The notes under the pieces are model-generated. The model ran no database searches. It had not been told where the DNA came from and saw only the letters and a list, made by a program, of their open reading frames with translations. A stretch of 64,000 nucleotides of DNA from an uncultured Burkholderiales bacterium (GTDB lineage: Bacteria > Pseudomonadota > Gammaproteobacteria > Burkholderiales > Burkholderiaceae_C). This document shows positions 1-64,000 of this stretch, piece after piece. A program made the position numbers and the translations under genes. The number at the start of each line of letters is the position of its first letter. Position 1 is the stretch's first letter. Location of the stretch: positions 1 to 64,000 of the forward strand of contig CAILCI010000029.1 in assembly GCA_903832625.1 (NCBI GenBank), given 5' to 3'.

Positions 1-14
1 ATTTTGGTGTTTTT

Positions 15-74
15 GTCGAGATGCTAAAAACCGAAGTGTCCAGAGTCTGGACACTTGCGTTTTAGCATCTCGAC
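15..74. repeat. Long palindrome, copy A of a dispersed family
   Basis: Arms begin GTCGAGATGCTAAAA and end with the exact reverse complement. The inner arms AAGTGTCCAGA/TCTGGACACTT surround a single central G at 45. Only three or four bases between outer and inner arms fail to pair. The outer arms match those of the palindromes near 27.69 kb and 52.47 kb. The inner hairpin is flanked by an A-run on one side and a T-run on the other, so it could terminate transcription in both directions. The partner palindrome seen at the other two sites is absent here. Confidence 0.9.
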
Positions 75-326
75 AATATTGATTTGAAACTGACAAAAAC
101 GCTTTGGAATTAGTTGGAAAGCAGGGGGCCTCGAAATCGGGGGAACGTCGTTTGCAACATAAATTTTTTTCAGTAGTCCATCACAAACTCTCCACCCCAA
201 ACTCTCAACTTTATTAAGCAAATGTATAACTACTAAAGTACTACAAATCAAATAATCCAACCGAGATTGCTACCCAGCAATCCCAAAAGCGTGTTTGTTT
301 TTCTTGGATTTTTTGAAAGTGTTTGT
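75..326. other. Non-coding stretch upstream of first gene
   Basis: AT-rich sequence between the palindrome and the first credible start codon. I see no gene, RNA or clear promoter. The minus-strand open frame across it begins without context and runs into the palindrome, so I do not call it. Confidence 0.5.
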
Positions 327-1247
327 ATGAGTGAAATCGTAACTATGGGGTCTGGTTCTGAGGCAGAAGTCACTGTTAGAAGTGCTGAGTTGACGAATAT
401 TTTTCAACGCGGAGCGAATGGGAAATTGGGCATGAAAATGCCCGCCCAAAGCCCAGAGGTGCTGGATGCGCTGCAACAAGTCAACCAGTTGGCGAAAGAT
501 TACGAAACACTCAAGATTGAAGTTTTTCTGCGCGCCGACCGTGCATCGTGGGTGTTTTTGAGCAATGTCTACGACTTTGTGTTGCGCATCAACAGGTCGG
601 TTAAAAAACGACAAATCAAAAGCGACTTGCTCGAGATGATCAAGCTGCGTGACCACATCAGCATCACTTCCGCAGCAGAAACAGAGACCATTGTGGCGCG
701 TTACATCTTTTCTGACATGGCGCGGCAAACCCGTAACAATTATGTGGCCGTCATGCAAAAAGCTTTGTCGTTGGATGTCAAGCAAGGCGAGCTCTTGGTT
801 TTGTTGGAGCAAAACGGCGGCATTTCCAATTGGGTGAACAACGCTTTTGACGGAGTTGACGCTCAAAAAATTGCAGACCGAGAACAACGCAAAACCCTGC
901 GCACAGATTCAGTCAGCCTCATGCGCCGCCTGTTTGCCCTCATGGGCAGTGGGCAAGGCGTGTCCTTTGTCAAAACAAAGCAAGTGGCCGACTGGACGCC
1001 CAGCGCCAGAGAGTTGGCCACCGTGAAAGAAGCCAACAAAAACGCCACCAAATACCAAGCCGGAGAGTTCGTGTTTTTCGTGGCAACGCCCAGCGAACAG
1101 CCAGACGAGTACAAGCTCATTCAAGGCTTCAGCGCTGCGCGAGATTTTGAAGACCAGTTGTTGCTCCAAATCGCAGCCCGCTTGGGCGCGGACAACCAGC
1201 AACTGCAAGCGGTTGTGTCGGAGTTTGAGGCGGCTAGGTTGAACTGA
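327..1247 (+). CDS. Hypothetical protein, about 306 aa
   Basis: I do not recognise this protein. The frame is open from an ATG at 267, but the first 20 residues from there look like upstream sequence, so I prefer the ATG at 327 (MSEIVTMGSGS), preceded by a weak GAAAG. The product is soluble, with no signal peptide or membrane segment, mixed charge and several predicted helical stretches rich in Leu, Lys and Glu. It reads LQQVNQLAKDYETLKIEVFL early on and ends LQAVVSEFEAARLN. It stands alone between a palindromic repeat and a stem-loop, next to a truncated regulator. That suggests an accessory or recently rearranged spot, but nothing ties it to a function. Confidence 0.7.
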   Translation: MSEIVTMGSGSEAEVTVRSAELTNIFQRGANGKLGMKMPAQSPEVLDALQQVNQLAKDYETLKIEVFLRADRASWVFLSNVYDFVLRINRSVKKRQIKSDLLEMIKLRDHISITSAAETETIVARYIFSDMARQTRNNYVAVMQKALSLDVKQGELLVLLEQNGGISNWVNNAFDGVDAQKIADREQRKTLRTDSVSLMRRLFALMGSGQGVSFVKTKQVADWTPSARELATVKEANKNATKYQAGEFVFFVATPSEQPDEYKLIQGFSAARDFEDQLLLQIAARLGADNQQLQAVVSEFEAARLN

Positions 1248-1276
1248 CCTGAATTACCTTTTTGCAAGAAAAAACA

Positions 1277-1299
1277 AGGGCGCGCGCAAGTCGCGCCCT
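1277..1299. terminator. GC-rich stem-loop after first gene
   Basis: AGGGCGCG and CGCGCCCT form an 8-bp stem around a 7-base loop, 30 bases after the stop at 1247. The T-rich side is the minus-strand exit (the plus strand has AAGAAAAAACA just before the stem); the plus-strand exit has only ATTAAAA. It may act weakly in both directions. Confidence 0.55.
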
Positions 1300-1366
1300 A
1301 TTAAAAAGCATAATTAATCTGTGTTGCATTGAGTTTTAAGCTCAGGCTGAAAAGGGTAAAGTCGAA

Positions 1367-1564
1367 ATGAAAGTCATAAATATTGGCATTGCTTCGCAAG
1401 AGAAGATTCGCGAACGGATGTTGGCAATCGCCAAGGGCGAACTCAAACCCAAGGCCTCAGACCCCAAAATTTGGTTCACTTCCATGCGGTCCTTGTCCCA
1501 AGTTTTAAGCGATGAAAACCGCGCACTTCTAGACGTTATTCGCACCTCACCAGCTACCAAATAA
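1367..1564 (+). pseudogene. Truncated HVO_A0114-type DNA-binding regulator
   Basis: The 65-residue product opens MKVINIGIASQEKIRERM and continues through KIWFTSMRSLSQVLSDENR and ALLDVI. I recognise this as the N-terminal part of HVO_A0114-type putative DNA-binding proteins. These are antitoxin-like regulators of roughly 110-130 residues whose later half is a winged helix-turn-helix. Here translation stops straight after RTSPATK, where the family normally continues into the DNA-binding helices. The following 50 bases give no HTH-like sequence in any frame. A reasonable Shine-Dalgarno (AAAAGGG) precedes the ATG, so the fragment may still be expressed. No toxin partner is adjacent. I infer a decayed toxin-antitoxin or regulator remnant; a functional short version is possible. 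Confidence 0.6.
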
Positions 1565-1617
1565 TGACGTAAGTTACAGGTTTCAAAAAGTATTCACTTC
1601 CCAATTGCCATCAAAAT

Positions 1618-1872
1618 ATGCCCCAACGCAGAAACAGCGCTGGAGCAACGTCCTTGAATCAGGCCTTGATACAACAAGAAATTCGTGATGCGGCGTCGGC
1701 TAGGCAAACCATTGCGGCTTTGCTCGTCCTGTTGCAAGACACTCCTTTCAGGCGCCCACCCCCAGAACCCACAATGTGCTGCGGTCGCGGCTGTGGTGTG
1801 TGCGTCTGGGAAGGCTTTGTCACTGCCAGTGAAACATGGCGGCTCGATGTTTTGCATCTGCTCAAACTTTGA
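1618..1872 (+). CDS. Oxidoreductase-like domain small protein
   Basis: The 84-residue protein has a central RPPPEPTMCCGRGCGVCVWE motif (about residues 45-65). This is the hallmark of the short oxidoreductase-like domain (Pfam Oxidored-like) found in many proteobacterial small proteins and at the N-termini of some eukaryotic oxidoreductases. The CC-x3-C-x2-C arrangement suggests metal or redox chemistry, but the function is not established. The N-terminal 40 residues are polar and helical. I chose the ATG at 1618 as the first in frame; a later start is possible. It is followed 11 bases later by a small membrane protein and could be co-transcribed with it. Confidence 0.75.
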   Translation: MPQRRNSAGATSLNQALIQQEIRDAASARQTIAALLVLLQDTPFRRPPPEPTMCCGRGCGVCVWEGFVTASETWRLDVLHLLKL

Positions 1873-1883
1873 AAAGTGCGTCA

Positions 1884-2303
1884 ATGACCAAACAACAAAA
1901 AATAGTCTCTATGGTTTTCGGTGTTTCGCTGCTGCTTGCGGGACTGATTGCTTTTGAGCACAACCAATCGAATCAACAACATTTTGCGCAAGAGCTGGAG
2001 CGCGAAACAGGGTTGCACGAAGCTGCACAAAAATTTGTGGATGATTGCGCCAAAGACCTCGATTCCGCCGCCGAACGGTTTGACGCGTATGGCGTGGTGT
2101 GCAAGCAAGTTCAAGACGATTTGGCGCTCACCGGGAAAAACATCGACGATTTGAAGGCTCGCGCTGCGCAATCGTCCATTGATCTTTGGTGGAACATGGT
2201 CTGGCTGACCTTGATTTTTAACGCCATTGCCGCTGTGATGTATGCGTTTGAGCGGTGGCTGACCCGCTGGGAGCAGACCCCAAGTGCTGAGCCACATGAT
2301 TGA
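1884..2303 (+). CDS. Small membrane protein, unknown
   Basis: I do not recognise this 139-residue protein. It begins MTKQQKIVSMVFGVSLLLAG, a hydrophobic segment (residues about 8-25). It then has a polar, acidic middle region (about 30-100) with two Cys near residues 54 and 72, and a second membrane segment (WWNMVWLTLIFNAIAAVMYA, about 101-121) before a short polar tail. This predicts two membrane segments with the middle domain on one side of the membrane. The frame is open to 1836, but the ATG at 1884 lies just after the preceding stop and gives a sensible first helix. Its 3' end overlaps the convergent LysR gene by 86 bases. Confidence 0.7.
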   Translation: MTKQQKIVSMVFGVSLLLAGLIAFEHNQSNQQHFAQELERETGLHEAAQKFVDDCAKDLDSAAERFDAYGVVCKQVQDDLALTGKNIDDLKARAAQSSIDLWWNMVWLTLIFNAIAAVMYAFERWLTRWEQTPSAEPHD

Positions 2304-3159
2304 TGAGCACCGACACGCGGTGCGGAATATAGCGGTTGCTCGGTAACACCGCATAAATGCCCAAAGTCGGTGAGGCGTAGGACTGCAATATTTCCACCAC
2401 CTCTCCGCGCTCAATGAAGGGCTGCGCAATAAAGTCAGGCTGGCGCGTGATGCCCAAGCCCGCCGCTGCCGATTGCGCTAAAGCAAACCCATTGTTGGCC
2501 GTGATGCGTGAGCGAATTGACACGGTTTGTGTGTTTTTATCTGGTCCCACGAAATGCCAAGCGCTGTTGCCGCGTTCGCTGTCGTAGCTCAGGCATTCGT
2601 GTTGCAACAAATCTTGCGGTTGTTCTGGCGTGCCATGCTGCGCCAAATAGCTGGGCGAGGCGAGGGTGAGCAACTGGCATTCGCCCAGTTTGCGCACAAT
2701 GTCGCCCGGTTCGAGTTCTGAGGCAATGCGAATGGACAGGTCTATGCCTTCTTCTATCAAGTTGGCGCGGCGGTCTGAAAAATCCATCATCAACTCAATT
2801 TGCGTGTGCTCTTTGGCAAAAGCGATGAGGGCGGGCATGAGCCTTTGCAGGCCAAAACTCAGCGGCAGCCCCAAGCGTATGCGTCCGCGCAGCACAGCAC
2901 GTTCTTCCACCAAGCTCGCTTCCGCTGCGTCCACCATGTTCAAAATAGCGCGGCATTGCTCTAAATAAGCCGCGCCTGCGGCAGTGAGGGTGAGGCTGCG
3001 TGTGCTGCGGGTGATGAGTTTGGTGCCGAGTTGCTTTTCTAGCGCCGAGACTTGTCGGGTCACAATCGAGCGATCGACATTGAGCTGGTTGGCCACGGCA
3101 ATAAAACTACCGGCTTCGGCCACCCGCAGAAAAATTTGCATTGCGTTGAATTTGTCCAT
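2218..3159 (-). CDS. LysR-family transcriptional regulator
   Basis: This 313-residue protein starts MDKFNAMQIFLRVAEAGSF, the typical LysR winged HTH (residues about 1-60, with VDRSIVTRQVSALEKQLG as the recognition region). A periplasmic-binding-like effector domain fills the rest (RGRIRLGLPLSFGLQRLMPAL, then SIRIASELEPGDIVRKLGEC). The sequence style is that of the large CrgA/DhcR-like group. It is transcribed divergently from the cytochrome b561/YceI operon, the usual arrangement for a LysR regulator and its target, so I infer control of that operon. The tail from about residue 293 is a low-complexity Ser/Thr/Gln stretch. The 3' end overlaps the convergent membrane-protein gene. Confidence 0.93.
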   Translation of the reverse strand: MDKFNAMQIFLRVAEAGSFIAVANQLNVDRSIVTRQVSALEKQLGTKLITRSTRSLTLTAAGAAYLEQCRAILNMVDAAEASLVEERAVLRGRIRLGLPLSFGLQRLMPALIAFAKEHTQIELMMDFSDRRANLIEEGIDLSIRIASELEPGDIVRKLGECQLLTLASPSYLAQHGTPEQPQDLLQHECLSYDSERGNSAWHFVGPDKNTQTVSIRSRITANNGFALAQSAAAGLGITRQPDFIAQPFIERGEVVEILQSYASPTLGIYAVLPSNRYIPHRVSVLINHVAQHLGSAPSGSATAQTHTSQRQWR

Positions 3160-3180
3160 TGTTGTGTATTTTGCAACAAT
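3158..3180. promoter_or_regulatory. Inverted repeat at LysR start, putative operator
   Basis: ATTGTTG and CAACAAT form perfect 7-bp arms separated by 9 bases, abutting the LysR start codon (complement of 3157-3159). LysR proteins bind T-N11-A type dyads near their own divergent promoters, so this is a candidate autoregulatory site. That is inference from position and symmetry only. Confidence 0.4.
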
Positions 3181-3191
3181 AAATTGCGTAT

Positions 3192-3218
3192 TTGCTGATT
3201 TTTTGCCAGCTATATAAA
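3192..3218 (+). promoter_or_regulatory. Candidate promoter of b561/YceI operon
   Basis: TTGCTG at 3192-3197 is followed by TATATAAA at 3211-3218, a good -10-like element with short spacing (13-15 bases depending on register). It lies about 80 bases before the cytochrome start and is divergent to the LysR gene. Confidence 0.4.
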
Positions 3219-3270
3219 ACGTACAGTTCTTACATCTTGTTAAGTGACGCTTGTTTTTTTGCTTGAAAAA

Positions 3271-3303
3271 ATGAAAAACAATCGCCGAAAGGAAAACAGT
3301 TGA
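3271..3303 (+). CDS. Possible 10-aa leader peptide before cytochrome b561
   Basis: ATG at 3271 opens a 10-codon frame, MKNNRRKENS, that stops with TGA at 3301-3303. The stop overlaps the TTG start of the cytochrome gene at 3300 (TTGA). Such an overlap could couple translation of the TTG-initiated gene. The Shine-Dalgarno of the cytochrome gene (GAAAGGA) lies inside this frame. Whether it is translated cannot be told from sequence. Confidence 0.35.
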   Translation: MKNNRRKENS

Positions 3304-3848
3304 CTACCAACAATTACAACCCCATTGCCAAATTGCTGCACTGGTTCATGGCGCTGGTGATTTTTGGTCTGATTGCCCTCGGTTTGGTGATGGCGGACAT
3401 GCCGTTTTCGCCTGAAAAACTGCAATATTTCTCGTGGCACAAGTGGGCGGGCGTGAGCATTTTTGTGTTGGTGTGGCTGCGTTTGCTGTGGCGTGTGTTG
3501 AACCCGCCACCCGCTTACCCCAGCACCATGCCCGCATTGCTGCAAAAACTGGCACACGCAGGCCACCACTTGTTGTATGCGCTGATGATCATCATCCCGC
3601 TCACGGGTTGGTTGATGAGTTCGGCCAAAGGCGTGCAAACCGTGTGGTTTGGCGTGTTGCCAATTCCTGACTTATTGAGCAAAGACAAAGAGTTGGGCAA
3701 GTTGCTGGAAGACATTCACGCCAGCCTGAACTGGGGGCTGATGTTCCTTTTGGCAGGCCACATTTTGGCGGCGCTCAAACATCATTGGGTTGACAAAGAC
3801 GATGTGCTCACCCGCATGACATTCGCTAGAAATTCAAAGGAGTCTTAA
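3300..3848 (+). CDS. Cytochrome b561 family protein
   Basis: This 182-residue integral membrane protein has four predicted helices and the His pattern of the bacterial b561 (CybB-type) family: LLHWFMALVIF in helix 1, YFSWHKWAGV before helix 2, AGHHLLYALMIIIPLTGW in helix 3, and LAGHILAALKHHWVDKDDVL at the end. These His residues would bind two b hemes in a quinol-linked electron carrier. The only start consistent with length and Shine-Dalgarno (GAAAGGA at about 3288) is a TTG at 3300. It is directly followed by two YceI genes with no gap and with 18 bases. The b561-YceI pairing is common in proteobacteria; YceI proteins bind polyisoprenoid lipids, which suggests a quinone or isoprenoid-related role. 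Confidence 0.9.
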   Translation: MTTNNYNPIAKLLHWFMALVIFGLIALGLVMADMPFSPEKLQYFSWHKWAGVSIFVLVWLRLLWRVLNPPPAYPSTMPALLQKLAHAGHHLLYALMIIIPLTGWLMSSAKGVQTVWFGVLPIPDLLSKDKELGKLLEDIHASLNWGLMFLLAGHILAALKHHWVDKDDVLTRMTFARNSKES

Positions 3849-4406
3849 ATGAAGAAAACCCTCAGCCTCGTGCTACTAGCCGCAGCCTTGAGCAGCGCTC
3901 AGGCGGTGGAATACAAAGCGATTCAAGCCGACAAAAGCTCACTCACCTTTGGTTACAAACAAATGGGCGTGGCGATGGACGGCAAATTCAACAAGTTTGT
4001 CGCCAAGCTCGATTTTGATCCGGCCAAGCCCGCTGCGGCCAAGGCCAGCATTGAGATTGATTTGGCCAGCATTGACACAGGCTCTATGGAAGCCGACGGC
4101 GAAGTGCTGGGCAAGGCGTGGTTTAACGCGTCGGCTTATCCCAAAGCTTTGTTTGAATTGCAGCAGATCAAGCCAACCGGTGCCAACCAATTTGAGGCGA
4201 GTGGCAAGCTCACCATCAAGGGCAAAACGGTTGACATCAAAGCCCCTTTGAAATACGCAGCGCAAGGCGCAACAGGCGTGTTCACGGGCGGCTTCGTCAT
4301 CCATCGTGCTGACTTTGCCATTGGCGAAGGCACATGGTCTAAGTTTGATGTTGTGGCCAACGACATTCAAGTTAATTTTCAACTCACCGCCGTATCTGGC
4401 AAATAA
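3849..4406 (+). CDS. YceI family periplasmic protein (first copy)
   Basis: This 185-residue protein has a clear Sec signal peptide (MKKTLSLVLLAAALSSAQA, cleavage after about 19). It is followed by the YceI lipocalin-like beta barrel, recognisable from IEIDLASIDTGSMEADGEVLG, the KAWFNASAYPKALFEL region and KLTIKGKTVDIKAPL. YceI proteins are periplasmic and bind isoprenoid-type lipids; the exact role is unknown. The gene starts on the base after the cytochrome stop, so the two are surely co-transcribed. It is only distantly similar to the next gene, consistent with an old duplication or two separate acquisitions within one operon. Confidence 0.93.
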   Translation: MKKTLSLVLLAAALSSAQAVEYKAIQADKSSLTFGYKQMGVAMDGKFNKFVAKLDFDPAKPAAAKASIEIDLASIDTGSMEADGEVLGKAWFNASAYPKALFELQQIKPTGANQFEASGKLTIKGKTVDIKAPLKYAAQGATGVFTGGFVIHRADFAIGEGTWSKFDVVANDIQVNFQLTAVSGK

Positions 4407-4424
4407 ACCTTCAAAGGATCTTTC

Positions 4425-5000
4425 ATGACAAAACTCAACCGCATTGCTGCTGCTTTTGCATTTGCCGCATTGGCCGTTTCTGCCAGCGCCGCACCATTGA
4501 CCTACACCGTGGACGGTACACACACGTTCCCACGTTTTTCTTATTCGCATTTTGGTTACTCCACCCAATTGAGCCGTTTTGATAAAACCACGGGCACTGT
4601 GGTGTTTGATGCCGAAGCCAAAACAGGTTCGGTGGACATCGTGATCGACATGAAATCGGTCAACACAGGTTTTGTGGACTTCAACGGCCACATTCAAGGT
4701 GAAGACTTTTTGGATACGACCAAGTTCCCCCAAGCCACTTTCAAATCCACCAAAGTGGTGTTTGAAGGCGACAAGCCCAAAACCATCGAAGGCAACTTGA
4801 CCATCAAAGGCGTGACCAAGCCCGTCACCTTGACCGTGACCTCATTCCAAGCCATGCCACACCCCATGCTGAAAAAACCAGCCATGGGCGCCAATGCGTT
4901 CACCACCATCAAACGCACAGAATTCAATGCTGGCAAATACGCACCTTACGTGGGTGACGACGTACGCATTGACATCGCTTTGGAAGCTATCGCGATGTAA
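4425..5000 (+). CDS. YceI family periplasmic protein (second copy)
   Basis: This 191-residue protein has a signal peptide ending in ASAAP (about residue 23) and a full YceI domain: YTVDGTHTFPRFSYSHFGYS, SVDIVIDMKSVNTGFVDFN, GEDFLDTTKFPQATFKSTKV, then GNLTIKGVTKPVTLTVTSF. It is closer to the classical E. coli YceI pattern than the copy before it. It is the last gene of the b561-YceI-YceI operon; 134 bases follow before the ABC transporter. Binding of a polyprenyl lipid or quinone-like molecule is expected from the family. Confidence 0.94.
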   Translation: MTKLNRIAAAFAFAALAVSASAAPLTYTVDGTHTFPRFSYSHFGYSTQLSRFDKTTGTVVFDAEAKTGSVDIVIDMKSVNTGFVDFNGHIQGEDFLDTTKFPQATFKSTKVVFEGDKPKTIEGNLTIKGVTKPVTLTVTSFQAMPHPMLKKPAMGANAFTTIKRTEFNAGKYAPYVGDDVRIDIALEAIAM

Positions 5001-5134
5001 TAGCGGCTGATGCTTTCTGGTTATTCGTCGCACCTGAGACAAAGCGCGGGATAACCATGAGAAAAGTATCGCGGATAAGTCACAAAATCTGTCATCTTCA
5101 ATTTCGCCAGTTTTTTTGATCGGCGTGGTACACG

Positions 5135-5911
5135 ATGGCAGATGACATCATTTTGCAAACCCAGGACTTGGTCAAAGAGTTCTTGGGTTTTGTGGCAGTT
5201 AACCGAGTCAATCTCAAAGTCCGGCGAGGCCAGATTCACGCGTTGATTGGCCCCAATGGCGCGGGCAAAACCACAGTATTCAATCTGTTGACCAAGTTTT
5301 TGATCCCCACGCAAGGGACGATTCTTTTCAATGGTCAAGACATCACTTCCAAAAAACCTGCCGAAGTCGCGCATCGCGGCTTGGTGCGTTCTTTTCAAAT
5401 TTCCGCCACCTTCCCCAATTTAACGGTGCTAGAGAACGTGCGCATTGGATTGCAAGGCGCGACGGGTTTGTCTTTGCATTTTTGGCGTTCGGAGCGCGTG
5501 TTGAGCCAACTCAACGACCGAGCTATGGCTTTGCTCGAAGAAGTGGGCTTGGAGAGTTTTGCCGACACCCAAGCGGTGGAATTGGCTTATGGCCGCAAAC
5601 GTGCCCTAGAAATTGCCACCACACTGGCCATGAATCCCGAACTCATGCTGCTGGACGAACCCACGCAAGGCATGGGGCACGAAGATGTGGACCGTGTGAC
5701 GCAACTCATCAAAAAAGTCAGTGCCAACCGCACGGTGCTGATGGTGGAGCACAACATGAGCGTGGTTTCGCGCATTGCCGACACCATCAGCGTGTTGCAG
5801 CGCGGCCAAATCATTGCCGAAGGGCCTTACGCCACGGTGTCACAAAACCCGCAGGTGCTCGAAGCCTACATGGGCACGGTCGAGACCGAGCTGGAGGGCG
5901 CACATGCTTGA
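5135..5911 (+). CDS. livG: LIV-type ABC transporter ATPase (LivG-like)
   Basis: This 258-residue nucleotide-binding subunit has Walker A IGPNGAGKTT (about residues 44-53), the LivG-type signature region AYGRKRALEIATTLA, Walker B LMLLDEPTQGM and the H-loop MVEHNMSVV. It is the first gene of a complete five-gene importer, ordered ATPase-ATPase-binding protein-permease-permease. It overlaps the next gene by 8 bases. With LivF it would power uptake of an amino acid or a short aromatic/carboxylic acid; the family name does not fix the substrate. Start ATG at 5135; the upstream 134 bases must hold the promoter but I see no strong match. Confidence 0.92.
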   Translation: MADDIILQTQDLVKEFLGFVAVNRVNLKVRRGQIHALIGPNGAGKTTVFNLLTKFLIPTQGTILFNGQDITSKKPAEVAHRGLVRSFQISATFPNLTVLENVRIGLQGATGLSLHFWRSERVLSQLNDRAMALLEEVGLESFADTQAVELAYGRKRALEIATTLAMNPELMLLDEPTQGMGHEDVDRVTQLIKKVSANRTVLMVEHNMSVVSRIADTISVLQRGQIIAEGPYATVSQNPQVLEAYMGTVETELEGAHA

Positions 5912-6614
5912 GTCACGCGAGGTGTTGCGCATCCAAGATTTGCACGCTTACTACGGTGAATCCCATATTTTGCATGGCGTCAACTTATCGGTGCGCGAGG
6001 GCGAAGTGGTCACTTTGCTGGGACGCAATGGCGCTGGGCGCACGACCACCATCAAATCTTTGTTGGGTTTGGTGGGGCGACGCACTGGGTCGATTCAAAT
6101 TCAAGGTCAAGAAACAATTGACCTGCAGCCGCACAGCATTGCGCGGCTGGGTTTGGGCTATTGCCCCGAAGAGCGCGGTATTTTTTCGGCCTTGAGCTGC
6201 GAAGAAAACCTGTTGCTGCCCCCCGTCATTGCGCCCAACGGCATGTCGGTGCAAGAAATTTACGAGATGTTCCCTAACTTGAGCGAGCGGCGCAACAGCC
6301 CCGGCACACGTTTGTCAGGTGGCGAGCAGCAAATGCTGGCGGTGGGCAGAATTTTGCGCACGGGCGCACGTATTTTGTTGCTCGATGAAATTTCAGAAGG
6401 CTTGGCACCTGTCATTGTGCAAGCGCTGGCGCGCATGATTCGTGCGCTCAAGCAAAAGGGCTTCACCATCATCATGGTGGAACAAAACTTCCGCTTCGCT
6501 GCGCCGTTGGCGGACCGTTTTTATGTCATGGAGCATGGACAAATTGTGGAAGGTTTTGCTGCGGCAGAACTGCAAAGCAAGATGGACATGTTGCACGAGT
6601 ATTTGGGTGTTTAA
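5904..6614 (+). CDS. livF: LIV-type ABC transporter ATPase (LivF-like), Arg in Walker A
   Basis: This 236-residue second nucleotide-binding subunit starts at the ATG at 5904, inside the end of the preceding gene. The frame is open further upstream but that part is antiparallel noise within the first ATPase gene. The LivF signature LSGGEQQMLAVGRIL is intact. However, Walker A reads GRNGAGRTTT, with Arg46 (CGC at 6039-6041) in place of the invariant Lys, and Walker B reads LLLDEISEGLAP instead of the usual DEPS. The rest of the fold is normal and the gene sits in a complete operon, so I read this as a lineage-specific variant rather than decay. The ATPase cycle may rest mainly on the LivG site. 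Confidence 0.9.
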   Translation: MLESREVLRIQDLHAYYGESHILHGVNLSVREGEVVTLLGRNGAGRTTTIKSLLGLVGRRTGSIQIQGQETIDLQPHSIARLGLGYCPEERGIFSALSCEENLLLPPVIAPNGMSVQEIYEMFPNLSERRNSPGTRLSGGEQQMLAVGRILRTGARILLLDEISEGLAPVIVQALARMIRALKQKGFTIIMVEQNFRFAAPLADRFYVMEHGQIVEGFAAAELQSKMDMLHEYLGV

Positions 6615-6633
6615 TTTCAAAAATGGAGTTTTT

Positions 6634-7848
6634 ATGAAACGCAAACTTCTCGCCAGCGTGGCTTTGGCTGCCTGTGCTCTGACCGGTACCGCGCAAGCGC
6701 AAGTCTCTGACGGCATCGTCAAAATTGGGGTGCTCACCGACATGTCGGGCCCTTATTCCGACATTGGCGGCCAAGGCTCCGTCATCGCCGCAAAAATGGC
6801 GGTGGAAGACTACCTCAAAGCCAGCAAAAGCACACTCAAAGTGGAAGTGGTCGGTGCCGATCACCAAAACAAACCCGACATTGGTTCGAGCATCACACGC
6901 CAGTGGTATGACTCCGAAAAAGTGGACATGATCACCGACGTGCCCACTTCTTCTGTGGGTTTGGCGGTCAATCAAATCACCCGCGAAAAAGGCAAGATGC
7001 ACGTCAACACGGGCTCGGCCACTGCGGACATCACAGGCAAAGCCTGTAGCCCCAACACCGTGCATTGGCTCTACGACACCTGGATGCTGGCCAACGGCAC
7101 AGGCAAAGCGATTGTCAAAAGCGGTGGCGACACTTGGTTCTTCTTGACCGCCGATTACGCTTTTGGTCAAGCGCTGGAGCGTGACACCGAAGCCGTCATT
7201 GTCAAAAACGGCGGCAAAGTGGTCGGCAAAGTGCGCACGCCTTTCCCAAGCCAAGATTTCTCTTCGTTCTTGTTGCAAGCGCAAGCTTCCAAAGCCAAGA
7301 TCATTGGTTTGGCCAACGCAGGCCAAGACACCACCAACTCCATCAAACAAGCGTTTGAATTTGGCATCACCAAAGGCGGTCAAAACTTGGCCGGTCTGTT
7401 GGTCTTCTTGCCCGACGTGCATGCGCTGGGTTTAGAAAAAGCCCAAGGCCTGTTGTTGACCGAAACCTTCTACTGGGACTTGAACGACCAAACCCGCGCT
7501 TGGTCAAAACGCTTCGCAGCGTTGAATGGCGGCAAATACCCATCGATGGACCATGCAGGCGTTTACTCTGGCGTGCTGCATTACTTGAAAGCGGTGGACG
7601 CTGCCAAGACCGATGACGGCACCAAAGTGACTGCGCAAATGAAGGCCATGCCCACCGACGACATTTTGTTTGGCAAAGGCAGCGTGCGCGCCGATGGTCG
7701 CAAGATTCATCCTGCGTATTTGTTTGAAGTCAAAAAGCCTTCGGAGTCCAAAGGCCCTTACGACTACTACAAAGTTCGCGCCACCATTCCCGCCGACGAA
7801 GCTTTCCGCCCCTTGGCTGAGAGCGAATGTCCTTTGGTGAAAAAGTAA
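6634..7848 (+). CDS. LIV-type periplasmic substrate-binding protein
   Basis: This 404-residue protein has a Sec signal peptide (MKRKLLASVALAACALTG through TAQAQV, cleaved near residue 23). The type I periplasmic-binding fold follows: IVKIGVLTDMSGPYSDIGGQ, VEVVGADHQNKPDIGSSI, TWFFLTADYAFGQALERD, FPSQDFSSFLLQAQASKAK. The Shine-Dalgarno (ATGGAG) before the ATG at 6634 decides the start. Binding proteins of this type in Burkholderiales often serve aromatic acids or amides as well as amino acids, so the ligand is open. It is the middle gene of the importer operon, 19 bases after the second ATPase. Confidence 0.92.
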   Translation: MKRKLLASVALAACALTGTAQAQVSDGIVKIGVLTDMSGPYSDIGGQGSVIAAKMAVEDYLKASKSTLKVEVVGADHQNKPDIGSSITRQWYDSEKVDMITDVPTSSVGLAVNQITREKGKMHVNTGSATADITGKACSPNTVHWLYDTWMLANGTGKAIVKSGGDTWFFLTADYAFGQALERDTEAVIVKNGGKVVGKVRTPFPSQDFSSFLLQAQASKAKIIGLANAGQDTTNSIKQAFEFGITKGGQNLAGLLVFLPDVHALGLEKAQGLLLTETFYWDLNDQTRAWSKRFAALNGGKYPSMDHAGVYSGVLHYLKAVDAAKTDDGTKVTAQMKAMPTDDILFGKGSVRADGRKIHPAYLFEVKKPSESKGPYDYYKVRATIPADEAFRPLAESECPLVKK

Positions 7849-7866
7849 TTTTCTAATCGGCAAGTC

Positions 7867-8751
7867 ATGGAAATATTCGGCATTCCCTCGCAGGCTCTTT
7901 TTGGGCAGTTGTTGATCGGACTCATCAACGGGTCTTTTTATGCGCTGCTCTCGCTGGGTTTGGCGGTGATCTTTGGCTTGCTCAACATCATCAACTTTTC
8001 ACATGGCGCCCAGTACATGCTGGGCGCTTTTGTGGCGTATTTGGCGCTCAACAAGCTGGGTTTGAATTATTGGTATGCCTTGGTGTTCGCGCCTGTTGTG
8101 GTGGGCGCTACGGGGGTCATCATTGAGCGCACCATGTTGCAGCGGCTCTACAAGCTCGATCATTTGTACGGCTTGTTGTTGACCTTTGGCTTGGCCTTGG
8201 TGATTCAAGGTTTGTTTCGCAATGAATTTGGTGCATCTGGCTCACCGTATCCGGTGCCAGAGGTGTTTCAAGGCGTGTTCAATTTGGGCTTTATGTTCTT
8301 GCCCAAATACCGCGCTTGGGTGATTGTGGTCTCGGTTGTGGTGTGTTTTAGCACTTGGTTTGTCATTGAGCGCACCAAGCTGGGCGCTTATTTGCGTGCG
8401 GCCACCGAAAACCCGAGTTTGGTGCAAGCCTTTGGCATCAATGTGCCGCGCATGATCACGTTGACCTATGCCTTTGGCGTGGGTTTGGCCGCTCTGGCTG
8501 GTGTGATGGCCGCGCCGATTTATCAGGTCAGCCCCATGATGGGCGCTGACATCATCATTGTGGTGTTTGCGGTGGTGGTGGTCGGCGGGATGGGCTCGAT
8601 CATGGGTGCCATCCTCACAGGTTTTGGTCTGGGTTTGCTGGAGGGCTTGACCAAGGTGTTTTACCCCGAAGCCTCCAACACCGTGGTGTTTGTGGTCATG
8701 GCCGTGGTGTTGCTCATCAAGCCCTCGGGTTTGTTTGGCACTCAGAAATAA
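7867..8751 (+). CDS. livH: LIV-type ABC permease (LivH-like)
   Basis: This 294-residue protein with about eight hydrophobic segments matches LivH throughout: LINGSFYALLSLGLAVIFGL at the start, NIINFSHGAQYMLGAFVAY, then FAVVVVGGMGSIMGAILTGF near the end. It forms one half of the membrane channel with the next gene. It starts 18 bases after the binding-protein gene and ends 6 bases before LivM. Confidence 0.94.
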   Translation: MEIFGIPSQALFGQLLIGLINGSFYALLSLGLAVIFGLLNIINFSHGAQYMLGAFVAYLALNKLGLNYWYALVFAPVVVGATGVIIERTMLQRLYKLDHLYGLLLTFGLALVIQGLFRNEFGASGSPYPVPEVFQGVFNLGFMFLPKYRAWVIVVSVVVCFSTWFVIERTKLGAYLRAATENPSLVQAFGINVPRMITLTYAFGVGLAALAGVMAAPIYQVSPMMGADIIIVVFAVVVVGGMGSIMGAILTGFGLGLLEGLTKVFYPEASNTVVFVVMAVVLLIKPSGLFGTQK

Positions 8752-8757
8752 AAGAAT

Positions 8758-9714
8758 ATGTCCAACGAAATCACAACAACTTCCAACCCCGTCAACCGCA
8801 CGCAACTCATGGCGTTTGGCGTGATGGTGCTGTTTTTTGTCATCGCACCCATTTGGGTGTATCCGGTGTTTTTGATGAAGGTGATGTGCTTTGCCTTGTT
8901 TGCCTGCGCTTTCAATTTGTTGATTGGTTTTGGCGGCTTGCTGTCGTTTGGCCACGCCATGTTTTTGGGGATGGCGGGCTACGTGTCAGCTCACGCGGCC
9001 AAGGTGTGGGGTGTGAGCCCTGAATTGGCGGTGTTGTGCGGTACCTTGAGTGCCACGCTTTTGGCCGTGGTGACCGGTTTGTTGGCGATTCGACGCCAAG
9101 GCATTTACTTTGCGATGATTACCTTGGCTTTGTCGCAAATGGTGTTTTTCATGTGCTTGCAAATGCCGTTTACAGGCGGTGAAGACGGCATTCAAGCCGT
9201 GCCGCAAGGTCTGTTGTTTGGTGCTGTGGATTTAAGCGTCAGCATGAACATGTACATGTTTGTGCTGGCGATTTTCTTGTTCGGTTTTGTGGCGATTTGG
9301 CGCATTGTGCATTCACCCTTTGGGCAAGTGCTCAAAGCCATTCGCGAGAACCAAGACCGCGCAATATCGCTGGGCTATGACGTCGATCACTACAAGTTTT
9401 TGGCCTTTGTGTTGTCTGGCACTTTGGCGGGCATGGCGGGCGCAACCAAGGCCTTGGTGTTTCAGTTGGCATCGCTGACCGATGTGCACTGGAGCATGTC
9501 GGGCGAGGTGGTGTTGATGACCTTGGTCGGCGGCATGGGCACTTTGTTTGGCCCCGTGTTTGGTGCAGCGGTCATAGTTGCGATGCAAAACTACTTGGCG
9601 CAAATGGGTGCATGGGTCACCATCATTCAAGGCGTGATTTTTGTGTTGTGCGTGATGGCGTTTAGACGCGGCATCATCGGTGAGTTGGCCAACTGGTTGC
9701 GCAAATCACTCTGA
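8758..9714 (+). CDS. livM: LIV-type ABC permease (LivM-like)
   Basis: This 318-residue membrane protein is the LivM partner: FNLLIGFGGLLSFGHAMFLG, IRRQGIYFAMITLALSQMVF, VLKAIRENQDRAISLGYDV (the cytoplasmic coupling loop), and TLVGGMGTLFGPVFGAAVIV. It completes the importer operon. The 88 bases after it are AT-rich and lead to a new transcription unit; no good terminator is visible. Confidence 0.94.
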   Translation: MSNEITTTSNPVNRTQLMAFGVMVLFFVIAPIWVYPVFLMKVMCFALFACAFNLLIGFGGLLSFGHAMFLGMAGYVSAHAAKVWGVSPELAVLCGTLSATLLAVVTGLLAIRRQGIYFAMITLALSQMVFFMCLQMPFTGGEDGIQAVPQGLLFGAVDLSVSMNMYMFVLAIFLFGFVAIWRIVHSPFGQVLKAIRENQDRAISLGYDVDHYKFLAFVLSGTLAGMAGATKALVFQLASLTDVHWSMSGEVVLMTLVGGMGTLFGPVFGAAVIVAMQNYLAQMGAWVTIIQGVIFVLCVMAFRRGIIGELANWLRKSL

Positions 9715-9802
9715 CACTGTTGCATTTTTGATGTAATTGATAAGATTATTAAATTTTTGATTAAACTACGAAGGTTGTTATTAAAACCCCGTAGGAGCCT
9801 GC

Positions 9803-10249
9803 GTGTTATTTGATCAATGCGCCGAGTGTCAGCGATGTTGTCGTGTGGACCCTGGGTTTGATTCACTAGAAATTTCTCTCACAAAAACAGAATCACAACG
9901 CTTGGGTCGCGTCTGCATTGATGAGACGTGTCAGTTTTTGGGGTCTGAGGGTTGCACCGCAGGGGCTGACAAACCCTTTTCATGCAGTCTTTATCCGCTC
10001 TCCTACAACCCGCAAACTCAGCATTTTTGGTATGACGTGGAGTGCCCACTGATGCCGCAATACATTGCGCAATTGAAAGATGCTGACAGCGAAGCCTCAT
10101 CACATTTGAGCTTTGTCACGCAAAAAATTAAAACCCTCACCACCAGCGATCCCGATTTTTTAGCAGCGAATTATGAAATCGATCTGGATTATTTTGAATT
10201 GAAAAAACTTCCTAGCCCCAAGTTGAATGTTGCACGAGTGAAGAAATGA
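9803..10249 (+). CDS. YkgJ family cysteine-cluster protein
   Basis: This 148-residue protein has a Cys-rich N-terminal half: C6, C9, C12, C13 (CAECQRCC), then C38, C43, C51, C61 and C81. This is the pattern of the YkgJ-type zinc- or iron-chelating domain (UPF0153), and the second half is acidic and polar. The start is a GTG at 9803, chosen because of the strong AGGAG at 9793 and because no ATG fits. Its stop overlaps the next start (ATGA), so the two products are probably made together. The function of YkgJ proteins is unknown; a metal cluster or maturation role is likely. Confidence 0.85.
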   Translation: MLFDQCAECQRCCRVDPGFDSLEISLTKTESQRLGRVCIDETCQFLGSEGCTAGADKPFSCSLYPLSYNPQTQHFWYDVECPLMPQYIAQLKDADSEASSHLSFVTQKIKTLTTSDPDFLAANYEIDLDYFELKKLPSPKLNVARVKK

Positions 10250-11133
10250 ATTTGCAGAAACATCGTTTGCGTTTGCTCAAACGGATCACCCCCAAACCTG
10301 TCACGAAATATGTAGGCCATCAAAGTTGGACAGCCGAGAATCTATGCGTTGACAGCGAGCACAACGATATTCACTACCATACGACGCGCTGGGATGCCTT
10401 GTGTCCTTATATCGATGTGACCGAAGAAATGCTCGCCAATGCGCCCAAGCCTTTCATCGTCTACGCTTTGCCGCCGCAAAGTCCTTTTGGCGTGCCCATC
10501 AATGACCGCTATGGATTGGTTGATGTGTCGCAACAAAGTTTTTGGGACGATGAGCGGCGCGTGCGCAAATTCAAGGAGCTCGACAAGTTGTGCAAAAACT
10601 TTGTTTGTACCGAGCATGTGGTGGCTGGCAGCGATTTGACGGTGGAAGATTTGTTCGAAATGGGGGGCGATCATTTCGCCGCCTATTACATCGATGACCG
10701 CGAAGTCGAGGGCTTTGTCGACTACATCCGCAATCTCGACGTCTTGATTTTGCAAGCTCACACGCCTGAGGGTGAGTTGATTTTGACCGATGTGTCCATT
10801 TTGCTACCCGATCAACAACAGGTGTACGGCAGCTTTTGCCAATGGAACAGAGAATTTAAAAATCGCTCGCCTGGCATTTATGCCTGCTTGCTGGCCTGTC
10901 GTTGGGCGGCTCAAAACGGCTACCGTTATTACAACTTAGGCCCAGTTGATGACTATGGCTACAAGGCCTTGTTTGTGACGGATTTTGAGCCGATTTATGC
11001 CATCGGATTATCTGATCTCGATCATCCCTTGGCGTTAGACCCCAGCTCGCCCCTCAACACGGATTTCAAAGCCGATCAGATCAACCAAATTTATCGCACC
11101 CAGGCTTTGAAGAAACGAGCCAACAGCGCTTAG
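10246..11133 (+). CDS. Aminoacyl-transferase-like (Ate/Bpt-type GNAT fold?) protein
   Basis: I do not recognise this 295-residue protein with certainty. The C-terminal half contains YGSFCQWNREF, SPGIYACLLACRWAAQNG and YRYYNLGPVDDYGYKALF. This resembles the core of bacterial arginyl/leucyl-tRNA-protein transferases, where an SLGTYAIL-type segment leads to a YLYLGYWI-type strand and a YKARF motif. The N-terminal half lacks the Cys cluster of those enzymes; the partner YkgJ gene, translationally coupled (ATGA overlap), encodes a separate Cys cluster. I infer an aminoacyl- or acyl-transferase fold, with unknown substrate. Its 3' end overlaps the convergent SET gene by 4 bases. Confidence 0.55.
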   Translation: MNLQKHRLRLLKRITPKPVTKYVGHQSWTAENLCVDSEHNDIHYHTTRWDALCPYIDVTEEMLANAPKPFIVYALPPQSPFGVPINDRYGLVDVSQQSFWDDERRVRKFKELDKLCKNFVCTEHVVAGSDLTVEDLFEMGGDHFAAYYIDDREVEGFVDYIRNLDVLILQAHTPEGELILTDVSILLPDQQQVYGSFCQWNREFKNRSPGIYACLLACRWAAQNGYRYYNLGPVDDYGYKALFVTDFEPIYAIGLSDLDHPLALDPSSPLNTDFKADQINQIYRTQALKKRANSA

Positions 11134-11552
11134 TCAAAAATGTGTTTCTCACCAAAGCTCTTGTCGTAATCGATGGTGAGTTCTTCGTTTTTCTTGATGT
11201 CGCACAGCGCCACCAAATTGCCATTGCGTTTGAACTTCAAATTGGGTGTTTTTGAGTGGTTGAGATAGATGGCCATGTTCATGGTGTTCATGCCGCAAAC
11301 GGGAATGGACACCTTGTCGTCATCGTAAAAGCAAAACATCTCCACATGCTTGCGCACGCTGGCAGGCAGTTTTTTCAATTCTGAGCGATCAATGTCGAGC
11401 TCTTTGTTTGACATCCACGTCTTGAGGGGATGAACGCCTTTGGCAATATCGCGCAGCGCAAACACGCCAACGCCCGCAATTTTGGAAACGCCGAGGCGGC
11501 AATAAACATCGTTTTTTAAATGTTCGAGCAAGAATTTTTTACTTTTGTGCAT
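11130..11552 (-). CDS. SET-domain protein (putative lysine methyltransferase)
   Basis: This 140-residue protein is essentially one SET domain. GVSKIAGVGVFALRDIAKG (about 21-39) is the AdoMet-binding start. YLNHSKTPNL (about 96-105) is the pseudoknot NHS motif. EELTIDYDKSFG (about 123-134) carries the catalytic Tyr129. No post-SET Cys cluster is present. Bacterial SET proteins methylate lysines on protein targets, mostly unidentified. The gene is convergent with, and overlaps by 4 bases, the transferase-like gene, while YkgJ lies just beyond. Overlap of 3' ends does not prove a functional link, but the cluster of odd modification-type genes is notable. Confidence 0.85.
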   Translation of the reverse strand: MHKSKKFLLEHLKNDVYCRLGVSKIAGVGVFALRDIAKGVHPLKTWMSNKELDIDRSELKKLPASVRKHVEMFCFYDDDKVSIPVCGMNTMNMAIYLNHSKTPNLKFKRNGNLVALCDIKKNEELTIDYDKSFGEKHIFD

Positions 11553-11612
11553 GGACAGAGGTCGGTGTTTTGAAACTTTTTTTCAGGGGGCGCTCAAACG
11601 CGGCGGTTTTCT

Positions 11613-11620
11613 TATACAAT
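11613..11620 (+). promoter_or_regulatory. -10 element of tRNA-Gly promoter
   Basis: TATACAAT lies 16 bases before the first base of the tRNA and is a near-consensus -10 followed by a GCG-type discriminator. The -35 region (CTCAAA, 11593-11598) is weak. Confidence 0.55.
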
Positions 11621-11635
11621 GCGTGCTTCGCTTCT

Positions 11636-11711
11636 GCGGGAATAGCTCAGTTGGTAGAGCGCAACCTTGCCAAGGTTGAGGTCGCGAGTTCGAGCCTCGT
11701 TTCCCGCTCCA
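11636..11711 (+). tRNA. tRNA-Gly (GCC)
   Basis: A 76-base cloverleaf with acceptor stem GCGGGAA/TTCCCGC, D-arm AGCTCAGTTGGTAGAGC, anticodon stem-loop CCTTGCCAAGG giving anticodon GCC, T-arm GCGAGTTCGAGCCTCG, and an encoded CCA (11709-11711). A strong hairpin terminator follows directly. Confidence 0.97.
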
Positions 11712-11716
11712 AATCA

Positions 11717-11748
11717 AAAGCCCCTGAAACCTCGGTTTCAGGGGCTTT
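11717..11748. terminator. Bidirectional terminator between tRNA-Gly and K+ channel gene
   Basis: Perfect 15-base arms AAAGCCCCTGAAACC and GGTTTCAGGGGCTTT with two central bases, T-run on the plus side and A-run (T-run for the minus strand) on the other. It ends both the tRNA transcript and the convergent channel gene, whose stop is at 11759. Confidence 0.9.
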
Positions 11749-11758
11749 TTGTTTTAGA

Positions 11759-12790
11759 TCACAATTTCTTGCACAGAGCTTTGATGTCTTCTTCAGACAT
11801 CATTTCAATTTCGTAAGCGCGGTGCTCAGACAGCCATTCGCGTTTGACCATCATGCGCAAAATAGATTCCCGAGTGGCGGGCGCAACATCGGCATCTGTG
11901 ATGTGCTCACCAAACAGCAAAACCATGATGGTTTTGCCCACGATGTTCAACAAAATACCAAACAAAACCAAGCCCAGCAACATGGTGGCACCAGCCAATA
12001 TGCGGCCCCACACGGTGAGCGGGAACATGTCGCCATAACCTGTGGTGGTCAGTGTCACGATGCACCACCACATGGCGGCTGGAATGGAGGTGTAGAAGCG
12101 CTTGTCTTCAGGAATCGGGTTGCCGCTGATGGGGTCAGTCGGCATGAACTTGGCGGCCTCTGGAGGCGCATCAGCCGGCAAAGGGTTGGCTTTGAGTGCG
12201 GCATCCAGCTCGGCTTGACCGTGTTCCAGCGCATGGGGCGTGTACAAGCTGCCTTCAACGTAGTACATCAAGGTGCTCGAGATCATGATGACCGAGAACA
12301 AGGCAATGAAGTAGATTTTCAGGTTGGTGACGATGGGGTTGCTGCCCACCACTTTTTGCTCAATGGCTTGCAATGCGGCGCGAGCCATTTTTAACACTCG
12401 TAAAACCCGCACCACGCGCAAGACTCGCAAAACTTTGGTGCCTTGCAAGGCCGCAAAATTCATCATGCTCAAGTAGGTGGGCAAGATGGAGATCAAGTCC
12501 ACCAAACCCCAAAAGCTAAAGAAATACTTTACTTTGTTGGGGGCGTAATACAAGTGACCCAAATAATCCGTCGTAAAAAATAACACCGCAGTGATTTCAA
12601 CCAACTCAAACCATTGCAAGTACATGCTGGCATAAGGGTCAACGGTTTCGAGCGCCAAAAAGATGCAAGAGACGAAAATCCAAAAATTAATGACCGAAAC
12701 CCAGAGCTTGAAACTCTTGGAGTTGGGTTCGTTGAAAACGGAGTACACAAAGCTGTGTTCGGATGTGTGAGTGTCTTGAATTGTGTTCAT
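11759..12790 (-). CDS. Voltage-gated-type potassium channel (six-TM ion transporter)
   Basis: This 343-residue channel subunit has the full voltage-gated layout. S1 lies about residues 29-47 and S2 about 60-75. S3 follows, and S4 carries regularly spaced Arg (LRVLRVVRVLRVLKMAR, about 121-137). S5 (about 157-177) precedes the selectivity filter TTGYGD at 249-254 and S6 (WGRILAGATMLLGLVLFGI). The linker between S5 and the pore is unusually long, about 55 residues, Pro- and acid-rich. The frame is open upstream to 12892; I take the ATG at 12790 because the extra 34 residues look non-coding. The short C-terminal tail has no ligand-binding domain. Confidence 0.92.
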   Translation of the reverse strand: MNTIQDTHTSEHSFVYSVFNEPNSKSFKLWVSVINFWIFVSCIFLALETVDPYASMYLQWFELVEITAVLFFTTDYLGHLYYAPNKVKYFFSFWGLVDLISILPTYLSMMNFAALQGTKVLRVLRVVRVLRVLKMARAALQAIEQKVVGSNPIVTNLKIYFIALFSVIMISSTLMYYVEGSLYTPHALEHGQAELDAALKANPLPADAPPEAAKFMPTDPISGNPIPEDKRFYTSIPAAMWWCIVTLTTTGYGDMFPLTVWGRILAGATMLLGLVLFGILLNIVGKTIMVLLFGEHITDADVAPATRESILRMMVKREWLSEHRAYEIEMMSEEDIKALCKKL

Positions 12791-12947
12791 GTTGGGATGG
12801 AGATTTTTTTGATTATTTGTCAAATTTAACACTACTAATTTAAACGCTGAAAACAATTTTGAAATTATCAAAAACACTTGGTAAATAAGCATTCTTTTGC
12901 GACTTGGCTGACGCAGTAAAATGCAACACTTTCACAAAAAGCAAGCC

Positions 12948-13038
12948 GCCCGGGTGGTGAAATAGGTAGACACAAGAGACTTAAAATCTCTCGCTTTCCG
13001 TAAGGGGCGTACCGGTTCGATTCCGGTCCCGGGCACCA
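12948..13038 (+). tRNA. tRNA-Leu (UAA)
   Basis: A 91-base class II tRNA with acceptor stem GCCCGGG/CCCGGGC, anticodon stem AGAGA/TCTCT around loop CTTAAAA (anticodon TAA), a variable arm CTTTCCGTAAGGGGC, T-loop GGTTCGATTCC and an encoded CCA at 13036-13038. Confidence 0.97.
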
Positions 13039-13069
13039 CCAGAATTTAGGCACGAAAAGGAGTTTCTTC

Positions 13070-13705
13070 ATGGCACGTTTTGACGCCGCGTATGAAATTC
13101 ATGTGCACGGACAAGTGCCACTTCGCCCAGAAGTTGGCCTCAATGAACTGCAAGACGCACTGCGCCCTTTGTGGCAATACGCAGGCGCTTTGTCTCTCGA
13201 AGACGGCTCAAGCAGCGCTTACACCGAAGAGCCAGGCATTCGGTTTGACCCGCACGACAACCTGTTGCAAATGTGTTGGACAGTCGCTGGAGATGACGAT
13301 TTCCGTCAGTCCCTAGACGACATGTGCATGAACTTGAACGAAATTGCTGCCACTGGCGCATCCATCGAAGTCACGTTCTACGACAACCAATACGAAGAAG
13401 AACCGGGCGATTCAGAGGACGAATCCAAAGACGATTTTTTGATGCTGTTTGTCGGCCCCACGCCCGCAGACATCATGCAAGCGCAGCGCGATTTGTTGGT
13501 CAACGACGTCATCCACTTGATGGAGCGCCATTTCGACAGTACCGATTTGGGCGGTGTGGTGCACGAAATCGACAAACTCTTTGCGGCGCGTTTTGACGAC
13601 TTGGTCAACTCGCTCGACTTGGGTCGTCCACCGCGTGGCAATGGTGGCAGCGGTGGCTCGGGTTCAGGCCACGGCGGTGGCCGCAAGCCTAGGCATTTGC
13701 ACTGA
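13070..13705 (+). CDS. Conserved-looking hypothetical protein with Gly-rich tail
   Basis: I do not recognise this 211-residue soluble protein. The first 110 residues read as a compact alpha/beta domain (AAYEIHVHGQVPLRPEVGLN, IRFDPHDNLLQMCWTVAGDD, SIEVTFYDNQYEEE). An acidic linker EEEPGDSEDESKDD (about 109-122) follows, then a helical region (DIMQAQRDLLVNDVIHLMER). The last 22 residues are Gly/Ser rich and end in a basic KPRHLH tail. A good Shine-Dalgarno (AAAGGAG) precedes the ATG. It sits 31 bases after tRNA-Leu, so it could share that transcript, and its 3' end overlaps the convergent pabBC gene by 17 bases. Confidence 0.8.
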   Translation: MARFDAAYEIHVHGQVPLRPEVGLNELQDALRPLWQYAGALSLEDGSSSAYTEEPGIRFDPHDNLLQMCWTVAGDDDFRQSLDDMCMNLNEIAATGASIEVTFYDNQYEEEPGDSEDESKDDFLMLFVGPTPADIMQAQRDLLVNDVIHLMERHFDSTDLGGVVHEIDKLFAARFDDLVNSLDLGRPPRGNGGSGGSGSGHGGGRKPRHLH

Positions 13706-15434
13706 GCAACTCAGCATCTATCCAGCCCCGCAGGCTATTGATAAACCCCCAAGCCTGCACGCGTGGCACATCGTTGAGATGAATCACGCGCTCTGTGATG
13801 CGACCTTGTGCCAGCCAGTGCGCACGCCCAACGCCAGCTAATAGCCCGCAGTGCAGCGGTGGCGTGACCCATTGATCGTTCAGCAAGGCCGCCACGTTGC
13901 CGCGTGTGCATTCGGTGATTTCTCCATCGCAATTCCACAACACGGTGTCAAACACATCTGGGTCTGTGGGCGAGAAGGCGTCGTAGTGTTCGCGGCGCGT
14001 GGTTTTGTGGCGGGTGAACTCGCTAAAAGCCATGGCGTGGGCTTGATCGGCCAAGCGCAAGTTGACCTGAGCCGGCGTGGTGGGCATGGCATGGGCTTGC
14101 ACATCGATGTGGCCAAATGCGTTGAGTAATACACGAACCCGATACACAGCTTGCGGATGTTGTGCTTGCAAGGCCGCTAAATGCTGTTCCAAGGTATGTG
14201 CGCAAAACGCAAAACCAAAATGCTGTGCAGAAGCTCTCAAGCGTGCCACATGCGCTAGTTTGTGTTGCCATTGGCCTTGGTCGAGCCGCAGGGTTTCGAG
14301 CAACTCAAAGGGCTGGCTGGCGCGCAGCGCAAAGGCGCGTTTGTGCTGCCATTCGCGCCACTCGGCGCTGGGCGTGGCATCGGCGGTAATGGCGCTGCCT
14401 GTTCCGAGTTGCAAGGCGTGGCCTTGTGCGGTCACGGTGCGAATCGGCACATTGAACGTCGCGCTGCCGCCTGGGCGCAACACGCCGACCGCGCCGCAAT
14501 ACACGCCGCGTTCGCTGCGCTCTAGATCGCGGATGAGCGACATGGCCTTGACCTTGGGCGCACCGGTGACCGAGCCGCATGGGAACAAAGCTGCGAACAC
14601 ATCGTCCAAGCCCATATTGACGCGGGTCTGAGCGCTGACGTCAGAGACCATTTGCCACACGGTGGGTAAGGCTTGCAAGCGGCACAGGGCATCGACTTGA
14701 ACGCTGTGCGAAACCGCGACTTTGGAGAGGTCGTTGCGAATCAAGTCCACGATCATCACGTTTTCGGCGCGTTCTTTGGGCGAGTTTTGCAGCGCTTGGG
14801 CTTGTGCAGCATCGCTTTGCGGTGTGCTGCCGCGCAATGCCGTGCCTTTCATGGGGCGACACAACAAGCGACCTTGGTGCCAATCAAAAAACAATTCGGG
14901 TGAGACCGACAACACCTGTTCATCGCCCGTGTCAATGAAGGCGGCAAAGCCCTGCGGCTGGCTGTGTTGGAGTTGCTGAAAAAACGACCAAGCCGAGCCT
15001 TGCAGTGTGCCGCCCAGTTGCGCAGTGAAGTTGGCTTGGTAAATTGCGCCGTCGGCAATGGCGTTTTGCAGGTTGCCAACCGCTTGCGTGAACTCAGCGT
15101 AGGGCAGGCCTTGTTCCCAAGTGGCTTGCGCGGTGGGGCTGACACCCAGGTCGTGCGGAGCTAGGTCAAGCGGCGAGTCGTGAATGCCAAACCACACCAA
15201 GGGCTGCGTGCCGCTGTGCGTTTGCAATGCGCTGTCCCAAGCCGGCGCAGCTTCGTAGCGGACAAAGCCCACGCACCATTTGCCAGCCAAGGAACGCTCA
15301 TGCACGGCTTGCATGACAGGACGCACCTCAGCCAAGCTGCGGGCTTGCAGAATTTCTTTCGGGGCTGCGAAAAAAGTGCGCAAACGAGGGGACCCGCAGT
15401 CAACGGCTGCGAAGTCAATGAAAGCGTGAACCAT
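13689..15434 (-). CDS. pabBC: Aminodeoxychorismate synthase I / aminodeoxychorismate lyase fusion
   Basis: This 581-residue two-domain enzyme makes p-aminobenzoate for folate. Residues 1 to about 355 are PabB, with the chorismate-binding signatures SPELFFDWHQGRLLCRPMKG, ENVMIVDLIRNDLSKVA, GSVTGAPKVKAMSLI and RSERGVYCGAVG. Residues about 375-581 are PabC, a type IV PLP aminotransferase fold. It has the PLP lysine in SEFTRHKTTRREHYDAF, then WNCDGEITECTRGNVA and PPLHCGLLAGVGR. PabB-PabC fusions are common in Burkholderiales; the glutamine amidotransferase PabA is not in the window. The gene is downstream of fumarase on the same strand with a 55-base gap. Confidence 0.93.
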   Translation of the reverse strand: MVHAFIDFAAVDCGSPRLRTFFAAPKEILQARSLAEVRPVMQAVHERSLAGKWCVGFVRYEAAPAWDSALQTHSGTQPLVWFGIHDSPLDLAPHDLGVSPTAQATWEQGLPYAEFTQAVGNLQNAIADGAIYQANFTAQLGGTLQGSAWSFFQQLQHSQPQGFAAFIDTGDEQVLSVSPELFFDWHQGRLLCRPMKGTALRGSTPQSDAAQAQALQNSPKERAENVMIVDLIRNDLSKVAVSHSVQVDALCRLQALPTVWQMVSDVSAQTRVNMGLDDVFAALFPCGSVTGAPKVKAMSLIRDLERSERGVYCGAVGVLRPGGSATFNVPIRTVTAQGHALQLGTGSAITADATPSAEWREWQHKRAFALRASQPFELLETLRLDQGQWQHKLAHVARLRASAQHFGFAFCAHTLEQHLAALQAQHPQAVYRVRVLLNAFGHIDVQAHAMPTTPAQVNLRLADQAHAMAFSEFTRHKTTRREHYDAFSPTDPDVFDTVLWNCDGEITECTRGNVAALLNDQWVTPPLHCGLLAGVGRAHWLAQGRITERVIHLNDVPRVQAWGFINSLRGWIDAELLSANA

Positions 15435-15489
15435 GGAAAAACCTCTAGGCGAGGTGTGAAACGCAATGCGCTATGCGCATTGCAAATCA

Positions 15490-17040
15490 TTACCCAGCCA
15501 CCACCCCAATCCCTTTGAATTCCCCGGTGGCAATGCGTTTTTCCCATTCGGCGGGTCCGGTGATGTGCGCACTCGTGCCGCCTGAATCGACGGCCACGGT
15601 CACGGGCATGTCCACCACGTCGAACTCATAAATGGCTTCCATGCCGAGGTCGGCAAAGCCCACCACTTTGGCGTGTTTGATGGCCTTGGAGACCAAGTAC
15701 GCGGCGCCGCCCACGGCCATGAGGTAAGCGCTCTTGTGTTTTTTGATGGCTTCAATGGCGGTGGGGCCGCGCTCGGCTTTGCCCACCATCGAGATCAGGC
15801 CAGTTTGCGCCAACATCATTTCGGTGAATTTGTCCATGCGGGTGGCGGTGGTGGGGCCTGCGGGGCCCACCACTTCGTCGCGCACTGGATCGACCGGGCC
15901 CACGTAGTAAATGACGCGGTTGGTGAAGTCCACGGGCAGTGGCTCACCTTTGGCGAGCATGTCTTGAATGCGTTTGTGCGCCGCGTCGCGGCCTGTGAGC
16001 ATCTTGCCGTTCAAGAGCAGCGTTTGGCCGGGTTTCCAGCTCGCGACTTCGGCTTTGGTGAGGGTGTTCAAGTCCACACGTTTGCTTTTTTGGGTGTCGG
16101 GCGTCCAGTTGACATTCGGCCACAAATCGAGCGAGGGCGCGTCTAAAAACACGGGGCCTGAGCCGTCCATCACAAAATGCGCGTGGCGGGTGGCAGCGCA
16201 GTTGGGAATCATGGCCACGGGTTTGCTGGCCGCGTGGGTTGGGTACATCTTGATTTTGACGTCCAGCACCGTGGTCAAACCGCCCAAGCCCTGTGCGCCA
16301 ATGCCCAGTGCGTTGACCTTGTGGTAGAGCTCCAAGCGCAGTTCTTCGACTTGATCGAGCTTGTCGCCTTTGCTCGATTTTTCGAGCAATTGGTACATGT
16401 CCAAATCGTCCATCAGGCTTTCTTTGGCCATGAGCACGGCTTTTTCGGCGGTGCCGCCAATGCCAATGCCCAACATGCCCGGAGGACACCAGCCCGCGCC
16501 CATGGTGGGCACGGTTTTGAGCACCCAATCGACCACGCTGTCGCTGGGGTTGAGCATGTACATTTTGGATTTGTTCTCGCTGCCGCCGCCTTTGGCTGCA
16601 ACAGTCACTTCGAGTTGGTTGCCGGGCACGAGTTCGTGGAAGATGACGGCGGGCGTGTTGTCTTTGGTGTTTTTGCGGGCGAATTGCGGGTCGGCCACGA
16701 CCGAGGCGCGCAGTGCGTTGTCGGGGTTCATGTAGCCACGGCGCACGCCTTCGTTGATGGCGTCATCCAAGCCCGCGGTGAAACCTTCCCAGCGCACATC
16801 CATGCCAATTTTGAGAAACACGTTGACGATGCCCGTGTCTTGGCAAATCGGGCGATGCCCCAAAGCGCTCATTTTGCTGTTGGTCAAAATTTGCGCCATC
16901 GCGTCTTTGGCCGCTGGGCTTTGTTCGCGTTCGTAGGCACGCGCCAAGTGGGCAATGTAGTCGGCGGGGTGATAAAAGCTGATGTATTGCAGCGCGGCTG
17001 CAACCGACTCGATGAGGTCGTTTTGGCGAATGACGGTCAT
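15490..17040 (-). CDS. fumA: Class I (iron-sulfur) fumarate hydratase
   Basis: This 516-residue iron-sulfur fumarase interconverts fumarate and malate in the TCA cycle. Cys residues in the right contexts for a [4Fe-4S] cluster are visible in GHRPICQDTGIVNVF, AGWCPPGMLGIGIGG and AMIPNCAATRHAHF. The N-terminal alpha domain and the C-terminal beta domain (YYVGPVDPVRDEVVGPAGPT, VAVDSGGTSAHITGP) are fused in one chain, as in E. coli FumA/FumB. It is 16 bases downstream of a small cytochrome c gene and could share its transcript. The length is slightly below the E. coli enzymes but complete. Confidence 0.94.
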   Translation of the reverse strand: MTVIRQNDLIESVAAALQYISFYHPADYIAHLARAYEREQSPAAKDAMAQILTNSKMSALGHRPICQDTGIVNVFLKIGMDVRWEGFTAGLDDAINEGVRRGYMNPDNALRASVVADPQFARKNTKDNTPAVIFHELVPGNQLEVTVAAKGGGSENKSKMYMLNPSDSVVDWVLKTVPTMGAGWCPPGMLGIGIGGTAEKAVLMAKESLMDDLDMYQLLEKSSKGDKLDQVEELRLELYHKVNALGIGAQGLGGLTTVLDVKIKMYPTHAASKPVAMIPNCAATRHAHFVMDGSGPVFLDAPSLDLWPNVNWTPDTQKSKRVDLNTLTKAEVASWKPGQTLLLNGKMLTGRDAAHKRIQDMLAKGEPLPVDFTNRVIYYVGPVDPVRDEVVGPAGPTTATRMDKFTEMMLAQTGLISMVGKAERGPTAIEAIKKHKSAYLMAVGGAAYLVSKAIKHAKVVGFADLGMEAIYEFDVVDMPVTVAVDSGGTSAHITGPAEWEKRIATGEFKGIGVVAG

Positions 17041-17056
17041 GGGGCTGTCCTTGTGT

Positions 17057-17368
17057 TTATTGGATGGTTAAAACCCAAGCCGCGAGTTGTTTGGCTTCGG
17101 CTTCGTTGACTTGTGCGTTGGCAGGCATGGGAATGGCTCCCCACACGCCCGAGCCACCGTTGAGTATCTTTTTGGTCAGCTTGGCCACAGCGTTTTTGTC
17201 GCCCGCGTATTTGGCCGCCACGTCTTTGTAGGCGGGGCCGACCACTTTGTGGTCGAGTGCGTGGCAGGCCATGCAGTTTTTGGAAGTGGCCAAAGCCAAA
17301 TCGGCCCAACTTGGGGCAGACACGGCGCACAGCGTAAGCGCGGCAAAGGTCAAAAAGGGTTTGTTCAT
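17057..17368 (-). CDS. Class I c-type cytochrome (c551/c5-like)
   Basis: This 103-residue protein has a signal peptide (MNKPFLTFAALTLCAVSA, cleaved after about PSWA). It carries one heme-binding CMACH motif (about residues 34-38) and a distal Met in WGAIPMPANAQV, the axial-ligand pattern of cytochrome c551-type electron carriers. It acts in the periplasm as a mobile electron donor; the partner oxidase or reductase is not nearby. It is transcribed divergently from ilvD and lies 16 bases before fumA. Confidence 0.92.
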   Translation of the reverse strand: MNKPFLTFAALTLCAVSAPSWADLALATSKNCMACHALDHKVVGPAYKDVAAKYAGDKNAVAKLTKKILNGGSGVWGAIPMPANAQVNEAEAKQLAAWVLTIQ

Positions 17369-17549
17369 GGCGAAGCCTTTCGGGAGGGCAAGAGCAAGCC
17401 CTTGAGTTTATCGCGGCTTGCTGGCCAATTTGGTCTTGCCGCGTCGATCTAGCGTCAGGTGCGGGTAAGTTGTGACAAGGGGCAAAACACGGCTGGGCGA
17501 TAATTGAAAGAGTTTTAGACCCAAATTTTTCTTGATCGGAGCCTCCCAC

Positions 17550-19406
17550 ATGCCTGCTTATCGTTCCAAGACCTCTACCGCTGGCCGCAACATGGCGGGT
17601 GCGCGCTCACTGTGGCGTGCCACGGGCATGAAAGACGATGACTTCAGCAAACCCATCATCGCCATCTCCAACTCATTCACGCAGTTCGTGCCGGGTCATG
17701 TGCATTTGAAAGACTTGGGTCAGTTGGTGGCGCGTGAAATTGAGGCCGCAGGCGGCGTTGCCAAAGAGTTCAACACCATTGCAGTGGATGACGGCATTGC
17801 CATGGGACACGACGGCATGTTGTATTCGCTGCCCAGCCGCGACATCATTGCCGACTCGGTGGAATACATGGTCAACGCCCATTGCGCTGACGCGCTGGTA
17901 TGCATCTCCAATTGCGACAAGATCACCCCCGGCATGTTGATGGCTGCCATGCGCTTGAACATTCCCGTCATTTTTGTGTCGGGCGGTCCGATGGAAGCGG
18001 GCAAAGTGCGCTTGGCCAACCCCACCACCCATGCGCTGGAATTCAAAAAGCTCGACCTGATCGACGCCATGGTCATGGCTGCTGACAGCAAAGTCAGCGA
18101 CGCCGATTTGGCCGAAGTGGAGCGCTCGGCTTGTCCCACCTGTGGTTCGTGCTCGGGCATGTTCACCGCCAACTCGATGAACTGTTTGACCGAAGCGCTG
18201 GGCTTGTCCTTGCCCGGCAACGGCACGATTGTGGCGACCCACGCCGACCGCGAAGCCTTGTTCAAAAAAGCCGGTCATGTGATCGTCGATTTGTGCCGCC
18301 GCTACTACGAACAAGATGACGCCTCGGTGCTGCCCCGCGCCGTGGGCTTCAAAGCTTTTGAAAACGCCATGGCCTTGGACATTGCCATGGGCGGCTCGAC
18401 CAACACCATCTTGCACATCTTGGCCATTGCCAAAGAGGCCGAGATTGAGTTCACCATGAGCGACATCGACCGCATGTCCAAAATCGTGCCGCAGTTGTGC
18501 AAGGTCGCGCCCAATACCAATAAGTACCACATCGAAGACGTGCACCGCGCAGGCGGCATCATGGCCATCCTGGGTGAGCTCGACCGCGCAGGCCGTTTGC
18601 ACACCGATGTGCCGACTATTTTGGGCAAAAACCTCAAAGCCGTGCTTGACGAATGGGACATTGCCCGCAACCCCAGCGAAGCCGTGCAAACCTTCTACAA
18701 AGCTGGCCCGGCTGGCATTCCCACCCAAGTGGCGTTCAGCCAAAACACCCGTTGGCCGAGTTTGGACACCGACCGCGCCGAGGGCTGCATTCGCTCGATG
18801 GATCATGCCTTCAGCCAACAAGGCGGCTTGGCCGTGTTGACGGGCAACATCGCCGTCGACGGCTGCGTGGTCAAAACCGCTGGTGTGGACGACAGCTTGC
18901 TGGTGTTTGAAGGCCCGGCCCATGTGGTGGAGTCGCAAGACGAGGCGGTGGAGCACATCTTGAACGACCAAGTCAAAGCCGGCGATATTGTGGTGGTGCG
19001 CTACGAAGGCCCTAAAGGCGGTCCGGGCATGCAAGAAATGTTGTACCCCACGAGTTACATCAAATCCAAAGGTTTGGGCAAGGCGTGTGCCTTGTTGACC
19101 GATGGTCGTTTTTCGGGCGGCACCTCGGGTTTGTCGATTGGTCACTGTTCGCCCGAAGCGGCAGCGGGTGGCACGATTGGCTTGGTCAAAAATGGCGACC
19201 GCATTCGCATCGACATTCCCAACCGCAGCATCAACGTGTTGGTGAGCGACGACGAGTTGGCCAAACGCCGCACGGCGCAAGACAAACTCGGCTGGAAGCC
19301 TGCGCAAGCGCGTCCACGCAAAGTGTCGGCCGCACTCAAGGCCTATGCTTTGTTGGCCACCTCGGCGGACAAAGGCGCGGTGCGCGATTTGTCCATGCTC
19401 GAATAA
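17550..19406 (+). CDS. ilvD: Dihydroxy-acid dehydratase
   Basis: This 618-residue iron-sulfur dehydratase converts 2,3-dihydroxy-isovalerate and its methyl analogue to the 2-oxo acids in valine and isoleucine biosynthesis. Motifs visible are [39 protein letters not shown] (cluster cysteines), [21 protein letters not shown], and [20 protein letters not shown] near the end. The length matches the E. coli-type long form. The start is the ATG at 17550, preceded by GGAG; an in-frame TTG at 17532 has no Shine-Dalgarno. It is followed 15 bases later by lgt. Confidence 0.97.
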
Positions 19407-19421
19407 ACAGCACAGAAGCAC

Positions 19422-20243
19422 ATGTTGATTCACCCACAATTTGACCCCGTCGCCTTGCAACTGGGGCCGCTGGCCATTCATTGGTACGGCATCACTTATT
19501 TGGCTGCATTTGCCATGTTTGTCGGGCTGGCGCGTTTGCGTTTGACCCACACGCCTTATGCCCAAGAAGTGGCGCAAGGTACTTGGTCAAAGCAAGACAT
19601 CGAAGACATTTTGTTTTACGGCGTGATGGGCGTGATTGTGGGCGGGCGCTTGGGCTACTGCTTGTTTTACAAACCGGGCTATTACTTTGAGCATCCGCTG
19701 GAAGTGTTTGCTGTGTGGCAAGGCGGCATGAGTTTTCATGGCGGCATGTTGGGCGTGTTTGTGGCCACGGCCATTTTTGCGTGGCACAAGCAGCGCAATT
19801 GGCTGTGGGTGACCGACTTTATTGCGCCGTGTGTGCCAACCGGTTTGGCCTCGGGGCGCGTGGGTAACTTCATCAACGGCGAGTTGTGGGGACGCATGGC
19901 CGATCCCGATTTGCCATGGGCGATGGTGTTCCCGCAAAGCGGCTCTACGTTGGCGCGCCATCCTTCGCAAATCTACCAGTTCTTGGGCGAAGGTGTGTTG
20001 TTGTTTGTGGTGCTGTGGTTGTTTGCCCGCAAGCCCCGTCCCATGGGCGCGGTGTCTGGCATGTTCATGATTGGCTACGGCTTGATGCGCTTCATGGCCG
20101 AATATTTCCGCGAACCCGATGCCTTTTTAGGATTGCTCAGTTTGGGCTTGAGCATGGGGCAGTGGTTGTGTGTGCCTATGGTGTTGGTGGGCGTGGGGTT
20201 GATGGGGTGGGCTTATCGCAAGCCTAGCGTTTCTTTAAAATAA
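19422..20243 (+). CDS. lgt: Prolipoprotein diacylglyceryl transferase
   Basis: This 273-residue inner-membrane enzyme transfers diacylglyceryl to the lipobox Cys of prolipoproteins. Recognised by [12 protein letters not shown] near the start, [15 protein letters not shown], the Lgt signature [18 protein letters not shown], and [20 protein letters not shown] and [13 protein letters not shown] towards the end. About seven membrane segments are predicted. It probably shares a transcript with ilvD. Its 3' end overlaps the convergent methyltransferase gene by 20 bases. Confidence 0.97.
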
Positions 20244-20823
20244 ACTCAATGGCGCACTCGCCAACGGGAGTCATGCTTTGATCGAAACGTTTTTCTGTGG
20301 TTAGCTTGTGAATATCGTATCGGTAAGTCGCGTCTAAAAGCTCGATTTTTAACACCTCAACGGCAGTATCTGTGTTGGCAAGTAACTCAAGCAAGTTAAT
20401 GCTGCGAGCACACCAGGATTGTTTTTTGTGGATGGTGAAGGTGTGTTTGTGGTCGGGGTTGAAAGTGGATGGAAATACTTGTTGTTCATACAAGTCTTCA
20501 TCGGGTACCAAACACACCAAATGACCACCGGGTTTGAGAATTCGAATCCAATTGTTGAGCGCTCGCGTTGGACTGACCATGTGCTCTAGGCAATGTGATG
20601 AATGGACAAAATCAAAACTGTTGTCGGCAATAGATTGCATTAATTCTGCATCACCATCGGGCAAATCCCAGCCGCGGCAACTTTGCATCAACGGGAAAAA
20701 CTCGGCGTATAAGCCAATCGAATCGTTTCCAGCACCGATATCGATGCCATGTCCTTTTAGGTATCGTGTGGCATAACGAGAGTCTTTTATTTTGTGGAAT
20801 ATGGATTTACTGGTTTCATGCAT
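20224..20823 (-). CDS. Class I SAM-dependent methyltransferase
   Basis: This 199-residue protein has a class I methyltransferase core. The AdoMet loop is [13 protein letters not shown] (about 25-37), and later elements include [21 protein letters not shown] (motif II/post-II) and [19 protein letters not shown] (motif III). The substrate is not identifiable; sugar or small-molecule methylation, as in surface polysaccharide work, would fit proteins of this size. It appears monocistronic, with its 3' end overlapping lgt by 20 bases. Upstream (20824-20907) is AT-rich with no gene. Confidence 0.85.
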
Positions 20824-20907
20824 CAGCAGATTTTACGGGCTTAAGTTTCTTTTTTTATAACGAAAACAATGATTAATTGGTTGGAAGAATCATGTGTTGA
20901 GTGTCAT

Positions 20908-21567
20908 TTAGATGCTCATTGACTGCAAATGCGCCAGCGAAGCCAACAAATCGCTGAACCGCTCACCTTGAATCAGCAGATGTTCGCGCAGCGCGGCGGC
21001 GGCGGCTTCGGCATCGCCGTGAGCGATGGCCTGCACAATTTCAGAGTGCTCTTTGTGCGAGAGCATCATGCGGTCGCGCACGCGCAATTGCAGGCGTCGG
21101 TAGGGGCGCAAGCGGCGGTGAAGTTGTTGCGCTTGTTCGTTCAAAAACGTGTTGTGGCTGCCTTCGTAAATGGCGGCGTGGAACAACTCGTTGCAATAAA
21201 AGTAGGCGTCTGAGTCTTGCGCGGCGCGGGCGGCTTCGCAGTCTTCGTGCGCTTTGACCAAGGCTTCGCGTTGCGCTTCGGTCATGCGCCTTGCGGCCAA
21301 GCGGCCACACATGGCTTCGAGTTCGGCCATGAGTTCAAACATTTCTATCAAGCGCGTGGGGCCAATGCTGGCGACGACTGCACCTTTGCGTGGGCGAATG
21401 TCGATCAAGCCTTGCGCGGCGAGCTGAATCATGGCCTCGCGGGCTGGCGTGCGTGACACGCCGTATTCGGCGGCGAGGCTCACTTCGTCCAGCGCACTGC
21501 CGGGCGGGAGCTGGCCTGTGGCTATTTTTTCTTCTATTTTTTCACGCAGTTGTTCGGAAATTTTCAT
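20908..21567 (-). CDS. matR: GntR/FCD-family regulator of malonate operon
   Basis: This 219-residue FadR-subfamily regulator has an N-terminal winged HTH (ALDEVSLAAEYGVSRTPAREAM, with the typical SRTPAREA recognition helix). It is followed by an FCD effector domain whose metal-binding residues occur in ELFHAAIYEGSHN and SHKEHSEIVQAIAHGD. It is divergent from the TRAP/decarboxylase/synthetase operon, exactly as MatR is in malonate loci of rhizobia, so I assign it as the likely malonate-responsive repressor. A GTG at 21588 is an alternative start; the ATG at 21567 gives the usual length. Confidence 0.82.
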   Translation of the reverse strand: MKISEQLREKIEEKIATGQLPPGSALDEVSLAAEYGVSRTPAREAMIQLAAQGLIDIRPRKGAVVASIGPTRLIEMFELMAELEAMCGRLAARRMTEAQREALVKAHEDCEAARAAQDSDAYFYCNELFHAAIYEGSHNTFLNEQAQQLHRRLRPYRRLQLRVRDRMMLSHKEHSEIVQAIAHGDAEAAAAALREHLLIQGERFSDLLASLAHLQSMSI

Positions 21568-21655
21568 GAAGTAATTTTGGCATTGCACTTTTGAATGAAT
21601 ATTTTATTTTTGCTAGGGTATTCGCTATATCGTTTTATCTAATACAAACGGTAAA

Positions 21656-21669
21656 TTAACGTATACATA
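21656..21669. promoter_or_regulatory. Putative MatR operator
   Basis: A GTATAC core at 21661-21666 within TAACGTATACATAA lies in the divergent regulator/transporter spacer. From memory, rhizobial MatR sites centre on a similar TGTA/TACA palindrome. The match is short, so this is inference from core and position. Confidence 0.4.
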
Positions 21670-21699
21670 ACGGAATTGACATATTTCTGGAGACACCGC

Positions 21700-22716
21700 A
21701 TGAAACGCCGCAATCTACTTCAAACTGCTAGTGCTTTTGGCCTCATGGCCATGAACTGGACATCGAGCTGGGCGCAAGCCACCACGCTCAAAATTTCGCA
21801 CCAATTTCCCGGTGGCACGATCAAAGAGGGCGACTTTCGTGACCGTTTGACGCAAATGTTTGCCGCTGAGGTGGAAAAACGCACCAAAGGCGCCCTGAAG
21901 TTTGAAATCTATCCCGGCTCTTCGCTGATGAAGACCAACGCGCAGTTTTCGTCCATGCGCAAAGGTGCGCTCGACATGGCGCTGATTCCGCTGTCGTATG
22001 CGGGCGGTGAAATTCCAGAAGTCAACATTGGTTTGATGCCTGGTTTGGTGGTGTCCTACGAGCAAGCCTACGGCTGGAAAAACAAACCCGTGGGCGTGGA
22101 GCTGGACCGTTTGCTCAAAGAAAAAGGCGTGGTGCTCATCAGCTGGATTTGGCAAGCGGGTGGCGTGGCCTCGCGCTCCAAGCCAATTGTCGAGCCCGAA
22201 GACGCCAAGGGCATGAAAGTGCGCGGCGGCTCCCGCGAAGTGGACATGATTTTGAAAGAAGCGGGCGCTGCCGTGGTGACGCTGCCTTCCAACGAAATTT
22301 ACGCCGCCATGCAAACAGGCGCGATGGATGCGGCCATGACCTCATCGACTTCATTCATTTCTTTCCACTTGGAAGAAATCGCCAAAGCCTTGACCACAGG
22401 CCGCACGGGCGCGTATTGGTTCATGTTTGAGCCTTTGATGATGTCCAAAGCTATTTTTGATGCGCTGCCCAAAGAGCAACGCGACACCATCATGGCCGTG
22501 GGCGCGGAGTTGGAAAAATTCGCGCTCGAAGCCGCCAAAAAAGACGACCAAGAAGTTGCCAAGGTTTACCAAAAAGCCGGTGCCAAGGTGGTCGATTTGT
22601 CGCCCGCCACCATCAAAAAATGGCAAGCCATTGCGCGTGAAACCGCTTGGAAAGACTACGCCAGCAAAAACGCAGGATGCGCCAAATTGCTGGCCTTGGC
22701 GGAGCAAACGCTGTGA
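21700..22716 (+). CDS. matP: TRAP transporter substrate-binding protein (DctP family)
   Basis: This 338-residue periplasmic protein begins MKRRNLLQTASAFGLMAM, an export signal with paired Arg resembling a weak Tat motif, ending near SSWAQA. The DctP fold is visible from LKISHQFPGGTIKEGDFRDR, FEIYPGSSLMKTNAQFSSMR, the conserved ligand-binding Arg in KGMKVRGGSREVDMI, and TLPSNEIYAAMQTGAMDAA. Because the rest of the operon metabolises malonate, I infer that malonate is the ligand, as for the MatPQM TRAP transporters. The start is at 21700, behind GGAG; its stop overlaps the next GTG. Confidence 0.88.
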   Translation: MKRRNLLQTASAFGLMAMNWTSSWAQATTLKISHQFPGGTIKEGDFRDRLTQMFAAEVEKRTKGALKFEIYPGSSLMKTNAQFSSMRKGALDMALIPLSYAGGEIPEVNIGLMPGLVVSYEQAYGWKNKPVGVELDRLLKEKGVVLISWIWQAGGVASRSKPIVEPEDAKGMKVRGGSREVDMILKEAGAAVVTLPSNEIYAAMQTGAMDAAMTSSTSFISFHLEEIAKALTTGRTGAYWFMFEPLMMSKAIFDALPKEQRDTIMAVGAELEKFALEAAKKDDQEVAKVYQKAGAKVVDLSPATIKKWQAIARETAWKDYASKNAGCAKLLALAEQTL

Positions 22717-23273
22717 GCCACGGATTTGAGATGAGTCCCGCCGCCGCCCGCGTGCCCAAAAGCGCGTGGGTTGCGGCTTTGCTGCAAGCCATGTCGGCTT
22801 TGAACCGTTGGATCATGCGTGCGTCGATGTTGGCGCTGGTGCTCACGGCGTGTGTGTTGACGTATTCGGTGTTCACCCGCTATTTCTTTCAAACCTCCAA
22901 CGACTGGCAAGACGAGTTGTCGGTGTTCATGTTGGTGGGCGCCACGTTTTTGTCAACGGCTTATGTGCAGTCGCAGCGCGGCCACATTGGCATTGAAGCG
23001 CTGGCGGGTTGGTTGCCCGACGGCGTGAACCGCGTGCGCTTGGCCTTGGTCGATGTGTTGTCGGCCTTGTTTTGCGTGTTTTTCACATGGAAATCTTGGG
23101 CGCTGTTTCATGAAGCGTGGAGCGAAGGACAAACCACCTCCAGCAGCTTTGCACCGCCGTTGTGGATTCCTTACTCGCTGATGGCAGCAGGCATGACCTT
23201 GCTCACGCTGCAATTGGTGTTGCAAGCGCTGGTGCACATCACGGGTGGCGACATTGAGGGAGAAGGCGCATGA
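22713..23273 (+). CDS. matQ: TRAP transporter small permease (DctQ family)
   Basis: This protein of about 186 residues has four membrane helices. DctQ features are MRASMLALVLTACVLTYSVF, the conserved RYFFQTSNDWQDELSVFMLV, and QRGHIGIEALAGWLP. I chose the GTG at 22713 because it overlaps the dctP stop (GTGA) and has GGAG 8 bases upstream; the ATG at 22731 would shorten the N-terminus by six residues. It ends overlapping the large permease start (ATGA). It pairs with the large permease to form the ion-driven importer. Confidence 0.87.
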   Translation: MSHGFEMSPAAARVPKSAWVAALLQAMSALNRWIMRASMLALVLTACVLTYSVFTRYFFQTSNDWQDELSVFMLVGATFLSTAYVQSQRGHIGIEALAGWLPDGVNRVRLALVDVLSALFCVFFTWKSWALFHEAWSEGQTTSSSFAPPLWIPYSLMAAGMTLLTLQLVLQALVHITGGDIEGEGA

Positions 23274-24619
23274 GCGAGTGGATGGTGGGAGTGAGTTACG
23301 GTCTTGCGACGCTTGTGGTCATGTTCTCGGGCATGCCAATTGCCTTTGCGCTGGGCTCGGTGGCGGTGTTGTTCATGTATTTCTTCATGCCCGCATCGTC
23401 GCTGGATACGGTGACGCAAAACGTCTATGAAGAAATGGCCTCGATCACCTTGTTGTCGATTCCGCTCTTCATCATGAAAGGCGCGGCCATTGGCAAATCG
23501 CGGGCGGGCAAAGATTTGTATTCGGCCATCCATGTGTGGCTGCACAAAGTGCCCGGTGGCATGGGCATTGCCAATGTGTTTGCCTGTGCTTTGTTTGCGG
23601 CGATGGCGGGCTCCTCGCCTGCCACCTGTTCGGCCATTGGTTCGGCGGGCATTCCTGAAATGCGCAAACGCGGTTATTCGCCGGGTTTTGCTGCGGGCAT
23701 CATTGCGGCGGGCGGGACTTTGGGGATTTTGTTGCCGCCTTCTATCGTCATGATTTTGTATGCCGTGGCCGCCGAACAATCGCTCGGGCGCTTGTTTTTG
23801 GCGGGCATTGGGCCAGGTGTGTTGCTGGTGGGTTTGTTCGCAGGCTACGCCGTGATGCGCGCGCGCAAAGAATACAAAATGGCCTTGCAAGCCTACCAAG
23901 ACACGGGCGCGCAGTCGGCGTATTTGGATGAAGAGCATTTCACACTGAAACAAAAACTTGAAATGCTGCCGCGTGTCATGCCCTTTGTGGTCTTGCTCAT
24001 TGGCGTGATGGTGGCCTTGTACGGCGGCTATGCCACACCGTCTGAAACGGCGGGTTTGGGCGGTTTGCTGGCCTTGGTGTTGATTGCTGTGGTGTATGGC
24101 ATTTGGCGTCCCAAAGACTTGACGCCGATTTTGTCGTCCACCCTCAAAGAATCGACCATGCTCATGCTCATCATTGGCATGTCGCTGCTCTACAGCTATG
24201 TCATGAGCCATTTGCACATCAGCCAAAGCGCCGCGCATTGGATTGTGGGTTTGGAGTTGTCGCGCTGGGTGTTGCTGGCGGTGATTTTGTTCATGGTCAT
24301 TGTGCTGGGCTTTTTCTTGCCACCGGTCTCCATCATTTTGATGACAGCGCCCATCATCTTGCCGCCGCTCAAAGCAGCGGGTTTTGATTTGATTTGGTTT
24401 GGCGTGGTCATGACCATCGTGATGGAAATGGGCTTGATTCATCCGCCCGTGGGTTTGAACATTTTTGTGATCAAAAACGTCGCACCCGACATCTCGCTCA
24501 AAGAGGTCATCTGGGGCGTCATGCCGTTTGTTGGTTTGATGTTCTTGGCCGTGTTTTTGTTGTGCATGTTTCCAGGCATTGCCACGGGCTTGCCTGATCT
24601 GGTGATGGGAGCCAAATAA
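23270..24619 (+). CDS. matM: TRAP transporter large permease (DctM family)
   Basis: This 449-residue protein with about 12 membrane segments is the transport subunit. DctM signatures include SITLLSIPLFIMKGAAIG, FAAMAGSSPATCSAIGSAG, AAGGTLGILLPPSIVMILYA, TPSETAGLGG, and MGLIHPPVGLNIFVIKNV. A polar cytoplasmic stretch around residues 195-235 is a little longer than usual. Its stop codon overlaps the malonyl-CoA decarboxylase start (TAATG), tying transport to catabolism in one operon. Confidence 0.93.
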   Translation: MSEWMVGVSYGLATLVVMFSGMPIAFALGSVAVLFMYFFMPASSLDTVTQNVYEEMASITLLSIPLFIMKGAAIGKSRAGKDLYSAIHVWLHKVPGGMGIANVFACALFAAMAGSSPATCSAIGSAGIPEMRKRGYSPGFAAGIIAAGGTLGILLPPSIVMILYAVAAEQSLGRLFLAGIGPGVLLVGLFAGYAVMRARKEYKMALQAYQDTGAQSAYLDEEHFTLKQKLEMLPRVMPFVVLLIGVMVALYGGYATPSETAGLGGLLALVLIAVVYGIWRPKDLTPILSSTLKESTMLMLIIGMSLLYSYVMSHLHISQSAAHWIVGLELSRWVLLAVILFMVIVLGFFLPPVSIILMTAPIILPPLKAAGFDLIWFGVVMTIVMEMGLIHPPVGLNIFVIKNVAPDISLKEVIWGVMPFVGLMFLAVFLLCMFPGIATGLPDLVMGAK

Positions 24620-26052
24620 TGAACGCAGGGACGTGGTTGAGCAGCAAGCTCAATTTGTTGCGCAACTCCGCGCCTGCCAGTCATGTGACGCCAGAAATTG
24701 AGAGCCGCAGCACCAATGAACGCTTGAGTGCCACGCTACGCAAAGAACGCGAGGCCTTGTCGCCACGCTCTTTACGCCGCACCTTGACGTTGTTGCAAGC
24801 CGTGGTCGATCCACAGGTGAGCGAAGTCGAAGGTGGGCGTCGTGCCAAGGCCTTGGCGCAGTGGTATGTCAAAGCCGAAGTGGCGCAGCGCCAAGACCTG
24901 TGTTTGCTCATCAGCGAGCAGTTTGGCCCCGACCCCATCAAAGTGCGTGCAGCGCGTGACGACTACGACGCCGCGCTGGGCACCGCCGACGAGGGCAGTG
25001 CAGAAATTCGCTTGCGCAAAGCCTTGGTGTCGCCGCGCACCCGCTTGCTGCAACGCTTTGCGGCCTATCCGGGCGGGATGCGGTTTTTGGTGGACTTGCG
25101 TGCCGAATTGCTGCCTCAACTCAAAAGCAACAAACGCTTGTTGGCCTTGGATGCCGAGTTGGAAAACTTGTTTTCCACTTGGTTTGATGTGGCGTTTTTA
25201 GAACTGCGCACCATCAGCTGGGATTCACCCGCGTCGCTGATTGAAAAACTCATCAAATACGAAGCCGTGCACGACATCCGCAGTTGGGCAGATTTGAAAA
25301 ACCGCCTCGACAGCGACCGCCGCTGCTATGGTTTTTTTCATCCCAGCTTGCCCAATGAACCGCTGATTTTTGTGGAGGTGGCGCTGCTCAACGACATGGC
25401 CGACAGCATCACGCCATTGCTGGACGAAGCCGCTGCCGCAGAAGATTTGCAAAAAGCCTCGGTCGCTATTTTTTACTCCATCAGCAACACCCAAACCGGA
25501 TTGCGGGGCGTGAGCTTTGGCGACTCGCTCATCAAGCGCGTGGTCGAAACCCTGCGCGAAGAATTTCCCAAACTCAAAACCTTTGCCACCTTGTCGCCCA
25601 TTCCTGGCTTCAGGGCTTGGTTCAACCGCAACATTGACGCCATGCTGAGCCAACTCGACGACAAAGCCCTGAGCGCTTTGGGACGAGAAATCAGTTTTGA
25701 GCCGCCCACGGCCACCCATGTGTTGTCTGCTTTGGAGCAGCCCTTGGTGGTGAGCGCCTTGTCCGCCAAATCGGCCTTGCGCAGCTTTTTGATGCGTTGC
25801 GCCGCACACTACTTGGCCAAAGAGCGCCAAGACGACCATGTGCTCGATGCTGTGGCGCGTTTTCATTTGGGCAACGGCGCGCGCATTGAGCGCATCAACT
25901 GGTTTGCCGATCCCTCGAACAAAGGCGTCAAGCAGTCTTTTGGCTTGATGGTGAATTATTTGTACGACCTCAAACGACTGGACAAAAATCGCCAACTCAT
26001 GGCCAAGCAGTCCACGCCAGTCTCGGGCGAGGTGCAAGATTTGTTTTTTTAA
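24619..26052 (+). CDS. matA: Malonyl-CoA decarboxylase
   Basis: This 477-residue enzyme releases CO2 from malonyl-CoA to give acetyl-CoA. An N-terminal helical domain is followed by a GNAT-like catalytic domain. The diagnostic blocks are FVEVALLNDMADSITPLLDE, SISNTQTGLRGVSFGDSLIK, TLSPIPGFRAWF with the catalytic-region Ser, and ARFHLGNGARIERINWFAD with the catalytic-region His. ADPSNKGVKQSFGLMVNYLY closes the domain. It follows the TRAP genes and precedes the malonyl-CoA synthetase, the mat operon logic: uptake, activation, decarboxylation. Confidence 0.95.
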   Translation: MNAGTWLSSKLNLLRNSAPASHVTPEIESRSTNERLSATLRKEREALSPRSLRRTLTLLQAVVDPQVSEVEGGRRAKALAQWYVKAEVAQRQDLCLLISEQFGPDPIKVRAARDDYDAALGTADEGSAEIRLRKALVSPRTRLLQRFAAYPGGMRFLVDLRAELLPQLKSNKRLLALDAELENLFSTWFDVAFLELRTISWDSPASLIEKLIKYEAVHDIRSWADLKNRLDSDRRCYGFFHPSLPNEPLIFVEVALLNDMADSITPLLDEAAAAEDLQKASVAIFYSISNTQTGLRGVSFGDSLIKRVVETLREEFPKLKTFATLSPIPGFRAWFNRNIDAMLSQLDDKALSALGREISFEPPTATHVLSALEQPLVVSALSAKSALRSFLMRCAAHYLAKERQDDHVLDAVARFHLGNGARIERINWFADPSNKGVKQSFGLMVNYLYDLKRLDKNRQLMAKQSTPVSGEVQDLFF

Positions 26053-26058
26053 GTCCGG

Positions 26059-27630
26059 ATGAATGACATGAACCACAATTTGTTTGCGGCCCTGCGCGCC
26101 GCCTTTCCCGCCAACTTAGACGCCTGCGCCGTCGAAACCGACAACGGCCTCAACTACACATGGCGCGACCTGGAACGTGCCAGCGCCATGATGGCCAATT
26201 TGCTCGACAGCTTGAACATCCCCAAAGGTTCGCGCGTGGCTGTGCAGGTCGAAAAATCGGTCGAAGCCATGATGCTCTACCTCGCCACGCTGCGCGCAGG
26301 CTATGTGTTTTTGCCCTTGAACACCGCTTACCAAAGTGCTGAGATTGAATACTTCATTGGCAATGCCGAGCCCGCAGTGGTGGTATGCAGCAGCAAAAAC
26401 TTTGGCTGGGTCAGCAAAATTGCCTTCAAGGCTGGCACGCACCATGTGTTCACCTTGGACGACGACCGCACCGGCAGCTTGTTGCAACGCGCCGCGCATT
26501 GCTCAGACCAACACACGACGCACAGCGTGCAAGCCGACGACTTGGCCGCGATTTTGTACACCAGCGGCACCACAGGGCGCAGCAAAGGCGCCATGCTCTC
26601 GCACGGCAACTTGCTCAGCAATGCCCAAACCCTGAAAGACTATTGGGGTTGGACACGCAAAGGCGGTCCGCAAGGGCAGGGCGATGTGTTGATTCATGCC
26701 TTGCCCATTTTCCATGTGCATGGTTTGTTTGTCGCCATTCACGGCGCCTTGCTCAACGGCAGCAAAATGATTTGGATGGCCAAGTTTGACCCCCAACTCG
26801 CCATTGCCAAAATGCCCGAAGCCACCGTTTTCATGGGCGTGCCCACGCTGTATGTGCGCATGTTGGCCGAACCCACACTCACCCGCCAGCAAGCGGCGCA
26901 CATGCGTTTGTTTGTGGCGGGCTCTGCGCCCTTGTTGATCGAAACCTTCAAAGCATGGCAAGAACGCACCGGCCACACGATTTTGGAACGCTACGGCATG
27001 AGCGAAACCGTCATGCTCACCTCCAACCCTTACAAAGCCGATGCGCGCTATGCCAACCAAGACGAACGCCGGGGTGCAACCGTGGGTTTCCCGCTGCCGG
27101 GCGTGAGCTTGCGCGTGCAAGACGATGCCGGCCAAAACCTGCCCGTGGGCGAGATTGGCGGCATTCAAGTCAAAGGCCCCAATGTGTTTGCAGGCTACTG
27201 GCGCATGCCCGAAAAAACCAAAGAAGAATTCACCGCCGATGGTTTCTTCAAAACCGGGGACGTGGGCAAAATTGACGAGCGCGGCTATGTGAGCATTGTG
27301 GGGCGCAGCAAAGACCTCATCATCAGCGGCGGCTACAACGTCTATCCGGCAGAGATTGAAGGCTACATCAACGACATGGCGGGCGTGGCCGAAAGTGCGC
27401 TGATTGGCGTACCGCACCCCGATTTTGGTGAAGTGGGCATTGCCGTGGTGATTGCCAAAGCGGGCGCACAACTCAACGCCGACCACATCATTGCTGCGCT
27501 CAAGTCACAGTTGGCCAACTTCAAAATTCCGAAGAAATGCTTTGTCGTGCCCGAGCTGCCCCGCAACACCATGGGCAAGGTACAAAAAAACCTGTTGCGC
27601 GAGCAATACAAAGACGAATTCAAAAAATGA
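26059..27630 (+). CDS. matB: Malonyl-CoA synthetase (MatB-type)
   Basis: This 523-residue acyl-adenylate-forming enzyme activates malonate with ATP and CoA. The P-loop is ILYTSGTTGRSKGAMLSHGN, followed by ERYGMSETVMLTSNPY, the TGD motif in FFKTGDVGKIDERGYVSIVG, the hinge GRSKDLIISGGYNVYPAEIE, and the catalytic Lys in RNTMGKVQKN. MatB identity is inferred from its place directly after malonyl-CoA decarboxylase. The ATG at 26068 is a possible alternative start. It is the last gene of the operon; a composite palindromic repeat begins 24 bases after its stop. Confidence 0.93.
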   Translation: MNDMNHNLFAALRAAFPANLDACAVETDNGLNYTWRDLERASAMMANLLDSLNIPKGSRVAVQVEKSVEAMMLYLATLRAGYVFLPLNTAYQSAEIEYFIGNAEPAVVVCSSKNFGWVSKIAFKAGTHHVFTLDDDRTGSLLQRAAHCSDQHTTHSVQADDLAAILYTSGTTGRSKGAMLSHGNLLSNAQTLKDYWGWTRKGGPQGQGDVLIHALPIFHVHGLFVAIHGALLNGSKMIWMAKFDPQLAIAKMPEATVFMGVPTLYVRMLAEPTLTRQQAAHMRLFVAGSAPLLIETFKAWQERTGHTILERYGMSETVMLTSNPYKADARYANQDERRGATVGFPLPGVSLRVQDDAGQNLPVGEIGGIQVKGPNVFAGYWRMPEKTKEEFTADGFFKTGDVGKIDERGYVSIVGRSKDLIISGGYNVYPAEIEGYINDMAGVAESALIGVPHPDFGEVGIAVVIAKAGAQLNADHIIAALKSQLANFKIPKKCFVVPELPRNTMGKVQKNLLREQYKDEFKK

Positions 27631-27662
27631 ACGCATTTTTTGCAGTTCGTTGCTGATTTTGG

Positions 27663-27719
27663 CGAGATGCTAAAACGCGAAGTGTCCACAGTGTGGACAC
27701 TTCAGTTTTTAGCATCTCG
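27663..27719. terminator. 57-bp palindrome, probable bidirectional terminator
   Basis: Arms CGAGATGCTAAAA and TTTTAGCATCTCG are exact complements. The inner hairpin AAGTGTCCACA/TGTGGACACTT pairs around central G27691. Reading in either direction the inner stem is followed by a T-run, as in an intrinsic terminator. It lies 33 bases after the matB stop. Confidence 0.75.
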
Positions 27720-27812
27720 ACAGAAACGCTTAAATTGAGATTTTTTTAGAGTTTTTTGCCACTTTGTACGCACTGCAAAGCAAAGCAAACTTGGTTTCTT
27801 GCGAAATTCTGA

Positions 27813-27867
27813 GTTTGATAAAAACCTTGACTGTCCACAGTGTGGACACTTCGGGTTTTTATCAAAC
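27813..27867. terminator. 55-bp palindrome (second arm type), probable bidirectional terminator
   Basis: Outer arms GTTTGATAAAAACC and GGTTTTTATCAAAC are exact complements, and the core TGTCCACA/TGTGGACA is exact around G27840. The core is shared with the neighbouring palindrome but the arms are different. The TTTTT after the inner stem on both strands again fits termination, here for cphA coming from the other side. Confidence 0.75.
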
Positions 27868-27920
27868 TTTGTTTTATGCTGAATTTTGAGTTTGCTTGGA
27901 TGGTGCATGCGCACTTCTTA

Positions 27921-30494
27921 TCAAGCCACAGCCTTGACTTTATGCGTGATGTGCGCCAAAGCCTCTTCCACCTGATCAATCAAGATCAGGCAGAGGTCGC
28001 CTTTTTCCAGCTTGTCCATCGCGCTGTCAATGGCTAAAAACTCGCCATAAATTTCGTGGATGTGGCGGGTGCGTTGTGCGCCTTCCAAGCCTTGGCGCAG
28101 CAAGGCCAGCACTTCGCCGTCGACACGGCCACGCTGGCAAGCGTCTTGGTAGAGCACCACTTCGTCAAAGGCGTCGCCAATGATGCGGGTTTGCTCGCGA
28201 ATGTCTTCGTCGCGTCGGTCGCCCGCGCCGCTGATGACCACGCTGCGCTTGTTGCCCGGCAAGTTGGTCACGGCCTGCACCAGCGCTTTGATGGCGTCGG
28301 GGTTGTGGCCGTAGTCGGCAATCACGGTCGCGCCTTTGTAGTCAAAGAAGTTAAAGCGCCCCGGCACCGCATGGCTGTCGCTGACAAAAGTGGCCAAGCC
28401 TTTGCAAATCGTGTCCCACGGCACACCCACTGCCCACGCTGCAGCCACCGAGGCCATGGCGTTTTCAATTTGAAAACCAATCGCGCCATTGCGCGTCAAA
28501 GGCACTTCCGACAGCGGAATGCGCACCAAATGGTTGCCGTGTTGCGCCACGATTTGGTCGTCTTCCACATAAACCACCCGTTTGCCTTGGGCGCGGTGCG
28601 TGGCAATCACGGGGTGATGCCCGTCCAAACCAAAGAAGGTGATTTGCCCCGGGCAGTTAGAGGCCATGGCCACCACAATCGGGTCGGTCGCATTGAGCAC
28701 CGCTGTGCCCGTGGGCGCGACGTTTTGCACAATCACGCGCTTTAACACCGCCAAGTCTTCGACGGTGGAAATGTAGTTCAGCCCCAAATGGTCGCCCATG
28801 CCAATGTTGGTGACCACCGCCACTTGGCAGCGGTCAAAGGCCAAGCCTTCGCGCAACATGCCGCCGCGTGCGGTTTCGAGCACCGCGGCATCGACGTCGG
28901 GATGCATCAACACATTGCGCGCACTGCGCGGGCCGCTGCAGTCGCCGCTGTCCATTTGACGGCCATTGACATACACGCCATCGGTGTTGGTCATGCCCAC
29001 GCGTAGGCCATTGGCACGCAAGAGGTGAGAGGTCAGTCGCACCGTGGTGGTTTTGCCGTTGGTGCCGGTGACGGCAATGACGGGAATGCGGCCATCGTCG
29101 CCATCGGGGAACATGGTGGCAATCACGGCTTCGCCCACATCGCGGCCTTTGCCAAACGAGGGGTTCAAGTGCATCCGCAAGCCTGGCGCCGCATTGACTT
29201 CGACCACGCCGCCGCTTTGTTCTTCCATCGGGCGCAGCACCGATTCGCAGACCACGTCCACGCCACAAATGTCCAAGCCCACCATTTGCGCAGCGGCCAC
29301 AGCGCGGGCCGCGACTTCGGTGTGCACATCGTCGGTCACGTCGGTGGCGGTGCCGCCGGTGGACAAATTGGCGTTGTTGCGCAAGATGACGCGCGTGCCT
29401 TTGGCGGGCACGGATTCTGCGTTCAAGCCTTGTTCTTTGAGGCGCTCCAGCGCAATGTCATCAAAGCGAATTTTGGTCAGAGACGTGGCATGGCCTTCGC
29501 CACGGCGCGGGTCGGCGTTGACTTGTTCGACCAACTCGCGCACCGTGTTTTTGCCGTTGCCCACCACCAAAGGCGGTTCACGCCGCGCAGCAGCGACGAG
29601 CTTGTTGCCCACCACCAGCAAGCGGTAATCGCTGCCGGGCAAAAAGCGCTCGACCATGATGTCGTCACGAAAACTCGCAGCGGTTTCAAAGGCCTTCATC
29701 ACGCCTTCTTGGGTGGTGATGTTGACCGTCACGCCTTTGCCTTGGTTGCCGTCGCGTGGTTTGACCACCACGGGCAGGCCGACTTCTAGGGCAGCTACCC
29801 AAGCGTCTTCGGCGTCGCGCACCGGGCGACCCAAAGGCACGGGCACGCCCGCAGCATGCAGAAGTTTTTTGGTGAGTTCTTTGTCTTGCGCGATGGACTC
29901 GGCAATGGCGCTGGTGGAGTCAATCTCGGCAGCTTGAATGCGCCGTTGTTTGCTGCCCCAGCCCAATTGCACCAAGCTGCCCGCCGTCAAACGACGATAG
30001 GGAATACCGCGCACCACGGCCGCGTTGACGATGGAGCCGGTTGAGGGGCCCAAGCGAATGTCTTCGTCCAAGTTGCGCAGCTCGCTGATGGCTGCATCTA
30101 AATCAAAACTTTGGTTCTGCGCAGCCGCGAGGCAGAGTTGTTGCGCGAGTTTGAGCGCCAAGCAGCCCACTTCTTCTTCGGTGTACTCGACCACGACTTG
30201 AAACAATCCGTGGTCTGGCGTGGCCGTGCTGCGGCTGAACGTGACGGGGCAGCCGGCTTGAATTTGCAAATGCAAGGTGGCGGTTTCTAGGGCATGCGCC
30301 ATGGTCAAGTGGGTTTGTTGATGCCCCAATTGCAAGCCGCCCATGCCGGGAAACAAATGGCGCAAGCGAGTTTCAAACTCGGGTTGCAAGCTCAAGTCCA
30401 GCTCGTTGCCTTCACAGCGCACCATCGCCTCAATGGCGGTATGACGTGTCCAGAGGTTGGGGCCGCGTAGCGCCCGAATGCGAGAAACTTCCAT
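27921..30494 (-). CDS. cphA: Cyanophycin synthetase
   Basis: This 857-residue enzyme polymerises Asp and Arg into cyanophycin (multi-L-arginyl-poly-aspartate). The N-terminal domain begins MEVSRIRALRGPNLW. An ATP-grasp domain (about 200-465) shows KELTKKLLHAAGVPVP, PVVVKPRDGNQGKGVTVNI, ICGVDVVCES and VVEVNAAPGLRMHL. The C-terminal Mur-ligase-like domain has an intact P-loop TGTNGKTTT (476-484), DYGHNPDAIKALV and GAGDRRDEDIREQ. The length fits the family. I start at the ATG at 30494, which overlaps the stop of the upstream paralogue (ATGA). No cyanophycinase is in the window. Confidence 0.95.
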   Translation of the reverse strand: MEVSRIRALRGPNLWTRHTAIEAMVRCEGNELDLSLQPEFETRLRHLFPGMGGLQLGHQQTHLTMAHALETATLHLQIQAGCPVTFSRSTATPDHGLFQVVVEYTEEEVGCLALKLAQQLCLAAAQNQSFDLDAAISELRNLDEDIRLGPSTGSIVNAAVVRGIPYRRLTAGSLVQLGWGSKQRRIQAAEIDSTSAIAESIAQDKELTKKLLHAAGVPVPLGRPVRDAEDAWVAALEVGLPVVVKPRDGNQGKGVTVNITTQEGVMKAFETAASFRDDIMVERFLPGSDYRLLVVGNKLVAAARREPPLVVGNGKNTVRELVEQVNADPRRGEGHATSLTKIRFDDIALERLKEQGLNAESVPAKGTRVILRNNANLSTGGTATDVTDDVHTEVAARAVAAAQMVGLDICGVDVVCESVLRPMEEQSGGVVEVNAAPGLRMHLNPSFGKGRDVGEAVIATMFPDGDDGRIPVIAVTGTNGKTTTVRLTSHLLRANGLRVGMTNTDGVYVNGRQMDSGDCSGPRSARNVLMHPDVDAAVLETARGGMLREGLAFDRCQVAVVTNIGMGDHLGLNYISTVEDLAVLKRVIVQNVAPTGTAVLNATDPIVVAMASNCPGQITFFGLDGHHPVIATHRAQGKRVVYVEDDQIVAQHGNHLVRIPLSEVPLTRNGAIGFQIENAMASVAAAWAVGVPWDTICKGLATFVSDSHAVPGRFNFFDYKGATVIADYGHNPDAIKALVQAVTNLPGNKRSVVISGAGDRRDEDIREQTRIIGDAFDEVVLYQDACQRGRVDGEVLALLRQGLEGAQRTRHIHEIYGEFLAIDSAMDKLEKGDLCLILIDQVEEALAHITHKVKAVA

Positions 30495-32728
30495 CAGCCA
30501 TTCATCCTTGCAGTGTCTTTGGCAACTTGTTGTTGTTGTCCGAAATTTTTGAGTCCAGCGCGAATCAGCAAAGGCGTGATGTCCAACGCCCAAGCAGCGG
30601 CCACGGAGGCGAGCAACGTGGGCAATGCGATGCCTTCTTGGAGCAAGCGCGCAATCATGGGCAGGTCCAAGTGAAACAGCTCGTTTTCTTGGTTGCCCCG
30701 TGCCAACACCACATGGTGGTTGTGGACGTAAACGGCGCGTGCGCCTTGTTGTAAGTGCGCTGCCACCACGGGGTTGTCTTTGACCTGCGAGTAATACACC
30801 ACCTCGCCATCGCTCAACTCGGCCAAGCTCACCACCGCTTCGTCTTGGGCATTGAGCACGGCAGCGCCTTCGGGCAGCACCAAATCAATTTGGGTGCGAA
30901 TCACGGTGCGCATTTGGTCGGGCGTTTGAATGTCGTGTGCCTCGATCAGTTCGGCATCGGTGTCGGGCATGTTGGTGACCACGCCCACCAAGCAGCGGTC
31001 GTAGGCCAAGCCTTGGTTCAAGATGTGATGCGGCGTGGTCTCAAACACGGCAGCGTCGAGCGAGCGGTTGATGAGCAAGCGCTCGGAGTTGTCAAAGTCG
31101 CGCGCGTCTTTTTTGCCCAAATGGTGTTGATCCATGTAGAGGCCGTCTTTGCACGCCAGCCCCGTGCGTTTGCCCGACAAATGCAGCAACCAAGCCACCA
31201 ATTGCGACAACTCAGTGGTCTGCTGCGTGCCCACAATGCCCACCACCGGAATGCGTCCCGACTCGTTGGGGCCAAACAAATGATCGACCACGGCTTTGCC
31301 CACAGGGCGCGGTTGACCTACGGCGGGCTTGACGTGCATGAGCAGTCCGGGTCCCGCATTGACTTCAATCACCGCGCCTTTGGTGTCGCTCAAAGGGCGA
31401 GAAATGTCTTCGGTCACGATGTCAATGCCGGCAATGTCCAAACCGACCACGCGTGCGGCCAAGGTAGCGGCAGCGGCAACATCGGGATGAACCCGCTCGG
31501 TCACATCGACATTCAAATTGCCATTGCGTTGCACCACCACTTCGCGGCCTTGTTCGACCACGCTGCTTGGCTCCAAGCCTTGGCGCTGGACTTCGAGCAA
31601 ACACATTTCGCCGCGTGGGGTGTTCAAACGAATCACATCGAGCGGATAGGTTTCGGAGTCGCCACGGCGCGGGTCGGTGTTGAGTTGCGCGTCAATCAGT
31701 TGTTCGACGGTGGACACGCCATCGCCCACGATGTTGGCGGTTTCGCCACGGACGGCGGCCACCACGCGGTTGCCCACCACCAGCACACGGTGCTCGTCGC
31801 CGCGCACAAAACGCTCAATCAAGACCTCAACCTGGCTGGAGTCGCTCCAAGCCGCGCCCACGGCATTGGCGGCTTGCCAAGCGGCACGCAAGCCTGCTTC
31901 GTTGGTGACGTTGAGTGACACGCCGCGGCCACGGTTGCCGTCCACGGGTTTGATGGCCACGGGCAGGCCAATGTCTTGCGCGGCTTCCCACGCTGCGTCG
32001 GAGGAGGTGACGATTTGTCCCTCAGGCACAGGAATGCCGCACTGGGTGAGCAGTTTTTTGGTCAGGTCTTTGTCGCTGGAGATGCTCTCGGCAATCGCGC
32101 TGGTGCGATCGGTTTCTGCTGTCCAGATGCGGCGCTGTTTGGCGCCATAGCCCAGTTGCACCAAGTTGCCTTCGGTCAAGCGAATGAACGGGGTTTTGCG
32201 CTCGACCGCCGCGTCCACGATGGTGGCGGTGCTGGGGCCCAAGCACAGCGTGTCCACGATGTGTTTGAGTTCATCCAGCGCAGCGGACAAATCGAAGGGC
32301 AGGTTGTTGGCGGCGCACATGACCAAGCGGTGAGCAGCGGCAAAGGCGGCGCGACCAAGGGCTTCGTGTTCGGTGCGAAACACCACTTTGTAGACACCGC
32401 GTTTGCTGATTTCACGCGCTTTGCCAAACTCAGCACGCGCCCCCGCCAGCAGTTGCAGCTCGATGGCGGTGTGCTCGATGATGTGACCCATCCACGTGCC
32501 GCCCACCAAACGGGTCAAAAAACCGCCTCGGTGGCCGACGCCGCAATGGTGTTCGACCAAGCCCGGCAGCCAAGCATTGAGGCGGTCGTTGAAGCCGTCG
32601 ATGGTGTTGGAGGGATGGTCTTCCATTTCGCCCAAATCGATCAGGGCTTCGATGATCGGGCGGTAGGTCCAAATATTGGGCCCTCGCAAATAGTTGACAC
32701 GCAGGATTTGAATATCTTTGAAGGCCAT
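30494..32728 (-). CDS. Second cyanophycin synthetase (CphA'), degenerate Mur-ligase P-loop
   Basis: This 744-residue paralogue of the downstream enzyme has the same N-terminal start (LRVNYLRGPNIWTYRP). Its ATP-grasp domain looks intact (KDLTKKLLTQCGIPVP, PVAIKPVDGNRGRGVSLNV, IAGIDIVTED, AVIEVNAGPGLLMHVK). In the Mur-ligase-like domain the P-loop is replaced by GIVGTQQTTELSQ (about 497-509), lacking GKT, and the domain ends about 110 residues early. This is the first gene of the pair, and tandem cphA'/cphA genes are known in betaproteobacteria. I infer retained ligase activity at the ATP-grasp site only, or a structural partner role. A TTG at 32758 is an alternative start. Confidence 0.9.
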   Translation of the reverse strand: MAFKDIQILRVNYLRGPNIWTYRPIIEALIDLGEMEDHPSNTIDGFNDRLNAWLPGLVEHHCGVGHRGGFLTRLVGGTWMGHIIEHTAIELQLLAGARAEFGKAREISKRGVYKVVFRTEHEALGRAAFAAAHRLVMCAANNLPFDLSAALDELKHIVDTLCLGPSTATIVDAAVERKTPFIRLTEGNLVQLGYGAKQRRIWTAETDRTSAIAESISSDKDLTKKLLTQCGIPVPEGQIVTSSDAAWEAAQDIGLPVAIKPVDGNRGRGVSLNVTNEAGLRAAWQAANAVGAAWSDSSQVEVLIERFVRGDEHRVLVVGNRVVAAVRGETANIVGDGVSTVEQLIDAQLNTDPRRGDSETYPLDVIRLNTPRGEMCLLEVQRQGLEPSSVVEQGREVVVQRNGNLNVDVTERVHPDVAAAATLAARVVGLDIAGIDIVTEDISRPLSDTKGAVIEVNAGPGLLMHVKPAVGQPRPVGKAVVDHLFGPNESGRIPVVGIVGTQQTTELSQLVAWLLHLSGKRTGLACKDGLYMDQHHLGKKDARDFDNSERLLINRSLDAAVFETTPHHILNQGLAYDRCLVGVVTNMPDTDAELIEAHDIQTPDQMRTVIRTQIDLVLPEGAAVLNAQDEAVVSLAELSDGEVVYYSQVKDNPVVAAHLQQGARAVYVHNHHVVLARGNQENELFHLDLPMIARLLQEGIALPTLLASVAAAWALDITPLLIRAGLKNFGQQQQVAKDTARMNG

Positions 32729-32853
32729 AAATTTGTTCAAATAAGGAGGACTTGTCAACTTCTAGAAAAGCACGGGGGCGGCGATACAATCAGCGGCTAA
32801 CGTGCTCAGATGTAACAAAGTTCTGACTCCTGTTTTTCATTTTCAAATGTGAA

Positions 32854-32871
32854 TCAGTGATTGCTCACTGA
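32854..32871. promoter_or_regulatory. Perfect inverted repeat between cphA' and ABC gene
   Basis: TCAGTGA and TCACTGA are exact complements around TTGC, 23 bases before the ABC gene start, in the divergent spacer of the cyanophycin locus. It could be an operator or a 5' mRNA hairpin. No regulator gene is adjacent. Confidence 0.4.
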
Positions 32872-32894
32872 CTGAACACGCAAACATATCAAGA

Positions 32895-35186
32895 ATGAAT
32901 TCCTCGGTACCGGCTCTTGCCCAAGTTTCCTTGCCAGAACTCTGGAGAGCTTGGGCGTTGGCGCAACTCTCACCTCAAGAAAACGTCTTAGCCTGCTTAG
33001 AGGTTGACTTGGACGCCCAGCTGCGCTTTGCGAGCGGGCTGCTCATTGTGACAGACCAGCGACTGCTTTTTGCTGAAAAAAGCAGCAAATCTAACCCAAA
33101 TTGGCAAGAATGGGCGCTCGCTGCCGGTCAAGAAATGCGTCTGAGCGACCACGCTGGCGTAGGCACTTTGAGCTTGCTCAACCCCAGCCAGCGTTTGGCG
33201 AGCTGGCGCTTCACACTCGCCCACAATGTGCAAGCCATGCGCTTGCAAGAAACGTTTGCCGAGCAAATTGAGCGTTTGAGCCAAGGCGCGAGTTTTCAGT
33301 CCAAGCTGGCGCTGCGCTGCCCGCAATGCAAACTGCCCTTAGAAAACCCCGGCGATGAATGCCCCGTGTGCCGCCGCGAAGACCACGCGCCCTTGTCAAC
33401 TTGGGGCTTGTTTCGGCTCTGGCGCTTTGCCCGACCCTACCAATGGCGCTTGTTGGCGGGTTTTTTGCTGACCTTGGCCTCGACCGCTGCCACGTTGGTG
33501 CCGCCCTACATGACCATGCCGTTGATGGACGAAATTTTGATTCCGTTCCAAAACGGCAAACCGATTGACGCCATGTTGGTGACGCTCTATCTGGGCGGTT
33601 TGCTGGGCGCAGCTTTGTTGGCCTGGTGTTTGGGCTGGGCCAAAACCTATATTTTGGCCTTGGTGTCCGAGCGCATTGGCGCAGACTTGCGCACCACGGC
33701 CTATGAGCACCTGATGCGTTTGTCGCTCGAATACTTTGGCGGGCGTCGCACGGGTGACTTGATGAACCGCATTGGTGCAGAGACCGACCGCATTTGCGTG
33801 TTTTTGTCGCTGCACTTGCTCGACTTTGCCACCGATGTGCTGATGATCGCCATGACGGCGGCCATTTTGATCAGCATCGATCCGCATTTGGCTTTTGCCA
33901 CCTTGCTGCCGCTGCCGTTTATCGTGTGGCTCATCCATGTGGTGCGCGACCGCTTGCGCACGGGGTTTGAGAAGATCGACCGCGTGTGGTCTGAACTCAC
34001 CAATGTGCTGGCCGACACCATTCCCGGCATTCGCGTGGTCAAGGCCTTTGCGCAAGAGCGCCGCGAAGCCACGCGCTTCAAAGACGCCAACAAACACAAT
34101 TTGGCGGTGAACGACCGCATCAACTTCATTTGGTCGTTGTTTTCGCCGACCGTCACTTTGATGACCGAAGTGGGCTTATTGGTGGTGTGGGGTTTTGGCA
34201 TTTGGTTGGTCTCGCAACACCAAATCACCGTCGGCGTGTTGACTGCATTTTTGGCCTACATTGGGCGCTTTTACACGCGACTCGATTCGATGAGTCGCAT
34301 CGTCTCGCACACGCAAAAAGCGGCGGCGGGCGCGAAGCGGATTTTTGAAATCCTCGATCACGTCTCCAGCGTGCCAGAAACCAAGCAACCGCAAAAATTG
34401 CCCGCGCCGCTGCAAGGCCGCATCGACATTCAAGACGCGGGTTTTCGCTACGGCAACCGTGCGGTGATTCGCGGCTTGAACCTGACCATTCAACCCGGCG
34501 AGATGATTGGCTTGGTTGGCCAAAGCGGTTCGGGTAAAAGCACCTTGGTCAACTTGATTTGTCGCTTTTACGATTTGAGCGAAGGCGCGATCAAGGTCGA
34601 TGGCATGGACATCCGCAACATCGCGTTGTCCGACTACCGCAGCCACATTGGCTTGGTGTTGCAAGAGCCGTTTTTGTTTTTCGGCACGATTGCCGACAAC
34701 ATTGCCTACGGCAAGCCCGACGCCACCCGCGAAGACATCGTGGCCGCCGCACGCGCAGCCCATGCACATGAATTCATCTTGCGCTTGCCCCAAGGCTATG
34801 ACTCGCTGGTGGGCGAGCGCGGCCAAGGCCTCTCGGGCGGTGAGCGCCAACGTATTTCGATTGCGCGCGCCTTGCTCATCAACCCGCGCATTTTGATTTT
34901 GGACGAAGCCACGGCCTCGGTTGACACCGAGACCGAGCAAGAAATTCAAAAAGCTTTGGACAATTTGGTGCAAGGCCGCACCACCATCGCCATTGCCCAC
35001 CGTTTGTCCACCTTGCACCAAGCCGACCGTTTGGTGGTGATGGAGCAGGGCGTGTTGGTCGAAGAAGGCCACCACGATGTGCTCATGGCCAAACGTGGCG
35101 CATATTGGCGCTTGTACGAAGCGCAGGCCAAGGGTGCAGAGGCTGAACGCAAACTCATCAGCCCTAACGCGGAGGATGCAGCATGA
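32895..35186 (+). CDS. ABC exporter-type transporter associated with cyanophycin locus
   Basis: This 763-residue half-transporter has an unusual N-terminus. A PH-like strand region comes first (LRFASGLLIVTDQRLLFAEK, about 43-62), then a four-Cys zinc ribbon CPQC...CPVC (C142, C145, C156, C159). A six-helix exporter membrane domain (about 180-470) follows. The ATPase is complete: Walker A GLVGQSGSGKSTLVNLI, Q-loop VLQEPFLFFGT, signature LSGGERQRISIARALL, Walker B ILILDEATASVDT, H-loop AIAHRLSTL. I recognise it as the ABC protein that accompanies cyanophycin genes together with a DUF1854 protein. It is divergent from cphA', and its substrate is unknown. Confidence 0.9.
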   Translation: MNSSVPALAQVSLPELWRAWALAQLSPQENVLACLEVDLDAQLRFASGLLIVTDQRLLFAEKSSKSNPNWQEWALAAGQEMRLSDHAGVGTLSLLNPSQRLASWRFTLAHNVQAMRLQETFAEQIERLSQGASFQSKLALRCPQCKLPLENPGDECPVCRREDHAPLSTWGLFRLWRFARPYQWRLLAGFLLTLASTAATLVPPYMTMPLMDEILIPFQNGKPIDAMLVTLYLGGLLGAALLAWCLGWAKTYILALVSERIGADLRTTAYEHLMRLSLEYFGGRRTGDLMNRIGAETDRICVFLSLHLLDFATDVLMIAMTAAILISIDPHLAFATLLPLPFIVWLIHVVRDRLRTGFEKIDRVWSELTNVLADTIPGIRVVKAFAQERREATRFKDANKHNLAVNDRINFIWSLFSPTVTLMTEVGLLVVWGFGIWLVSQHQITVGVLTAFLAYIGRFYTRLDSMSRIVSHTQKAAAGAKRIFEILDHVSSVPETKQPQKLPAPLQGRIDIQDAGFRYGNRAVIRGLNLTIQPGEMIGLVGQSGSGKSTLVNLICRFYDLSEGAIKVDGMDIRNIALSDYRSHIGLVLQEPFLFFGTIADNIAYGKPDATREDIVAAARAAHAHEFILRLPQGYDSLVGERGQGLSGGERQRISIARALLINPRILILDEATASVDTETEQEIQKALDNLVQGRTTIAIAHRLSTLHQADRLVVMEQGVLVEEGHHDVLMAKRGAYWRLYEAQAKGAEAERKLISPNAEDAA

Positions 35187-35665
35187 GCGGAGGACGCAGC
35201 ATGAGCGGCTTTACGCTGAGTCAAGACCCGTTTGGCAAATGGGTGCTCACCCAAGACGACGGCACGCAGCATGTGGGCGTGGTGGCGGTGCGGGCATTTC
35301 CCATCCATGCGCCCAACCAAAATATTTCCATCCTCAGCAGCGAAGGCAAAGAGTTGGTCTGGATTGACCAACTCAGCGATGTGCCAGAGCGCGAACGTCA
35401 GCACATCGAGCAAGCGTTGCAAGTGCGCGAGTTCATGCCGGAAATTTTGCGTTTGGACGGCGTCAACAGTTTTTCCACGCCCAGCGTGTGGCGCGTGCAA
35501 ACCAGCCGTGGCAACACCGAGTTTGTGTTGAAAGGCGAGGAAGACATTCGCCGCCTGAGCGTCAACACCTTGGTGGTGGCCGACGCGCACGGCGTGCAAT
35601 ACCTCATCCGACACTTGCCTTCGTTGGACCGCCACACCCGCAAGCTTTTGGATCGATTTTTATAA
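35183..35665 (+). CDS. DUF1854 protein associated with cyanophycin locus
   Basis: This 160-residue DUF1854 family protein is recognised by its position after the cyanophycin-linked ABC gene and by sequence such as FPIHAPNQNISILSSEGKEL, PERERQHIEQALQVREFMP, VWRVQTSRGNTEFVLKGEED and HLPSLDRHTRKLLDRF. It is soluble. The family pairs with this ABC exporter but has no known biochemical role. Two start codons, 35183 and 35201, each follow their own GGAGG at 7-base spacing, because an 18-bp segment is tandemly duplicated. The first overlaps the ABC stop (ATGA). Confidence 0.88.
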   Translation: MSGGRSMSGFTLSQDPFGKWVLTQDDGTQHVGVVAVRAFPIHAPNQNISILSSEGKELVWIDQLSDVPERERQHIEQALQVREFMPEILRLDGVNSFSTPSVWRVQTSRGNTEFVLKGEEDIRRLSVNTLVVADAHGVQYLIRHLPSLDRHTRKLLDRFL

Positions 35666-35696
35666 GCCCCGCGCCTGCGCTGGTGCGGCGGGGCTT
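35664..35696. terminator. Stem-loop between DUF1854 gene and dnaJ
   Basis: AAGCCCCGC and GCGGGGCTT form a 9-bp stem around a 15-base loop, beginning at the DUF1854 stop codon, between convergent genes. It lacks a long T-run, so efficiency is uncertain. Confidence 0.55.
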
Positions 35697-35717
35697 GGGC
35701 TGTGGTGGGTTCAGAAA

Positions 35718-36857
35718 TTAATTAAAGAACTTGCGCAGCTTGTCGGTCCAACCGCCTTCTGCGGGCGAATGCTTGGCGCCACCTTTTTTGAGCGATTCAT
35801 CCAACTCTTTGAGCAACTTGCGTTGATGCTCGGTGAGTTTGACGGGCGTCTCAATTGTGATGTGGCAATACAAATCACCGGGAAAGCTCGACCGCAAGCC
35901 CTTGACACCTTTGCCGCGCAAGCGAAATTGCTTGTCGTTTTGTGTGCCTTCGGGAATGTCAATCGCCGCTTCGCCTGCCAGCGTGGGCACAGCAATTTCG
36001 CCACCCAGCGCAGCGGTGGTGAAGCTGATCGGCACGGAGCAATGTAAGTCGTCACCATCGCGCTCGAAGATGTCGTGTTTTTTGGTGCGAATTTCGATGA
36101 ACAAATCGCCGGGAGGGCCGCCGTTGGTGCCTGGTTCGCCATTGCCTGAGCTGCGAATGCGCATGCCATCGTCGATGCCTGCTGGGATTTTGACTTCCAG
36201 TGTTTTTTGGCGCTTGATCTTGCCTTGACCGTGGCAGCTGGTGCAGGGGTCGGGAATGATCTTGCCTGAGCCACGGCAATGCGGGCAAGTTTGCTGCACG
36301 CTGAAAAAACCTTGGCGCATTTGCACTTGGCCGCTGCCGTGGCAGGTCGAGCAAGTTTGCGCTGAGGTGCCGGGCTTGGCGCCCGTGCCGTGGCAGGTGT
36401 CGCAATCGTCCCAGCTGGGGATGCGGATTTGCGCGTCTTTGCCGCTGGCCGCTTCTTCGAGGGTGATCTCCATCGCATAGCTCAAGTCGTTGCCGCGATA
36501 GACCTGACGGCCACCGCCACCGCCGCGACGGGCTTGGCCAAAGATGTCGCCAAAAATGTCGCCAAAGGCTTCGCCAAATCCACCAAAGCCCTCTGCGCCT
36601 GCGCCGCCTGGGCCACGCATATTGGGGTCAACGCCCGCGTGACCGTATTGGTCGTAAGCCGCACGTTTTTGCGGGTCAGACAGCATTTCGTAGGCTTCTT
36701 TGCCTTCTTTGAATTTGACCTCGGCTTCTTTGGCCGCGTCGCCCTGATTGCGGTCAGGGTGAAACTTCATCGCCAGTTTGCGATAGGCTTTTTTGATTTC
36801 TTCGTCGCTGGCGTTTTTGGCAACGCCAAGCACTTCATAAAAATCTCGTTTGGACAT
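35718..36857 (-). CDS. dnaJ: Co-chaperone DnaJ
   Basis: This 379-residue type I J-protein has a J domain at residues 1-70 ([17 protein letters not shown], with the HPD motif). A Gly/Phe-rich linker ([18 protein letters not shown]) follows, then the zinc-binding region with four CxxCxGxG repeats: [24 protein letters not shown] and CTSCHGQG. The C-terminal substrate-binding domains complete it. It stimulates DnaK ATPase and delivers unfolded proteins. It lies 92 bases downstream of dnaK in the order grpE-dnaK-dnaJ, and that gap contains a strong hairpin. Confidence 0.98.
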
Positions 36858-36880
36858 GGTGTTCTCTTGAATGCAAAGAA

Positions 36881-36924
36881 GGACGACAGCGCTTCAGACG
36901 GCGTGCCTGAAGTCGATGTCGTCC
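36881..36924 (-). promoter_or_regulatory. Hairpin in dnaK-dnaJ spacer
   Basis: GGACGACA (36881) pairs with TGTCGTCC (36917-36924), and inside it CTTCAG pairs with CTGAAG, giving an extended two-part stem in the dnaK-dnaJ mRNA. There is no T-run, so it is more likely an mRNA stability or processing element setting the DnaK:DnaJ ratio than a full terminator. Confidence 0.55.
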
Positions 36925-36949
36925 ATCGTGAGAGTGGGGCTTGGAGTGA

Positions 36950-38872
36950 TTAGCCTTTTTTGACTTCTTTCACTTCGGCGTCCACCACATTATCGTCGGC
37001 AGGTTTGGCTTGTTCGGCTGCACCTGCTGCGCCTGCGGCTTGTTGTGCTTGCATGTCGGCATAGACTTTTTCGCCCAGCTTTTGCGAAGCGGTCATGAGG
37101 GCTTCGGTTTTGCTGTCGATGGCGGCTTTGTCGTCGCCTTTCAAGGCTTCTTCGACCTCTTTCACTGCCGCTTCGATGGCTTCTTTTTCAGCTGCATCGA
37201 GTTTGTCGCCGTGCTCGGTCAAGCTTTTCTTGACGCTGTGCACAGCGGCATCGGCTTGGTTGCGCGACTGCACGATTTCAAGTTTTTTCTTGTCTTCGGC
37301 GGCATTCAACTCGGCGTCTTTGACCATTTGTTGAATTTCATCTTCGCTCAAACCCGAGTTGGCTTTGATGGTGATTTTGTTTTCTTTGCCGGTGGCCTTG
37401 TCTTTGGCGCCGACGTGCAAGATGCCGTTGGCGTCAATGTCAAACGAGACTTCAATTTGGGGTGTGCCACGCGCTGCGGGAGCAATGCCTTCCAAGTTGA
37501 ATTCGCCCAAGCTCTTGTTGCCGCTGGCCATTTCGCGTTCGCCTTGGTAGACCTTGATGGTCACGGCGGGTTGGTTGTCTTCGGCAGTCGAGAAAGTTTG
37601 TGCAAACTTGGTCGGGATGGTGGTGTTTTTGGCGATCATCTTGGTCATCACGCCGCCCAGGGTTTCGATGCCCAAAGACAGCGGTGTGACGTCGAGCAAC
37701 AACACGTCGGTACGGTCGCCCGACAGCACTTGGCCTTGAATGGCAGCGCCCACGGCCACGGCTTCGTCAGGGTTGACGTCGCGGCGGGGTTCTTTGCCAA
37801 AGAATTCTTTGACCTTGTCTTGCACCTTGGGCATACGGGTCATGCCGCCGACCAAGATCACGTCGTCAATGTCGCCCACGGCCACGCCAGCGTCTTTGAT
37901 GGCGGTGCGGCAAGGGGCAATGGTGCGCTCAATCAGCTCTTCGACCAGTTGCTCCAACTTGGCGCGGTTGAGTTTGACGTTCAGGTGTTTGGGGCCTGTC
38001 GCGTCGGCCGTGATGTAGGGCAGGTTGATGTCGGTGGAGGTGGCCGAAGACAACTCGATCTTGGCTTTTTCAGCGGCTTCTTTGAGGCGCTGCAAGGCCA
38101 ACACGTCTTTGGACAAATCGACGCCAGACTCTTTCTTGAACTCGCCAATGATGAAGTCGATGATGCGTTGGTCAAAGTCTTCGCCGCCCAAGAAGGTGTC
38201 GCCGTTGGTGGAGAGCACTTCGAATTGTTTTTCGCCATCGACATCGGCAATCTCGATGATGGAGACGTCAAACGTGCCGCCGCCCAAGTCGTAGACAGCA
38301 ATTTTGCGGTCGCCTTTTTCGGTTTTGTCCAAACCAAAGGCCAGGGCTGCAGCGGTGGGTTCGTTGATGATGCGCTTGACATCCAAGCCGGCAATACGGC
38401 CAGCGTCTTTGGTGGCTTGGCGCTGTGCATCGTTGAAGTAAGCGGGCACGGTGATGACGGCTTCGGTCACTTCTTCGCCGAGGTAGTCTTCGGCGGTTTT
38501 TTTCATTTTGCGCAGGATTTCAGCGCTGATTTGAGGCGGCGCCAATTTGCTGCCGCGCACTTCCACCCATGCGTCGCCGTTGTCGGCTTTGGCAATGGTG
38601 TAGGGCATCAAATCGATGTCTTTTTGGACTTCTTTTTCGGTGAACTTGCGACCGATCAAGCGTTTGACCGCGTACAAGGTGTTGCGGGGGTTGGTCACCG
38701 CTTGGCGTTTGGCGGACGCGCCGACCAGAATTTCGCCGTCTTCTTGGTACGCAATGATGGAGGGCGTGGTGCGCGCGCCTTCGGCGTTTTCGATCACCTT
38801 GGTGGTGTTGCCTTCCATGATGGCCACGCACGAGTTGGTGGTGCCCAAGTCAATGCCAATGATTCTTCCCAT
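36950..38872 (-). CDS. dnaK: Chaperone DnaK (Hsp70)
   Basis: This 640-residue Hsp70 has an N-terminal ATPase domain: [84 protein letters not shown]. The linker [19 protein letters not shown] leads into the beta-sandwich and lid, and the tail ends [14 protein letters not shown], like the classic DnaK terminus. It is the cytoplasmic folding hub with GrpE and DnaJ. It follows grpE by 70 bases and is probably expressed from the heat-shock promoter ahead of grpE. Confidence 0.99.
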
Positions 38873-38914
38873 GTTCTTCTCCGGTAATTATTTAAAAATC
38901 TGATGTGCCACAGG

Positions 38915-38923
38915 TGTGGATAA
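38915..38923 (-). other. Perfect DnaA-box 9-mer in grpE-dnaK spacer
   Basis: The minus strand reads TTATCCACA, the consensus DnaA box, between grpE and dnaK. A single 9-mer in 64 kb is near chance expectation, so binding is only a possibility; no cluster of boxes or origin-like sequence is nearby. Confidence 0.35.
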
Positions 38924-38942
38924 GTTTTTCAATTTCAAGGGC

Positions 38943-39497
38943 TTACTTTGCAGCAGCCACGGTGACCAAGGCGGGACGCAGCACGCGCTCGGCAATCAAA
39001 TAGCCTTTTTGCAACACGGTGACCACGGTGTTGGCCTCTTGTTCGGCAGGCACCACGCTGATGGCTTGGTGCTGCGCGGGGTCGAATTTGGTGCCAGCGG
39101 CGGGGTTGATGGCGATCACCTTGTTGCGCTCCAAGGCGCTGGTGAGTTGGCGCAGGGTTGCTTCTGCGCCCTCGCGAATTTGTTCGGGGGTGGCGTTTTG
39201 CACGGCCAAGCCGGCTTCCAAGCTGTCCACCACGGGCAGCAAGCTGTCGGCGAAGCTCTCTAGCGCGAATTTACGGGCTTTGGAGACTTCATCGTCGGCG
39301 CGACGGCGGGCGTTTTGCACCTCGGCTTGACCGCGAATGTATTGGTCTTGCAACTCGCTGACTTTGGCTTGCAGCACAGCCAATTCGGCTTGGGCGGCGG
39401 CCATGGGGTCCAGGTGTTGCTCGGCCTGATCTGGGTGGGCGGCGCTGGACGCGTCATCGCCACTGTTGGGCGCTGTGGGATAGTGGTTGTCTGACAT
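38943..39497 (-). CDS. grpE: Nucleotide exchange factor GrpE
   Basis: This 184-residue DnaK nucleotide exchange factor has an acidic, disordered N-terminus (about 1-35), a long coiled-coil helix ([20 protein letters not shown], then [20 protein letters not shown]), and the beta domain with [17 protein letters not shown] and [20 protein letters not shown]. It is the first gene of the grpE-dnaK-dnaJ cluster, and a sigma-32-type promoter lies just upstream. A strong Shine-Dalgarno (complement of TCCTT-type sequence near 39510) is less clear than the start itself. Confidence 0.97.
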
Positions 39498-39542
39498 GTG
39501 AATGAAGTGATTCGAAGGAGGTGATTCAGAGGGTTGTACAGA

Positions 39543-39571
39543 AATTGAGGGTGATTCAACCCTATTTCAAG
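39543..39571 (-). promoter_or_regulatory. Heat-shock (sigma-32-type) promoter of grpE-dnaK-dnaJ
   Basis: On the minus strand CTTGAAA (39571-39565) is followed after 13 bases by CCCTCAATT (39551-39543). This is a close match to the sigma-32 consensus CTTGAAA-N11-16-CCCCATnT. It sits 46 bases before the grpE start. Confidence 0.8.
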
Positions 39572-39587
39572 AGGGGATTAACAAAAA

Positions 39588-39609
39588 AAGAGCCCGCAAT
39601 GGGGCTCTT
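39588..39609 (-). terminator. Terminator of FKBP gene
   Basis: AAGAGCCC and GGGCTCTT form an 8-bp stem followed, on the minus strand, by a run of seven T residues. It ends the FKBP transcript (stop at 39672) and insulates the grpE promoter immediately downstream. Confidence 0.85.
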
Positions 39610-39671
39610 GAGGCGTTTTTTGGTCGCCTTTTGGGGAATTTGCGGCTGTTGGACGCTAATTTCGGCTCAAA

Positions 39672-40022
39672 TTATTCGACGCTGATCAATTCCACATCAA
39701 ACTTGAGCGTGGCATTGGGTGGAATCACGCCGCCCGCACCGCGTGCGCCGTAGCCCAAGGCGGGGGGAATGATGAGGGTGCGCTGGCCGCCGACTTTCAT
39801 GCCCGCCACGCCTTCGTCCCAGCCTTTGATGACCCAGCCCGCGCCCAGCGGGAAGTCAAACGGCTCGTTGCGGTCCACGCTGGAGTCAAACTTTTCGCCA
39901 AGTTCACCGTTTTCGAACAACCAACCCGTGTAATGCACATGGACATGCTGGCCTTTTTGGGCGGCGTCGCCAGAGCCTTCCACGGTGTCGATGAATTGCA
40001 GGCCGGAGGGGGTGGTTTGCAT
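39672..40022 (-). CDS. FKBP-type peptidyl-prolyl cis-trans isomerase
   Basis: This 116-residue single-domain FKBP has no signal peptide, so it is cytoplasmic. Family blocks are GQHVHVHYTGWLFENGELGE, KFDSSVDRNEPFDFPLGAGW, VIKGWDEGVAGMKVGGQRTL, and IPPALGYGARGAGGVIPPNA followed by TLKFDVELISVE. It catalyses proline isomerisation during folding, fitting the neighbouring chaperones, though it has its own terminator and is probably a separate unit. The length is that of the minimal FKBP12-like class. Confidence 0.96.
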   Translation of the reverse strand: MQTTPSGLQFIDTVEGSGDAAQKGQHVHVHYTGWLFENGELGEKFDSSVDRNEPFDFPLGAGWVIKGWDEGVAGMKVGGQRTLIIPPALGYGARGAGGVIPPNATLKFDVELISVE

Positions 40023-40141
40023 GGGGAAACTTTCTAAAAATGGGCTATGTAGAAGGCGAAATTATCGTTGAAGAGCTAAGGCCCTTTCTAATCACGCAAT
40101 CGAAGGTGCATGCGTACCCATGCGTCTAGCCACTGCTTGCC

Positions 40142-40573
40142 TTAAGCGTAAATCTTCTTCAACAACCGAACCAAGGTTTTCTGCTCCGCGCTGGTGAGGC
40201 GCTTGGCCACGCTCAGGTCGGATTCCATGGCACGTTGTTCTGCGGCTTGCATGAGGGTCAAGCCTTGCGGGGTGAGGGACAAGCCGGTGGCGCGGCCATC
40301 GGTGGGGTGGGGTTTGCGTTGCACGAGTTCGCGTTTTTCAAAAGCTTTGAGAAACACAACCATGTTCGGCGGCAAGATGTTGAGCGCTTTGCACAACTGA
40401 CGCGACGTCACGCCGGGGTTGTGGTGGATCAAGGACAGCACCGAAAAATCGACCGGACTCAACTCAAACTCGGCCATGCGCTCCATGAAACGCTCGATGA
40501 TGGTGAGCGCTGTTCTGCGGGCGTTGTAGCCCAGCAGGGTTTCGAGGTAGGTGGTGTCTAAGCTGTCTGTCAT
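40142..40573 (-). CDS. MarR-family regulator (hydroxycinnamate locus)
   Basis: This 143-residue winged-helix regulator starts at the ATG at 40573, which overlaps the stop of the acyl-CoA dehydrogenase gene (ATGA); longer upstream frames are noise. MarR features are LSPVDFSVLSLIHHNPGVTS, the recognition helix region RQLCKALNILPPNMVVFLKA, and the wing KRELVQRKPHPTDGRATGLS. It is the last gene of a long minus-strand cluster for transport and CoA-dependent catabolism of an aromatic acid. MarR proteins such as CouR and HcaR control such genes by sensing the CoA thioester, so I infer the same here. Confidence 0.88.
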   Translation of the reverse strand: MTDSLDTTYLETLLGYNARRTALTIIERFMERMAEFELSPVDFSVLSLIHHNPGVTSRQLCKALNILPPNMVVFLKAFEKRELVQRKPHPTDGRATGLSLTPQGLTLMQAAEQRAMESDLSVAKRLTSAEQKTLVRLLKKIYA

Positions 40574-42300
40574 GCCGCGTTGAATTGTCGCGCAATGATG
40601 GCGCGACGCATGTCGAACTCCGGCAGCACCCAGTGGTGCAGGGCTTGCAGCGGTGCTTGCCAGCGCGGCGTGTCGCTGCCCGGCGTGGCGGCAATGCGCG
40701 TCCAAGCCCAAGCCAGCAAGGCCAAGCTGACGAGGCGCAAATAATCGCTGGCAATCGAATTGAGCGTGAGGGCACCGTCTGAGCGTTGCTGCACTTGCAA
40801 GGCCTCACCGCTGATGCTGCGCAGCGCGTCAAACAGGTGGCGGGTGTGTTGTTCCTGGGCGGACGCATCCAAACTTTGCGCCAGTTCGTCGAGCAAGCCG
40901 TTCAAGCCTTGAGCGCCATCGGGCAACACTTTGCGCATGAGCAAATCGACGGCTTGAATTTCGTTCGTGCCTTCGTAAATCATGGCAATGCGGGCATCGC
41001 GCAGGTTTTGCTCAATGCCCCATTCGCGCACATAGCCGTGGCCGCCAAACACCTGCAAACATTGGCTGGTGCCTTCAAAACCTTGCTCGGTGCAAGCGGC
41101 TTTGAGAACGGGCGTGAGCAAGGCGCACCAGCGTTGCGCACGGGCGCGTTGTTCTGCGTTGGGATGGTGCTGGGCGGCGTCCAAGGCCAAACCAGTTTCA
41201 TAGGCGAGCACCCGCGCACCATCGACCCACGCGCGTTGGGTGTTCAAAATGCGCTGCATGGCGGGGTGCTCGATGATCAGATCAGCGGCTTCTTTGGCTT
41301 TCCCGTTGTTGTCTGCCGCAGCGCTTGCCGTTCGCGGTGCACGCATTTGGCGGCGTTCGTGGGCGTAGGCATTGGCTTTTTGCCACGCGGCGTCAAGCAA
41401 GCCCACGCCTTGCAGCGCTACATGCAGGCGCGCAGCATTCATCATGACAAACATGGCGTTGAGGCCTTTGCCCAAATCGCCAATCAACCAGCCTACGGCT
41501 TCATCAAAGCGCATGACGCAAGTGGGGCTGGCGTGAATGCCCATTTTTTCTTCGATGCGCTCACAATGCACCGCGCTGCGGCTGCCGTCGGCATAGAACT
41601 TGGGCACCAAAAACAGCGACAAACCTTTGGGGCCAGCGGGCGCATCGGGCGTGCGCGCCAACACCAAATGCACGATGTTGTCGCTCAAATCGTGTTCACC
41701 GCCGGAGATGAAAATTTTTGTGCCGCTGATGTGAAAAGAGCCATTGGCTTGCGCCACGGCTTTGGTGCGTGCCAAACCCAAATCGCTGCCTGCGTGGGGT
41801 TCGGTCAAGCACATGGTGGCGAGCCATTCGCCCGTCGCCAGTTTGTTCAAGTACTGGGCTTGCAGCTCTGGGCTGGCGTGGTGTTTGATGCATTCATAAG
41901 CGCCGTGCAGCAAGCCCGGTGCCATGGTCCAGCCGTGGTTGGCGGCGCTCAACCATTCGTACAACACGCTGTCGAGCACGGCGGGCAGGCCTTGTCCGCC
42001 GTCTTCTGCGGCGCTGGAAATCGAGGCCCAACCCGCTTGCCAAAACGCTTGGTAAGCAGCCTTGAAACCTTGGGGTGTGGTGACTTGTCCGTCGCGCCAG
42101 ACCGCGCCTTCGGCATCGCCGCTTTGGTTGAGCGGGGCAATTTCAGCGGCGATAAATTTGCTGGCTTCGTCCAGCACTTGGTTCATCAAGTCGGCATCAA
42201 CTTCGGCAAAGTGTGGCAGCTCGGCAATGCGCGCAGGCGCGTGCAACACGTCGTTCAAAATGAATTGAACATCGCTCAGGTGGGGTTGGTAGTCGCTCAT
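40570..42300 (-). CDS. Acyl-CoA dehydrogenase, C-terminally extended type
   Basis: This 576-residue flavoenzyme of the extended (DmdC/AcdA-like) class has ATMCLTEPHAGSDLGLARTK (FAD/substrate binding), KIFISGGEHDLSDNIVHLVL, QVFGGHGYVREWGIEQNLRD, and IYEGTNEIQAVDLLMRKVL with the Glu expected as catalytic base. A C-terminal helical extension follows (about 450-576). It oxidises acyl-CoA to enoyl-CoA; in this locus it could dehydrogenate dihydro-hydroxycinnamoyl-CoA, feeding the crotonase. It is 5 bases downstream of livF, in the same operon. Confidence 0.9.
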   Translation of the reverse strand: MSDYQPHLSDVQFILNDVLHAPARIAELPHFAEVDADLMNQVLDEASKFIAAEIAPLNQSGDAEGAVWRDGQVTTPQGFKAAYQAFWQAGWASISSAAEDGGQGLPAVLDSVLYEWLSAANHGWTMAPGLLHGAYECIKHHASPELQAQYLNKLATGEWLATMCLTEPHAGSDLGLARTKAVAQANGSFHISGTKIFISGGEHDLSDNIVHLVLARTPDAPAGPKGLSLFLVPKFYADGSRSAVHCERIEEKMGIHASPTCVMRFDEAVGWLIGDLGKGLNAMFVMMNAARLHVALQGVGLLDAAWQKANAYAHERRQMRAPRTASAAADNNGKAKEAADLIIEHPAMQRILNTQRAWVDGARVLAYETGLALDAAQHHPNAEQRARAQRWCALLTPVLKAACTEQGFEGTSQCLQVFGGHGYVREWGIEQNLRDARIAMIYEGTNEIQAVDLLMRKVLPDGAQGLNGLLDELAQSLDASAQEQHTRHLFDALRSISGEALQVQQRSDGALTLNSIASDYLRLVSLALLAWAWTRIAATPGSDTPRWQAPLQALHHWVLPEFDMRRAIIARQFNAA

Positions 42301-42305
42301 AAAAC

Positions 42306-43040
42306 TCAGGCTGCTTGTCGGGCTGCGCCCAAATAGGTGTCGATCACGCGCGCGTCTTGCGCCAGTTCGGAGGCCACGCCGTGCAGGCTGATGTCGCCCA
42401 TCTCCAGCACATAGCCATGATCGGCCACGGCCAGCGCGGCGCGGGCGTTTTGTTCGACCAACACAATCGTCACGCCGGTTTGGCGCAAGGTCTGGATGAT
42501 GCTGAAAATTTCTTTCACGATCAACGGTGCCAGCCCCAAGCTCGGTTCATCCAACATCAACACTTTGGGGCGCGACATGAGCGACCTGCCCACGGCCAGC
42601 ATTTGGCGCTCACCGCCAGACAGCGTGCCCGCGAGTTGATCACGGCGTTCTTGCAAACGCGGAAAGAGTTCAAACACTTGCTTCAACGTGTCGCGCCAGT
42701 GCTTGTTGCCCAAACGCATTTGCCGAAAACCGCCCAACTCCAAGTTGTCTTGCACGGTCATGCTGCCAAAGAGTTCACGCTTCTCAGGCACCAGCGCAAT
42801 GCCCATGAGCACGCGCTCTTCCAGCGTCATAGCGCTGATGTCTTGGCCTTGGTAGAGCAATTGGCCGCGAATGGGCAGCAAGCCCATGAGGCTGTTGAGC
42901 AGGGTCGATTTGCCCGCTCCGTTGGGGCCAATCACGGTGATGACTTGACCCGCGTTGACGCTCAGGTTCAAGCCGTGCAGCACTTGGGCTTTGCCGTAGC
43001 CGGCACGCAAGTCGCGTACTTCAAGCAAGGGAGTGGTCAT
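42306..43040 (-). CDS. LIV-type ABC ATPase (LivF-like), second system
   Basis: This 244-residue ATPase has a canonical Walker A (TVIGPNGAGKSTLLNSLMGL), signature TLSGGERQMLAVGRSLM, Walker B KVLMLDEPSLGLAP and H-loop IVLVEQNARAAL. Unlike the LivF near 6 kb, its Walker A Lys is intact. It belongs to the importer clustered with aromatic CoA genes and lies 10 bases after the permease-ATPase fusion gene. Confidence 0.94.
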   Translation of the reverse strand: MTTPLLEVRDLRAGYGKAQVLHGLNLSVNAGQVITVIGPNGAGKSTLLNSLMGLLPIRGQLLYQGQDISAMTLEERVLMGIALVPEKRELFGSMTVQDNLELGGFRQMRLGNKHWRDTLKQVFELFPRLQERRDQLAGTLSGGERQMLAVGRSLMSRPKVLMLDEPSLGLAPLIVKEIFSIIQTLRQTGVTIVLVEQNARAALAVADHGYVLEMGDISLHGVASELAQDARVIDTYLGAARQAA

Positions 43041-43050
43041 GGCGAATCTT

Positions 43051-44814
43051 TCAGTGTTCGGTGCCGAGGTAGGCGGCGCGCACGGCGGGACTTTGTTGAA
43101 TGTCTTGCGGCGTGCCTTGCGTCAAGAGCGTGCCAAATTCCATCACCACCAAGTGGTCGCAGACTTGCATGACCAAATCCATGTCGTGCTCGACCAACAA
43201 AATGCTCATGCCTTGGTCCCGCAGTTGGCGCAACACCTGGGCGAGGTTTTGTTTTTCTTTGTGACGCAAGCCCGCAGCGGGTTCGTCCAGCAGCAGCAAG
43301 GCGGGATCGGCGCACAGGGCGCGGGCAATTTCCATCAGGCGTTGTTGCCCCATGGCCAAGTTGCCAGCCAGCTCGTGCATGTGTTCGGCCATGCCAATGC
43401 GTTGCAATTGTTTTTGCGCTTCTTTGAACAAAGCTTGCTCTTCCGCTTGGTTGGTGCGCAACATGGCCGAGACCACGCCGCGTTGGCTGCGGCTGTAGGC
43501 GCCCATGGCCACGTTTTCGAGCACCGTCATGTCGGGAATCATCTTGACATGCTGAAAGGTGCGTGCCATGCCACGACGCGCAATGTCGCGCGATGCCAGG
43601 CCGCTGATTGTCTCGCCGCGATACCTGACCGCACCCGAAGTCAAACCCAGCACGCCGGTGATGAGGTTGAAGGTGGTCGATTTGCCCGCGCCGTTGGGAC
43701 CAATCAAGCCCACAATCTGTTGCGCCTTGATTTGAAAACTGATGTCGTTGACGGCCACCAACCCCCCAAACTGTTTGCGAATGCCTTGCACATCGAGCAC
43801 CCATTCGCCCGCAGCGGGTTTGTTGCGCTCGCTCAAAGCCGCGGCGTTGTGCCAGTTTTCAGCGCGATCCGAGCGTGGCAGAAAACGCGCCACCAGCGAC
43901 CACAAACCTTCGGGCATGTACTTGAGCACCAACACCAAGACGATGCCAAACACAATCACTTCGTAACTGCCGCTGGTGCCAATCAAGCGCGGCAACAGCA
44001 CTTGCAAGTAGTCGTCCAAGAGCTTGACCAAGCCAGAACCAACCACCGCACCCCACACATAGCCCACGCCGCCGACCACGGTCATGAACAGGTATTCAAT
44101 GCCCATCTTCAGGCCAAAGGCTGACGGGTTGACGGTGCGCTGAAAATGCGCCATCAACCAACCCGACACCGAGGCCAACATGGCGGCCAAGACAAAGGCA
44201 ATGACTTTGTAGCGAAAGGTGTTGATGCCCATGGCCTCCGCCATTTGCGTGCCATTTTTGAGTGAACGAATCACGCGGCCTGCGCGGGAATCTAGCAAGT
44301 TCAACATTCCCCACGCAGCGCTCAGCACGATCACCCAGGTCAAGGCAAAAAAGGCGCGGCCTTGGCCAATGTTGAAGTCGCCAAGCGTCAAGCTTTTCAA
44401 ACCCAGCAAACCGTCGTACTTGCCCAAGGCGTCCAAGTTGCCCATCAAGTAGTAGAGCGACAAGCCCCAAGCGATGGTGGCCAAAGGCAAGTAGTGGCCG
44501 GACATGCGCAAGGTCATCAGGCCCACGGCCAATGCGCTCACGCCTGTCAGACCCAAGCCCACCCACAAGGTCAGCCAAGGCGACAAATCGGTGTTGAGCG
44601 TGAGCCACGCGGTGGTGTAGGCGCCCATGCCGACAAAAGCGGCTTGCCCAAACGAGGTCAGCCCCGCCACGCCCGTGAGCAACACCAAGCCTAAGCAGGT
44701 GAGGGCATACAGACCGATGTAGTTGAGTTGGAAAATCCAAAAATCGGGCAAGGGCAATGCGGCCACGAGAGGCACGCAGGCAAATAAAAACAACCATTTG
44801 AGCGAGGTCTTCAT
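43051..44814 (-). CDS. LivM-LivG fusion: ABC permease plus ATPase
   Basis: This 587-residue fusion has a LivM permease at residues 1 to about 310 (GLTSFGQAAFVGMGAYTTAW, LRMSGHYLPLATIAWGLSLY, GTQMAEAMGINTFRYKV, MTVVGGVGYVWGAVVGSGLV). A 30-residue linker leads to a LivG ATPase with Walker A LIGPNGAGKSTTFNLI (about 371-386), MARTFQHVKMIPDMTVLENV, signature AMGQQRLMEIARAL, Walker B ALLLLDEPAAGL, and EHDMDLV. The frame continues to 44889, but the ATG at 44814 gives a proper first helix. Fused LivMG proteins occur in other aromatic-uptake systems. It pairs with LivH and LivF around it. Confidence 0.93.
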   Translation of the reverse strand: MKTSLKWLFLFACVPLVAALPLPDFWIFQLNYIGLYALTCLGLVLLTGVAGLTSFGQAAFVGMGAYTTAWLTLNTDLSPWLTLWVGLGLTGVSALAVGLMTLRMSGHYLPLATIAWGLSLYYLMGNLDALGKYDGLLGLKSLTLGDFNIGQGRAFFALTWVIVLSAAWGMLNLLDSRAGRVIRSLKNGTQMAEAMGINTFRYKVIAFVLAAMLASVSGWLMAHFQRTVNPSAFGLKMGIEYLFMTVVGGVGYVWGAVVGSGLVKLLDDYLQVLLPRLIGTSGSYEVIVFGIVLVLVLKYMPEGLWSLVARFLPRSDRAENWHNAAALSERNKPAAGEWVLDVQGIRKQFGGLVAVNDISFQIKAQQIVGLIGPNGAGKSTTFNLITGVLGLTSGAVRYRGETISGLASRDIARRGMARTFQHVKMIPDMTVLENVAMGAYSRSQRGVVSAMLRTNQAEEQALFKEAQKQLQRIGMAEHMHELAGNLAMGQQRLMEIARALCADPALLLLDEPAAGLRHKEKQNLAQVLRQLRDQGMSILLVEHDMDLVMQVCDHLVVMEFGTLLTQGTPQDIQQSPAVRAAYLGTEH

Positions 44815-44815
44815 C

Positions 44816-45856
44816 TCAATGCTCCTCGTCCGAATGACCGCTGCGCAGCGACAGCCACAGCAGCACGGGCAAAACCAAGGTGAACACAATCACTTCCTTA
44901 AACGCGCTGGCCCAAAACGAGCCAAACGATTCCACCAAGCCCACGCACAAAGCGCCCAGCATTGCGCCGGGATAGCTGGCCAAGCCCGCCATCACCGCTG
45001 CAACAAATCCTTTGAGGCCAATCAAAAATCCGGAGTCATAAAACACGGTGGTGTTGGGGCCAATCAACAAGCCCGAAATCGCGCCCATGGCAGCGGCCAT
45101 CAAAAACGTGAGTTGCCCCGCGCTGTGGGTGGACACGCCCATGAGCCGTGCGCCGGTGCGGTTGATGGCCGTGGCACGCAAGGCCTTGCCGTACAAGCTG
45201 CGTTCAAAAAACAGCCACAACATGACGATGAGCAAGGCTGCGCTGGCAAAAATAATCATGGTCTGGCCATTGATGTTGAGCGCGCCAAGGTTGAAGCTGT
45301 AGAGCGAAAAAGCAGGATTGCGATAGCCCTCTGCACCAAAGAACAACAAGCCCAAACCCGTCATGGCAAAGTGCACGCCCACCGAGATAATGAGCAACAC
45401 CAAGGAACTCGCGTCTTCCAGCGACTGATACGCCACGCGATACACCAGCGGACCAAAGTTAGACACAATCGCCACGCTCAGCAGCGCTTGCCAGCCCAAG
45501 CCGAGTTGCAGCGGTGCAGCCCACAGGGTGATGCCCGCAATCACCAACGGCATGAGCAAGGTTTTGAACGCAGCTTGGATGCCCGCGCCCAGCTTGCCGT
45601 CATGCCGCCAGCGGCCTAACAGTTCCATGATGGCAGCGGTGGCGGCCAAAATGAGCAGCAACCAGACCGTGCCGGGGACTTTGCCGGTTTGCAAAATTGC
45701 CAGCGTCAAAGCGCCATAGGCCACAAATTCGCCCTGCGGAATAAAGATCACCCGCGTGACGGTGAACACCAAGACGGTCGCCAAACCGAGCAGCCCGTAG
45801 ACTGCGCCGTTGGTCATGCCGTCCAGCATCAAGATGCTGGCAATTGAAAAATCCAT
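44816..45856 (-). CDS. LIV-type ABC permease (LivH-like), second system
   Basis: This 346-residue permease carries GMTNGAVYGLLGLATVLVFT, RVIFIPQGEFVAYGALTLAI, SVGVHFAMTGLGLLFFGAEG, and FIGLKGFVAAVMAGLASYPG-like sequence near the end (LKGFVAAVMAGLASYPGAML). It is longer than classical LivH by a middle insertion (about residues 65-110, including GRWRHDGKLGAGIQ). I start at the ATG at 45856; two residues further up is only a TTG. It stops one base before the fusion gene start. Confidence 0.9.
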   Translation of the reverse strand: MDFSIASILMLDGMTNGAVYGLLGLATVLVFTVTRVIFIPQGEFVAYGALTLAILQTGKVPGTVWLLLILAATAAIMELLGRWRHDGKLGAGIQAAFKTLLMPLVIAGITLWAAPLQLGLGWQALLSVAIVSNFGPLVYRVAYQSLEDASSLVLLIISVGVHFAMTGLGLLFFGAEGYRNPAFSLYSFNLGALNINGQTMIIFASAALLIVMLWLFFERSLYGKALRATAINRTGARLMGVSTHSAGQLTFLMAAAMGAISGLLIGPNTTVFYDSGFLIGLKGFVAAVMAGLASYPGAMLGALCVGLVESFGSFWASAFKEVIVFTLVLPVLLWLSLRSGHSDEEH

Positions 45857-45870
45857 GTGCAAGTCCCTGC

Positions 45871-47004
45871 TTATTCAACCTTGAATTGGCCGTCAACCAC
45901 TTTGAGCATCACACCGGTTTCCATGGTGTAACCCCAGTGGTCTTCTTTGGTCCAGTTCATCACGCCGTGGGCGAAGATGGTGCGACCCATGCCTTCCAAA
46001 CCATCACGAATGGCGGCGCGGAATTCGGGGGTGCCGGGCTTGGCTTTTTTCAAGGCCATGGGCAGCACTTTTTCCATCGTCACTTGAAAATCATACGAGT
46101 GACCTGCAAACTGGTTGCGGCTGTTGGGGCCGTAGGCTTTTTCAAACTGCTGCACAAAGTTGACCGCCACTTTTTTGGAGGGATGGCTGTCGGGCAGTTG
46201 CTCGGCAATCACGGCGGGGCCAGAGACCACAAATGTGCCTTCGACAGCTTTGCCGCCCACGCGCATCAAGTCTTGGGTGGCGGCGGCGTGGGTTTGGTAA
46301 ATCTTGCCTTTGTAGCCGCGCTCCACCAAACCCATCTCAGGCATGGCTGCGCCGGAGCCAGAGGCGACGACCAAAATTGCGTCGGGGTTGGCAGAGTTAA
46401 GTTTCAAAGCCTGTGGCGTCACGCTGGTGTCGGTGCGGGCAAAGCGCTCCACGCCCACCAGTTTGATGCCTGCTTGGTTGAGTTGAGGCGTGATTTCATT
46501 GAGCCACTGCTCGCCATAGGCGTCGGTGTAGCCCAAAAAGCCCAAGGTTTTGACGCCTTGCTTTTTCATGTGTTCCACCACCGCATGGCCCATGACGGTG
46601 TTGGATTGGGGCAGACGAAACACCCATTTGTCTTTGCCTGCGGGCAAGCCCACGGGTGAGCCCGCAATTTGCACCGTGCCAGCCTCGGTGGCGATGTCGC
46701 TCATGGCCGCTGCCACAGCGGTGATGCAGGAGCCAAAGATCACGTCCACTTTGTCTTCTGTGACGAAACGGCGTGCATTGGCTGCGCCTTTGCCGGGGTC
46801 GGTGGCGTCGTCCAACAAGATGAGGTTGACTTTTTCACCGCCAATGGTTTTGGGAAACAAAGCCAATTGCTTTTGCATCGGCAAGCCCAAACCGGAGCCC
46901 GGCCCGGTGAGCGCCAAGCTCACGCCAATGTTGATGTCGGCCAAAGCCGCCGTGCTGACCAAAGAAACAATGGCCGAAGCCAAAAGAGTGGTTTTGAATT
47001 TCAT
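45871..47004 (-). CDS. Periplasmic substrate-binding protein of second LIV system
   Basis: This 377-residue protein has a signal peptide (MKFKTTLLASAIVSLVSTAA then LADIN, cleaved near residue 22). The type I binding fold follows: INIGVSLALTGPGSGLGLPM, LILLDDATDPGKGAANARRF, GSPVGLPAGKDKWVFRLPQS, and TLGFLGYTDAYGEQWLNEI. The clustered feruloyl-CoA synthetase suggests a hydroxycinnamate ligand, parallel to the CouP binding protein of Rhodopseudomonas. The start is the ATG at 47004, behind GGAGA. It is the first of the transport genes. Confidence 0.9.
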   Translation of the reverse strand: MKFKTTLLASAIVSLVSTAALADINIGVSLALTGPGSGLGLPMQKQLALFPKTIGGEKVNLILLDDATDPGKGAANARRFVTEDKVDVIFGSCITAVAAAMSDIATEAGTVQIAGSPVGLPAGKDKWVFRLPQSNTVMGHAVVEHMKKQGVKTLGFLGYTDAYGEQWLNEITPQLNQAGIKLVGVERFARTDTSVTPQALKLNSANPDAILVVASGSGAAMPEMGLVERGYKGKIYQTHAAATQDLMRVGGKAVEGTFVVSGPAVIAEQLPDSHPSKKVAVNFVQQFEKAYGPNSRNQFAGHSYDFQVTMEKVLPMALKKAKPGTPEFRAAIRDGLEGMGRTIFAHGVMNWTKEDHWGYTMETGVMLKVVDGQFKVE

Positions 47005-47053
47005 GGGGTTGTCTCCTGTTGAAAAAACTTCTTTGCAATGAACGTGGGAACGA

Positions 47054-47818
47054 TTAACGGGGCGCCATTCGCAACGCACCGTCCAAGCGAATCACTTCGC
47101 CGTTCAAGTGGTCGTTGCTCACGATGTGGCAGGCGAGTTGGGCAAACTCCTCAGGTTTACCCAAGCGCGAAGGAAAGGGAATCGACGCCGCCAGTGACTG
47201 CTGCACGGGCTCGGGCAAGGTGCGCATGAGCGGCGTGGCAAACAAGCCCGGCGCGATGGTGCACACGCGAATGCCGTGCTGCGCCAGGTCACGTGCCATG
47301 GGCAAGGTCATGCTGACCAAACCGCCTTTGCTGGCGCTGTAGGCTTGTTGACCGACTTGGCCGTCAAAAGCCGCCACCGACGCGGTGAACAGCATCACGC
47401 CACGAGCGCCATCTTCCAGCGGCGCGAGTTTGGCGCATTCCGCCGCAAACAAACGGCTGATGTTGTACGCGCCCACCAAGTTGACGTTGATGACTCGGGC
47501 AAAGTCTTCCAGCGGGGCGGCTTGGCCGTCTTTGCCGACCACGCGCTTGGCCGTGCCAATGCCGGCGATGTTCATCATCAAACGTGCTGTGCCGTGTGCG
47601 GCTGTGGCTTGGGCCAATGCGGCTTGCACGCTCTCGGTTTGTGTGATGTCGCATTGCACGGCAATGCCACCAATGTCAGAGGCGACTTTTTGTGCGAGTT
47701 CTAAGTTGACGTCGAGCACTGCCACTTTGGCGCCCAATCGCGCCAGTTCGCGAGCCGTGGCTTCGCCCAAACCCGATGCGCCACCTGTGACGAGTGCGGC
47801 TTGTCCTTGAATTTGCAT
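47054..47818 (-). CDS. SDR-family 3-hydroxyacyl-CoA dehydrogenase
   Basis: This 254-residue short-chain dehydrogenase has the nucleotide-binding motif LVTGGASGLGEATARELA, then LDVNLELAQKVASDIGG, NIAGIG (NNAG equivalent), the catalytic YSASKGG and a Ser in FTASVAAFDGQVGQQ. It resembles the type 10 17-beta-HSD/3-hydroxyacyl-CoA dehydrogenase group. In this cluster it would oxidise the beta-hydroxy acyl-CoA made by the crotonase to the beta-keto form. It lies between the feruloyl-CoA synthetase and the transport genes. Confidence 0.9.
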   Translation of the reverse strand: MQIQGQAALVTGGASGLGEATARELARLGAKVAVLDVNLELAQKVASDIGGIAVQCDITQTESVQAALAQATAAHGTARLMMNIAGIGTAKRVVGKDGQAAPLEDFARVINVNLVGAYNISRLFAAECAKLAPLEDGARGVMLFTASVAAFDGQVGQQAYSASKGGLVSMTLPMARDLAQHGIRVCTIAPGLFATPLMRTLPEPVQQSLAASIPFPSRLGKPEEFAQLACHIVSNDHLNGEVIRLDGALRMAPR

Positions 47819-47835
47819 GTGTGTGTCCTTGTGGT

Positions 47836-49689
47836 TTATTGAGGCGTCAACGTGTGGGGCGCAGTGCCTGCGTGCAGGGCTTGCACCAAGGCGTCGCGGT
47901 GCTTGAGCACAGCGCGTTGGTTGATCGAGCCTTTGTCGGTGACTTCGCCCTTGTCAATCGACGGCGGCTCGCTCAGCAAGACCAGCCGCGCCACGCGGTT
48001 GGCGCTGCCTGTGGCGGTTTTCGCCAGTGTGTTGACCACATGTTGAAAATGCGTTTGCACAGGTGTGCTGGCCAGCACATCGGCCAACGGCGCATCGGCG
48101 GCCAAACCACTCAAACCGCGCACGGCAGCCGTTGGAAACACCATGGCGCCAACTTCGTGCAAGTTCAAACCGGTGATGACCACGTCTTGCACATAGGGCG
48201 CACCCGCTGCAATGATCTTGGCGCGCAAAGGCCCCACGCTGACAAACGTGCCCGTGGCGAGTTTGAAGTCTTCGGCAATGCGGCCATCGAACTTCAGGCC
48301 TTGGTGGATGTCGTTCTCGTCAATCCACTTGACGGCATCGCCGGTGCACAAAAAGCCTTCTTCGTCAAAGGCTTCCGCGGTTTCTTGGGGCGCACGCCAG
48401 TAGCCCGGCGTGACGTTGGGGCCTTTGTAGCGCACCTCGACTTTGTCGCCATTGGGCACGAGTTTGAGTTCCATGCCTGCGGTGGGCAAACCCAAGTCGC
48501 CCGCTCTGGAATGGGGGCTGGTCACGAAGATGGCAAACGGCCCCGATTCGGTCATGCCCAAGCCCGTGGTCATGGCAATGCGTTCGCCCACTTCGCGCTC
48601 TTGGCTCTCGTACAAACTGTCCCAAATCGGTTGCGCCAAGGCGGCGCCTGCGTAGAAAAACATCTTGACGCGGCTGAGCAAGTTTTTGCGCAGCGCATCG
48701 TCGGTTTTCATGGCGTTGGCAATGGCTTCAAAACCTGTGGGCACGTTGAAGTAGACGCTGGGCGCAATCTCGCGCAGGTTGCGCAAGGTCTCGCCAATCA
48801 GGGCGGGCGTGGGTTTGCCGTCGTCGATGTAGAGCGTGCCGCCGTTGTAGATGGTCATGCCAAAGTTGTGGTTGCCACCAAAGGTGTGGTTCCACGGCAG
48901 CCAATCCACCAGCACCAAAGGACGCTCGGCCAACACCGGCATGGAGGCAATCATTTGCTGTTGGTTGGCGCACCACAGGCGCTGCGTGTTGATGACGGCC
49001 TTGGGCATCTTGGTCGAGCCCGAGGTGAACAAAAATTTCACAATCGTGTCGGGGCCTGTGGCGGCCATGGCGGCATCGACTGCCGCAGTGTCTGCGGTGG
49101 CCAGCAAGTCAGCAAACGATGTGCTGGCGCGGCCTTCTATCGTGCCTTCGTTCAAGATCACCGCAACGTCGTGACCAACGGCGGCTTGAATGGCTTTGCC
49201 ATAACGCGCTGCATCCGCCGCAAACACCAAACCCGGCGTGAGCGTGCTCATGATGTGGCGCAGCTTGTCGTAGTCTTGGCTGATGGTGGAATAGGCGGGC
49301 GACGCTGGGCAATACGGCACACCGGCCATCATGCAGCCCAGCGCCATCAAGGCGTGCTCCAAATCGTTTTCCGACAAGATCACCACCGGATGCTGTTCAT
49401 TCAAACCCCGGTCAATCAGCGCTTGCGCAATGCGTCGCGCTGAAGCATAGGCTTGGCCGTAGCTCAGGTGCTGCCAATCGCCTCTGCTGCCATCGGCGTT
49501 TTTGCGGCGACGTGCAAACAGCGTCAAATCGGGCTCGGTTTGCGCCCAATGCAGCAAACGGTCGGTCATGCGCTGGGCATAAGCGGGCAGCGGGGTGTCG
49601 GCCACCATGTAGCGCACGCCGTTGTGGCTTTCGCGCAGCGTGGCGCGGGTCACGCCAAAAGTCATGGGTCTGAATGTGGCAGCGCTCAT
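47836..49689 (-). CDS. fcs: Feruloyl-CoA synthetase
   Basis: This 617-residue adenylate-forming enzyme is typical in length for feruloyl-CoA synthetases. It contains the P-loop FLFTSGSTKMPKAVINTQRL, VLVDWLPWNHTFGGNHNFGM, AMTTGLGMTESGPFA, and GYWRAPQETAEAFDEEGFLC with TGDAVKWID. It would activate ferulate, p-coumarate or caffeate to the CoA thioester. It is flanked by the crotonase and SDR genes on the same strand with small gaps, together making the core of a CoA-dependent side-chain shortening route. Confidence 0.92.
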   Translation of the reverse strand: MSAATFRPMTFGVTRATLRESHNGVRYMVADTPLPAYAQRMTDRLLHWAQTEPDLTLFARRRKNADGSRGDWQHLSYGQAYASARRIAQALIDRGLNEQHPVVILSENDLEHALMALGCMMAGVPYCPASPAYSTISQDYDKLRHIMSTLTPGLVFAADAARYGKAIQAAVGHDVAVILNEGTIEGRASTSFADLLATADTAAVDAAMAATGPDTIVKFLFTSGSTKMPKAVINTQRLWCANQQQMIASMPVLAERPLVLVDWLPWNHTFGGNHNFGMTIYNGGTLYIDDGKPTPALIGETLRNLREIAPSVYFNVPTGFEAIANAMKTDDALRKNLLSRVKMFFYAGAALAQPIWDSLYESQEREVGERIAMTTGLGMTESGPFAIFVTSPHSRAGDLGLPTAGMELKLVPNGDKVEVRYKGPNVTPGYWRAPQETAEAFDEEGFLCTGDAVKWIDENDIHQGLKFDGRIAEDFKLATGTFVSVGPLRAKIIAAGAPYVQDVVITGLNLHEVGAMVFPTAAVRGLSGLAADAPLADVLASTPVQTHFQHVVNTLAKTATGSANRVARLVLLSEPPSIDKGEVTDKGSINQRAVLKHRDALVQALHAGTAPHTLTPQ

Positions 49690-49717
49690 GCAGGTCTCCG
49701 AGTTATTTTTCTGGCGA

Positions 49718-50497
49718 TCAATTTTTTTGAACCTTGGCGGCGCGGCCTTCTAAAAAGTCGCGCACGCGCTGCTTGGCTTCGGGCGCAGATTGCGCCACCG
49801 ACGCCATCAAGGCCTCGGTCATGAAACCTTGGTCGGCGGGTTGCTCGGCAATGCGGGGCAGGGCGTGCATCAAGGCATAGTTGGTCAGCGGTGCGTTGGT
49901 GGCGATGCGCTCGGCCAAGGCAAAAGCTTTGTCAAACGACGTGCCGTTGGGCACGAGGTATTGGGCAAAACCCACGCGCTCGCCGTCCACGGCGTTGTAG
50001 ACGCGGCCTGTCATCATCATGTCGGTCATGCGCGCCACGCCAATCAAACGCGGAATACGCACCGAGCCGCCGCCGCCCACAAAAATTCCGCGCGAGCCTT
50101 CAGGCAGTGCGTAAAACGTGGTCTCGTCGGCCACGCGAATGTGGCAGGCGCTGGCCAACTCCAAGCCGCCGCCCACCACGGCACCGTGCAAAGCCGCAAC
50201 CACAGGCACGGGGCCGTATTGCAAACGCTCCAGCGCGACGTGCCATGAACGTGAATGCATCAGGCCTTGGCCTGCGTCGCGTTCTTTGAGTTCGCTCAAA
50301 TCCAGGCCAGCACAAAAATGTTCGCCGTCGCCGTCAATCACCGCTGCTTTGGCGTGCTCGGGCAGGTTTTCGAAAATTTTGCGGATCGAGGCCACCAAGC
50401 CATCGCTCAGAGCGTTGCGTTTGGCCGGGCGGGTCAGGCGGATGACGGCAATGTCGCCGCGCATTTCAAAGTGAATGTCTGCCGTGCTGAGGGTCAT
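49718..50497 (-). CDS. Crotonase-family enoyl-CoA hydratase
   Basis: This 259-residue crotonase has the oxyanion-hole region GEHFCAGLDLSELKERD, HGAVVGGGLELASACHIRVA, and the active-site stretch ALPEGSRGIFVGGGGSVRIP. The short basic C-terminus is FLEGRAAKVQKN. It is the first gene of the minus-strand cluster and is divergent from the amidohydrolase. I infer hydration of the hydroxycinnamoyl-CoA double bond; the presence of SDR and amidohydrolase genes, and absence of a vanillin dehydrogenase here, favours hydratase over hydratase-lyase action. Confidence 0.88.
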   Translation of the reverse strand: MTLSTADIHFEMRGDIAVIRLTRPAKRNALSDGLVASIRKIFENLPEHAKAAVIDGDGEHFCAGLDLSELKERDAGQGLMHSRSWHVALERLQYGPVPVVAALHGAVVGGGLELASACHIRVADETTFYALPEGSRGIFVGGGGSVRIPRLIGVARMTDMMMTGRVYNAVDGERVGFAQYLVPNGTSFDKAFALAERIATNAPLTNYALMHALPRIAEQPADQGFMTEALMASVAQSAPEAKQRVRDFLEGRAAKVQKN

Positions 50498-50529
50498 GAT
50501 GATTCTTAAAAAGTCGGGTTTGTAGGGGC

Positions 50530-50571
50530 TTGCATTTGTTTCTGGTTTGAATTATGGTTATGAAAAGTAAC
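50530..50571 (+). promoter_or_regulatory. Candidate promoter with overlapping MarR-type dyad
   Basis: TTGCAT (50530-50535), 17 bases, then TATGGT (50553-50558) resembles a sigma-70 promoter for the amidohydrolase. GTTA-N7-TAAC (50557-50571) overlaps and follows its -10 and could be the operator of the MarR regulator of this locus. This is inference from spacing and symmetry. Confidence 0.35.
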
Positions 50572-50608
50572 TAAATCATTCGGACTTACCCTAGGAGAAA
50601 GCACTTTC

Positions 50609-51478
50609 ATGGACTACAAAAACCTCATCGCCATCGACATTCACACCCATGCCGAGGTGAGTTGTCGCAATCCTTTCGACAACTATGGCGAGGAATACGA
50701 CCGCGCCGCCGACAAATACTTCGGCAGCAACCGTCGTCCCACGATTGACGAAACCGTGGCCTATTACCGCGAGAAAAAAATCGGTCTGGTCATGTTCACG
50801 GTGGACAGCGAATCGCAACTCGGTCGCCGTCGTATTCCCAATGAAGAAATTGCAGACGCCGCCAAAAAGAACAGCGACATGATGATTGCCTTTGCCAGCA
50901 TCGATCCGCACAAAGGCAAGATGGGCGCACGCGAGGCCGAGCGCCTGATTCAAGAAGAGGGCATCAAGGGCTTCAAGTTTCACCCCACGGTGCAGGGCTA
51001 CCACCCCTACGACAAAATGGCGTGGCCGATTTACGAAGTCATCAACCACTACAAACTGCCCGCGATTTTTCACACCGGACACAGCGGCATTGGCAGCGGT
51101 ATGCGCTGCGGCGGCGGCTTGCGTTTGGAGTATTCCAACCCCATGCATTTGGACGATGTGGCCATATCGTTTGGGGACATGCAAATCGTCATGGCGCACC
51201 CCAGTTTTCCGTGGCAAGACGAGGCGCTGAGCGTGGCCACGCACAAACCCAATGTGTGGATTGACCTCTCCGGCTGGAGCCCCAAGTACTTCCCCAAACA
51301 ATTGGTGCAATACGCCAACACCTTGCTCAAAGACCGCGTGTTGTTTGGCAGCGATTACCCGCTCATCACGCCCGAGCGTTGGATGAAAGATTTTGAAGTG
51401 GCGGGCTTCAAGCCCGAGGTCATGCCCGGCATTTTGAAAGACAACGCAGTACGACTTTTGGGGCTGGACAAGGCCTAG
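50609..51478 (+). CDS. Amidohydrolase-2 family hydrolase (beta-ketoacyl-CoA hydrolase candidate)
   Basis: This 289-residue TIM-barrel amidohydrolase has metal ligands visible in IDIHTHAEV (H12, H14), GFKFHPTVQGY, IFHTGHSG, MAHPSFPW and FGSDYPLITPERW. This type of amidohydrolase acts as 4-hydroxyphenyl-beta-ketoacyl-CoA hydrolase in p-coumarate pathways of Rhodopseudomonas-like organisms, releasing the hydroxybenzoate. Its place divergent from the crotonase/Fcs/SDR genes supports that role here, though amidohydrolase-2 members have many substrates. The start has AGGAGA upstream; a strong terminator follows. Confidence 0.85.
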   Translation: MDYKNLIAIDIHTHAEVSCRNPFDNYGEEYDRAADKYFGSNRRPTIDETVAYYREKKIGLVMFTVDSESQLGRRRIPNEEIADAAKKNSDMMIAFASIDPHKGKMGAREAERLIQEEGIKGFKFHPTVQGYHPYDKMAWPIYEVINHYKLPAIFHTGHSGIGSGMRCGGGLRLEYSNPMHLDDVAISFGDMQIVMAHPSFPWQDEALSVATHKPNVWIDLSGWSPKYFPKQLVQYANTLLKDRVLFGSDYPLITPERWMKDFEVAGFKPEVMPGILKDNAVRLLGLDKA

Positions 51479-51516
51479 CCACGATTGCTGCTGTGCAGCA
51501 CACAACCCCCGCTTTG

Positions 51517-51545
51517 AACGCCTGCTTCGCGCAGGCGTTTTTTTT
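51517..51545 (+). terminator. Intrinsic terminator of amidohydrolase gene
   Basis: AACGCCTGC and GCAGGCGTT pair around TTCGC, followed by nine T residues (51537-51545), 38 bases after the stop codon. Confidence 0.92.
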
Positions 51546-51650
51546 GCCTTGAGTGGGGCTTGTTGAATAAATAAGTATTTGTTTTGCCTGATATCGATAT
51601 TGTTTTAATAATTGTTTTTACGTTTTAAGTATTGCTCGAAAGGAAGCGCC

Positions 51651-52415
51651 ATGACCATCGTCGTTGCTGATCCGGTTGAAAGTTTGGTTCTCACGGCCTC
51701 TGGCTATACCTTGCGCTTTGTTCAATCTCAAGCCGATTTAGAGCGCGTGCAGCGCTTGCGCTTTGAGGTCTTCAACTTGGAGTTGAAAGAAGGCTTGGCC
51801 AGCGCCTACCAAACAGGTCTCGACGCCGATGCATGGGACGATGTTTGCACTCATTTGCTGGTCGAGCATGACGACACCCATCAGGTGGTGGGCACTTATC
51901 GAATGCAAACGGGCTGGACGGCCAAAGATGCGCTGGGGTATTACTCGGCGCAAGAGTTCGACATGTGCTTGTATGCCCCCGAACGCGGCCAAATTTTGGA
52001 GTTGGGGCGTGCCTGCATTTCGCAAAAACACCGCAATTTTTCAGTGCTGACCTTGCTGTGGCGCGGTATTGCAGCCTTTGCCAAAGAACATGGCTCGCGC
52101 TATTTGTTGGGTTGCAGCTCGTTGACCTCGCAAAGCCCACAAGAAGCGCACGATGCTTTCATGGTCATGCAGCCGCATATGGCGCCCGAAGAATTCCGCA
52201 CCGTCCCGCAAAAAGGCATGGCCTGCGAGAGCGTGGCGCGGGTGCACAACACACACTACAAGTTGCCCAAATTGTTGTCGGTGTATTTGTCGCTAGGCGC
52301 GTGGGTGTGTGGCCCACCCGCGATGGACACAGAGTTCAAAACCATCGACTTTTTGACCTTGCTCGATTTGCATTCGCCACAAATGCAGTGGCAGCGCAGA
52401 CGCTTTGGGTTTTGA
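51651..52415 (+). CDS. OlsB-like N-acyltransferase (GNAT fold)
   Basis: This 254-residue protein resembles ornithine-lipid synthase OlsB and related N-acyl amino acid synthases. YTLRFVQSQADLERVQRLRF and EVFNLELKEG open the domain, HLLVEHDDTHQVVGTYRMQT follows, and the core is LELGRACISQKHRNFSVLTL with LWRGIAAFAKEHGSRYLLGC. Such enzymes transfer 3-hydroxyacyl chains to an amino acid to make lyso-ornithine lipid. No OlsA-type second acyltransferase is adjacent, so the product is uncertain. The start is the ATG at 51651, behind AAAGGAAG. It is monocistronic; a composite repeat follows the stop. Confidence 0.82.
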   Translation: MTIVVADPVESLVLTASGYTLRFVQSQADLERVQRLRFEVFNLELKEGLASAYQTGLDADAWDDVCTHLLVEHDDTHQVVGTYRMQTGWTAKDALGYYSAQEFDMCLYAPERGQILELGRACISQKHRNFSVLTLLWRGIAAFAKEHGSRYLLGCSSLTSQSPQEAHDAFMVMQPHMAPEEFRTVPQKGMACESVARVHNTHYKLPKLLSVYLSLGAWVCGPPAMDTEFKTIDFLTLLDLHSPQMQWQRRRFGF

Positions 52416-52444
52416 GGTTTTTGTGTTTTACAGGCGATTTTGGT

Positions 52445-52499
52445 GAGATGCTAAAAACCGAAGTGTCCACACTTTGGACACTTCGGTTTTTAGCATCTC
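52445..52499. terminator. 55-bp palindrome, best-conserved copy
   Basis: GAGATGCTAAAAACCGAAG pairs perfectly with its complement across the centre at 52472; the only mismatch in the whole 55 bp is C70/T74 beside the centre. T-runs follow the inner stem on both strands. It lies 30 bases after the OlsB-like stop. Confidence 0.75.
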
Positions 52500-52593
52500 G
52501 ATAAAAGCATTTAAATTGAGATTTATTTAATATTTTTTGCGGTTTTGAACGCACCTCAAAGCAAAGCAAACTTGGTTTCTTGCGAAATTCTGA

Positions 52594-52648
52594 GTTTGAT
52601 AAAAACCTTGACTGTCCACACTGTGGACACTTCAGGTTTTTATCAAAC
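52594..52648. terminator. 55-bp palindrome (second arm type)
   Basis: Same outer arms GTTTGATAAAAACC/GGTTTTTATCAAAC as at 27813, with the exact core TGTCCACA/TGTGGACA around C52621. It lies 50 bases beyond the NRDE stop on the minus strand. Confidence 0.75.
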
Positions 52649-52697
52649 TTTGTTTTTTGCAAGTTTTTGAGTTTGCTTTGAACGCAGGGCTGTTTTT

Positions 52698-53459
52698 TTA
52701 ACGGCTGTCATTGACTGAAAAGCTCAATTGCGTGCGCACCGTCGCTCCCTGCGCATCAAAGCTTTGCTCAGTAAACCTCACGTCGCTGCCACCCATGCGC
52801 ACGATGCTGGAGGCTCGTGTTCCGTATTCGGGTGTTTTGATAAAACAAGACGACAAGGCGCGTTCACGCTCTAGTGCAATACCTGTTTGCGGGAGTTGCG
52901 CATCTGAGGCGGGTTTGGCGTTGCCTAACAAAGCCAGCAAATGAGCGTCATCGCACACGCCTTGCTGCACAGTCAATTGCAAGCTTGCTGTTAAACCCAC
53001 CAACTTTGGCCAAGGCGTGTTGAAGTCAGCATTCGAAACACCGCCAACGCCTGGTGCGATGTCAATCACCCGTGCGTGGCGGCTCTCAAAACCTTTGAGG
53101 CTGACACCGTCAAACAGCAGCAAATTAAACGGGTTGTAGTGGTGGCCCACCGAACACAAATGCTGCAAATAGCTCTCTACGCTGTGCGGGTTGAGCAAAA
53201 AATCGGCCACCAATTGACCGCGTGAGGGCACGTTGTTGCGTTGTTGTGTGGGGGCGCGGTAGTTGGTGAGCACGGCCAGTTTGCCTTGGCGTGTCACGCC
53301 CAACCAAGTGCCGCCGTCTTGCAAATCTTTGCCTGCTAAAAAATCGCCATTCCACCAATGCAGGGCTTGCGTAGGGCGGGCATAAAACTCGTCTCGGTTG
53401 CCGATCAACAGCAAAGGCGAGGGGCTATTGGGTTGCCAGTTCCATGCAATCAGGCACAT
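52698..53459 (-). CDS. NRDE (TANGO2-like) family protein
   Basis: This 253-residue protein begins MCLIAWNWQPNSPSPLLLIG NRDEF, with the N-terminal Cys2 and the NRDE motif that define the family. Later blocks are AGKDLQDGGTWLGVTRQGKL, VLTNYRAPTQ and NVPSRGQLVADFL. The Cys2 and Ntn-like fold suggest an N-terminal nucleophile, although no activity is proven. Eukaryotic and some bacterial relatives have been linked to heme handling. It is the last gene of a six-gene minus-strand operon, 2 bases after the DinB-like gene. Confidence 0.9.
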   Translation of the reverse strand: MCLIAWNWQPNSPSPLLLIGNRDEFYARPTQALHWWNGDFLAGKDLQDGGTWLGVTRQGKLAVLTNYRAPTQQRNNVPSRGQLVADFLLNPHSVESYLQHLCSVGHHYNPFNLLLFDGVSLKGFESRHARVIDIAPGVGGVSNADFNTPWPKLVGLTASLQLTVQQGVCDDAHLLALLGNAKPASDAQLPQTGIALERERALSSCFIKTPEYGTRASSIVRMGGSDVRFTEQSFDAQGATVRTQLSFSVNDSR

Positions 53460-53461
53460 CG

Positions 53462-54022
53462 TCAGCGGTTTTGGCGTTCGTGTGCCAAGGTCGCAGGGGC
53501 TTTGCCAAAGTCTGCACCCATGTCCACGCCCGCTTGCTGTGCATAGTGATGCAGCAAGGCAAAGTGGTGGACGGTGTGTGAAGACAAAAACAGCAATTCG
53601 CGTCCTAGACTGGTGTTGACACTCATTTCAAGCTCGCCCACCGCGCCTGTTTTGAGGGTGGTGCGCAAGGGCGTATCCAAGTGCCAAGATTTTGCCAGAC
53701 GCAATTGAAGCAGAGTAGCGATGAGTTTTTGCAGTTTGGCTGCCGCCATGTCGGGCACATTTTGGAGCAAGACATCACGCTCGCGAGCATCATAAGCAAT
53801 GACTTCGCTCACGCCGTCGATCACATCGATCAAGGCCATGTAGTGTTCCATGATGTGCCGCATATGTGGCCCGACGGCTTGAGAAAAACCAAAGGGTGGC
53901 TTGGCCTCCTTTTGCAGTCGCCGAACCAAGGTCAAGGCCTGCATGAGCAAGTGCGCGTTGTACTGCCACAAGTTGCTCAATTGCTCGCGCGTGGGATCGC
54001 TGCGTGTAGAGGAAGATTCCAT
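53462..54022 (-). CDS. DinB-like four-helix protein
   Basis: This 186-residue, mostly helical protein has the spaced His residues of the DinB/YfiT metal-binding superfamily: GPHMRHIMEHYMALIDVI in the second helix and LSSHTVHHFALLHHYAQQAG in the last. In DinB proteins three such His hold a divalent metal and support thiol-dependent transferase chemistry. The function here is unknown. It lies between the ATP-grasp and NRDE genes with gaps of 13 and 2 bases. Confidence 0.75.
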   Translation of the reverse strand: MESSSTRSDPTREQLSNLWQYNAHLLMQALTLVRRLQKEAKPPFGFSQAVGPHMRHIMEHYMALIDVIDGVSEVIAYDARERDVLLQNVPDMAAAKLQKLIATLLQLRLAKSWHLDTPLRTTLKTGAVGELEMSVNTSLGRELLFLSSHTVHHFALLHHYAQQAGVDMGADFGKAPATLAHERQNR

Positions 54023-54035
54023 GATGGGTTGTGCT

Positions 54036-55151
54036 TTAGTCGGTCAATGGATAAAGAGGCGTGAGGTGTTTTTCGCGTTGGTGCCACTGCCGAAACTCAC
54101 GCAAGCTCAGCGGTCTAAAGCCTCGGTCGCGGTTGGCGCGTCCAATTTGAAACAACAGCTTGTATTGCTTCATCAAATCGCCCCAGGCCTTGAACAAAGA
54201 GACCCGTCTGTCCCATATGTGGGTGCTTTCAGCGCCTGCACCGTTGACCTCGACGACCGTAAACCCGTGGCCTGCTTGGACTTGGGTAAATTCTTCAAAT
54301 CGGATGTCGTAGCGGCCAAAGTAAAACTCTGGGATTTGTTTGGACAAAGCATCAAACCGCGCTTGCATGTCGGGTGTGACCCAATGCGTTCCGTCCCTGA
54401 AAATAGCCCCCCGACTGTGACTGCCCGCAAAGGCCAAGCGAACCGCTTCGCCGGGCGCGGGGACTTGGTCGAGTCTTTGGGCGTGGCGCGGCAAATACAA
54501 GTGGGCGAGTTTTCCAGCCCTCTCGTCAGCCAAAATCAATTCGCGCAAGCTGCGTTTGCCGTCTCCAAACACATACGGAAAATACTTGAGCGTGAGCGAG
54601 ATGATGCGACCTGTATCTTCGCTGGGATGACGGCAATAAAACACACCAGCTTCGCCTTCGAAGGCCACATATTTTTGCAATAAGAACCTGGCGTCGCCCG
54701 GAAAGTTTTGGATGTACTGGTGCAAATCAGAGGCGTCGCGTAGCAATTTGACGCCAGCACCACGGCAACCCATATCGGGCTTGGCCACGATGGGAAACGT
54801 CAACCCCGCCTGTTCCATTTGGTTGCAGCTGCGCTGGAGCAATTCGCGCACAAGGTCTGAGTCCAAGCCGCTGTCTCGCTGCACTGTGATGAAGGGCGCA
54901 AACCACTGTGGCGCATGCCGAATGGCCAACTCCAAAATCCGCGCCTTGGATTCGCCCACAAAGCCTCCGCCCGGAAAAGACGGGTTGGCCACCGTCGGCA
55001 AGGTCCAGCCGCGATAGCGCAGCATCAAGTAAAACGCATACAACAGCACGGGCGGATAAAACGCCCACATCGGCCAAAACTCAAAAACACCCAGCGCACG
55101 CCCCGATGTGTCCAAAGGTGGCATGCCTTGGTGGGGCTGGACTTTATGCAT
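54036..55151 (-). CDS. ATP-grasp family protein (D-Ala-D-Ala ligase-like)
   Basis: This 371-residue protein has an N-terminal region with one membrane-like segment (FWPMWAFYPPVLLYAFYLML, about 25-44). The ATP-grasp fold follows: FPIVAKPDMGCRGAGVKLLR, ARFLLQKYVAFEGEAGVFYC, DGKRSLRELILAD, and metal-binding residues in FYFGRYDIRF and FTVVEVNGAGAESTH. I know such proteins as D-alanine-D-alanine-ligase-like, but the ligated substrates are unknown. The start at 55151 lies inside the end of the DedA-like gene (8-base overlap); the open frame further upstream is antiparallel noise. Confidence 0.85.
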   Translation of the reverse strand: MHKVQPHQGMPPLDTSGRALGVFEFWPMWAFYPPVLLYAFYLMLRYRGWTLPTVANPSFPGGGFVGESKARILELAIRHAPQWFAPFITVQRDSGLDSDLVRELLQRSCNQMEQAGLTFPIVAKPDMGCRGAGVKLLRDASDLHQYIQNFPGDARFLLQKYVAFEGEAGVFYCRHPSEDTGRIISLTLKYFPYVFGDGKRSLRELILADERAGKLAHLYLPRHAQRLDQVPAPGEAVRLAFAGSHSRGAIFRDGTHWVTPDMQARFDALSKQIPEFYFGRYDIRFEEFTQVQAGHGFTVVEVNGAGAESTHIWDRRVSLFKAWGDLMKQYKLLFQIGRANRDRGFRPLSLREFRQWHQREKHLTPLYPLTD

Positions 55152-55701
55152 GTGATCTGCGCCAAATGGCCGAGACCAAGGCCAACGCGGCCATTGGCAG
55201 CACGACGGCCCATGTGGGCGACACTCCAAGGGCTTGGGACAAGGCTTGGCCGCCCAAGGCACTGAGCGCAAACAAGCACGCCGTCCACGTCACCACCGCC
55301 AGCATGACCCAGGCGAAAAAAACAGGCAATGACACGCGCACGAATCCACACGCGCTGTAAGTCACAAAGCGCAAGCCCGGAATGACCCGGGCCAGCAAAA
55401 CCGCGCTGGGCAGTTGCGAAATCAGCTGGGTGCGCCATTGCTCAGTTTGCTGTGTATCCAAGAACTTGCGACGCAACCAGCCGACATGGCGCGCACCCAT
55501 TCCCAGTCCATACAAAAACACATCGCCTGAGGCAATTCCCAGCACCACCGCACCAAAAGCCGCGCCCCAGCTCAAATGGCCTTGCACAGCGGTGGCCACG
55601 CCCGCAGCAATGGCCACATCTTCCAGCCAATAGCTGGTCAACACCAGCCCCAGGGCAAGCCACACCGAATGCGCGAGGGGCTGCAGCATGTCATCAGGCA
55701 T
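55144..55701 (-). CDS. DedA/SNARE-associated family membrane protein
   Basis: This protein of about 185 residues has the DedA-type layout: EDVAIAAGVATAVQGHLSWG, GDVFLYGLGMGARHVGWLRR, then the conserved ARVIPGLRFVTYSACGFVRV with the G-x-R-F core. Helices follow at VFFAWVMLAVVTWTACLFAL and VVLPMAALALVSAIWRR. DedA proteins include polyprenyl-phosphate and lipid flippases. It overlaps the DoxX-like gene by 8 bases and the ATP-grasp gene by 8 bases. The ATG at 55701 is preferred over the upstream open frame. Confidence 0.83.
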   Translation of the reverse strand: MPDDMLQPLAHSVWLALGLVLTSYWLEDVAIAAGVATAVQGHLSWGAAFGAVVLGIASGDVFLYGLGMGARHVGWLRRKFLDTQQTEQWRTQLISQLPSAVLLARVIPGLRFVTYSACGFVRVSLPVFFAWVMLAVVTWTACLFALSALGGQALSQALGVSPTWAVVLPMAALALVSAIWRRSHA

Positions 55702-56176
55702 AGCGCGACTTCCAAAAATCCAACAGATCGGATTTGCGCAAGCCAATCAACACCGCCGAAGCCAGCCAAACGCCGCAGGCAAAATAAAACAACTCGCCAC
55801 CGTCATAGCTGCCGTCTGCGTTGAGAACCTCAATGCCCAAAGGCGTGAACAGGTGGAAAAAAATCGCGCCTGAAATCACGCCCAGCGCCATCAATGCCCC
55901 CAAGGCATGGATCAAGGCCCGACCCGAGGCCAAGCCTCCTACGAGCAGCAAAGACGCCACCAATTCGGCGCTGCCCACCACATAGGCACTGAAAATCCCG
56001 CCTGGCGCAAACAAGCCCGGTGCGCCCAGTCCGGCGGCCCAAGTTTCTAATTTTCCAAAGATGTAGATGGTTTCAGGCGAGTCGCTGAATTTGAAAAACA
56101 GCGATTGCACAAAAATAAACGCAATGTAGGCGGTGAGTGCCCACAACAACAACTGGCTGCGGCGTGAGGTTTGCAT
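55694..56176 (-). CDS. DoxX-like membrane protein
   Basis: This protein of about 160 residues has four predicted helices: LLLWALTAYIAFIFVQSLFF, AYVVGSAELVASLLLVGGLA, HALGALMALGVISGAIFFHL, and FYFACGVWLASAVLIGL. The FVQSLFFKFSDSPET and GSAELVASLLLV parts are typical of DoxX/DoxD-like proteins. Their biochemical role is unclear; links to redox balance have been proposed for some. The start is the ATG at 56176; the upstream 28 residues overlap the YHS gene and look spurious. It is the second gene of the operon. Confidence 0.8.
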   Translation of the reverse strand: MQTSRRSQLLLWALTAYIAFIFVQSLFFKFSDSPETIYIFGKLETWAAGLGAPGLFAPGGIFSAYVVGSAELVASLLLVGGLASGRALIHALGALMALGVISGAIFFHLFTPLGIEVLNADGSYDGGELFYFACGVWLASAVLIGLRKSDLLDFWKSRYA

Positions 56177-56193
56177 GGTGAGTCCTTGGTTGA

Positions 56194-56652
56194 TCAGTTC
56201 AACACCTTGGGCCAGTTTTGGTTGGCTTTTTGGATGAAATCGGGAATGTTGGCTTCCCATTTTTTTTGCACTTGTTCGTCATAGTTCAAGTACAACTTGC
56301 CATCAACAATGCGCCAACGCATGGGGTCTGCGCTGGCTGTGTAGCCTTGTGAGACCGCCCAAGCGCAATAGCCACCGTATTGCGGCGCGTATTTTTGGGG
56401 ATTGGCCAAAAACAAGTCGCGGTTTTGTTCCGAGGCAAAGCGCCACTGCGTGCCTTCGTGAGTGGTGGCATAGCGGGCGTCGCCTTTGACGGGACGACCC
56501 TCGGTGAAATAAGCCACCGTGTCATAACCGCTGACCGCCACGTTGTTGAACAAAGGGGTGTAGATGGGCGCATCTTTGCCCCATGAGGAGGTGGCCAAAA
56601 CAAACACCGCAATGCAAAGCCATTTCAAGTTTTTCCAAAATCGAAATTTCAT
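56194..56652 (-). CDS. YHS-domain periplasmic protein
   Basis: This 152-residue protein has a signal sequence (MKFRFWKNLKWLCIAVFVLA, cleaved near TSSWG). The YHS-type domain is NVAVSGYDTVAYFTEGRPVK, then WRFASEQNRDLFLANPQKYA and PQYGGYCAWAVSQGY, where a conserved Tyr-Cys pair may contact metal. YHS proteins bind iron or other metals. It is the first gene of the six-gene operon. The start is the ATG at 56652; the long upstream extension crosses AT-rich promoter DNA and is rejected. Confidence 0.88.
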   Translation of the reverse strand: MKFRFWKNLKWLCIAVFVLATSSWGKDAPIYTPLFNNVAVSGYDTVAYFTEGRPVKGDARYATTHEGTQWRFASEQNRDLFLANPQKYAPQYGGYCAWAVSQGYTASADPMRWRIVDGKLYLNYDEQVQKKWEANIPDFIQKANQNWPKVLN

Positions 56653-56707
56653 AGGACTGCCTTGGTTTTTTAGATCGATTAATATTATTTTTGTATTAAC
56701 TATAAAA

Positions 56708-56733
56708 TTTATAAATGAATCAATATTTATAAA
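56708..56733. promoter_or_regulatory. AT-rich inverted repeat in divergent promoter region
   Basis: TTTATAAAT and ATTTATAAA are exact complements separated by 8 bases, in the spacer between the YHS operon and the RND efflux operon. It could be an operator shared by both, or simply AT-rich promoter DNA; several TATAAA-like -10 candidates overlap it. Confidence 0.35.
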
Positions 56734-56844
56734 AGTAGTGGGTAAAACTTGGTTCCTTGTTATCTGTTGTTTTGTAAAGAGTTGCTGAATTAATGAAGGT
56801 TTTATCGGGATGCCTAAAATCAAACTTTTAATAGTTCGGCTTCT

Positions 56845-57939
56845 ATGAAACTCCACACGCTTGCTTTGTCCCTTGTGGCGGCTTTTGGCTTGGCTGCTTG
56901 CAATCCTTCCCCTGACGCAAAACCCGCCGCTGCCGCACCGCCGCCTGCAGAGGTCAATGTCATCAAAGTAGCTTTAGAGAGCGCCAACACCACCCAAGAT
57001 TTACCGGGAAGGCTGCAAGCCATTCGCTCCGCACAAGTGCGCGCGCGGGTGGAAGGTGTGGTGGAAAAACGCTTTTTTGTGGAAGGCACCGAAGTCAAAG
57101 CGGGCGACAACTTGTTTTTGATCGATGTGCGCACTTACAAAACCGCATTTGACGCAGCCCGTGCCGACGAAGCCGCCGCGCGTCAAGTGGTGGAGCGCAA
57201 CAAGGCCTTGCTCGACATCAAGGCTGTGAGCCAGCAAGAATTTGACGCGGCACTCACCAAATTCAAACAAGCCGAAGCCGCCGTTGCCAAAGCCAACCTC
57301 GATTTAGAAAACGCCTATGTGCCCGCGCCCATCAGTGGCCGCATTGGGCACGAGTTGGTGACCGTGGGCGCTTTGGTGGGACGTGGCGAGAGCACGCCTA
57401 TGGCTGTGATTGAGCAGCTCGATCCAATTTACGTGAACTTCACCCAAAGCGAAAGCGATGTGTTTGGCCTGCGCCAAGCCATCAAACGCGGACAAGTGAG
57501 TGCGGCCGACCAAGCACGGGTTGAGTTGATCTTGCCCGACGGCAGTTTGTATGCGCAAAAAGGCCGTTTGAATTTTTCTGATCAATCGGTAGACGCCAAC
57601 ACCGGCGCGGTGCTTTTGCGTGCTGAGTTTCCCAATCCCAACCGCGATTTGTTGCCCGGCAGCTTTGTGCGCATTCGCATTCCGCAAGCCAAAATCGACA
57701 AAGCCATTCGCGTGCCACAACGTGCGGTGCAAATGAGCAACAACGGTGCCAATGTGCTGGTGGTGGATGAATCGGGCAAAGTGCAAGTGCAGCCCGTCAA
57801 AGTGGGGCAAATGAGCGGCGACCAGTGGCTCATTCAAGAAGGACTGAAAGAAGGCCAGCAAGTCATCGTGGACGGTTTGCAAAAAGCGCGTCCGGGCTCG
57901 CAGGTCAAGCCGGTTGAGCTGCCCAAAGCGGGGAGCTAA
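56845..57939 (+). CDS. RND efflux periplasmic adaptor (membrane fusion protein)
   Basis: This 364-residue lipoprotein adaptor has signal and lipobox LSLVAAFGLAAC (Cys at about residue 19). The MFP barrel-sandwich and hairpin follow: LPGRLQAIRSAQVRARVEGV, FFVEGTEVKAGDNLFLID, the coiled-coil AVAKANLDLENAYVPAPISG, and DPIYVNFTQSESDVF, ending in the beta-barrel RAVQMSNNGANVLVVDESG. It bridges the inner-membrane pump and outer-membrane channel encoded directly downstream. The pump gene starts 3 bases after its stop. Confidence 0.95.
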   Translation: MKLHTLALSLVAAFGLAACNPSPDAKPAAAAPPPAEVNVIKVALESANTTQDLPGRLQAIRSAQVRARVEGVVEKRFFVEGTEVKAGDNLFLIDVRTYKTAFDAARADEAAARQVVERNKALLDIKAVSQQEFDAALTKFKQAEAAVAKANLDLENAYVPAPISGRIGHELVTVGALVGRGESTPMAVIEQLDPIYVNFTQSESDVFGLRQAIKRGQVSAADQARVELILPDGSLYAQKGRLNFSDQSVDANTGAVLLRAEFPNPNRDLLPGSFVRIRIPQAKIDKAIRVPQRAVQMSNNGANVLVVDESGKVQVQPVKVGQMSGDQWLIQEGLKEGQQVIVDGLQKARPGSQVKPVELPKAGS

Positions 57940-57941
57940 GC

Positions 57942-60900
57942 ATGTTTGCCAAGTTCTTTATTGACAGGCCTGTGTTCGCATGGGTGATTGCGATTGCGAT
58001 TTTGATGGCGGGGGGCTTGTCCTTTCGCAAGCTGCCTGTCTCGCAATACCCGCAGGTCGCGCAGCCTTCGATTGCTTTCAACATCACCTATCCCGGCGCT
58101 TCTGCCGAGGTGATTGAGCAAACTGTGACCGCGCTCATTGAGCAAGAGATGAACGGCATTGAGCATTTGCTCTACATGGAGTCATCGTCTGAGTTGGGTG
58201 TGGGCACCTTGACGCTCACCTTTGAGGCGGGCACGAACGTAGACATTTCCTCGGTTGAAGCACAAAACCGCTACAAACGGGTCGAAGCCCGTTTGCCAGA
58301 TGATGTGCGCCGCTTGGGCGTGCCTGTGACCAAGCCGCAGCGCAACTATTTGATGTTTGTGGTTTTGAAATCGGCAGACAACAGCATGAGCGATGTGGCC
58401 TTGGGCAGCTTTGCCGCGGCCAGTGTGTTGGACCAAGTGCGGCGCGTCAAAGGCGTGGGTGAAGCCAATTTGTTTGGCACAGAGTATTCGATGCGCATTT
58501 GGCTCGATACCGCCAAACTCCATGCCTATGGCATTGCGCCCAGCGATGTCTCGACGGCAGTGCGCGCACAAAACGTGCAACTCGCCACCGGCGAGTTGGG
58601 TCAGTTGCCCGCCGCGGCAGGCCAACAATTCAATGCGGTGGTGGTGGTGCGCAGCCGCTTGACCAAGCCCGAGCAGTTTGCCGAAATTTTGATCAAGACC
58701 TTGCCCAATGGCGCAGCCGTCAAACTCAAAGACGTGGCGCGGGTCGAGTTGGGTGCGCAAGACTACAACATTGCGGCACGCACCGATGGCAGTCCGTCGG
58801 CCGCGATTGCCGTGCGCGTCGCCCCCGATGGCAATGCGCTTGAAGTGGCCAAAGCCGTCAAACAACGCATGACGGAGTTGGAGCGCTATTTCCCCGCAGG
58901 TGTGCAATGGGATGTGCCTTACGACACCTCGCGCTTTGTGGAAATTTCTATCTCCGAAGTGGTGCACACCTTGTTTGAAGCCATGATTTTGGTCTTCTTG
59001 GTGATGTGGTTGTTCTTGGGCAACCTGCGCGCCACCTTGATTCCTGCGGTGGTTGTGCCCGTGTCTTTGTTGGGCTCGCTGGCGGGCTTGTATGTGCTGG
59101 GTTATTCGATCAACGTGCTGACCTTGTTTGCCATGGTGCTGGCCATTGGCATTGTGGTGGACGACGCGATTGTGGTGGTCGAAAACGTCGAGCGCATCAT
59201 GAGCGAAGAGGGCTTGTCCCCGCGTGATGCCACACACAAGGCGATGGGGCAAATCATCTCGGCCATCATTGGCATCACGTTGGTGTTGTGTGCGGTGTTT
59301 GTGCCGATGGCGTTTTTTGGAGGATCGGTGGGCGCGATTTATCGCCAGTTTGCCGTCACCTTGGTGCTCACCATGTTGTTGTCGGCCTTGATGGCCTTGA
59401 CGCTCACGCCAGCCTTGTGCGCAACGTTGCTCAAACCCGTCGATGCTGACCATGCCCCCAAAGGCGTGTTGGCAATTTTCAATCGCTACTTTGGCGCGTT
59501 GAGTACGCGCTACCACGCGCGGGTTGGGAAGATTTTGAGCCGACCTGTGCGCTGGGTGGTGATTTATGGTTTGCTGATCGTGGTGACGGTGGGCTTGTTC
59601 ACCCGATTGCCCGGTAGTTTTTTGCCTGACGAAGACCAAGGCTATTTCATCAGCTTGGTGCAATTGCCGCCTGCGGCCTCGGGCGAGCGAACCAAAGAAG
59701 TGCTGGCTCAAGCCGAGCAGTATTTTTTGAAGCAAGCTGAAGTCGATCACGTCATTGGTGTGCTCGGATACTCTTTCTTTGGTCGAGGTCAAAACGCGGC
59801 CTTGGTGTTTGTCAAACTCAAAGATTGGGATGTGCGCAAGGCCAAAGAACAATCGGTACAAGCGGTGATTCAGCGTGCCAACATGTACTTGTTCTCGCTC
59901 AAACAAGCGTTTTCGTTGGCGGTGAACGTGCCACCCATTCCAGAGCTGGGCGCGATTGGCGGCTTTGATTTCCGCTTGCAAGACCGCGCAGGTTTGGGGC
60001 GCGAACGCCTCACCGACGCCCGCAACATGATGCTGGGCATGGCCGCAGCCAACCCCGCTTTGGCAGGAGTGCGTCCTGAGGGACAAGAGCCTGCGCCGCA
60101 AATTTTGCTTGACATTGACCGCGCCAAAGCGCGTGCCTTGTCGGTCGATTTGCAAAGTTTGAATGACACCTTGCAAGCCACCTTGGGCGTGGCCTATGTG
60201 AACGACTTTGTGCGCGATGGCCGCATCTTGCGCGTGCAAATGCAGGCCGATGCCGATTTGCGCAAAACACCGGAAGATATCTTGCGCCTGCCTGTGCGCA
60301 ACACCCTGGGGCAAATGGTGTTGTTGGGCGAAATAGCCACGCCGCGCTGGGTGGTGGGGCCACCCAAAGTGGATCGTTACAACGGTTTGCCGTCGATGAA
60401 GCTCTCGGGCAGTCCAGCACCGGGACACAGCTCGGGCGAGGCCATGGACGCAATGGAAAAAATGGCAGCGCAATTGCCACCAGGTTTTGGTTTTGAATGG
60501 TCGGGCACGTCGCTGGAAGAAAAAGTCTCGGGCAACCAAGCGCCGGGCTTGTTTGCTATTTCTTTGATTGTGGTCTTCTTGGCCTTGGCCGCCTTGTACG
60601 AAAGTTGGTCGATTCCGTTTGCGGTGCTGTTGGTTGTGCCGCTGGGTGTGTTTGGCGCGGTGTTGGCGGTGCTCTTGCGCGGCTTGCCCAACGATGTTTA
60701 CTTCAAAGTGGGCTTGATTGCCATCATTGGTTTGTCGTCCAAGAACGCGATTTTGATCATCGAATTTGCGCGTGAACTCAACGAACGCGGCATGAGCATT
60801 GTGGACGCTACGCTAGAGGCTTGTCGCTTGCGCTTTCGGCCAATTTTGATGACCTCAATCGCCTTTATCTTGGGCGTCATGCCGCTGGCCATTTCTAGCG

Positions 60901-61070
60901 GAGCTGGCGCAAAAAGCCGTCAAGCCATTGGCACGGGCGTGATGGGCGGTATGTTGGGCGCGACTTTGTTGGCGGTGTTTTTAGTCCCCGTGTTTTTTGT
61001 GGTCGTGAGGCGCTTCTTTCCCGGACATGCGCGACATGTTCCCGCTTTGGAAGGAAAAGACCATGCGTAA
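57942..61070 (+). CDS. RND multidrug efflux pump, HAE1 family
   Basis: This 1042-residue proton-driven inner-membrane pump is of normal AcrB-like length. MFAKFFIDRPVFAWVIAIAI opens the protein; the proton relay is in AIGIVVDDAIVVVENVERIM (paired Asp equivalent to AcrB D407/D408). LPGSFLPDEDQGYF begins the second large periplasmic loop, and KVGLIAIIGLSSKNAILIIE carries the conserved Lys (K940-like). Helices repeat in two halves. Substrates cannot be predicted. It follows the adaptor and overlaps the outer-membrane channel gene by 8 bases. Confidence 0.97.
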   Translation: MFAKFFIDRPVFAWVIAIAILMAGGLSFRKLPVSQYPQVAQPSIAFNITYPGASAEVIEQTVTALIEQEMNGIEHLLYMESSSELGVGTLTLTFEAGTNVDISSVEAQNRYKRVEARLPDDVRRLGVPVTKPQRNYLMFVVLKSADNSMSDVALGSFAAASVLDQVRRVKGVGEANLFGTEYSMRIWLDTAKLHAYGIAPSDVSTAVRAQNVQLATGELGQLPAAAGQQFNAVVVVRSRLTKPEQFAEILIKTLPNGAAVKLKDVARVELGAQDYNIAARTDGSPSAAIAVRVAPDGNALEVAKAVKQRMTELERYFPAGVQWDVPYDTSRFVEISISEVVHTLFEAMILVFLVMWLFLGNLRATLIPAVVVPVSLLGSLAGLYVLGYSINVLTLFAMVLAIGIVVDDAIVVVENVERIMSEEGLSPRDATHKAMGQIISAIIGITLVLCAVFVPMAFFGGSVGAIYRQFAVTLVLTMLLSALMALTLTPALCATLLKPVDADHAPKGVLAIFNRYFGALSTRYHARVGKILSRPVRWVVIYGLLIVVTVGLFTRLPGSFLPDEDQGYFISLVQLPPAASGERTKEVLAQAEQYFLKQAEVDHVIGVLGYSFFGRGQNAALVFVKLKDWDVRKAKEQSVQAVIQRANMYLFSLKQAFSLAVNVPPIPELGAIGGFDFRLQDRAGLGRERLTDARNMMLGMAAANPALAGVRPEGQEPAPQILLDIDRAKARALSVDLQSLNDTLQATLGVAYVNDFVRDGRILRVQMQADADLRKTPEDILRLPVRNTLGQMVLLGEIATPRWVVGPPKVDRYNGLPSMKLSGSPAPGHSSGEAMDAMEKMAAQLPPGFGFEWSGTSLEEKVSGNQAPGLFAISLIVVFLALAALYESWSIPFAVLLVVPLGVFGAVLAVLLRGLPNDVYFKVGLIAIIGLSSKNAILIIEFARELNERGMSIVDATLEACRLRFRPILMTSIAFILGVMPLAISSGAGAKSRQAIGTGVMGGMLGATLLAVFLVPVFFVVVRRFFPGHARHVPALEGKDHA

Positions 61071-62505
61071 TTTCAAACCCTCGTTCAAACTTTTTTCGCT
61101 CACCTGTGTAGCGGCACTGGCATTGACTGCTTGCAACTTTGCACCCAAATATGAGCGCCCAGCCACCAAGCTCGACGCTGCTTGGCCTGAGTTCAACGCC
61201 GACAAAGCCAATGCAAAAAGCATTGCCGGCATGGGCTGGGAAACGTTGTATCCCGATGCCCGCCTGCAAGCGCTGATTCGCATGGCGCTCGACAAGAATT
61301 TTGACCTGCGCTTGGCCGTGGCTCGCTTGCAAGAAGCCCGTGCTTTGTGGGGTGTGCAAAAAGCTGATCAATTGCCTAGCGTGAATGCAGGCTTGACACG
61401 CTCTGGCTCATTAACGCCTGGCGGTGTGACGCCTTCACCTGTTTCTTATGGGCTCAACAGCTACAGCGCTGGCCTCAACCTTTTGTCCTACGAAGTGGAT
61501 GTTTGGGGTCGCGTGGCCAATTTAAGCGCTGCAGCCAAAGCCAGCTATGTGGCCACCGAGGAAGATCGCCGCACCATTCGCATGGGGCTTATTTCTGATG
61601 TTGCCAATGCCTATTTGCAGGTTCAAGAGTTGGATGAGCGCACACAGCTTGCCCAGCAAACGGTTCAAACGCGCAGCCAAAGCGCTGCCCTGATCCGCGC
61701 CAAGCGTGACTTGGGTGCCGCCAGCGATTTAGATGTCTTGACCGCCGAGGGTTCTTTGTCCTCTGCCCAGTCAGATGCCAACGCTTTGGACAGACAACGC
61801 CAACAAGCCATCAATGGTTTGAAACTTCTCATTGGTGGCGAGTGGCCAGCCAATTTGCCCGAATCTCACCCCTTGAGTGCCCAAGCGCTACCGCCGCAGT
61901 TGTTGGCCGATGTGCCCTCGCAGGTCTTGCTCAGTCGCCCCGATGTGCGCGGCGCTGAACAACGCCTGATGGCCGCCAACGCCAACATAGGGGCAGCGCG
62001 GGCAGCGTTTTTCCCCAGAATTCAACTCACGGGTGCTTTGGGCAGCGCCAGCCCTAGTTTGAGCAATTTGTTTGGCTCGGGAACCCGTTCATGGAGTTTT
62101 GTGCCAAATATCTCCGAGCCCCTGTTTGATGGTGGCCGCAACAGCGCCAACGTCGATGTGGCGCAAGCCCGCAAAGTGGCTGCAGTGGCGAGCTATGAAA
62201 AAACAATTCAAACCGCTTTCAGAGAAGTGGCCGATTTGTTGGCCGCTCAAACCACCCTGCAAGATCAATTGCAAGCGCAAAACGCCAATGCCAAAAGCCA
62301 AACCGAACGCCTGCGCTTGATTCAAACCCGCTACAACCTTGGGTCAGCCAATCAGCTTGAATTGCTCGATGCACAACGCGACAGCTACAACGCGCAACAA
62401 AATGCGGTGCAGGTTTTGCGTCAACTCTTTAGCACCACCGCCTTGCTCTACAAAGCCTTGGGCGGGGGCGATGAAGCGCGAACAATCACCGCCAAAAACC
62501 CATGA
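61063..62505 (+). CDS. Outer-membrane efflux lipoprotein (OprM/NodT type)
   Basis: This 480-residue TolC-like channel has signal and lipobox CVAALALTACNFAPKYERP (lipid-carrying Cys near residue 24). It contains the two repeated helical hairpins characteristic of the family: LNLLSYEVDVWGRVANLSAA and LVSRPDVRGAEQ-type sequence (LLSRPDVRGAEQRLMAANAN), then ISEPLFDGGRNSANVDVAQA. The start is the ATG at 61063, within the pump gene end; the longer frame lacks a signal peptide. It completes the adaptor-pump-channel operon and overlaps the AEC gene (ATGA). Confidence 0.95.
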   Translation: MRNFKPSFKLFSLTCVAALALTACNFAPKYERPATKLDAAWPEFNADKANAKSIAGMGWETLYPDARLQALIRMALDKNFDLRLAVARLQEARALWGVQKADQLPSVNAGLTRSGSLTPGGVTPSPVSYGLNSYSAGLNLLSYEVDVWGRVANLSAAAKASYVATEEDRRTIRMGLISDVANAYLQVQELDERTQLAQQTVQTRSQSAALIRAKRDLGAASDLDVLTAEGSLSSAQSDANALDRQRQQAINGLKLLIGGEWPANLPESHPLSAQALPPQLLADVPSQVLLSRPDVRGAEQRLMAANANIGAARAAFFPRIQLTGALGSASPSLSNLFGSGTRSWSFVPNISEPLFDGGRNSANVDVAQARKVAAVASYEKTIQTAFREVADLLAAQTTLQDQLQAQNANAKSQTERLRLIQTRYNLGSANQLELLDAQRDSYNAQQNAVQVLRQLFSTTALLYKALGGGDEARTITAKNP

Positions 62506-63440
62506 ATATTTTGTCCATCACAGGCCCCATTTATTTGACTCTGGGCATTGGTTATTTGGCAACTCAGCGCGGTGTGTTCAGCAAACTCGACGGACAGGTG
62601 TTGGGCCGCTTTGTGCTCAACTTTGGCTTGCCGCCCATGTTGTTCAACGCCTTGTCATCGCGAGATTTTCAAGATGTCATGCATCCGCGCTATTTGTTGG
62701 CCTATGGCTTGGGCTCGCTGGTGTCGTTTTTGGTGGGATTTGGGGTCTGGCGCTATGTGAAGCGACGGGGATTGGCGCAAAGCGGCTTGGTCGGCTTGGG
62801 TTTTAGCGGCTCCAACAGCGGCTATGTGGGTTATCCGATTTTGTTGCAAATTTTGGGGCCTGCGGCAGGTGTGGGTTTGGCCTTGACCATGTTGGTGGAA
62901 AACTTCCTCATCATTCCTCTGGCGATGGGCTTGGCCGACAGCGAGGGCGCACAGCACGCCACGCCTTGGCAATTGGTGCTTGAGAGCATCAAGCGCATGA
63001 GCAAAATTCCCATGATGTGGGCGATTGTGTTGGGTCTGATGTTTTCGCTGCTCGGCTGGCATTTGCCCGAGATGGCCTCTAAAACGGTCAACTTGTTTGC
63101 TGCGTCCACTGCGGGCTTGGCTTTGTTTATCAACGGTGGTGCGCTGGTGGGCTTGCGTGTCAAAGGCATGATGGGCGAGGTCAGCGGCATTGCGCTGGGC
63201 AAATTGGTGCTCCATCCGCTGTGCGTGGGTGCCATGTTGTGGCTGATCGGCCCGATGGATGCGAGCTTGCAAATGTCAGCCATGGTGCTCGCCAGCATGC
63301 CCATGATGGGAATTTACCCCTTGCTTGCCCAACGCCACGGCCAAGAGGGTTTGTGCGCCTCGTCGCTGTTGGTGGCGACGGTCTTGTCGTTTGTCACGAT
63401 CAATGTCATGCTGTGGGGAATGAGTCAACTCATTTCCTAA
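62502..63440 (+). CDS. AEC-family (auxin efflux carrier type) transporter
   Basis: This 312-residue protein with about ten membrane helices in the two-repeat AEC layout carries [40 protein letters not shown] and [20 protein letters not shown], ending with [19 protein letters not shown]. Family members include malonate carriers (MdcF), but this gene is far from the malonate locus and overlaps the efflux channel gene by 4 bases. I infer a secondary transporter of an organic acid without naming it. Confidence 0.9.
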
Positions 63441-63448
63441 ACAGCGAC

Positions 63449-63862
63449 ATGCGCCAGAAAATCATCATCCCAGACACGGAAATCGAGATCACCGCCATTC
63501 GCGCCCAAGGCGCGGGTGGGCAAAACGTCAACAAAGTCTCCAGCGCGATTCATTTGCGTTTTGACATCCATGCCTCATCTTTGCCAGACGATGTCAAAGC
63601 GCGTTTGCTGGCACTGAGCGATCAGCGCATCACACAAGAGGGCGTGTGGGTCATCAAAGCGCAGCAATACCGAACGCAAGAGGGCAACCGTTTGGACGCG
63701 CTGGCGCGACTGCACGCATGGGTCAACAGCGCCGCTGTGCCGCCCAAGACGCGACGCGCCACCAAGCCAACCTATGCCTCCAAGCTGCGGCGTTTGGATG
63801 GCAAGAAAAAACTCTCGGCCATCAAAGCCGGTCGGGGTAAAAAAAATCCCGCAGCCTTTTGA
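63449..63862 (+). CDS. arfB: Alternative ribosome-rescue factor ArfB (YaeJ-type peptide-release hydrolase)
   Basis: This 137-residue protein has the release-factor-like domain with the catalytic GGQ in [20 protein letters not shown] and the basic C-terminal tail [20 protein letters not shown] then [10 protein letters not shown]. That tail enters the empty mRNA channel of stalled ribosomes. It hydrolyses peptidyl-tRNA on ribosomes lacking a stop codon. The start is the ATG at 63449, nine bases after the AEC stop; the frame is open upstream but overlaps that gene. Its stop lies inside the terminator loop. Confidence 0.95.
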
Positions 63863-63876
63863 ACTGCGGGATTTTT
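63842..63876. terminator. Bidirectional terminator at arfB 3' end
   Basis: AAAAATCCCGCAG and CTGCGGGATTTTT are exact 13-base complements around a 9-base loop containing the arfB stop codon. A/T-runs on both sides let it serve arfB and the convergent TRAP gene. Confidence 0.92.
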
Positions 63877-63889
63877 CAAATGCGGGGCG

Positions 63890-64000
63890 TTACCCCAAAT
63901 ACTGCACCAACCACAGCGGGATGATCGGGAAGAACAAGAACAGCAGGGTGCGAATCACGTCGCTGGCCAAAAAGGGCATCACGCCTTTGTAACTCTCCGA
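63890..64000 (-). CDS. TRAP transporter large permease, C-terminal fragment (runs off window)
   Basis: The last 36 codons and TAA stop of a minus-strand gene. The visible sequence includes SYKGVMPFLASDVIRTLLFL then FFPIIPLWLVQYLG. The GVMPFL-ASDVIR end and the final hydrophobic helix are typical of DctM-family large permeases. The rest lies beyond base 64000. It is separate from the malonate TRAP system near 23 kb. Confidence 0.8.
   Translation of the reverse strand, partial: SESYKGVMPFLASDVIRTLLFLFFPIIPLWLVQYLG

Follow-up and report, generated by a model that had tools for sequence, protein, structure and literature searches.

A dispersed family of paired long palindromes in an uncultured Burkholderiales genome

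Long palindromes that share a dyad core are dispersed between the genes of an uncultured Burkholderiales bacterium, mostly as pairs that form a composite unit. From a 64,000-nucleotide stretch of its DNA (the window), the rest of its genome and the genomes of relatives, we lean slightly towards the view that the family is a miniature, non-autonomous element specific to this lineage; its palindromes would terminate transcription and recombine with each other at the core. The basic unit consists of two palindromes of 55-60 bp whose cores lie 149 or 151 bp from each other, with a spacer of 93-96 bp between the palindromes. It is found between genes, at convergent pairs more often than expected. 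Such a family is an instructive case of a small repeat that may serve both as a terminator and as a recombination hot spot. Because it exists in nature as long and short forms and as hybrids, and because close relatives have or lack cargo, one can test what moves and reshapes palindromic repeats that have no RAYT linked to them.

The composite unit, its hybrids and its cargo

All five palindromes reported in the window by the initial annotation were located, and a repeat search gave an inverted repeat at each (Table 1). Their RNA folding z-scores lie between -7.7 and -13.5, and for each palindrome none of 200 shuffles folded as stably. A stricter palindrome scan, for which the top score in eight dinucleotide shuffles of the window was 11.5, placed two of the five at a score of 14 or above (25 and 20.5); the same scan returned an unrelated palindrome with a score of 16 at 11716-11749. 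The core first proposed, TGTCCACA-N-TGTGGACA, is exact in three of the five and is not common to all of them, the shared core being TGTCCA-N5-TGGACA. Searched by itself with three mismatches allowed, the core pattern occurs 7 times in the window against a mean of 2.88, which is not far above chance; it is the long arms, and not this pattern by itself, that make the case for the window palindromes. An Rfam search of the window returned two tRNAs and nothing else.

Table 1. Features of the window discussed in the text
Feature	Positions	Strand	Description
Palindrome A-A	15..74		arms GAGATGCT, centre GAGTC; 14 bp from contig start
Gene X	327..1247	+	orphan 306-aa protein
Composite element 1	27655..27900	+	A palindrome, spacer, B palindrome; convergent genes either side
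Element 1 palindrome A	27663..27719
Element 1 spacer	27720..27812	+	93 bp
Element 1 palindrome B	27813..27867		arms GTTTGAT; inner bubble asymmetric
Composite element 2	52436..52681	+	convergent genes either side
Element 2 palindrome A	52445..52499
Element 2 spacer	52501..52593	+	93 bp
Element 2 palindrome B	52594..52648

The two composite elements are 88% identical over 246 bp, and four of the five window palindromes, forming two A+B pairs, are therefore two copies of one composite unit. The palindromes had initially been taken as independent and of two arm types; they are mostly paired, and their common dyad core comes with four types of arm. In six of the eight close pairs of the source genome (two palindromes within 200 bp), the cores lie 149 bp (two pairs) or 151 bp (four pairs) apart, as REPIN-like doublets with a constant spacer length, the exceptions being those on contigs C81 (181 bp) and C4 (179 bp). 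Spacers measure 93-96 bp in six of seven pairs and 125 bp in the other. Between subfamilies, spacer identity drops to 48-60 of 93-96 positions, and the length is still 93-96 bp.

Three of the five A-C hybrids (C65b, C89 and C26) have both outer flanks matching those of the long form on C10; the long form on C2 and the hybrid on C60 match it on neither side, and C37 has no left match. These three short copies look like a long form from which one core-to-core period is missing. The cores are nearly identical between palindromes, so that recombination or replication slippage there could remove one period and thereby turn the long form into the short hybrid form, and the same events may gain or lose cargo genes between direct copies. 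In the relative G052, HepT/MntA sits between two B copies, and the source genome has a single B next to the orthologous aldo/keto reductase gene. The sequence left of this single B matches that left of the first G052 copy (z 8.1, last 20 bases excluded) and not that left of the second (z -0.4). On C54, an HNH_2 gene is flanked by 250-bp direct repeats with a palindrome inside them, and the gene is missing at the orthologous locus of the lake MAG G477. Gene X is one of three paralogues in the source genome, all of which lie within about 0.8 kb of family palindromes, an association only; its structure model has a mean pLDDT of 40.6, too low for use. No plasmid, phage or viral-contig match was found for gene X, nor a plasmid match for a distant homologue.

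Distribution in the genome and among relatives

In the source genome (2.62 Mb), a covariance model detected 30 palindromes, spread over 17 contigs; it found five more in G052, one in G048 and one in G477. The model was built from 33 of these 37 palindromes (26 of the 30 in the source genome), so that its independent test consists of two palindromes on C54 and two on C4, one of them at E 0.03; per genome, 150 of 632-812 first-look candidates were scored, which makes the palindrome counts lower bounds. The compared genomes are drafts, with contamination of 6-7% in G052 and G048, and 7 of the 17 contigs have palindromes within 400 bp of the contig start. The dispersed family initially proposed was supported and is intergenic, and the suggestion that it is denser than REP elements fails genome-wide, at 30 palindromes in 2.62 Mb. 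The expectation of further copies at gene boundaries in the genome and its relatives held in part: copies are almost confined to the source genome and one relative, and divergent genes flank 3 of the 15 copies that could be placed, although convergent genes flank 8 of the 15. Among adjacent gene pairs of the window, 8 of 50 are convergent (rough binomial p 0.001).

A strict core search gave no match in 398 other sampled genomes of the bacterial family (399 with the source genome; G052 lies outside the sample). In unrelated phyla, 94 stretches matched the core; among 80 loci inspected by eye, two (L158 and L219) bear the arms of the palindrome family, and the others have the core in common but not the arms. 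L219 appears to be G052:C244, which it equals in length and in the place of the match. Searches found no plasmid or phage match for window positions 27640-27900, no plasmid match for the C10 element and no viral-contig match for one A-arm pattern. Among the best-ranked titles of literature searches, whose coverage of subscription papers was thin, none described the palindrome family.

At the element 1 locus, the exact core is absent from all 22 relatives that have both flanking genes. Eleven of these carry a GCCACTC...GAGTGGC bidirectional terminator there, which the source genome lacks at this site; the palindromes would replace the ordinary terminator that this half of the relatives has. G052 has element 1 too, split between contigs C244 (palindrome A) and C86 (palindrome B), which indicates that part of the distribution is inherited. 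For element 2, relatives of its two flanking genes lie 8 bp apart on G052:C285, which is likely an empty locus. Local identity there is just 76% and 69%, and the gene of the source genome at this locus matches a second G052 contig at 96% identity; replacement of the locus, and not entry of the element, may therefore account for the difference. Copies that are short, non-coding and scattered over many unrelated loci, and that relatives lack at the two window loci, are what is expected of a MITE, with element 1 being shared with G052; flanks too diverged to set boundaries left no target-site duplication definable. Contig C244 of G052 also connects the ligase flank of element 1 with the gene that neighbors element 2. 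A 24.8 kb inversion with its breakpoint in palindrome A, suggested by this contig, was set aside, a chimeric contig or contamination being probably the likelier cause.

Stem complementarity and terminator features

In an alignment of 33 copies, pairing cells make up 87.8% versus 75.4% after shuffling, 139 cells are changed on both sides versus 68, and the covariation score is 0.336 versus 0.150 in shuffled and at most 0.079 in slid alignments, in agreement with the initial claim that complementarity is kept while bases vary. No excess over shuffles is seen in the number of pairs with both sides changed (15 of 28 versus 14.9) or of pair types (31 versus 32.5); the copies are related, and the covariation is in part descent. 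A hairpin flanked by an A-tract and a T-tract is conserved; bidirectional intrinsic terminators have this layout, and each palindrome could consequently terminate transcription on both strands. After the core stem, both strands have a run of T4 or more in 34 of the 37 palindromes and of T3 or more in all 37. A generic terminator scan flagged one of the four window copies in two scanned ranges (the A palindrome of element 1), its totals being those of chance (28 versus 28.0; 28 versus 26.4).

Alternative explanations and known repeat classes

The terminator features could also mean that these are ordinary bidirectional terminators amplified by gene conversion and not mobile elements, for which the T-tracts on both sides, the bias to convergent genes and the normal terminator at one site in half of the relatives would speak. 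We consider this unlikely, as the two-palindrome unit has been copied with its spacer as one to unrelated loci, G052 has a likely empty locus, and divergent sites occur. Intrinsic bidirectional terminators have the same hairpin with A-tract and T-tract, and the family differs from them in being repeated as paired composite units with arms far beyond the needed length. Binding of a nucleoid or regulatory protein to double-stranded dyads was suggested by the innermost loop bases, which are self-complementary in 29 of 33 copies; as a hairpin cannot reach to pair them, a double-stranded dyad is conceivable as well. This reading is very unlikely, given that both halves of the core can differ (TGTAAA in place of TGTCCA, on C54 and C4), that the distribution in relatives is patchy, and that template switching during replication may be another source of perfect centres.

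Arm swapping around one core, cargo that lies between direct copies and is present or absent by genome, the paralogous gene X close to copies, and phage-integrase-like genes near some of its distant homologues are what would be seen if the palindromes were site-specific recombination sites of a cassette system, in which a recombinase at the core dyad captures or excises cargo, for example toxin-antitoxin pairs. Exchange would have to take place at the centres, and these differ between partner sites; no recombinase was found among the few neighboring proteins scanned, and the contig with the gene X homologue of G052 showed no core palindrome. Homologous recombination between repeats accounts for these observations as well, and the cassette system is rather unlikely. 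In a more specific and less credible form, a recombinase of an undescribed shuffling system would read AAGTGTCCA-N5/6-TGGACACTT regardless of the outer arms, and circles with accessory genes (HepT/MntA, HNH, gene X) would integrate and excise there, which would also yield the hybrids; such a system could include gene X or a related protein linked to integrases. If true, it would be a new route of movement for toxin-antitoxin and nuclease genes. Integron attC cassettes and pdif modules carry cargo genes, often toxin-antitoxin, between site copies, and attC has R boxes of the form RYYYAAC...GTTRRRY. Our family is like them in its cargo and unlike them in that these boxes occur in 0 of 37 palindromes, by which an integron attC identity was rejected, and in that no integrase is linked. 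A REP/REPIN family moved by its own RAYT transposase acting on single-stranded hairpins is quite improbable, although paired palindromes of kept spacer length between genes are REPIN features according to PMC3116915, and the source genome has one RAYT. A GTAG foot is present in 0 of 37 palindromes and CGTC in 4 of 37, stems are about 20-28 bp versus 5-13 bp for the published families in PMC3733652, and the single Y1/RAYT gene (G000:C18:6390-6731) has no palindrome scoring at least 10 within 700 bp of its ORF. A RAYT/REP identity was rejected on foot tag, stem length and gene context. In relatives, 10 of 16 RAYTs examined have a GGGGTCAGA-type palindrome close by.

For the miniature element that we prefer, transposition would account for the spread, and no mobilizing enzyme was linked to it, the few neighboring proteins scanned and the lone RAYT on C18 included. 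It shares intergenic palindromes, constant-spacer doublets, compensatory changes and lineage-specific amplification with REP/REPIN systems (PMC3116915, PMC3733652, PMC12306157), whereas it differs from them in its longer stems, the missing GTAG foot, its distance from the RAYT and its four arm types on one core. No partner transposon with the same ends was seen among the sequences inspected. Correia/NEMIS, RUP and ERIC elements have terminal inverted repeats and target duplications, whereas the palindromes here are internal and no target duplication could be shown. BOX elements are modular, and their copies vary by gain or loss of inner modules, much as copies of our family vary by one inner module. 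Like the MITE-like Correia/NEMIS, RUP and ERIC elements, the family consists of short non-autonomous intergenic repeats able to affect transcript ends (PMC2229807). In the BOX repeats, which belong to pneumococcus according to PMC3049150, the module is of another kind; here it is one core-to-core period, with the palindromes at its bounds.

Anatomy and extent of the palindrome family

Composite palindromic elements form a real family of little spread, best regarded as a variant of the MITE-like kind with core-mediated remodelling. The five long palindromes placed in the window by the initial annotation were confirmed, an inverted repeat being listed by the repeat search at each; its two arm types were not borne out, as four (A to D) were found around the common core. 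At 27.7 kb and again at 52.5 kb, an A and a B palindrome make up a 246-bp unit; these two copies, elements 1 and 2, are 88% identical, spacer included. A separate, stricter scan of the window (cut-off 14) gave scores of 25 for 52445-52499 and 20.5 for 52593-52649 and did not list the other three; it also listed an unrelated palindrome (score 16), and the maximum in 8 dinucleotide shuffles of the window was 11.5.

Arm types, and locations of palindromes and associated features
Feature	Location	Sequence
Arm type A		GAGATGCT
Arm type B		AGTTTGAT
Arm type C		AAATCCAG
Arm type D		AAAAGATG
Window palindrome	15-74
Element 1, palindrome A	27663-27719
Element 1, palindrome B	27813-27867
Element 2, palindrome A	52445-52499
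Element 2, palindrome B	52594-52648
Gene X copy	window 327-1247
Gene X copy	G000:C54:19341-20330
Gene X copy	G000:C81:84494-85438
Gene X copy	L158 3305-4246
RAYT gene	G000:C18:6390-6731
Terminator-like palindrome	window 11716-11749
Amidohydrolase gene segment	G000:C12:1-181
Amidohydrolase gene segment	G000:C54:22262-22442

Inside the arms, the layout is an A-tract, GAAGTGTCCA, five or six bases, TGGACACTTC and a T-tract; across 33 aligned copies, two A and three T among the tract bases are invariant, as are TGTC.A, T.GACA and one further A. A variant core on contigs C54 and C4, TGTAAA...TTTACA, is altered on both sides. The centre has 5 bases in A/B copies and 6 in D-C and most A-C copies, and its innermost bases are self-complementary in 29/33 copies. 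An asymmetric bubble (TTGAC vs TGAAG) is retained in B palindromes and faces either way with respect to the flanks. Covariation in the arms was assessed over 28 pairs in the 33 sequences, against shuffles and slid structures, and was upheld in part: paired cells (87.8% vs 75.4% in shuffles), cells changed on both sides (139 vs 68) and the covariation score (0.336, against 0.150 in shuffles and at most 0.079 in slid structures) exceeded the controls, but the number of both-side-changed pairs (15 vs 14.9, a count reached by 336 of 500 shuffles) and of pair types (reached by 409 of 500) did not, so that complementarity has been kept, rather than many independent events having occurred.

In the genome to which the window belongs (G000; 2.62 Mb, 101 contigs), a covariance model trained on 33 copies, 26 of them from G000, gave 60 both-strand matches, amounting to at least 30 palindromes, which are spread over 17 contigs and include the 5 of the window; two copies on C54 and two on C4 were new to the model, one of the latter at E 0.03 only. 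Among related genomes, the model found at least five palindromes in G052 and at least one each in G048 and G477, a lake MAG (source of locus L158) that additionally carries half a palindrome at a contig start. The exact core was present in 14 of 84 genus genomes, compared with 9 for a reversed control, with 20 matches in G000 and 2 in G052; at the match in G029, the sole one whose flanks were checked among the other 12 matched genomes, family-type arms were absent. A 266-bp query (E <=0.01) matched 5/84 genus genomes, clearly in G000, G052 and G048 and as scraps only in G078 (E 0.0011) and G032 (E 0.008), and a longer core matched G000 alone among 399 genomes of the family, a sample without G052. 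Palindromes of the form AAGTGTCCA-N-TGGACACTT, in several copies with flanks unlike those of this family, were also seen in unrelated bacteria: Methylovulum (L194, L212), Pseudorhodobacter MAGs (L145, L153, L155, L166) and a Rickettsiales MAG (L189, L206, L215).

Gene ends and neighbouring genes

The palindromes probably have a terminator role, as their sequences suggest: T runs of at least 4 occur on both strands in 34/37. A generic terminator scan of two ranges flagged one of four copies (palindrome A of element 1), with totals equal to chance; in our opinion, such a scan would pass over copies whose pairing extends through the T-tract. The unrelated window palindrome of score 16 (11716-11749) is an ordinary terminator-like one and lies directly 3' of a tRNA gene. 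The expected placement at gene ends held for many copies but not all: of 15 placed G000 copies or pairs, 8 were convergent, 4 tandem and 3 divergent, as judged from longest-ORF calls with short overlapping frames passed over and contig-start copies without a left gene (C4, C12, C23, C29, C58, C65) left out. With 8/50 neighbouring window gene pairs convergent (ORFs >=100 aa), the excess has p 0.001, a rough value because the ORF thresholds differ between sample and baseline.

A palindrome lies within about 0.8 kb of gene X, an orphan-protein gene, at three G000 paralogues and one copy in G477; the link is treated as an association only. Neither Pfam (above cut-off) nor NCBIfam gave a match for the product. 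Homologues of any kind occur in 8/84 genus genomes, some distant ones, in a few relatives, near tyrosine-recombinase-like (integrase-like) genes. Counter to the association, the core palindrome was absent from C328, the G052 contig that carries a 50% homologue and ends within that gene. G000 has a single RAYT gene, the transposase gene typical of REP/REPIN repeats; a GGGGTCAGA-type palindrome lies close to 10 of the 16 RAYT genes examined among relatives L123-L139 and was not found near the G000 gene.

Paired units, hybrids and cargo

Two palindromes lie less than 200 bp apart at 8 places in G000. Core to core, the two pairs of the window measure 149 bp and those on C36, C65, C2 and C10 151 bp, the outliers being C81 (181 bp) and C4 (179 bp); wider intervals also separate two palindromes on C65 (385 bp) and two on C54 (1390 bp). 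Spacer length is held while spacer sequence drifts: the spacer is 93-96 bp in 6 of 7 G000 pairs measured (125 in C81; analyst-set arm boundaries), with 62-86 of 93-96 positions identical inside a subfamily and 48-60 across subfamilies (G052 included, C81 excluded).

Five copies are A-C hybrids (C65b, C89, C26, C37, C60) and one is an A-B hybrid (C27). Compared with the long form C10, C65b, C89 and C26 matched at 43, 39 and 37 of 60 left outer flank positions and at 29, 31 and 26 of 40 right ones; the top scores among 200 random windows for each comparison were 35-38 and 24-26, making the C26 match marginal in that test. Blastn of flank plus palindrome was strong for these three, with the palindrome itself part of the alignment. 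Neither outer flank of C60 or of the second long form, C2, matched C10, and C37 had no left match and 22/40 on the right. On the simplest reading, the hybrids and the long form would differ by one core-to-core period, probably lost from the long form.

On G052:C285, relatives of the genes flanking element 2 are separated by 8 bp (local identities 76% and 69%). For element 1, 30 loci were read, 23 with both flanking genes, own included; the exact core was absent at the site in 22/22 such relatives, and 11/22 have a GCCACTC...GAGTGGC hairpin there (one mismatch allowed in each arm). Among the 7 loci left out was that of G052, with its two sides on separate contigs: palindrome A follows the ligase gene on C244 and B the other flanking gene on C86, so that element 1 is common to G000 and G052. 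At the ligase intergenic site, several relatives (L241, L244, L246, L248, L256) carry long GC-rich palindromes of another kind, such as GATGCTGATGGGGCTGTGCGG, perhaps a second long-palindrome family of the genus.

Genes also lie between copies. On G052:C69, MntA-like (NTP_transf_2, 3.6e-10) and HepT-like (5.5e-27) genes stand between two B palindromes, adjoining an aldo/keto reductase gene, and G000 has A-spacer-B (88.5% match) at the orthologous gene. The G000 spacer matches the sequence left of the first G052 B (z 8.1, 0/1000 shuffles; 20 B-adjacent bases omitted) and not that left of the second (z -0.4), the pattern that recombination between the B copies would leave. G048 has B followed by a 155-bp piece of the gene pair (96.8%) that reaches the contig end without most of HepT. 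On C54, an HNH_2 gene (8.4e-13) lies between 250-bp direct repeats, 94.8% identical, that contain the gene X end and one palindrome, whereas the G477 locus lacks the HNH gene and shows gene X, a single palindrome and the downstream gene of C54 (97% over 200 bp). For both cargo cases, homologous recombination between repeats is a sufficient explanation. The two amidohydrolase gene segments, on C54 and at the start of C12, are 94% identical and reflect either duplication or strain mixture; the C12 segment adjoins a palindrome.
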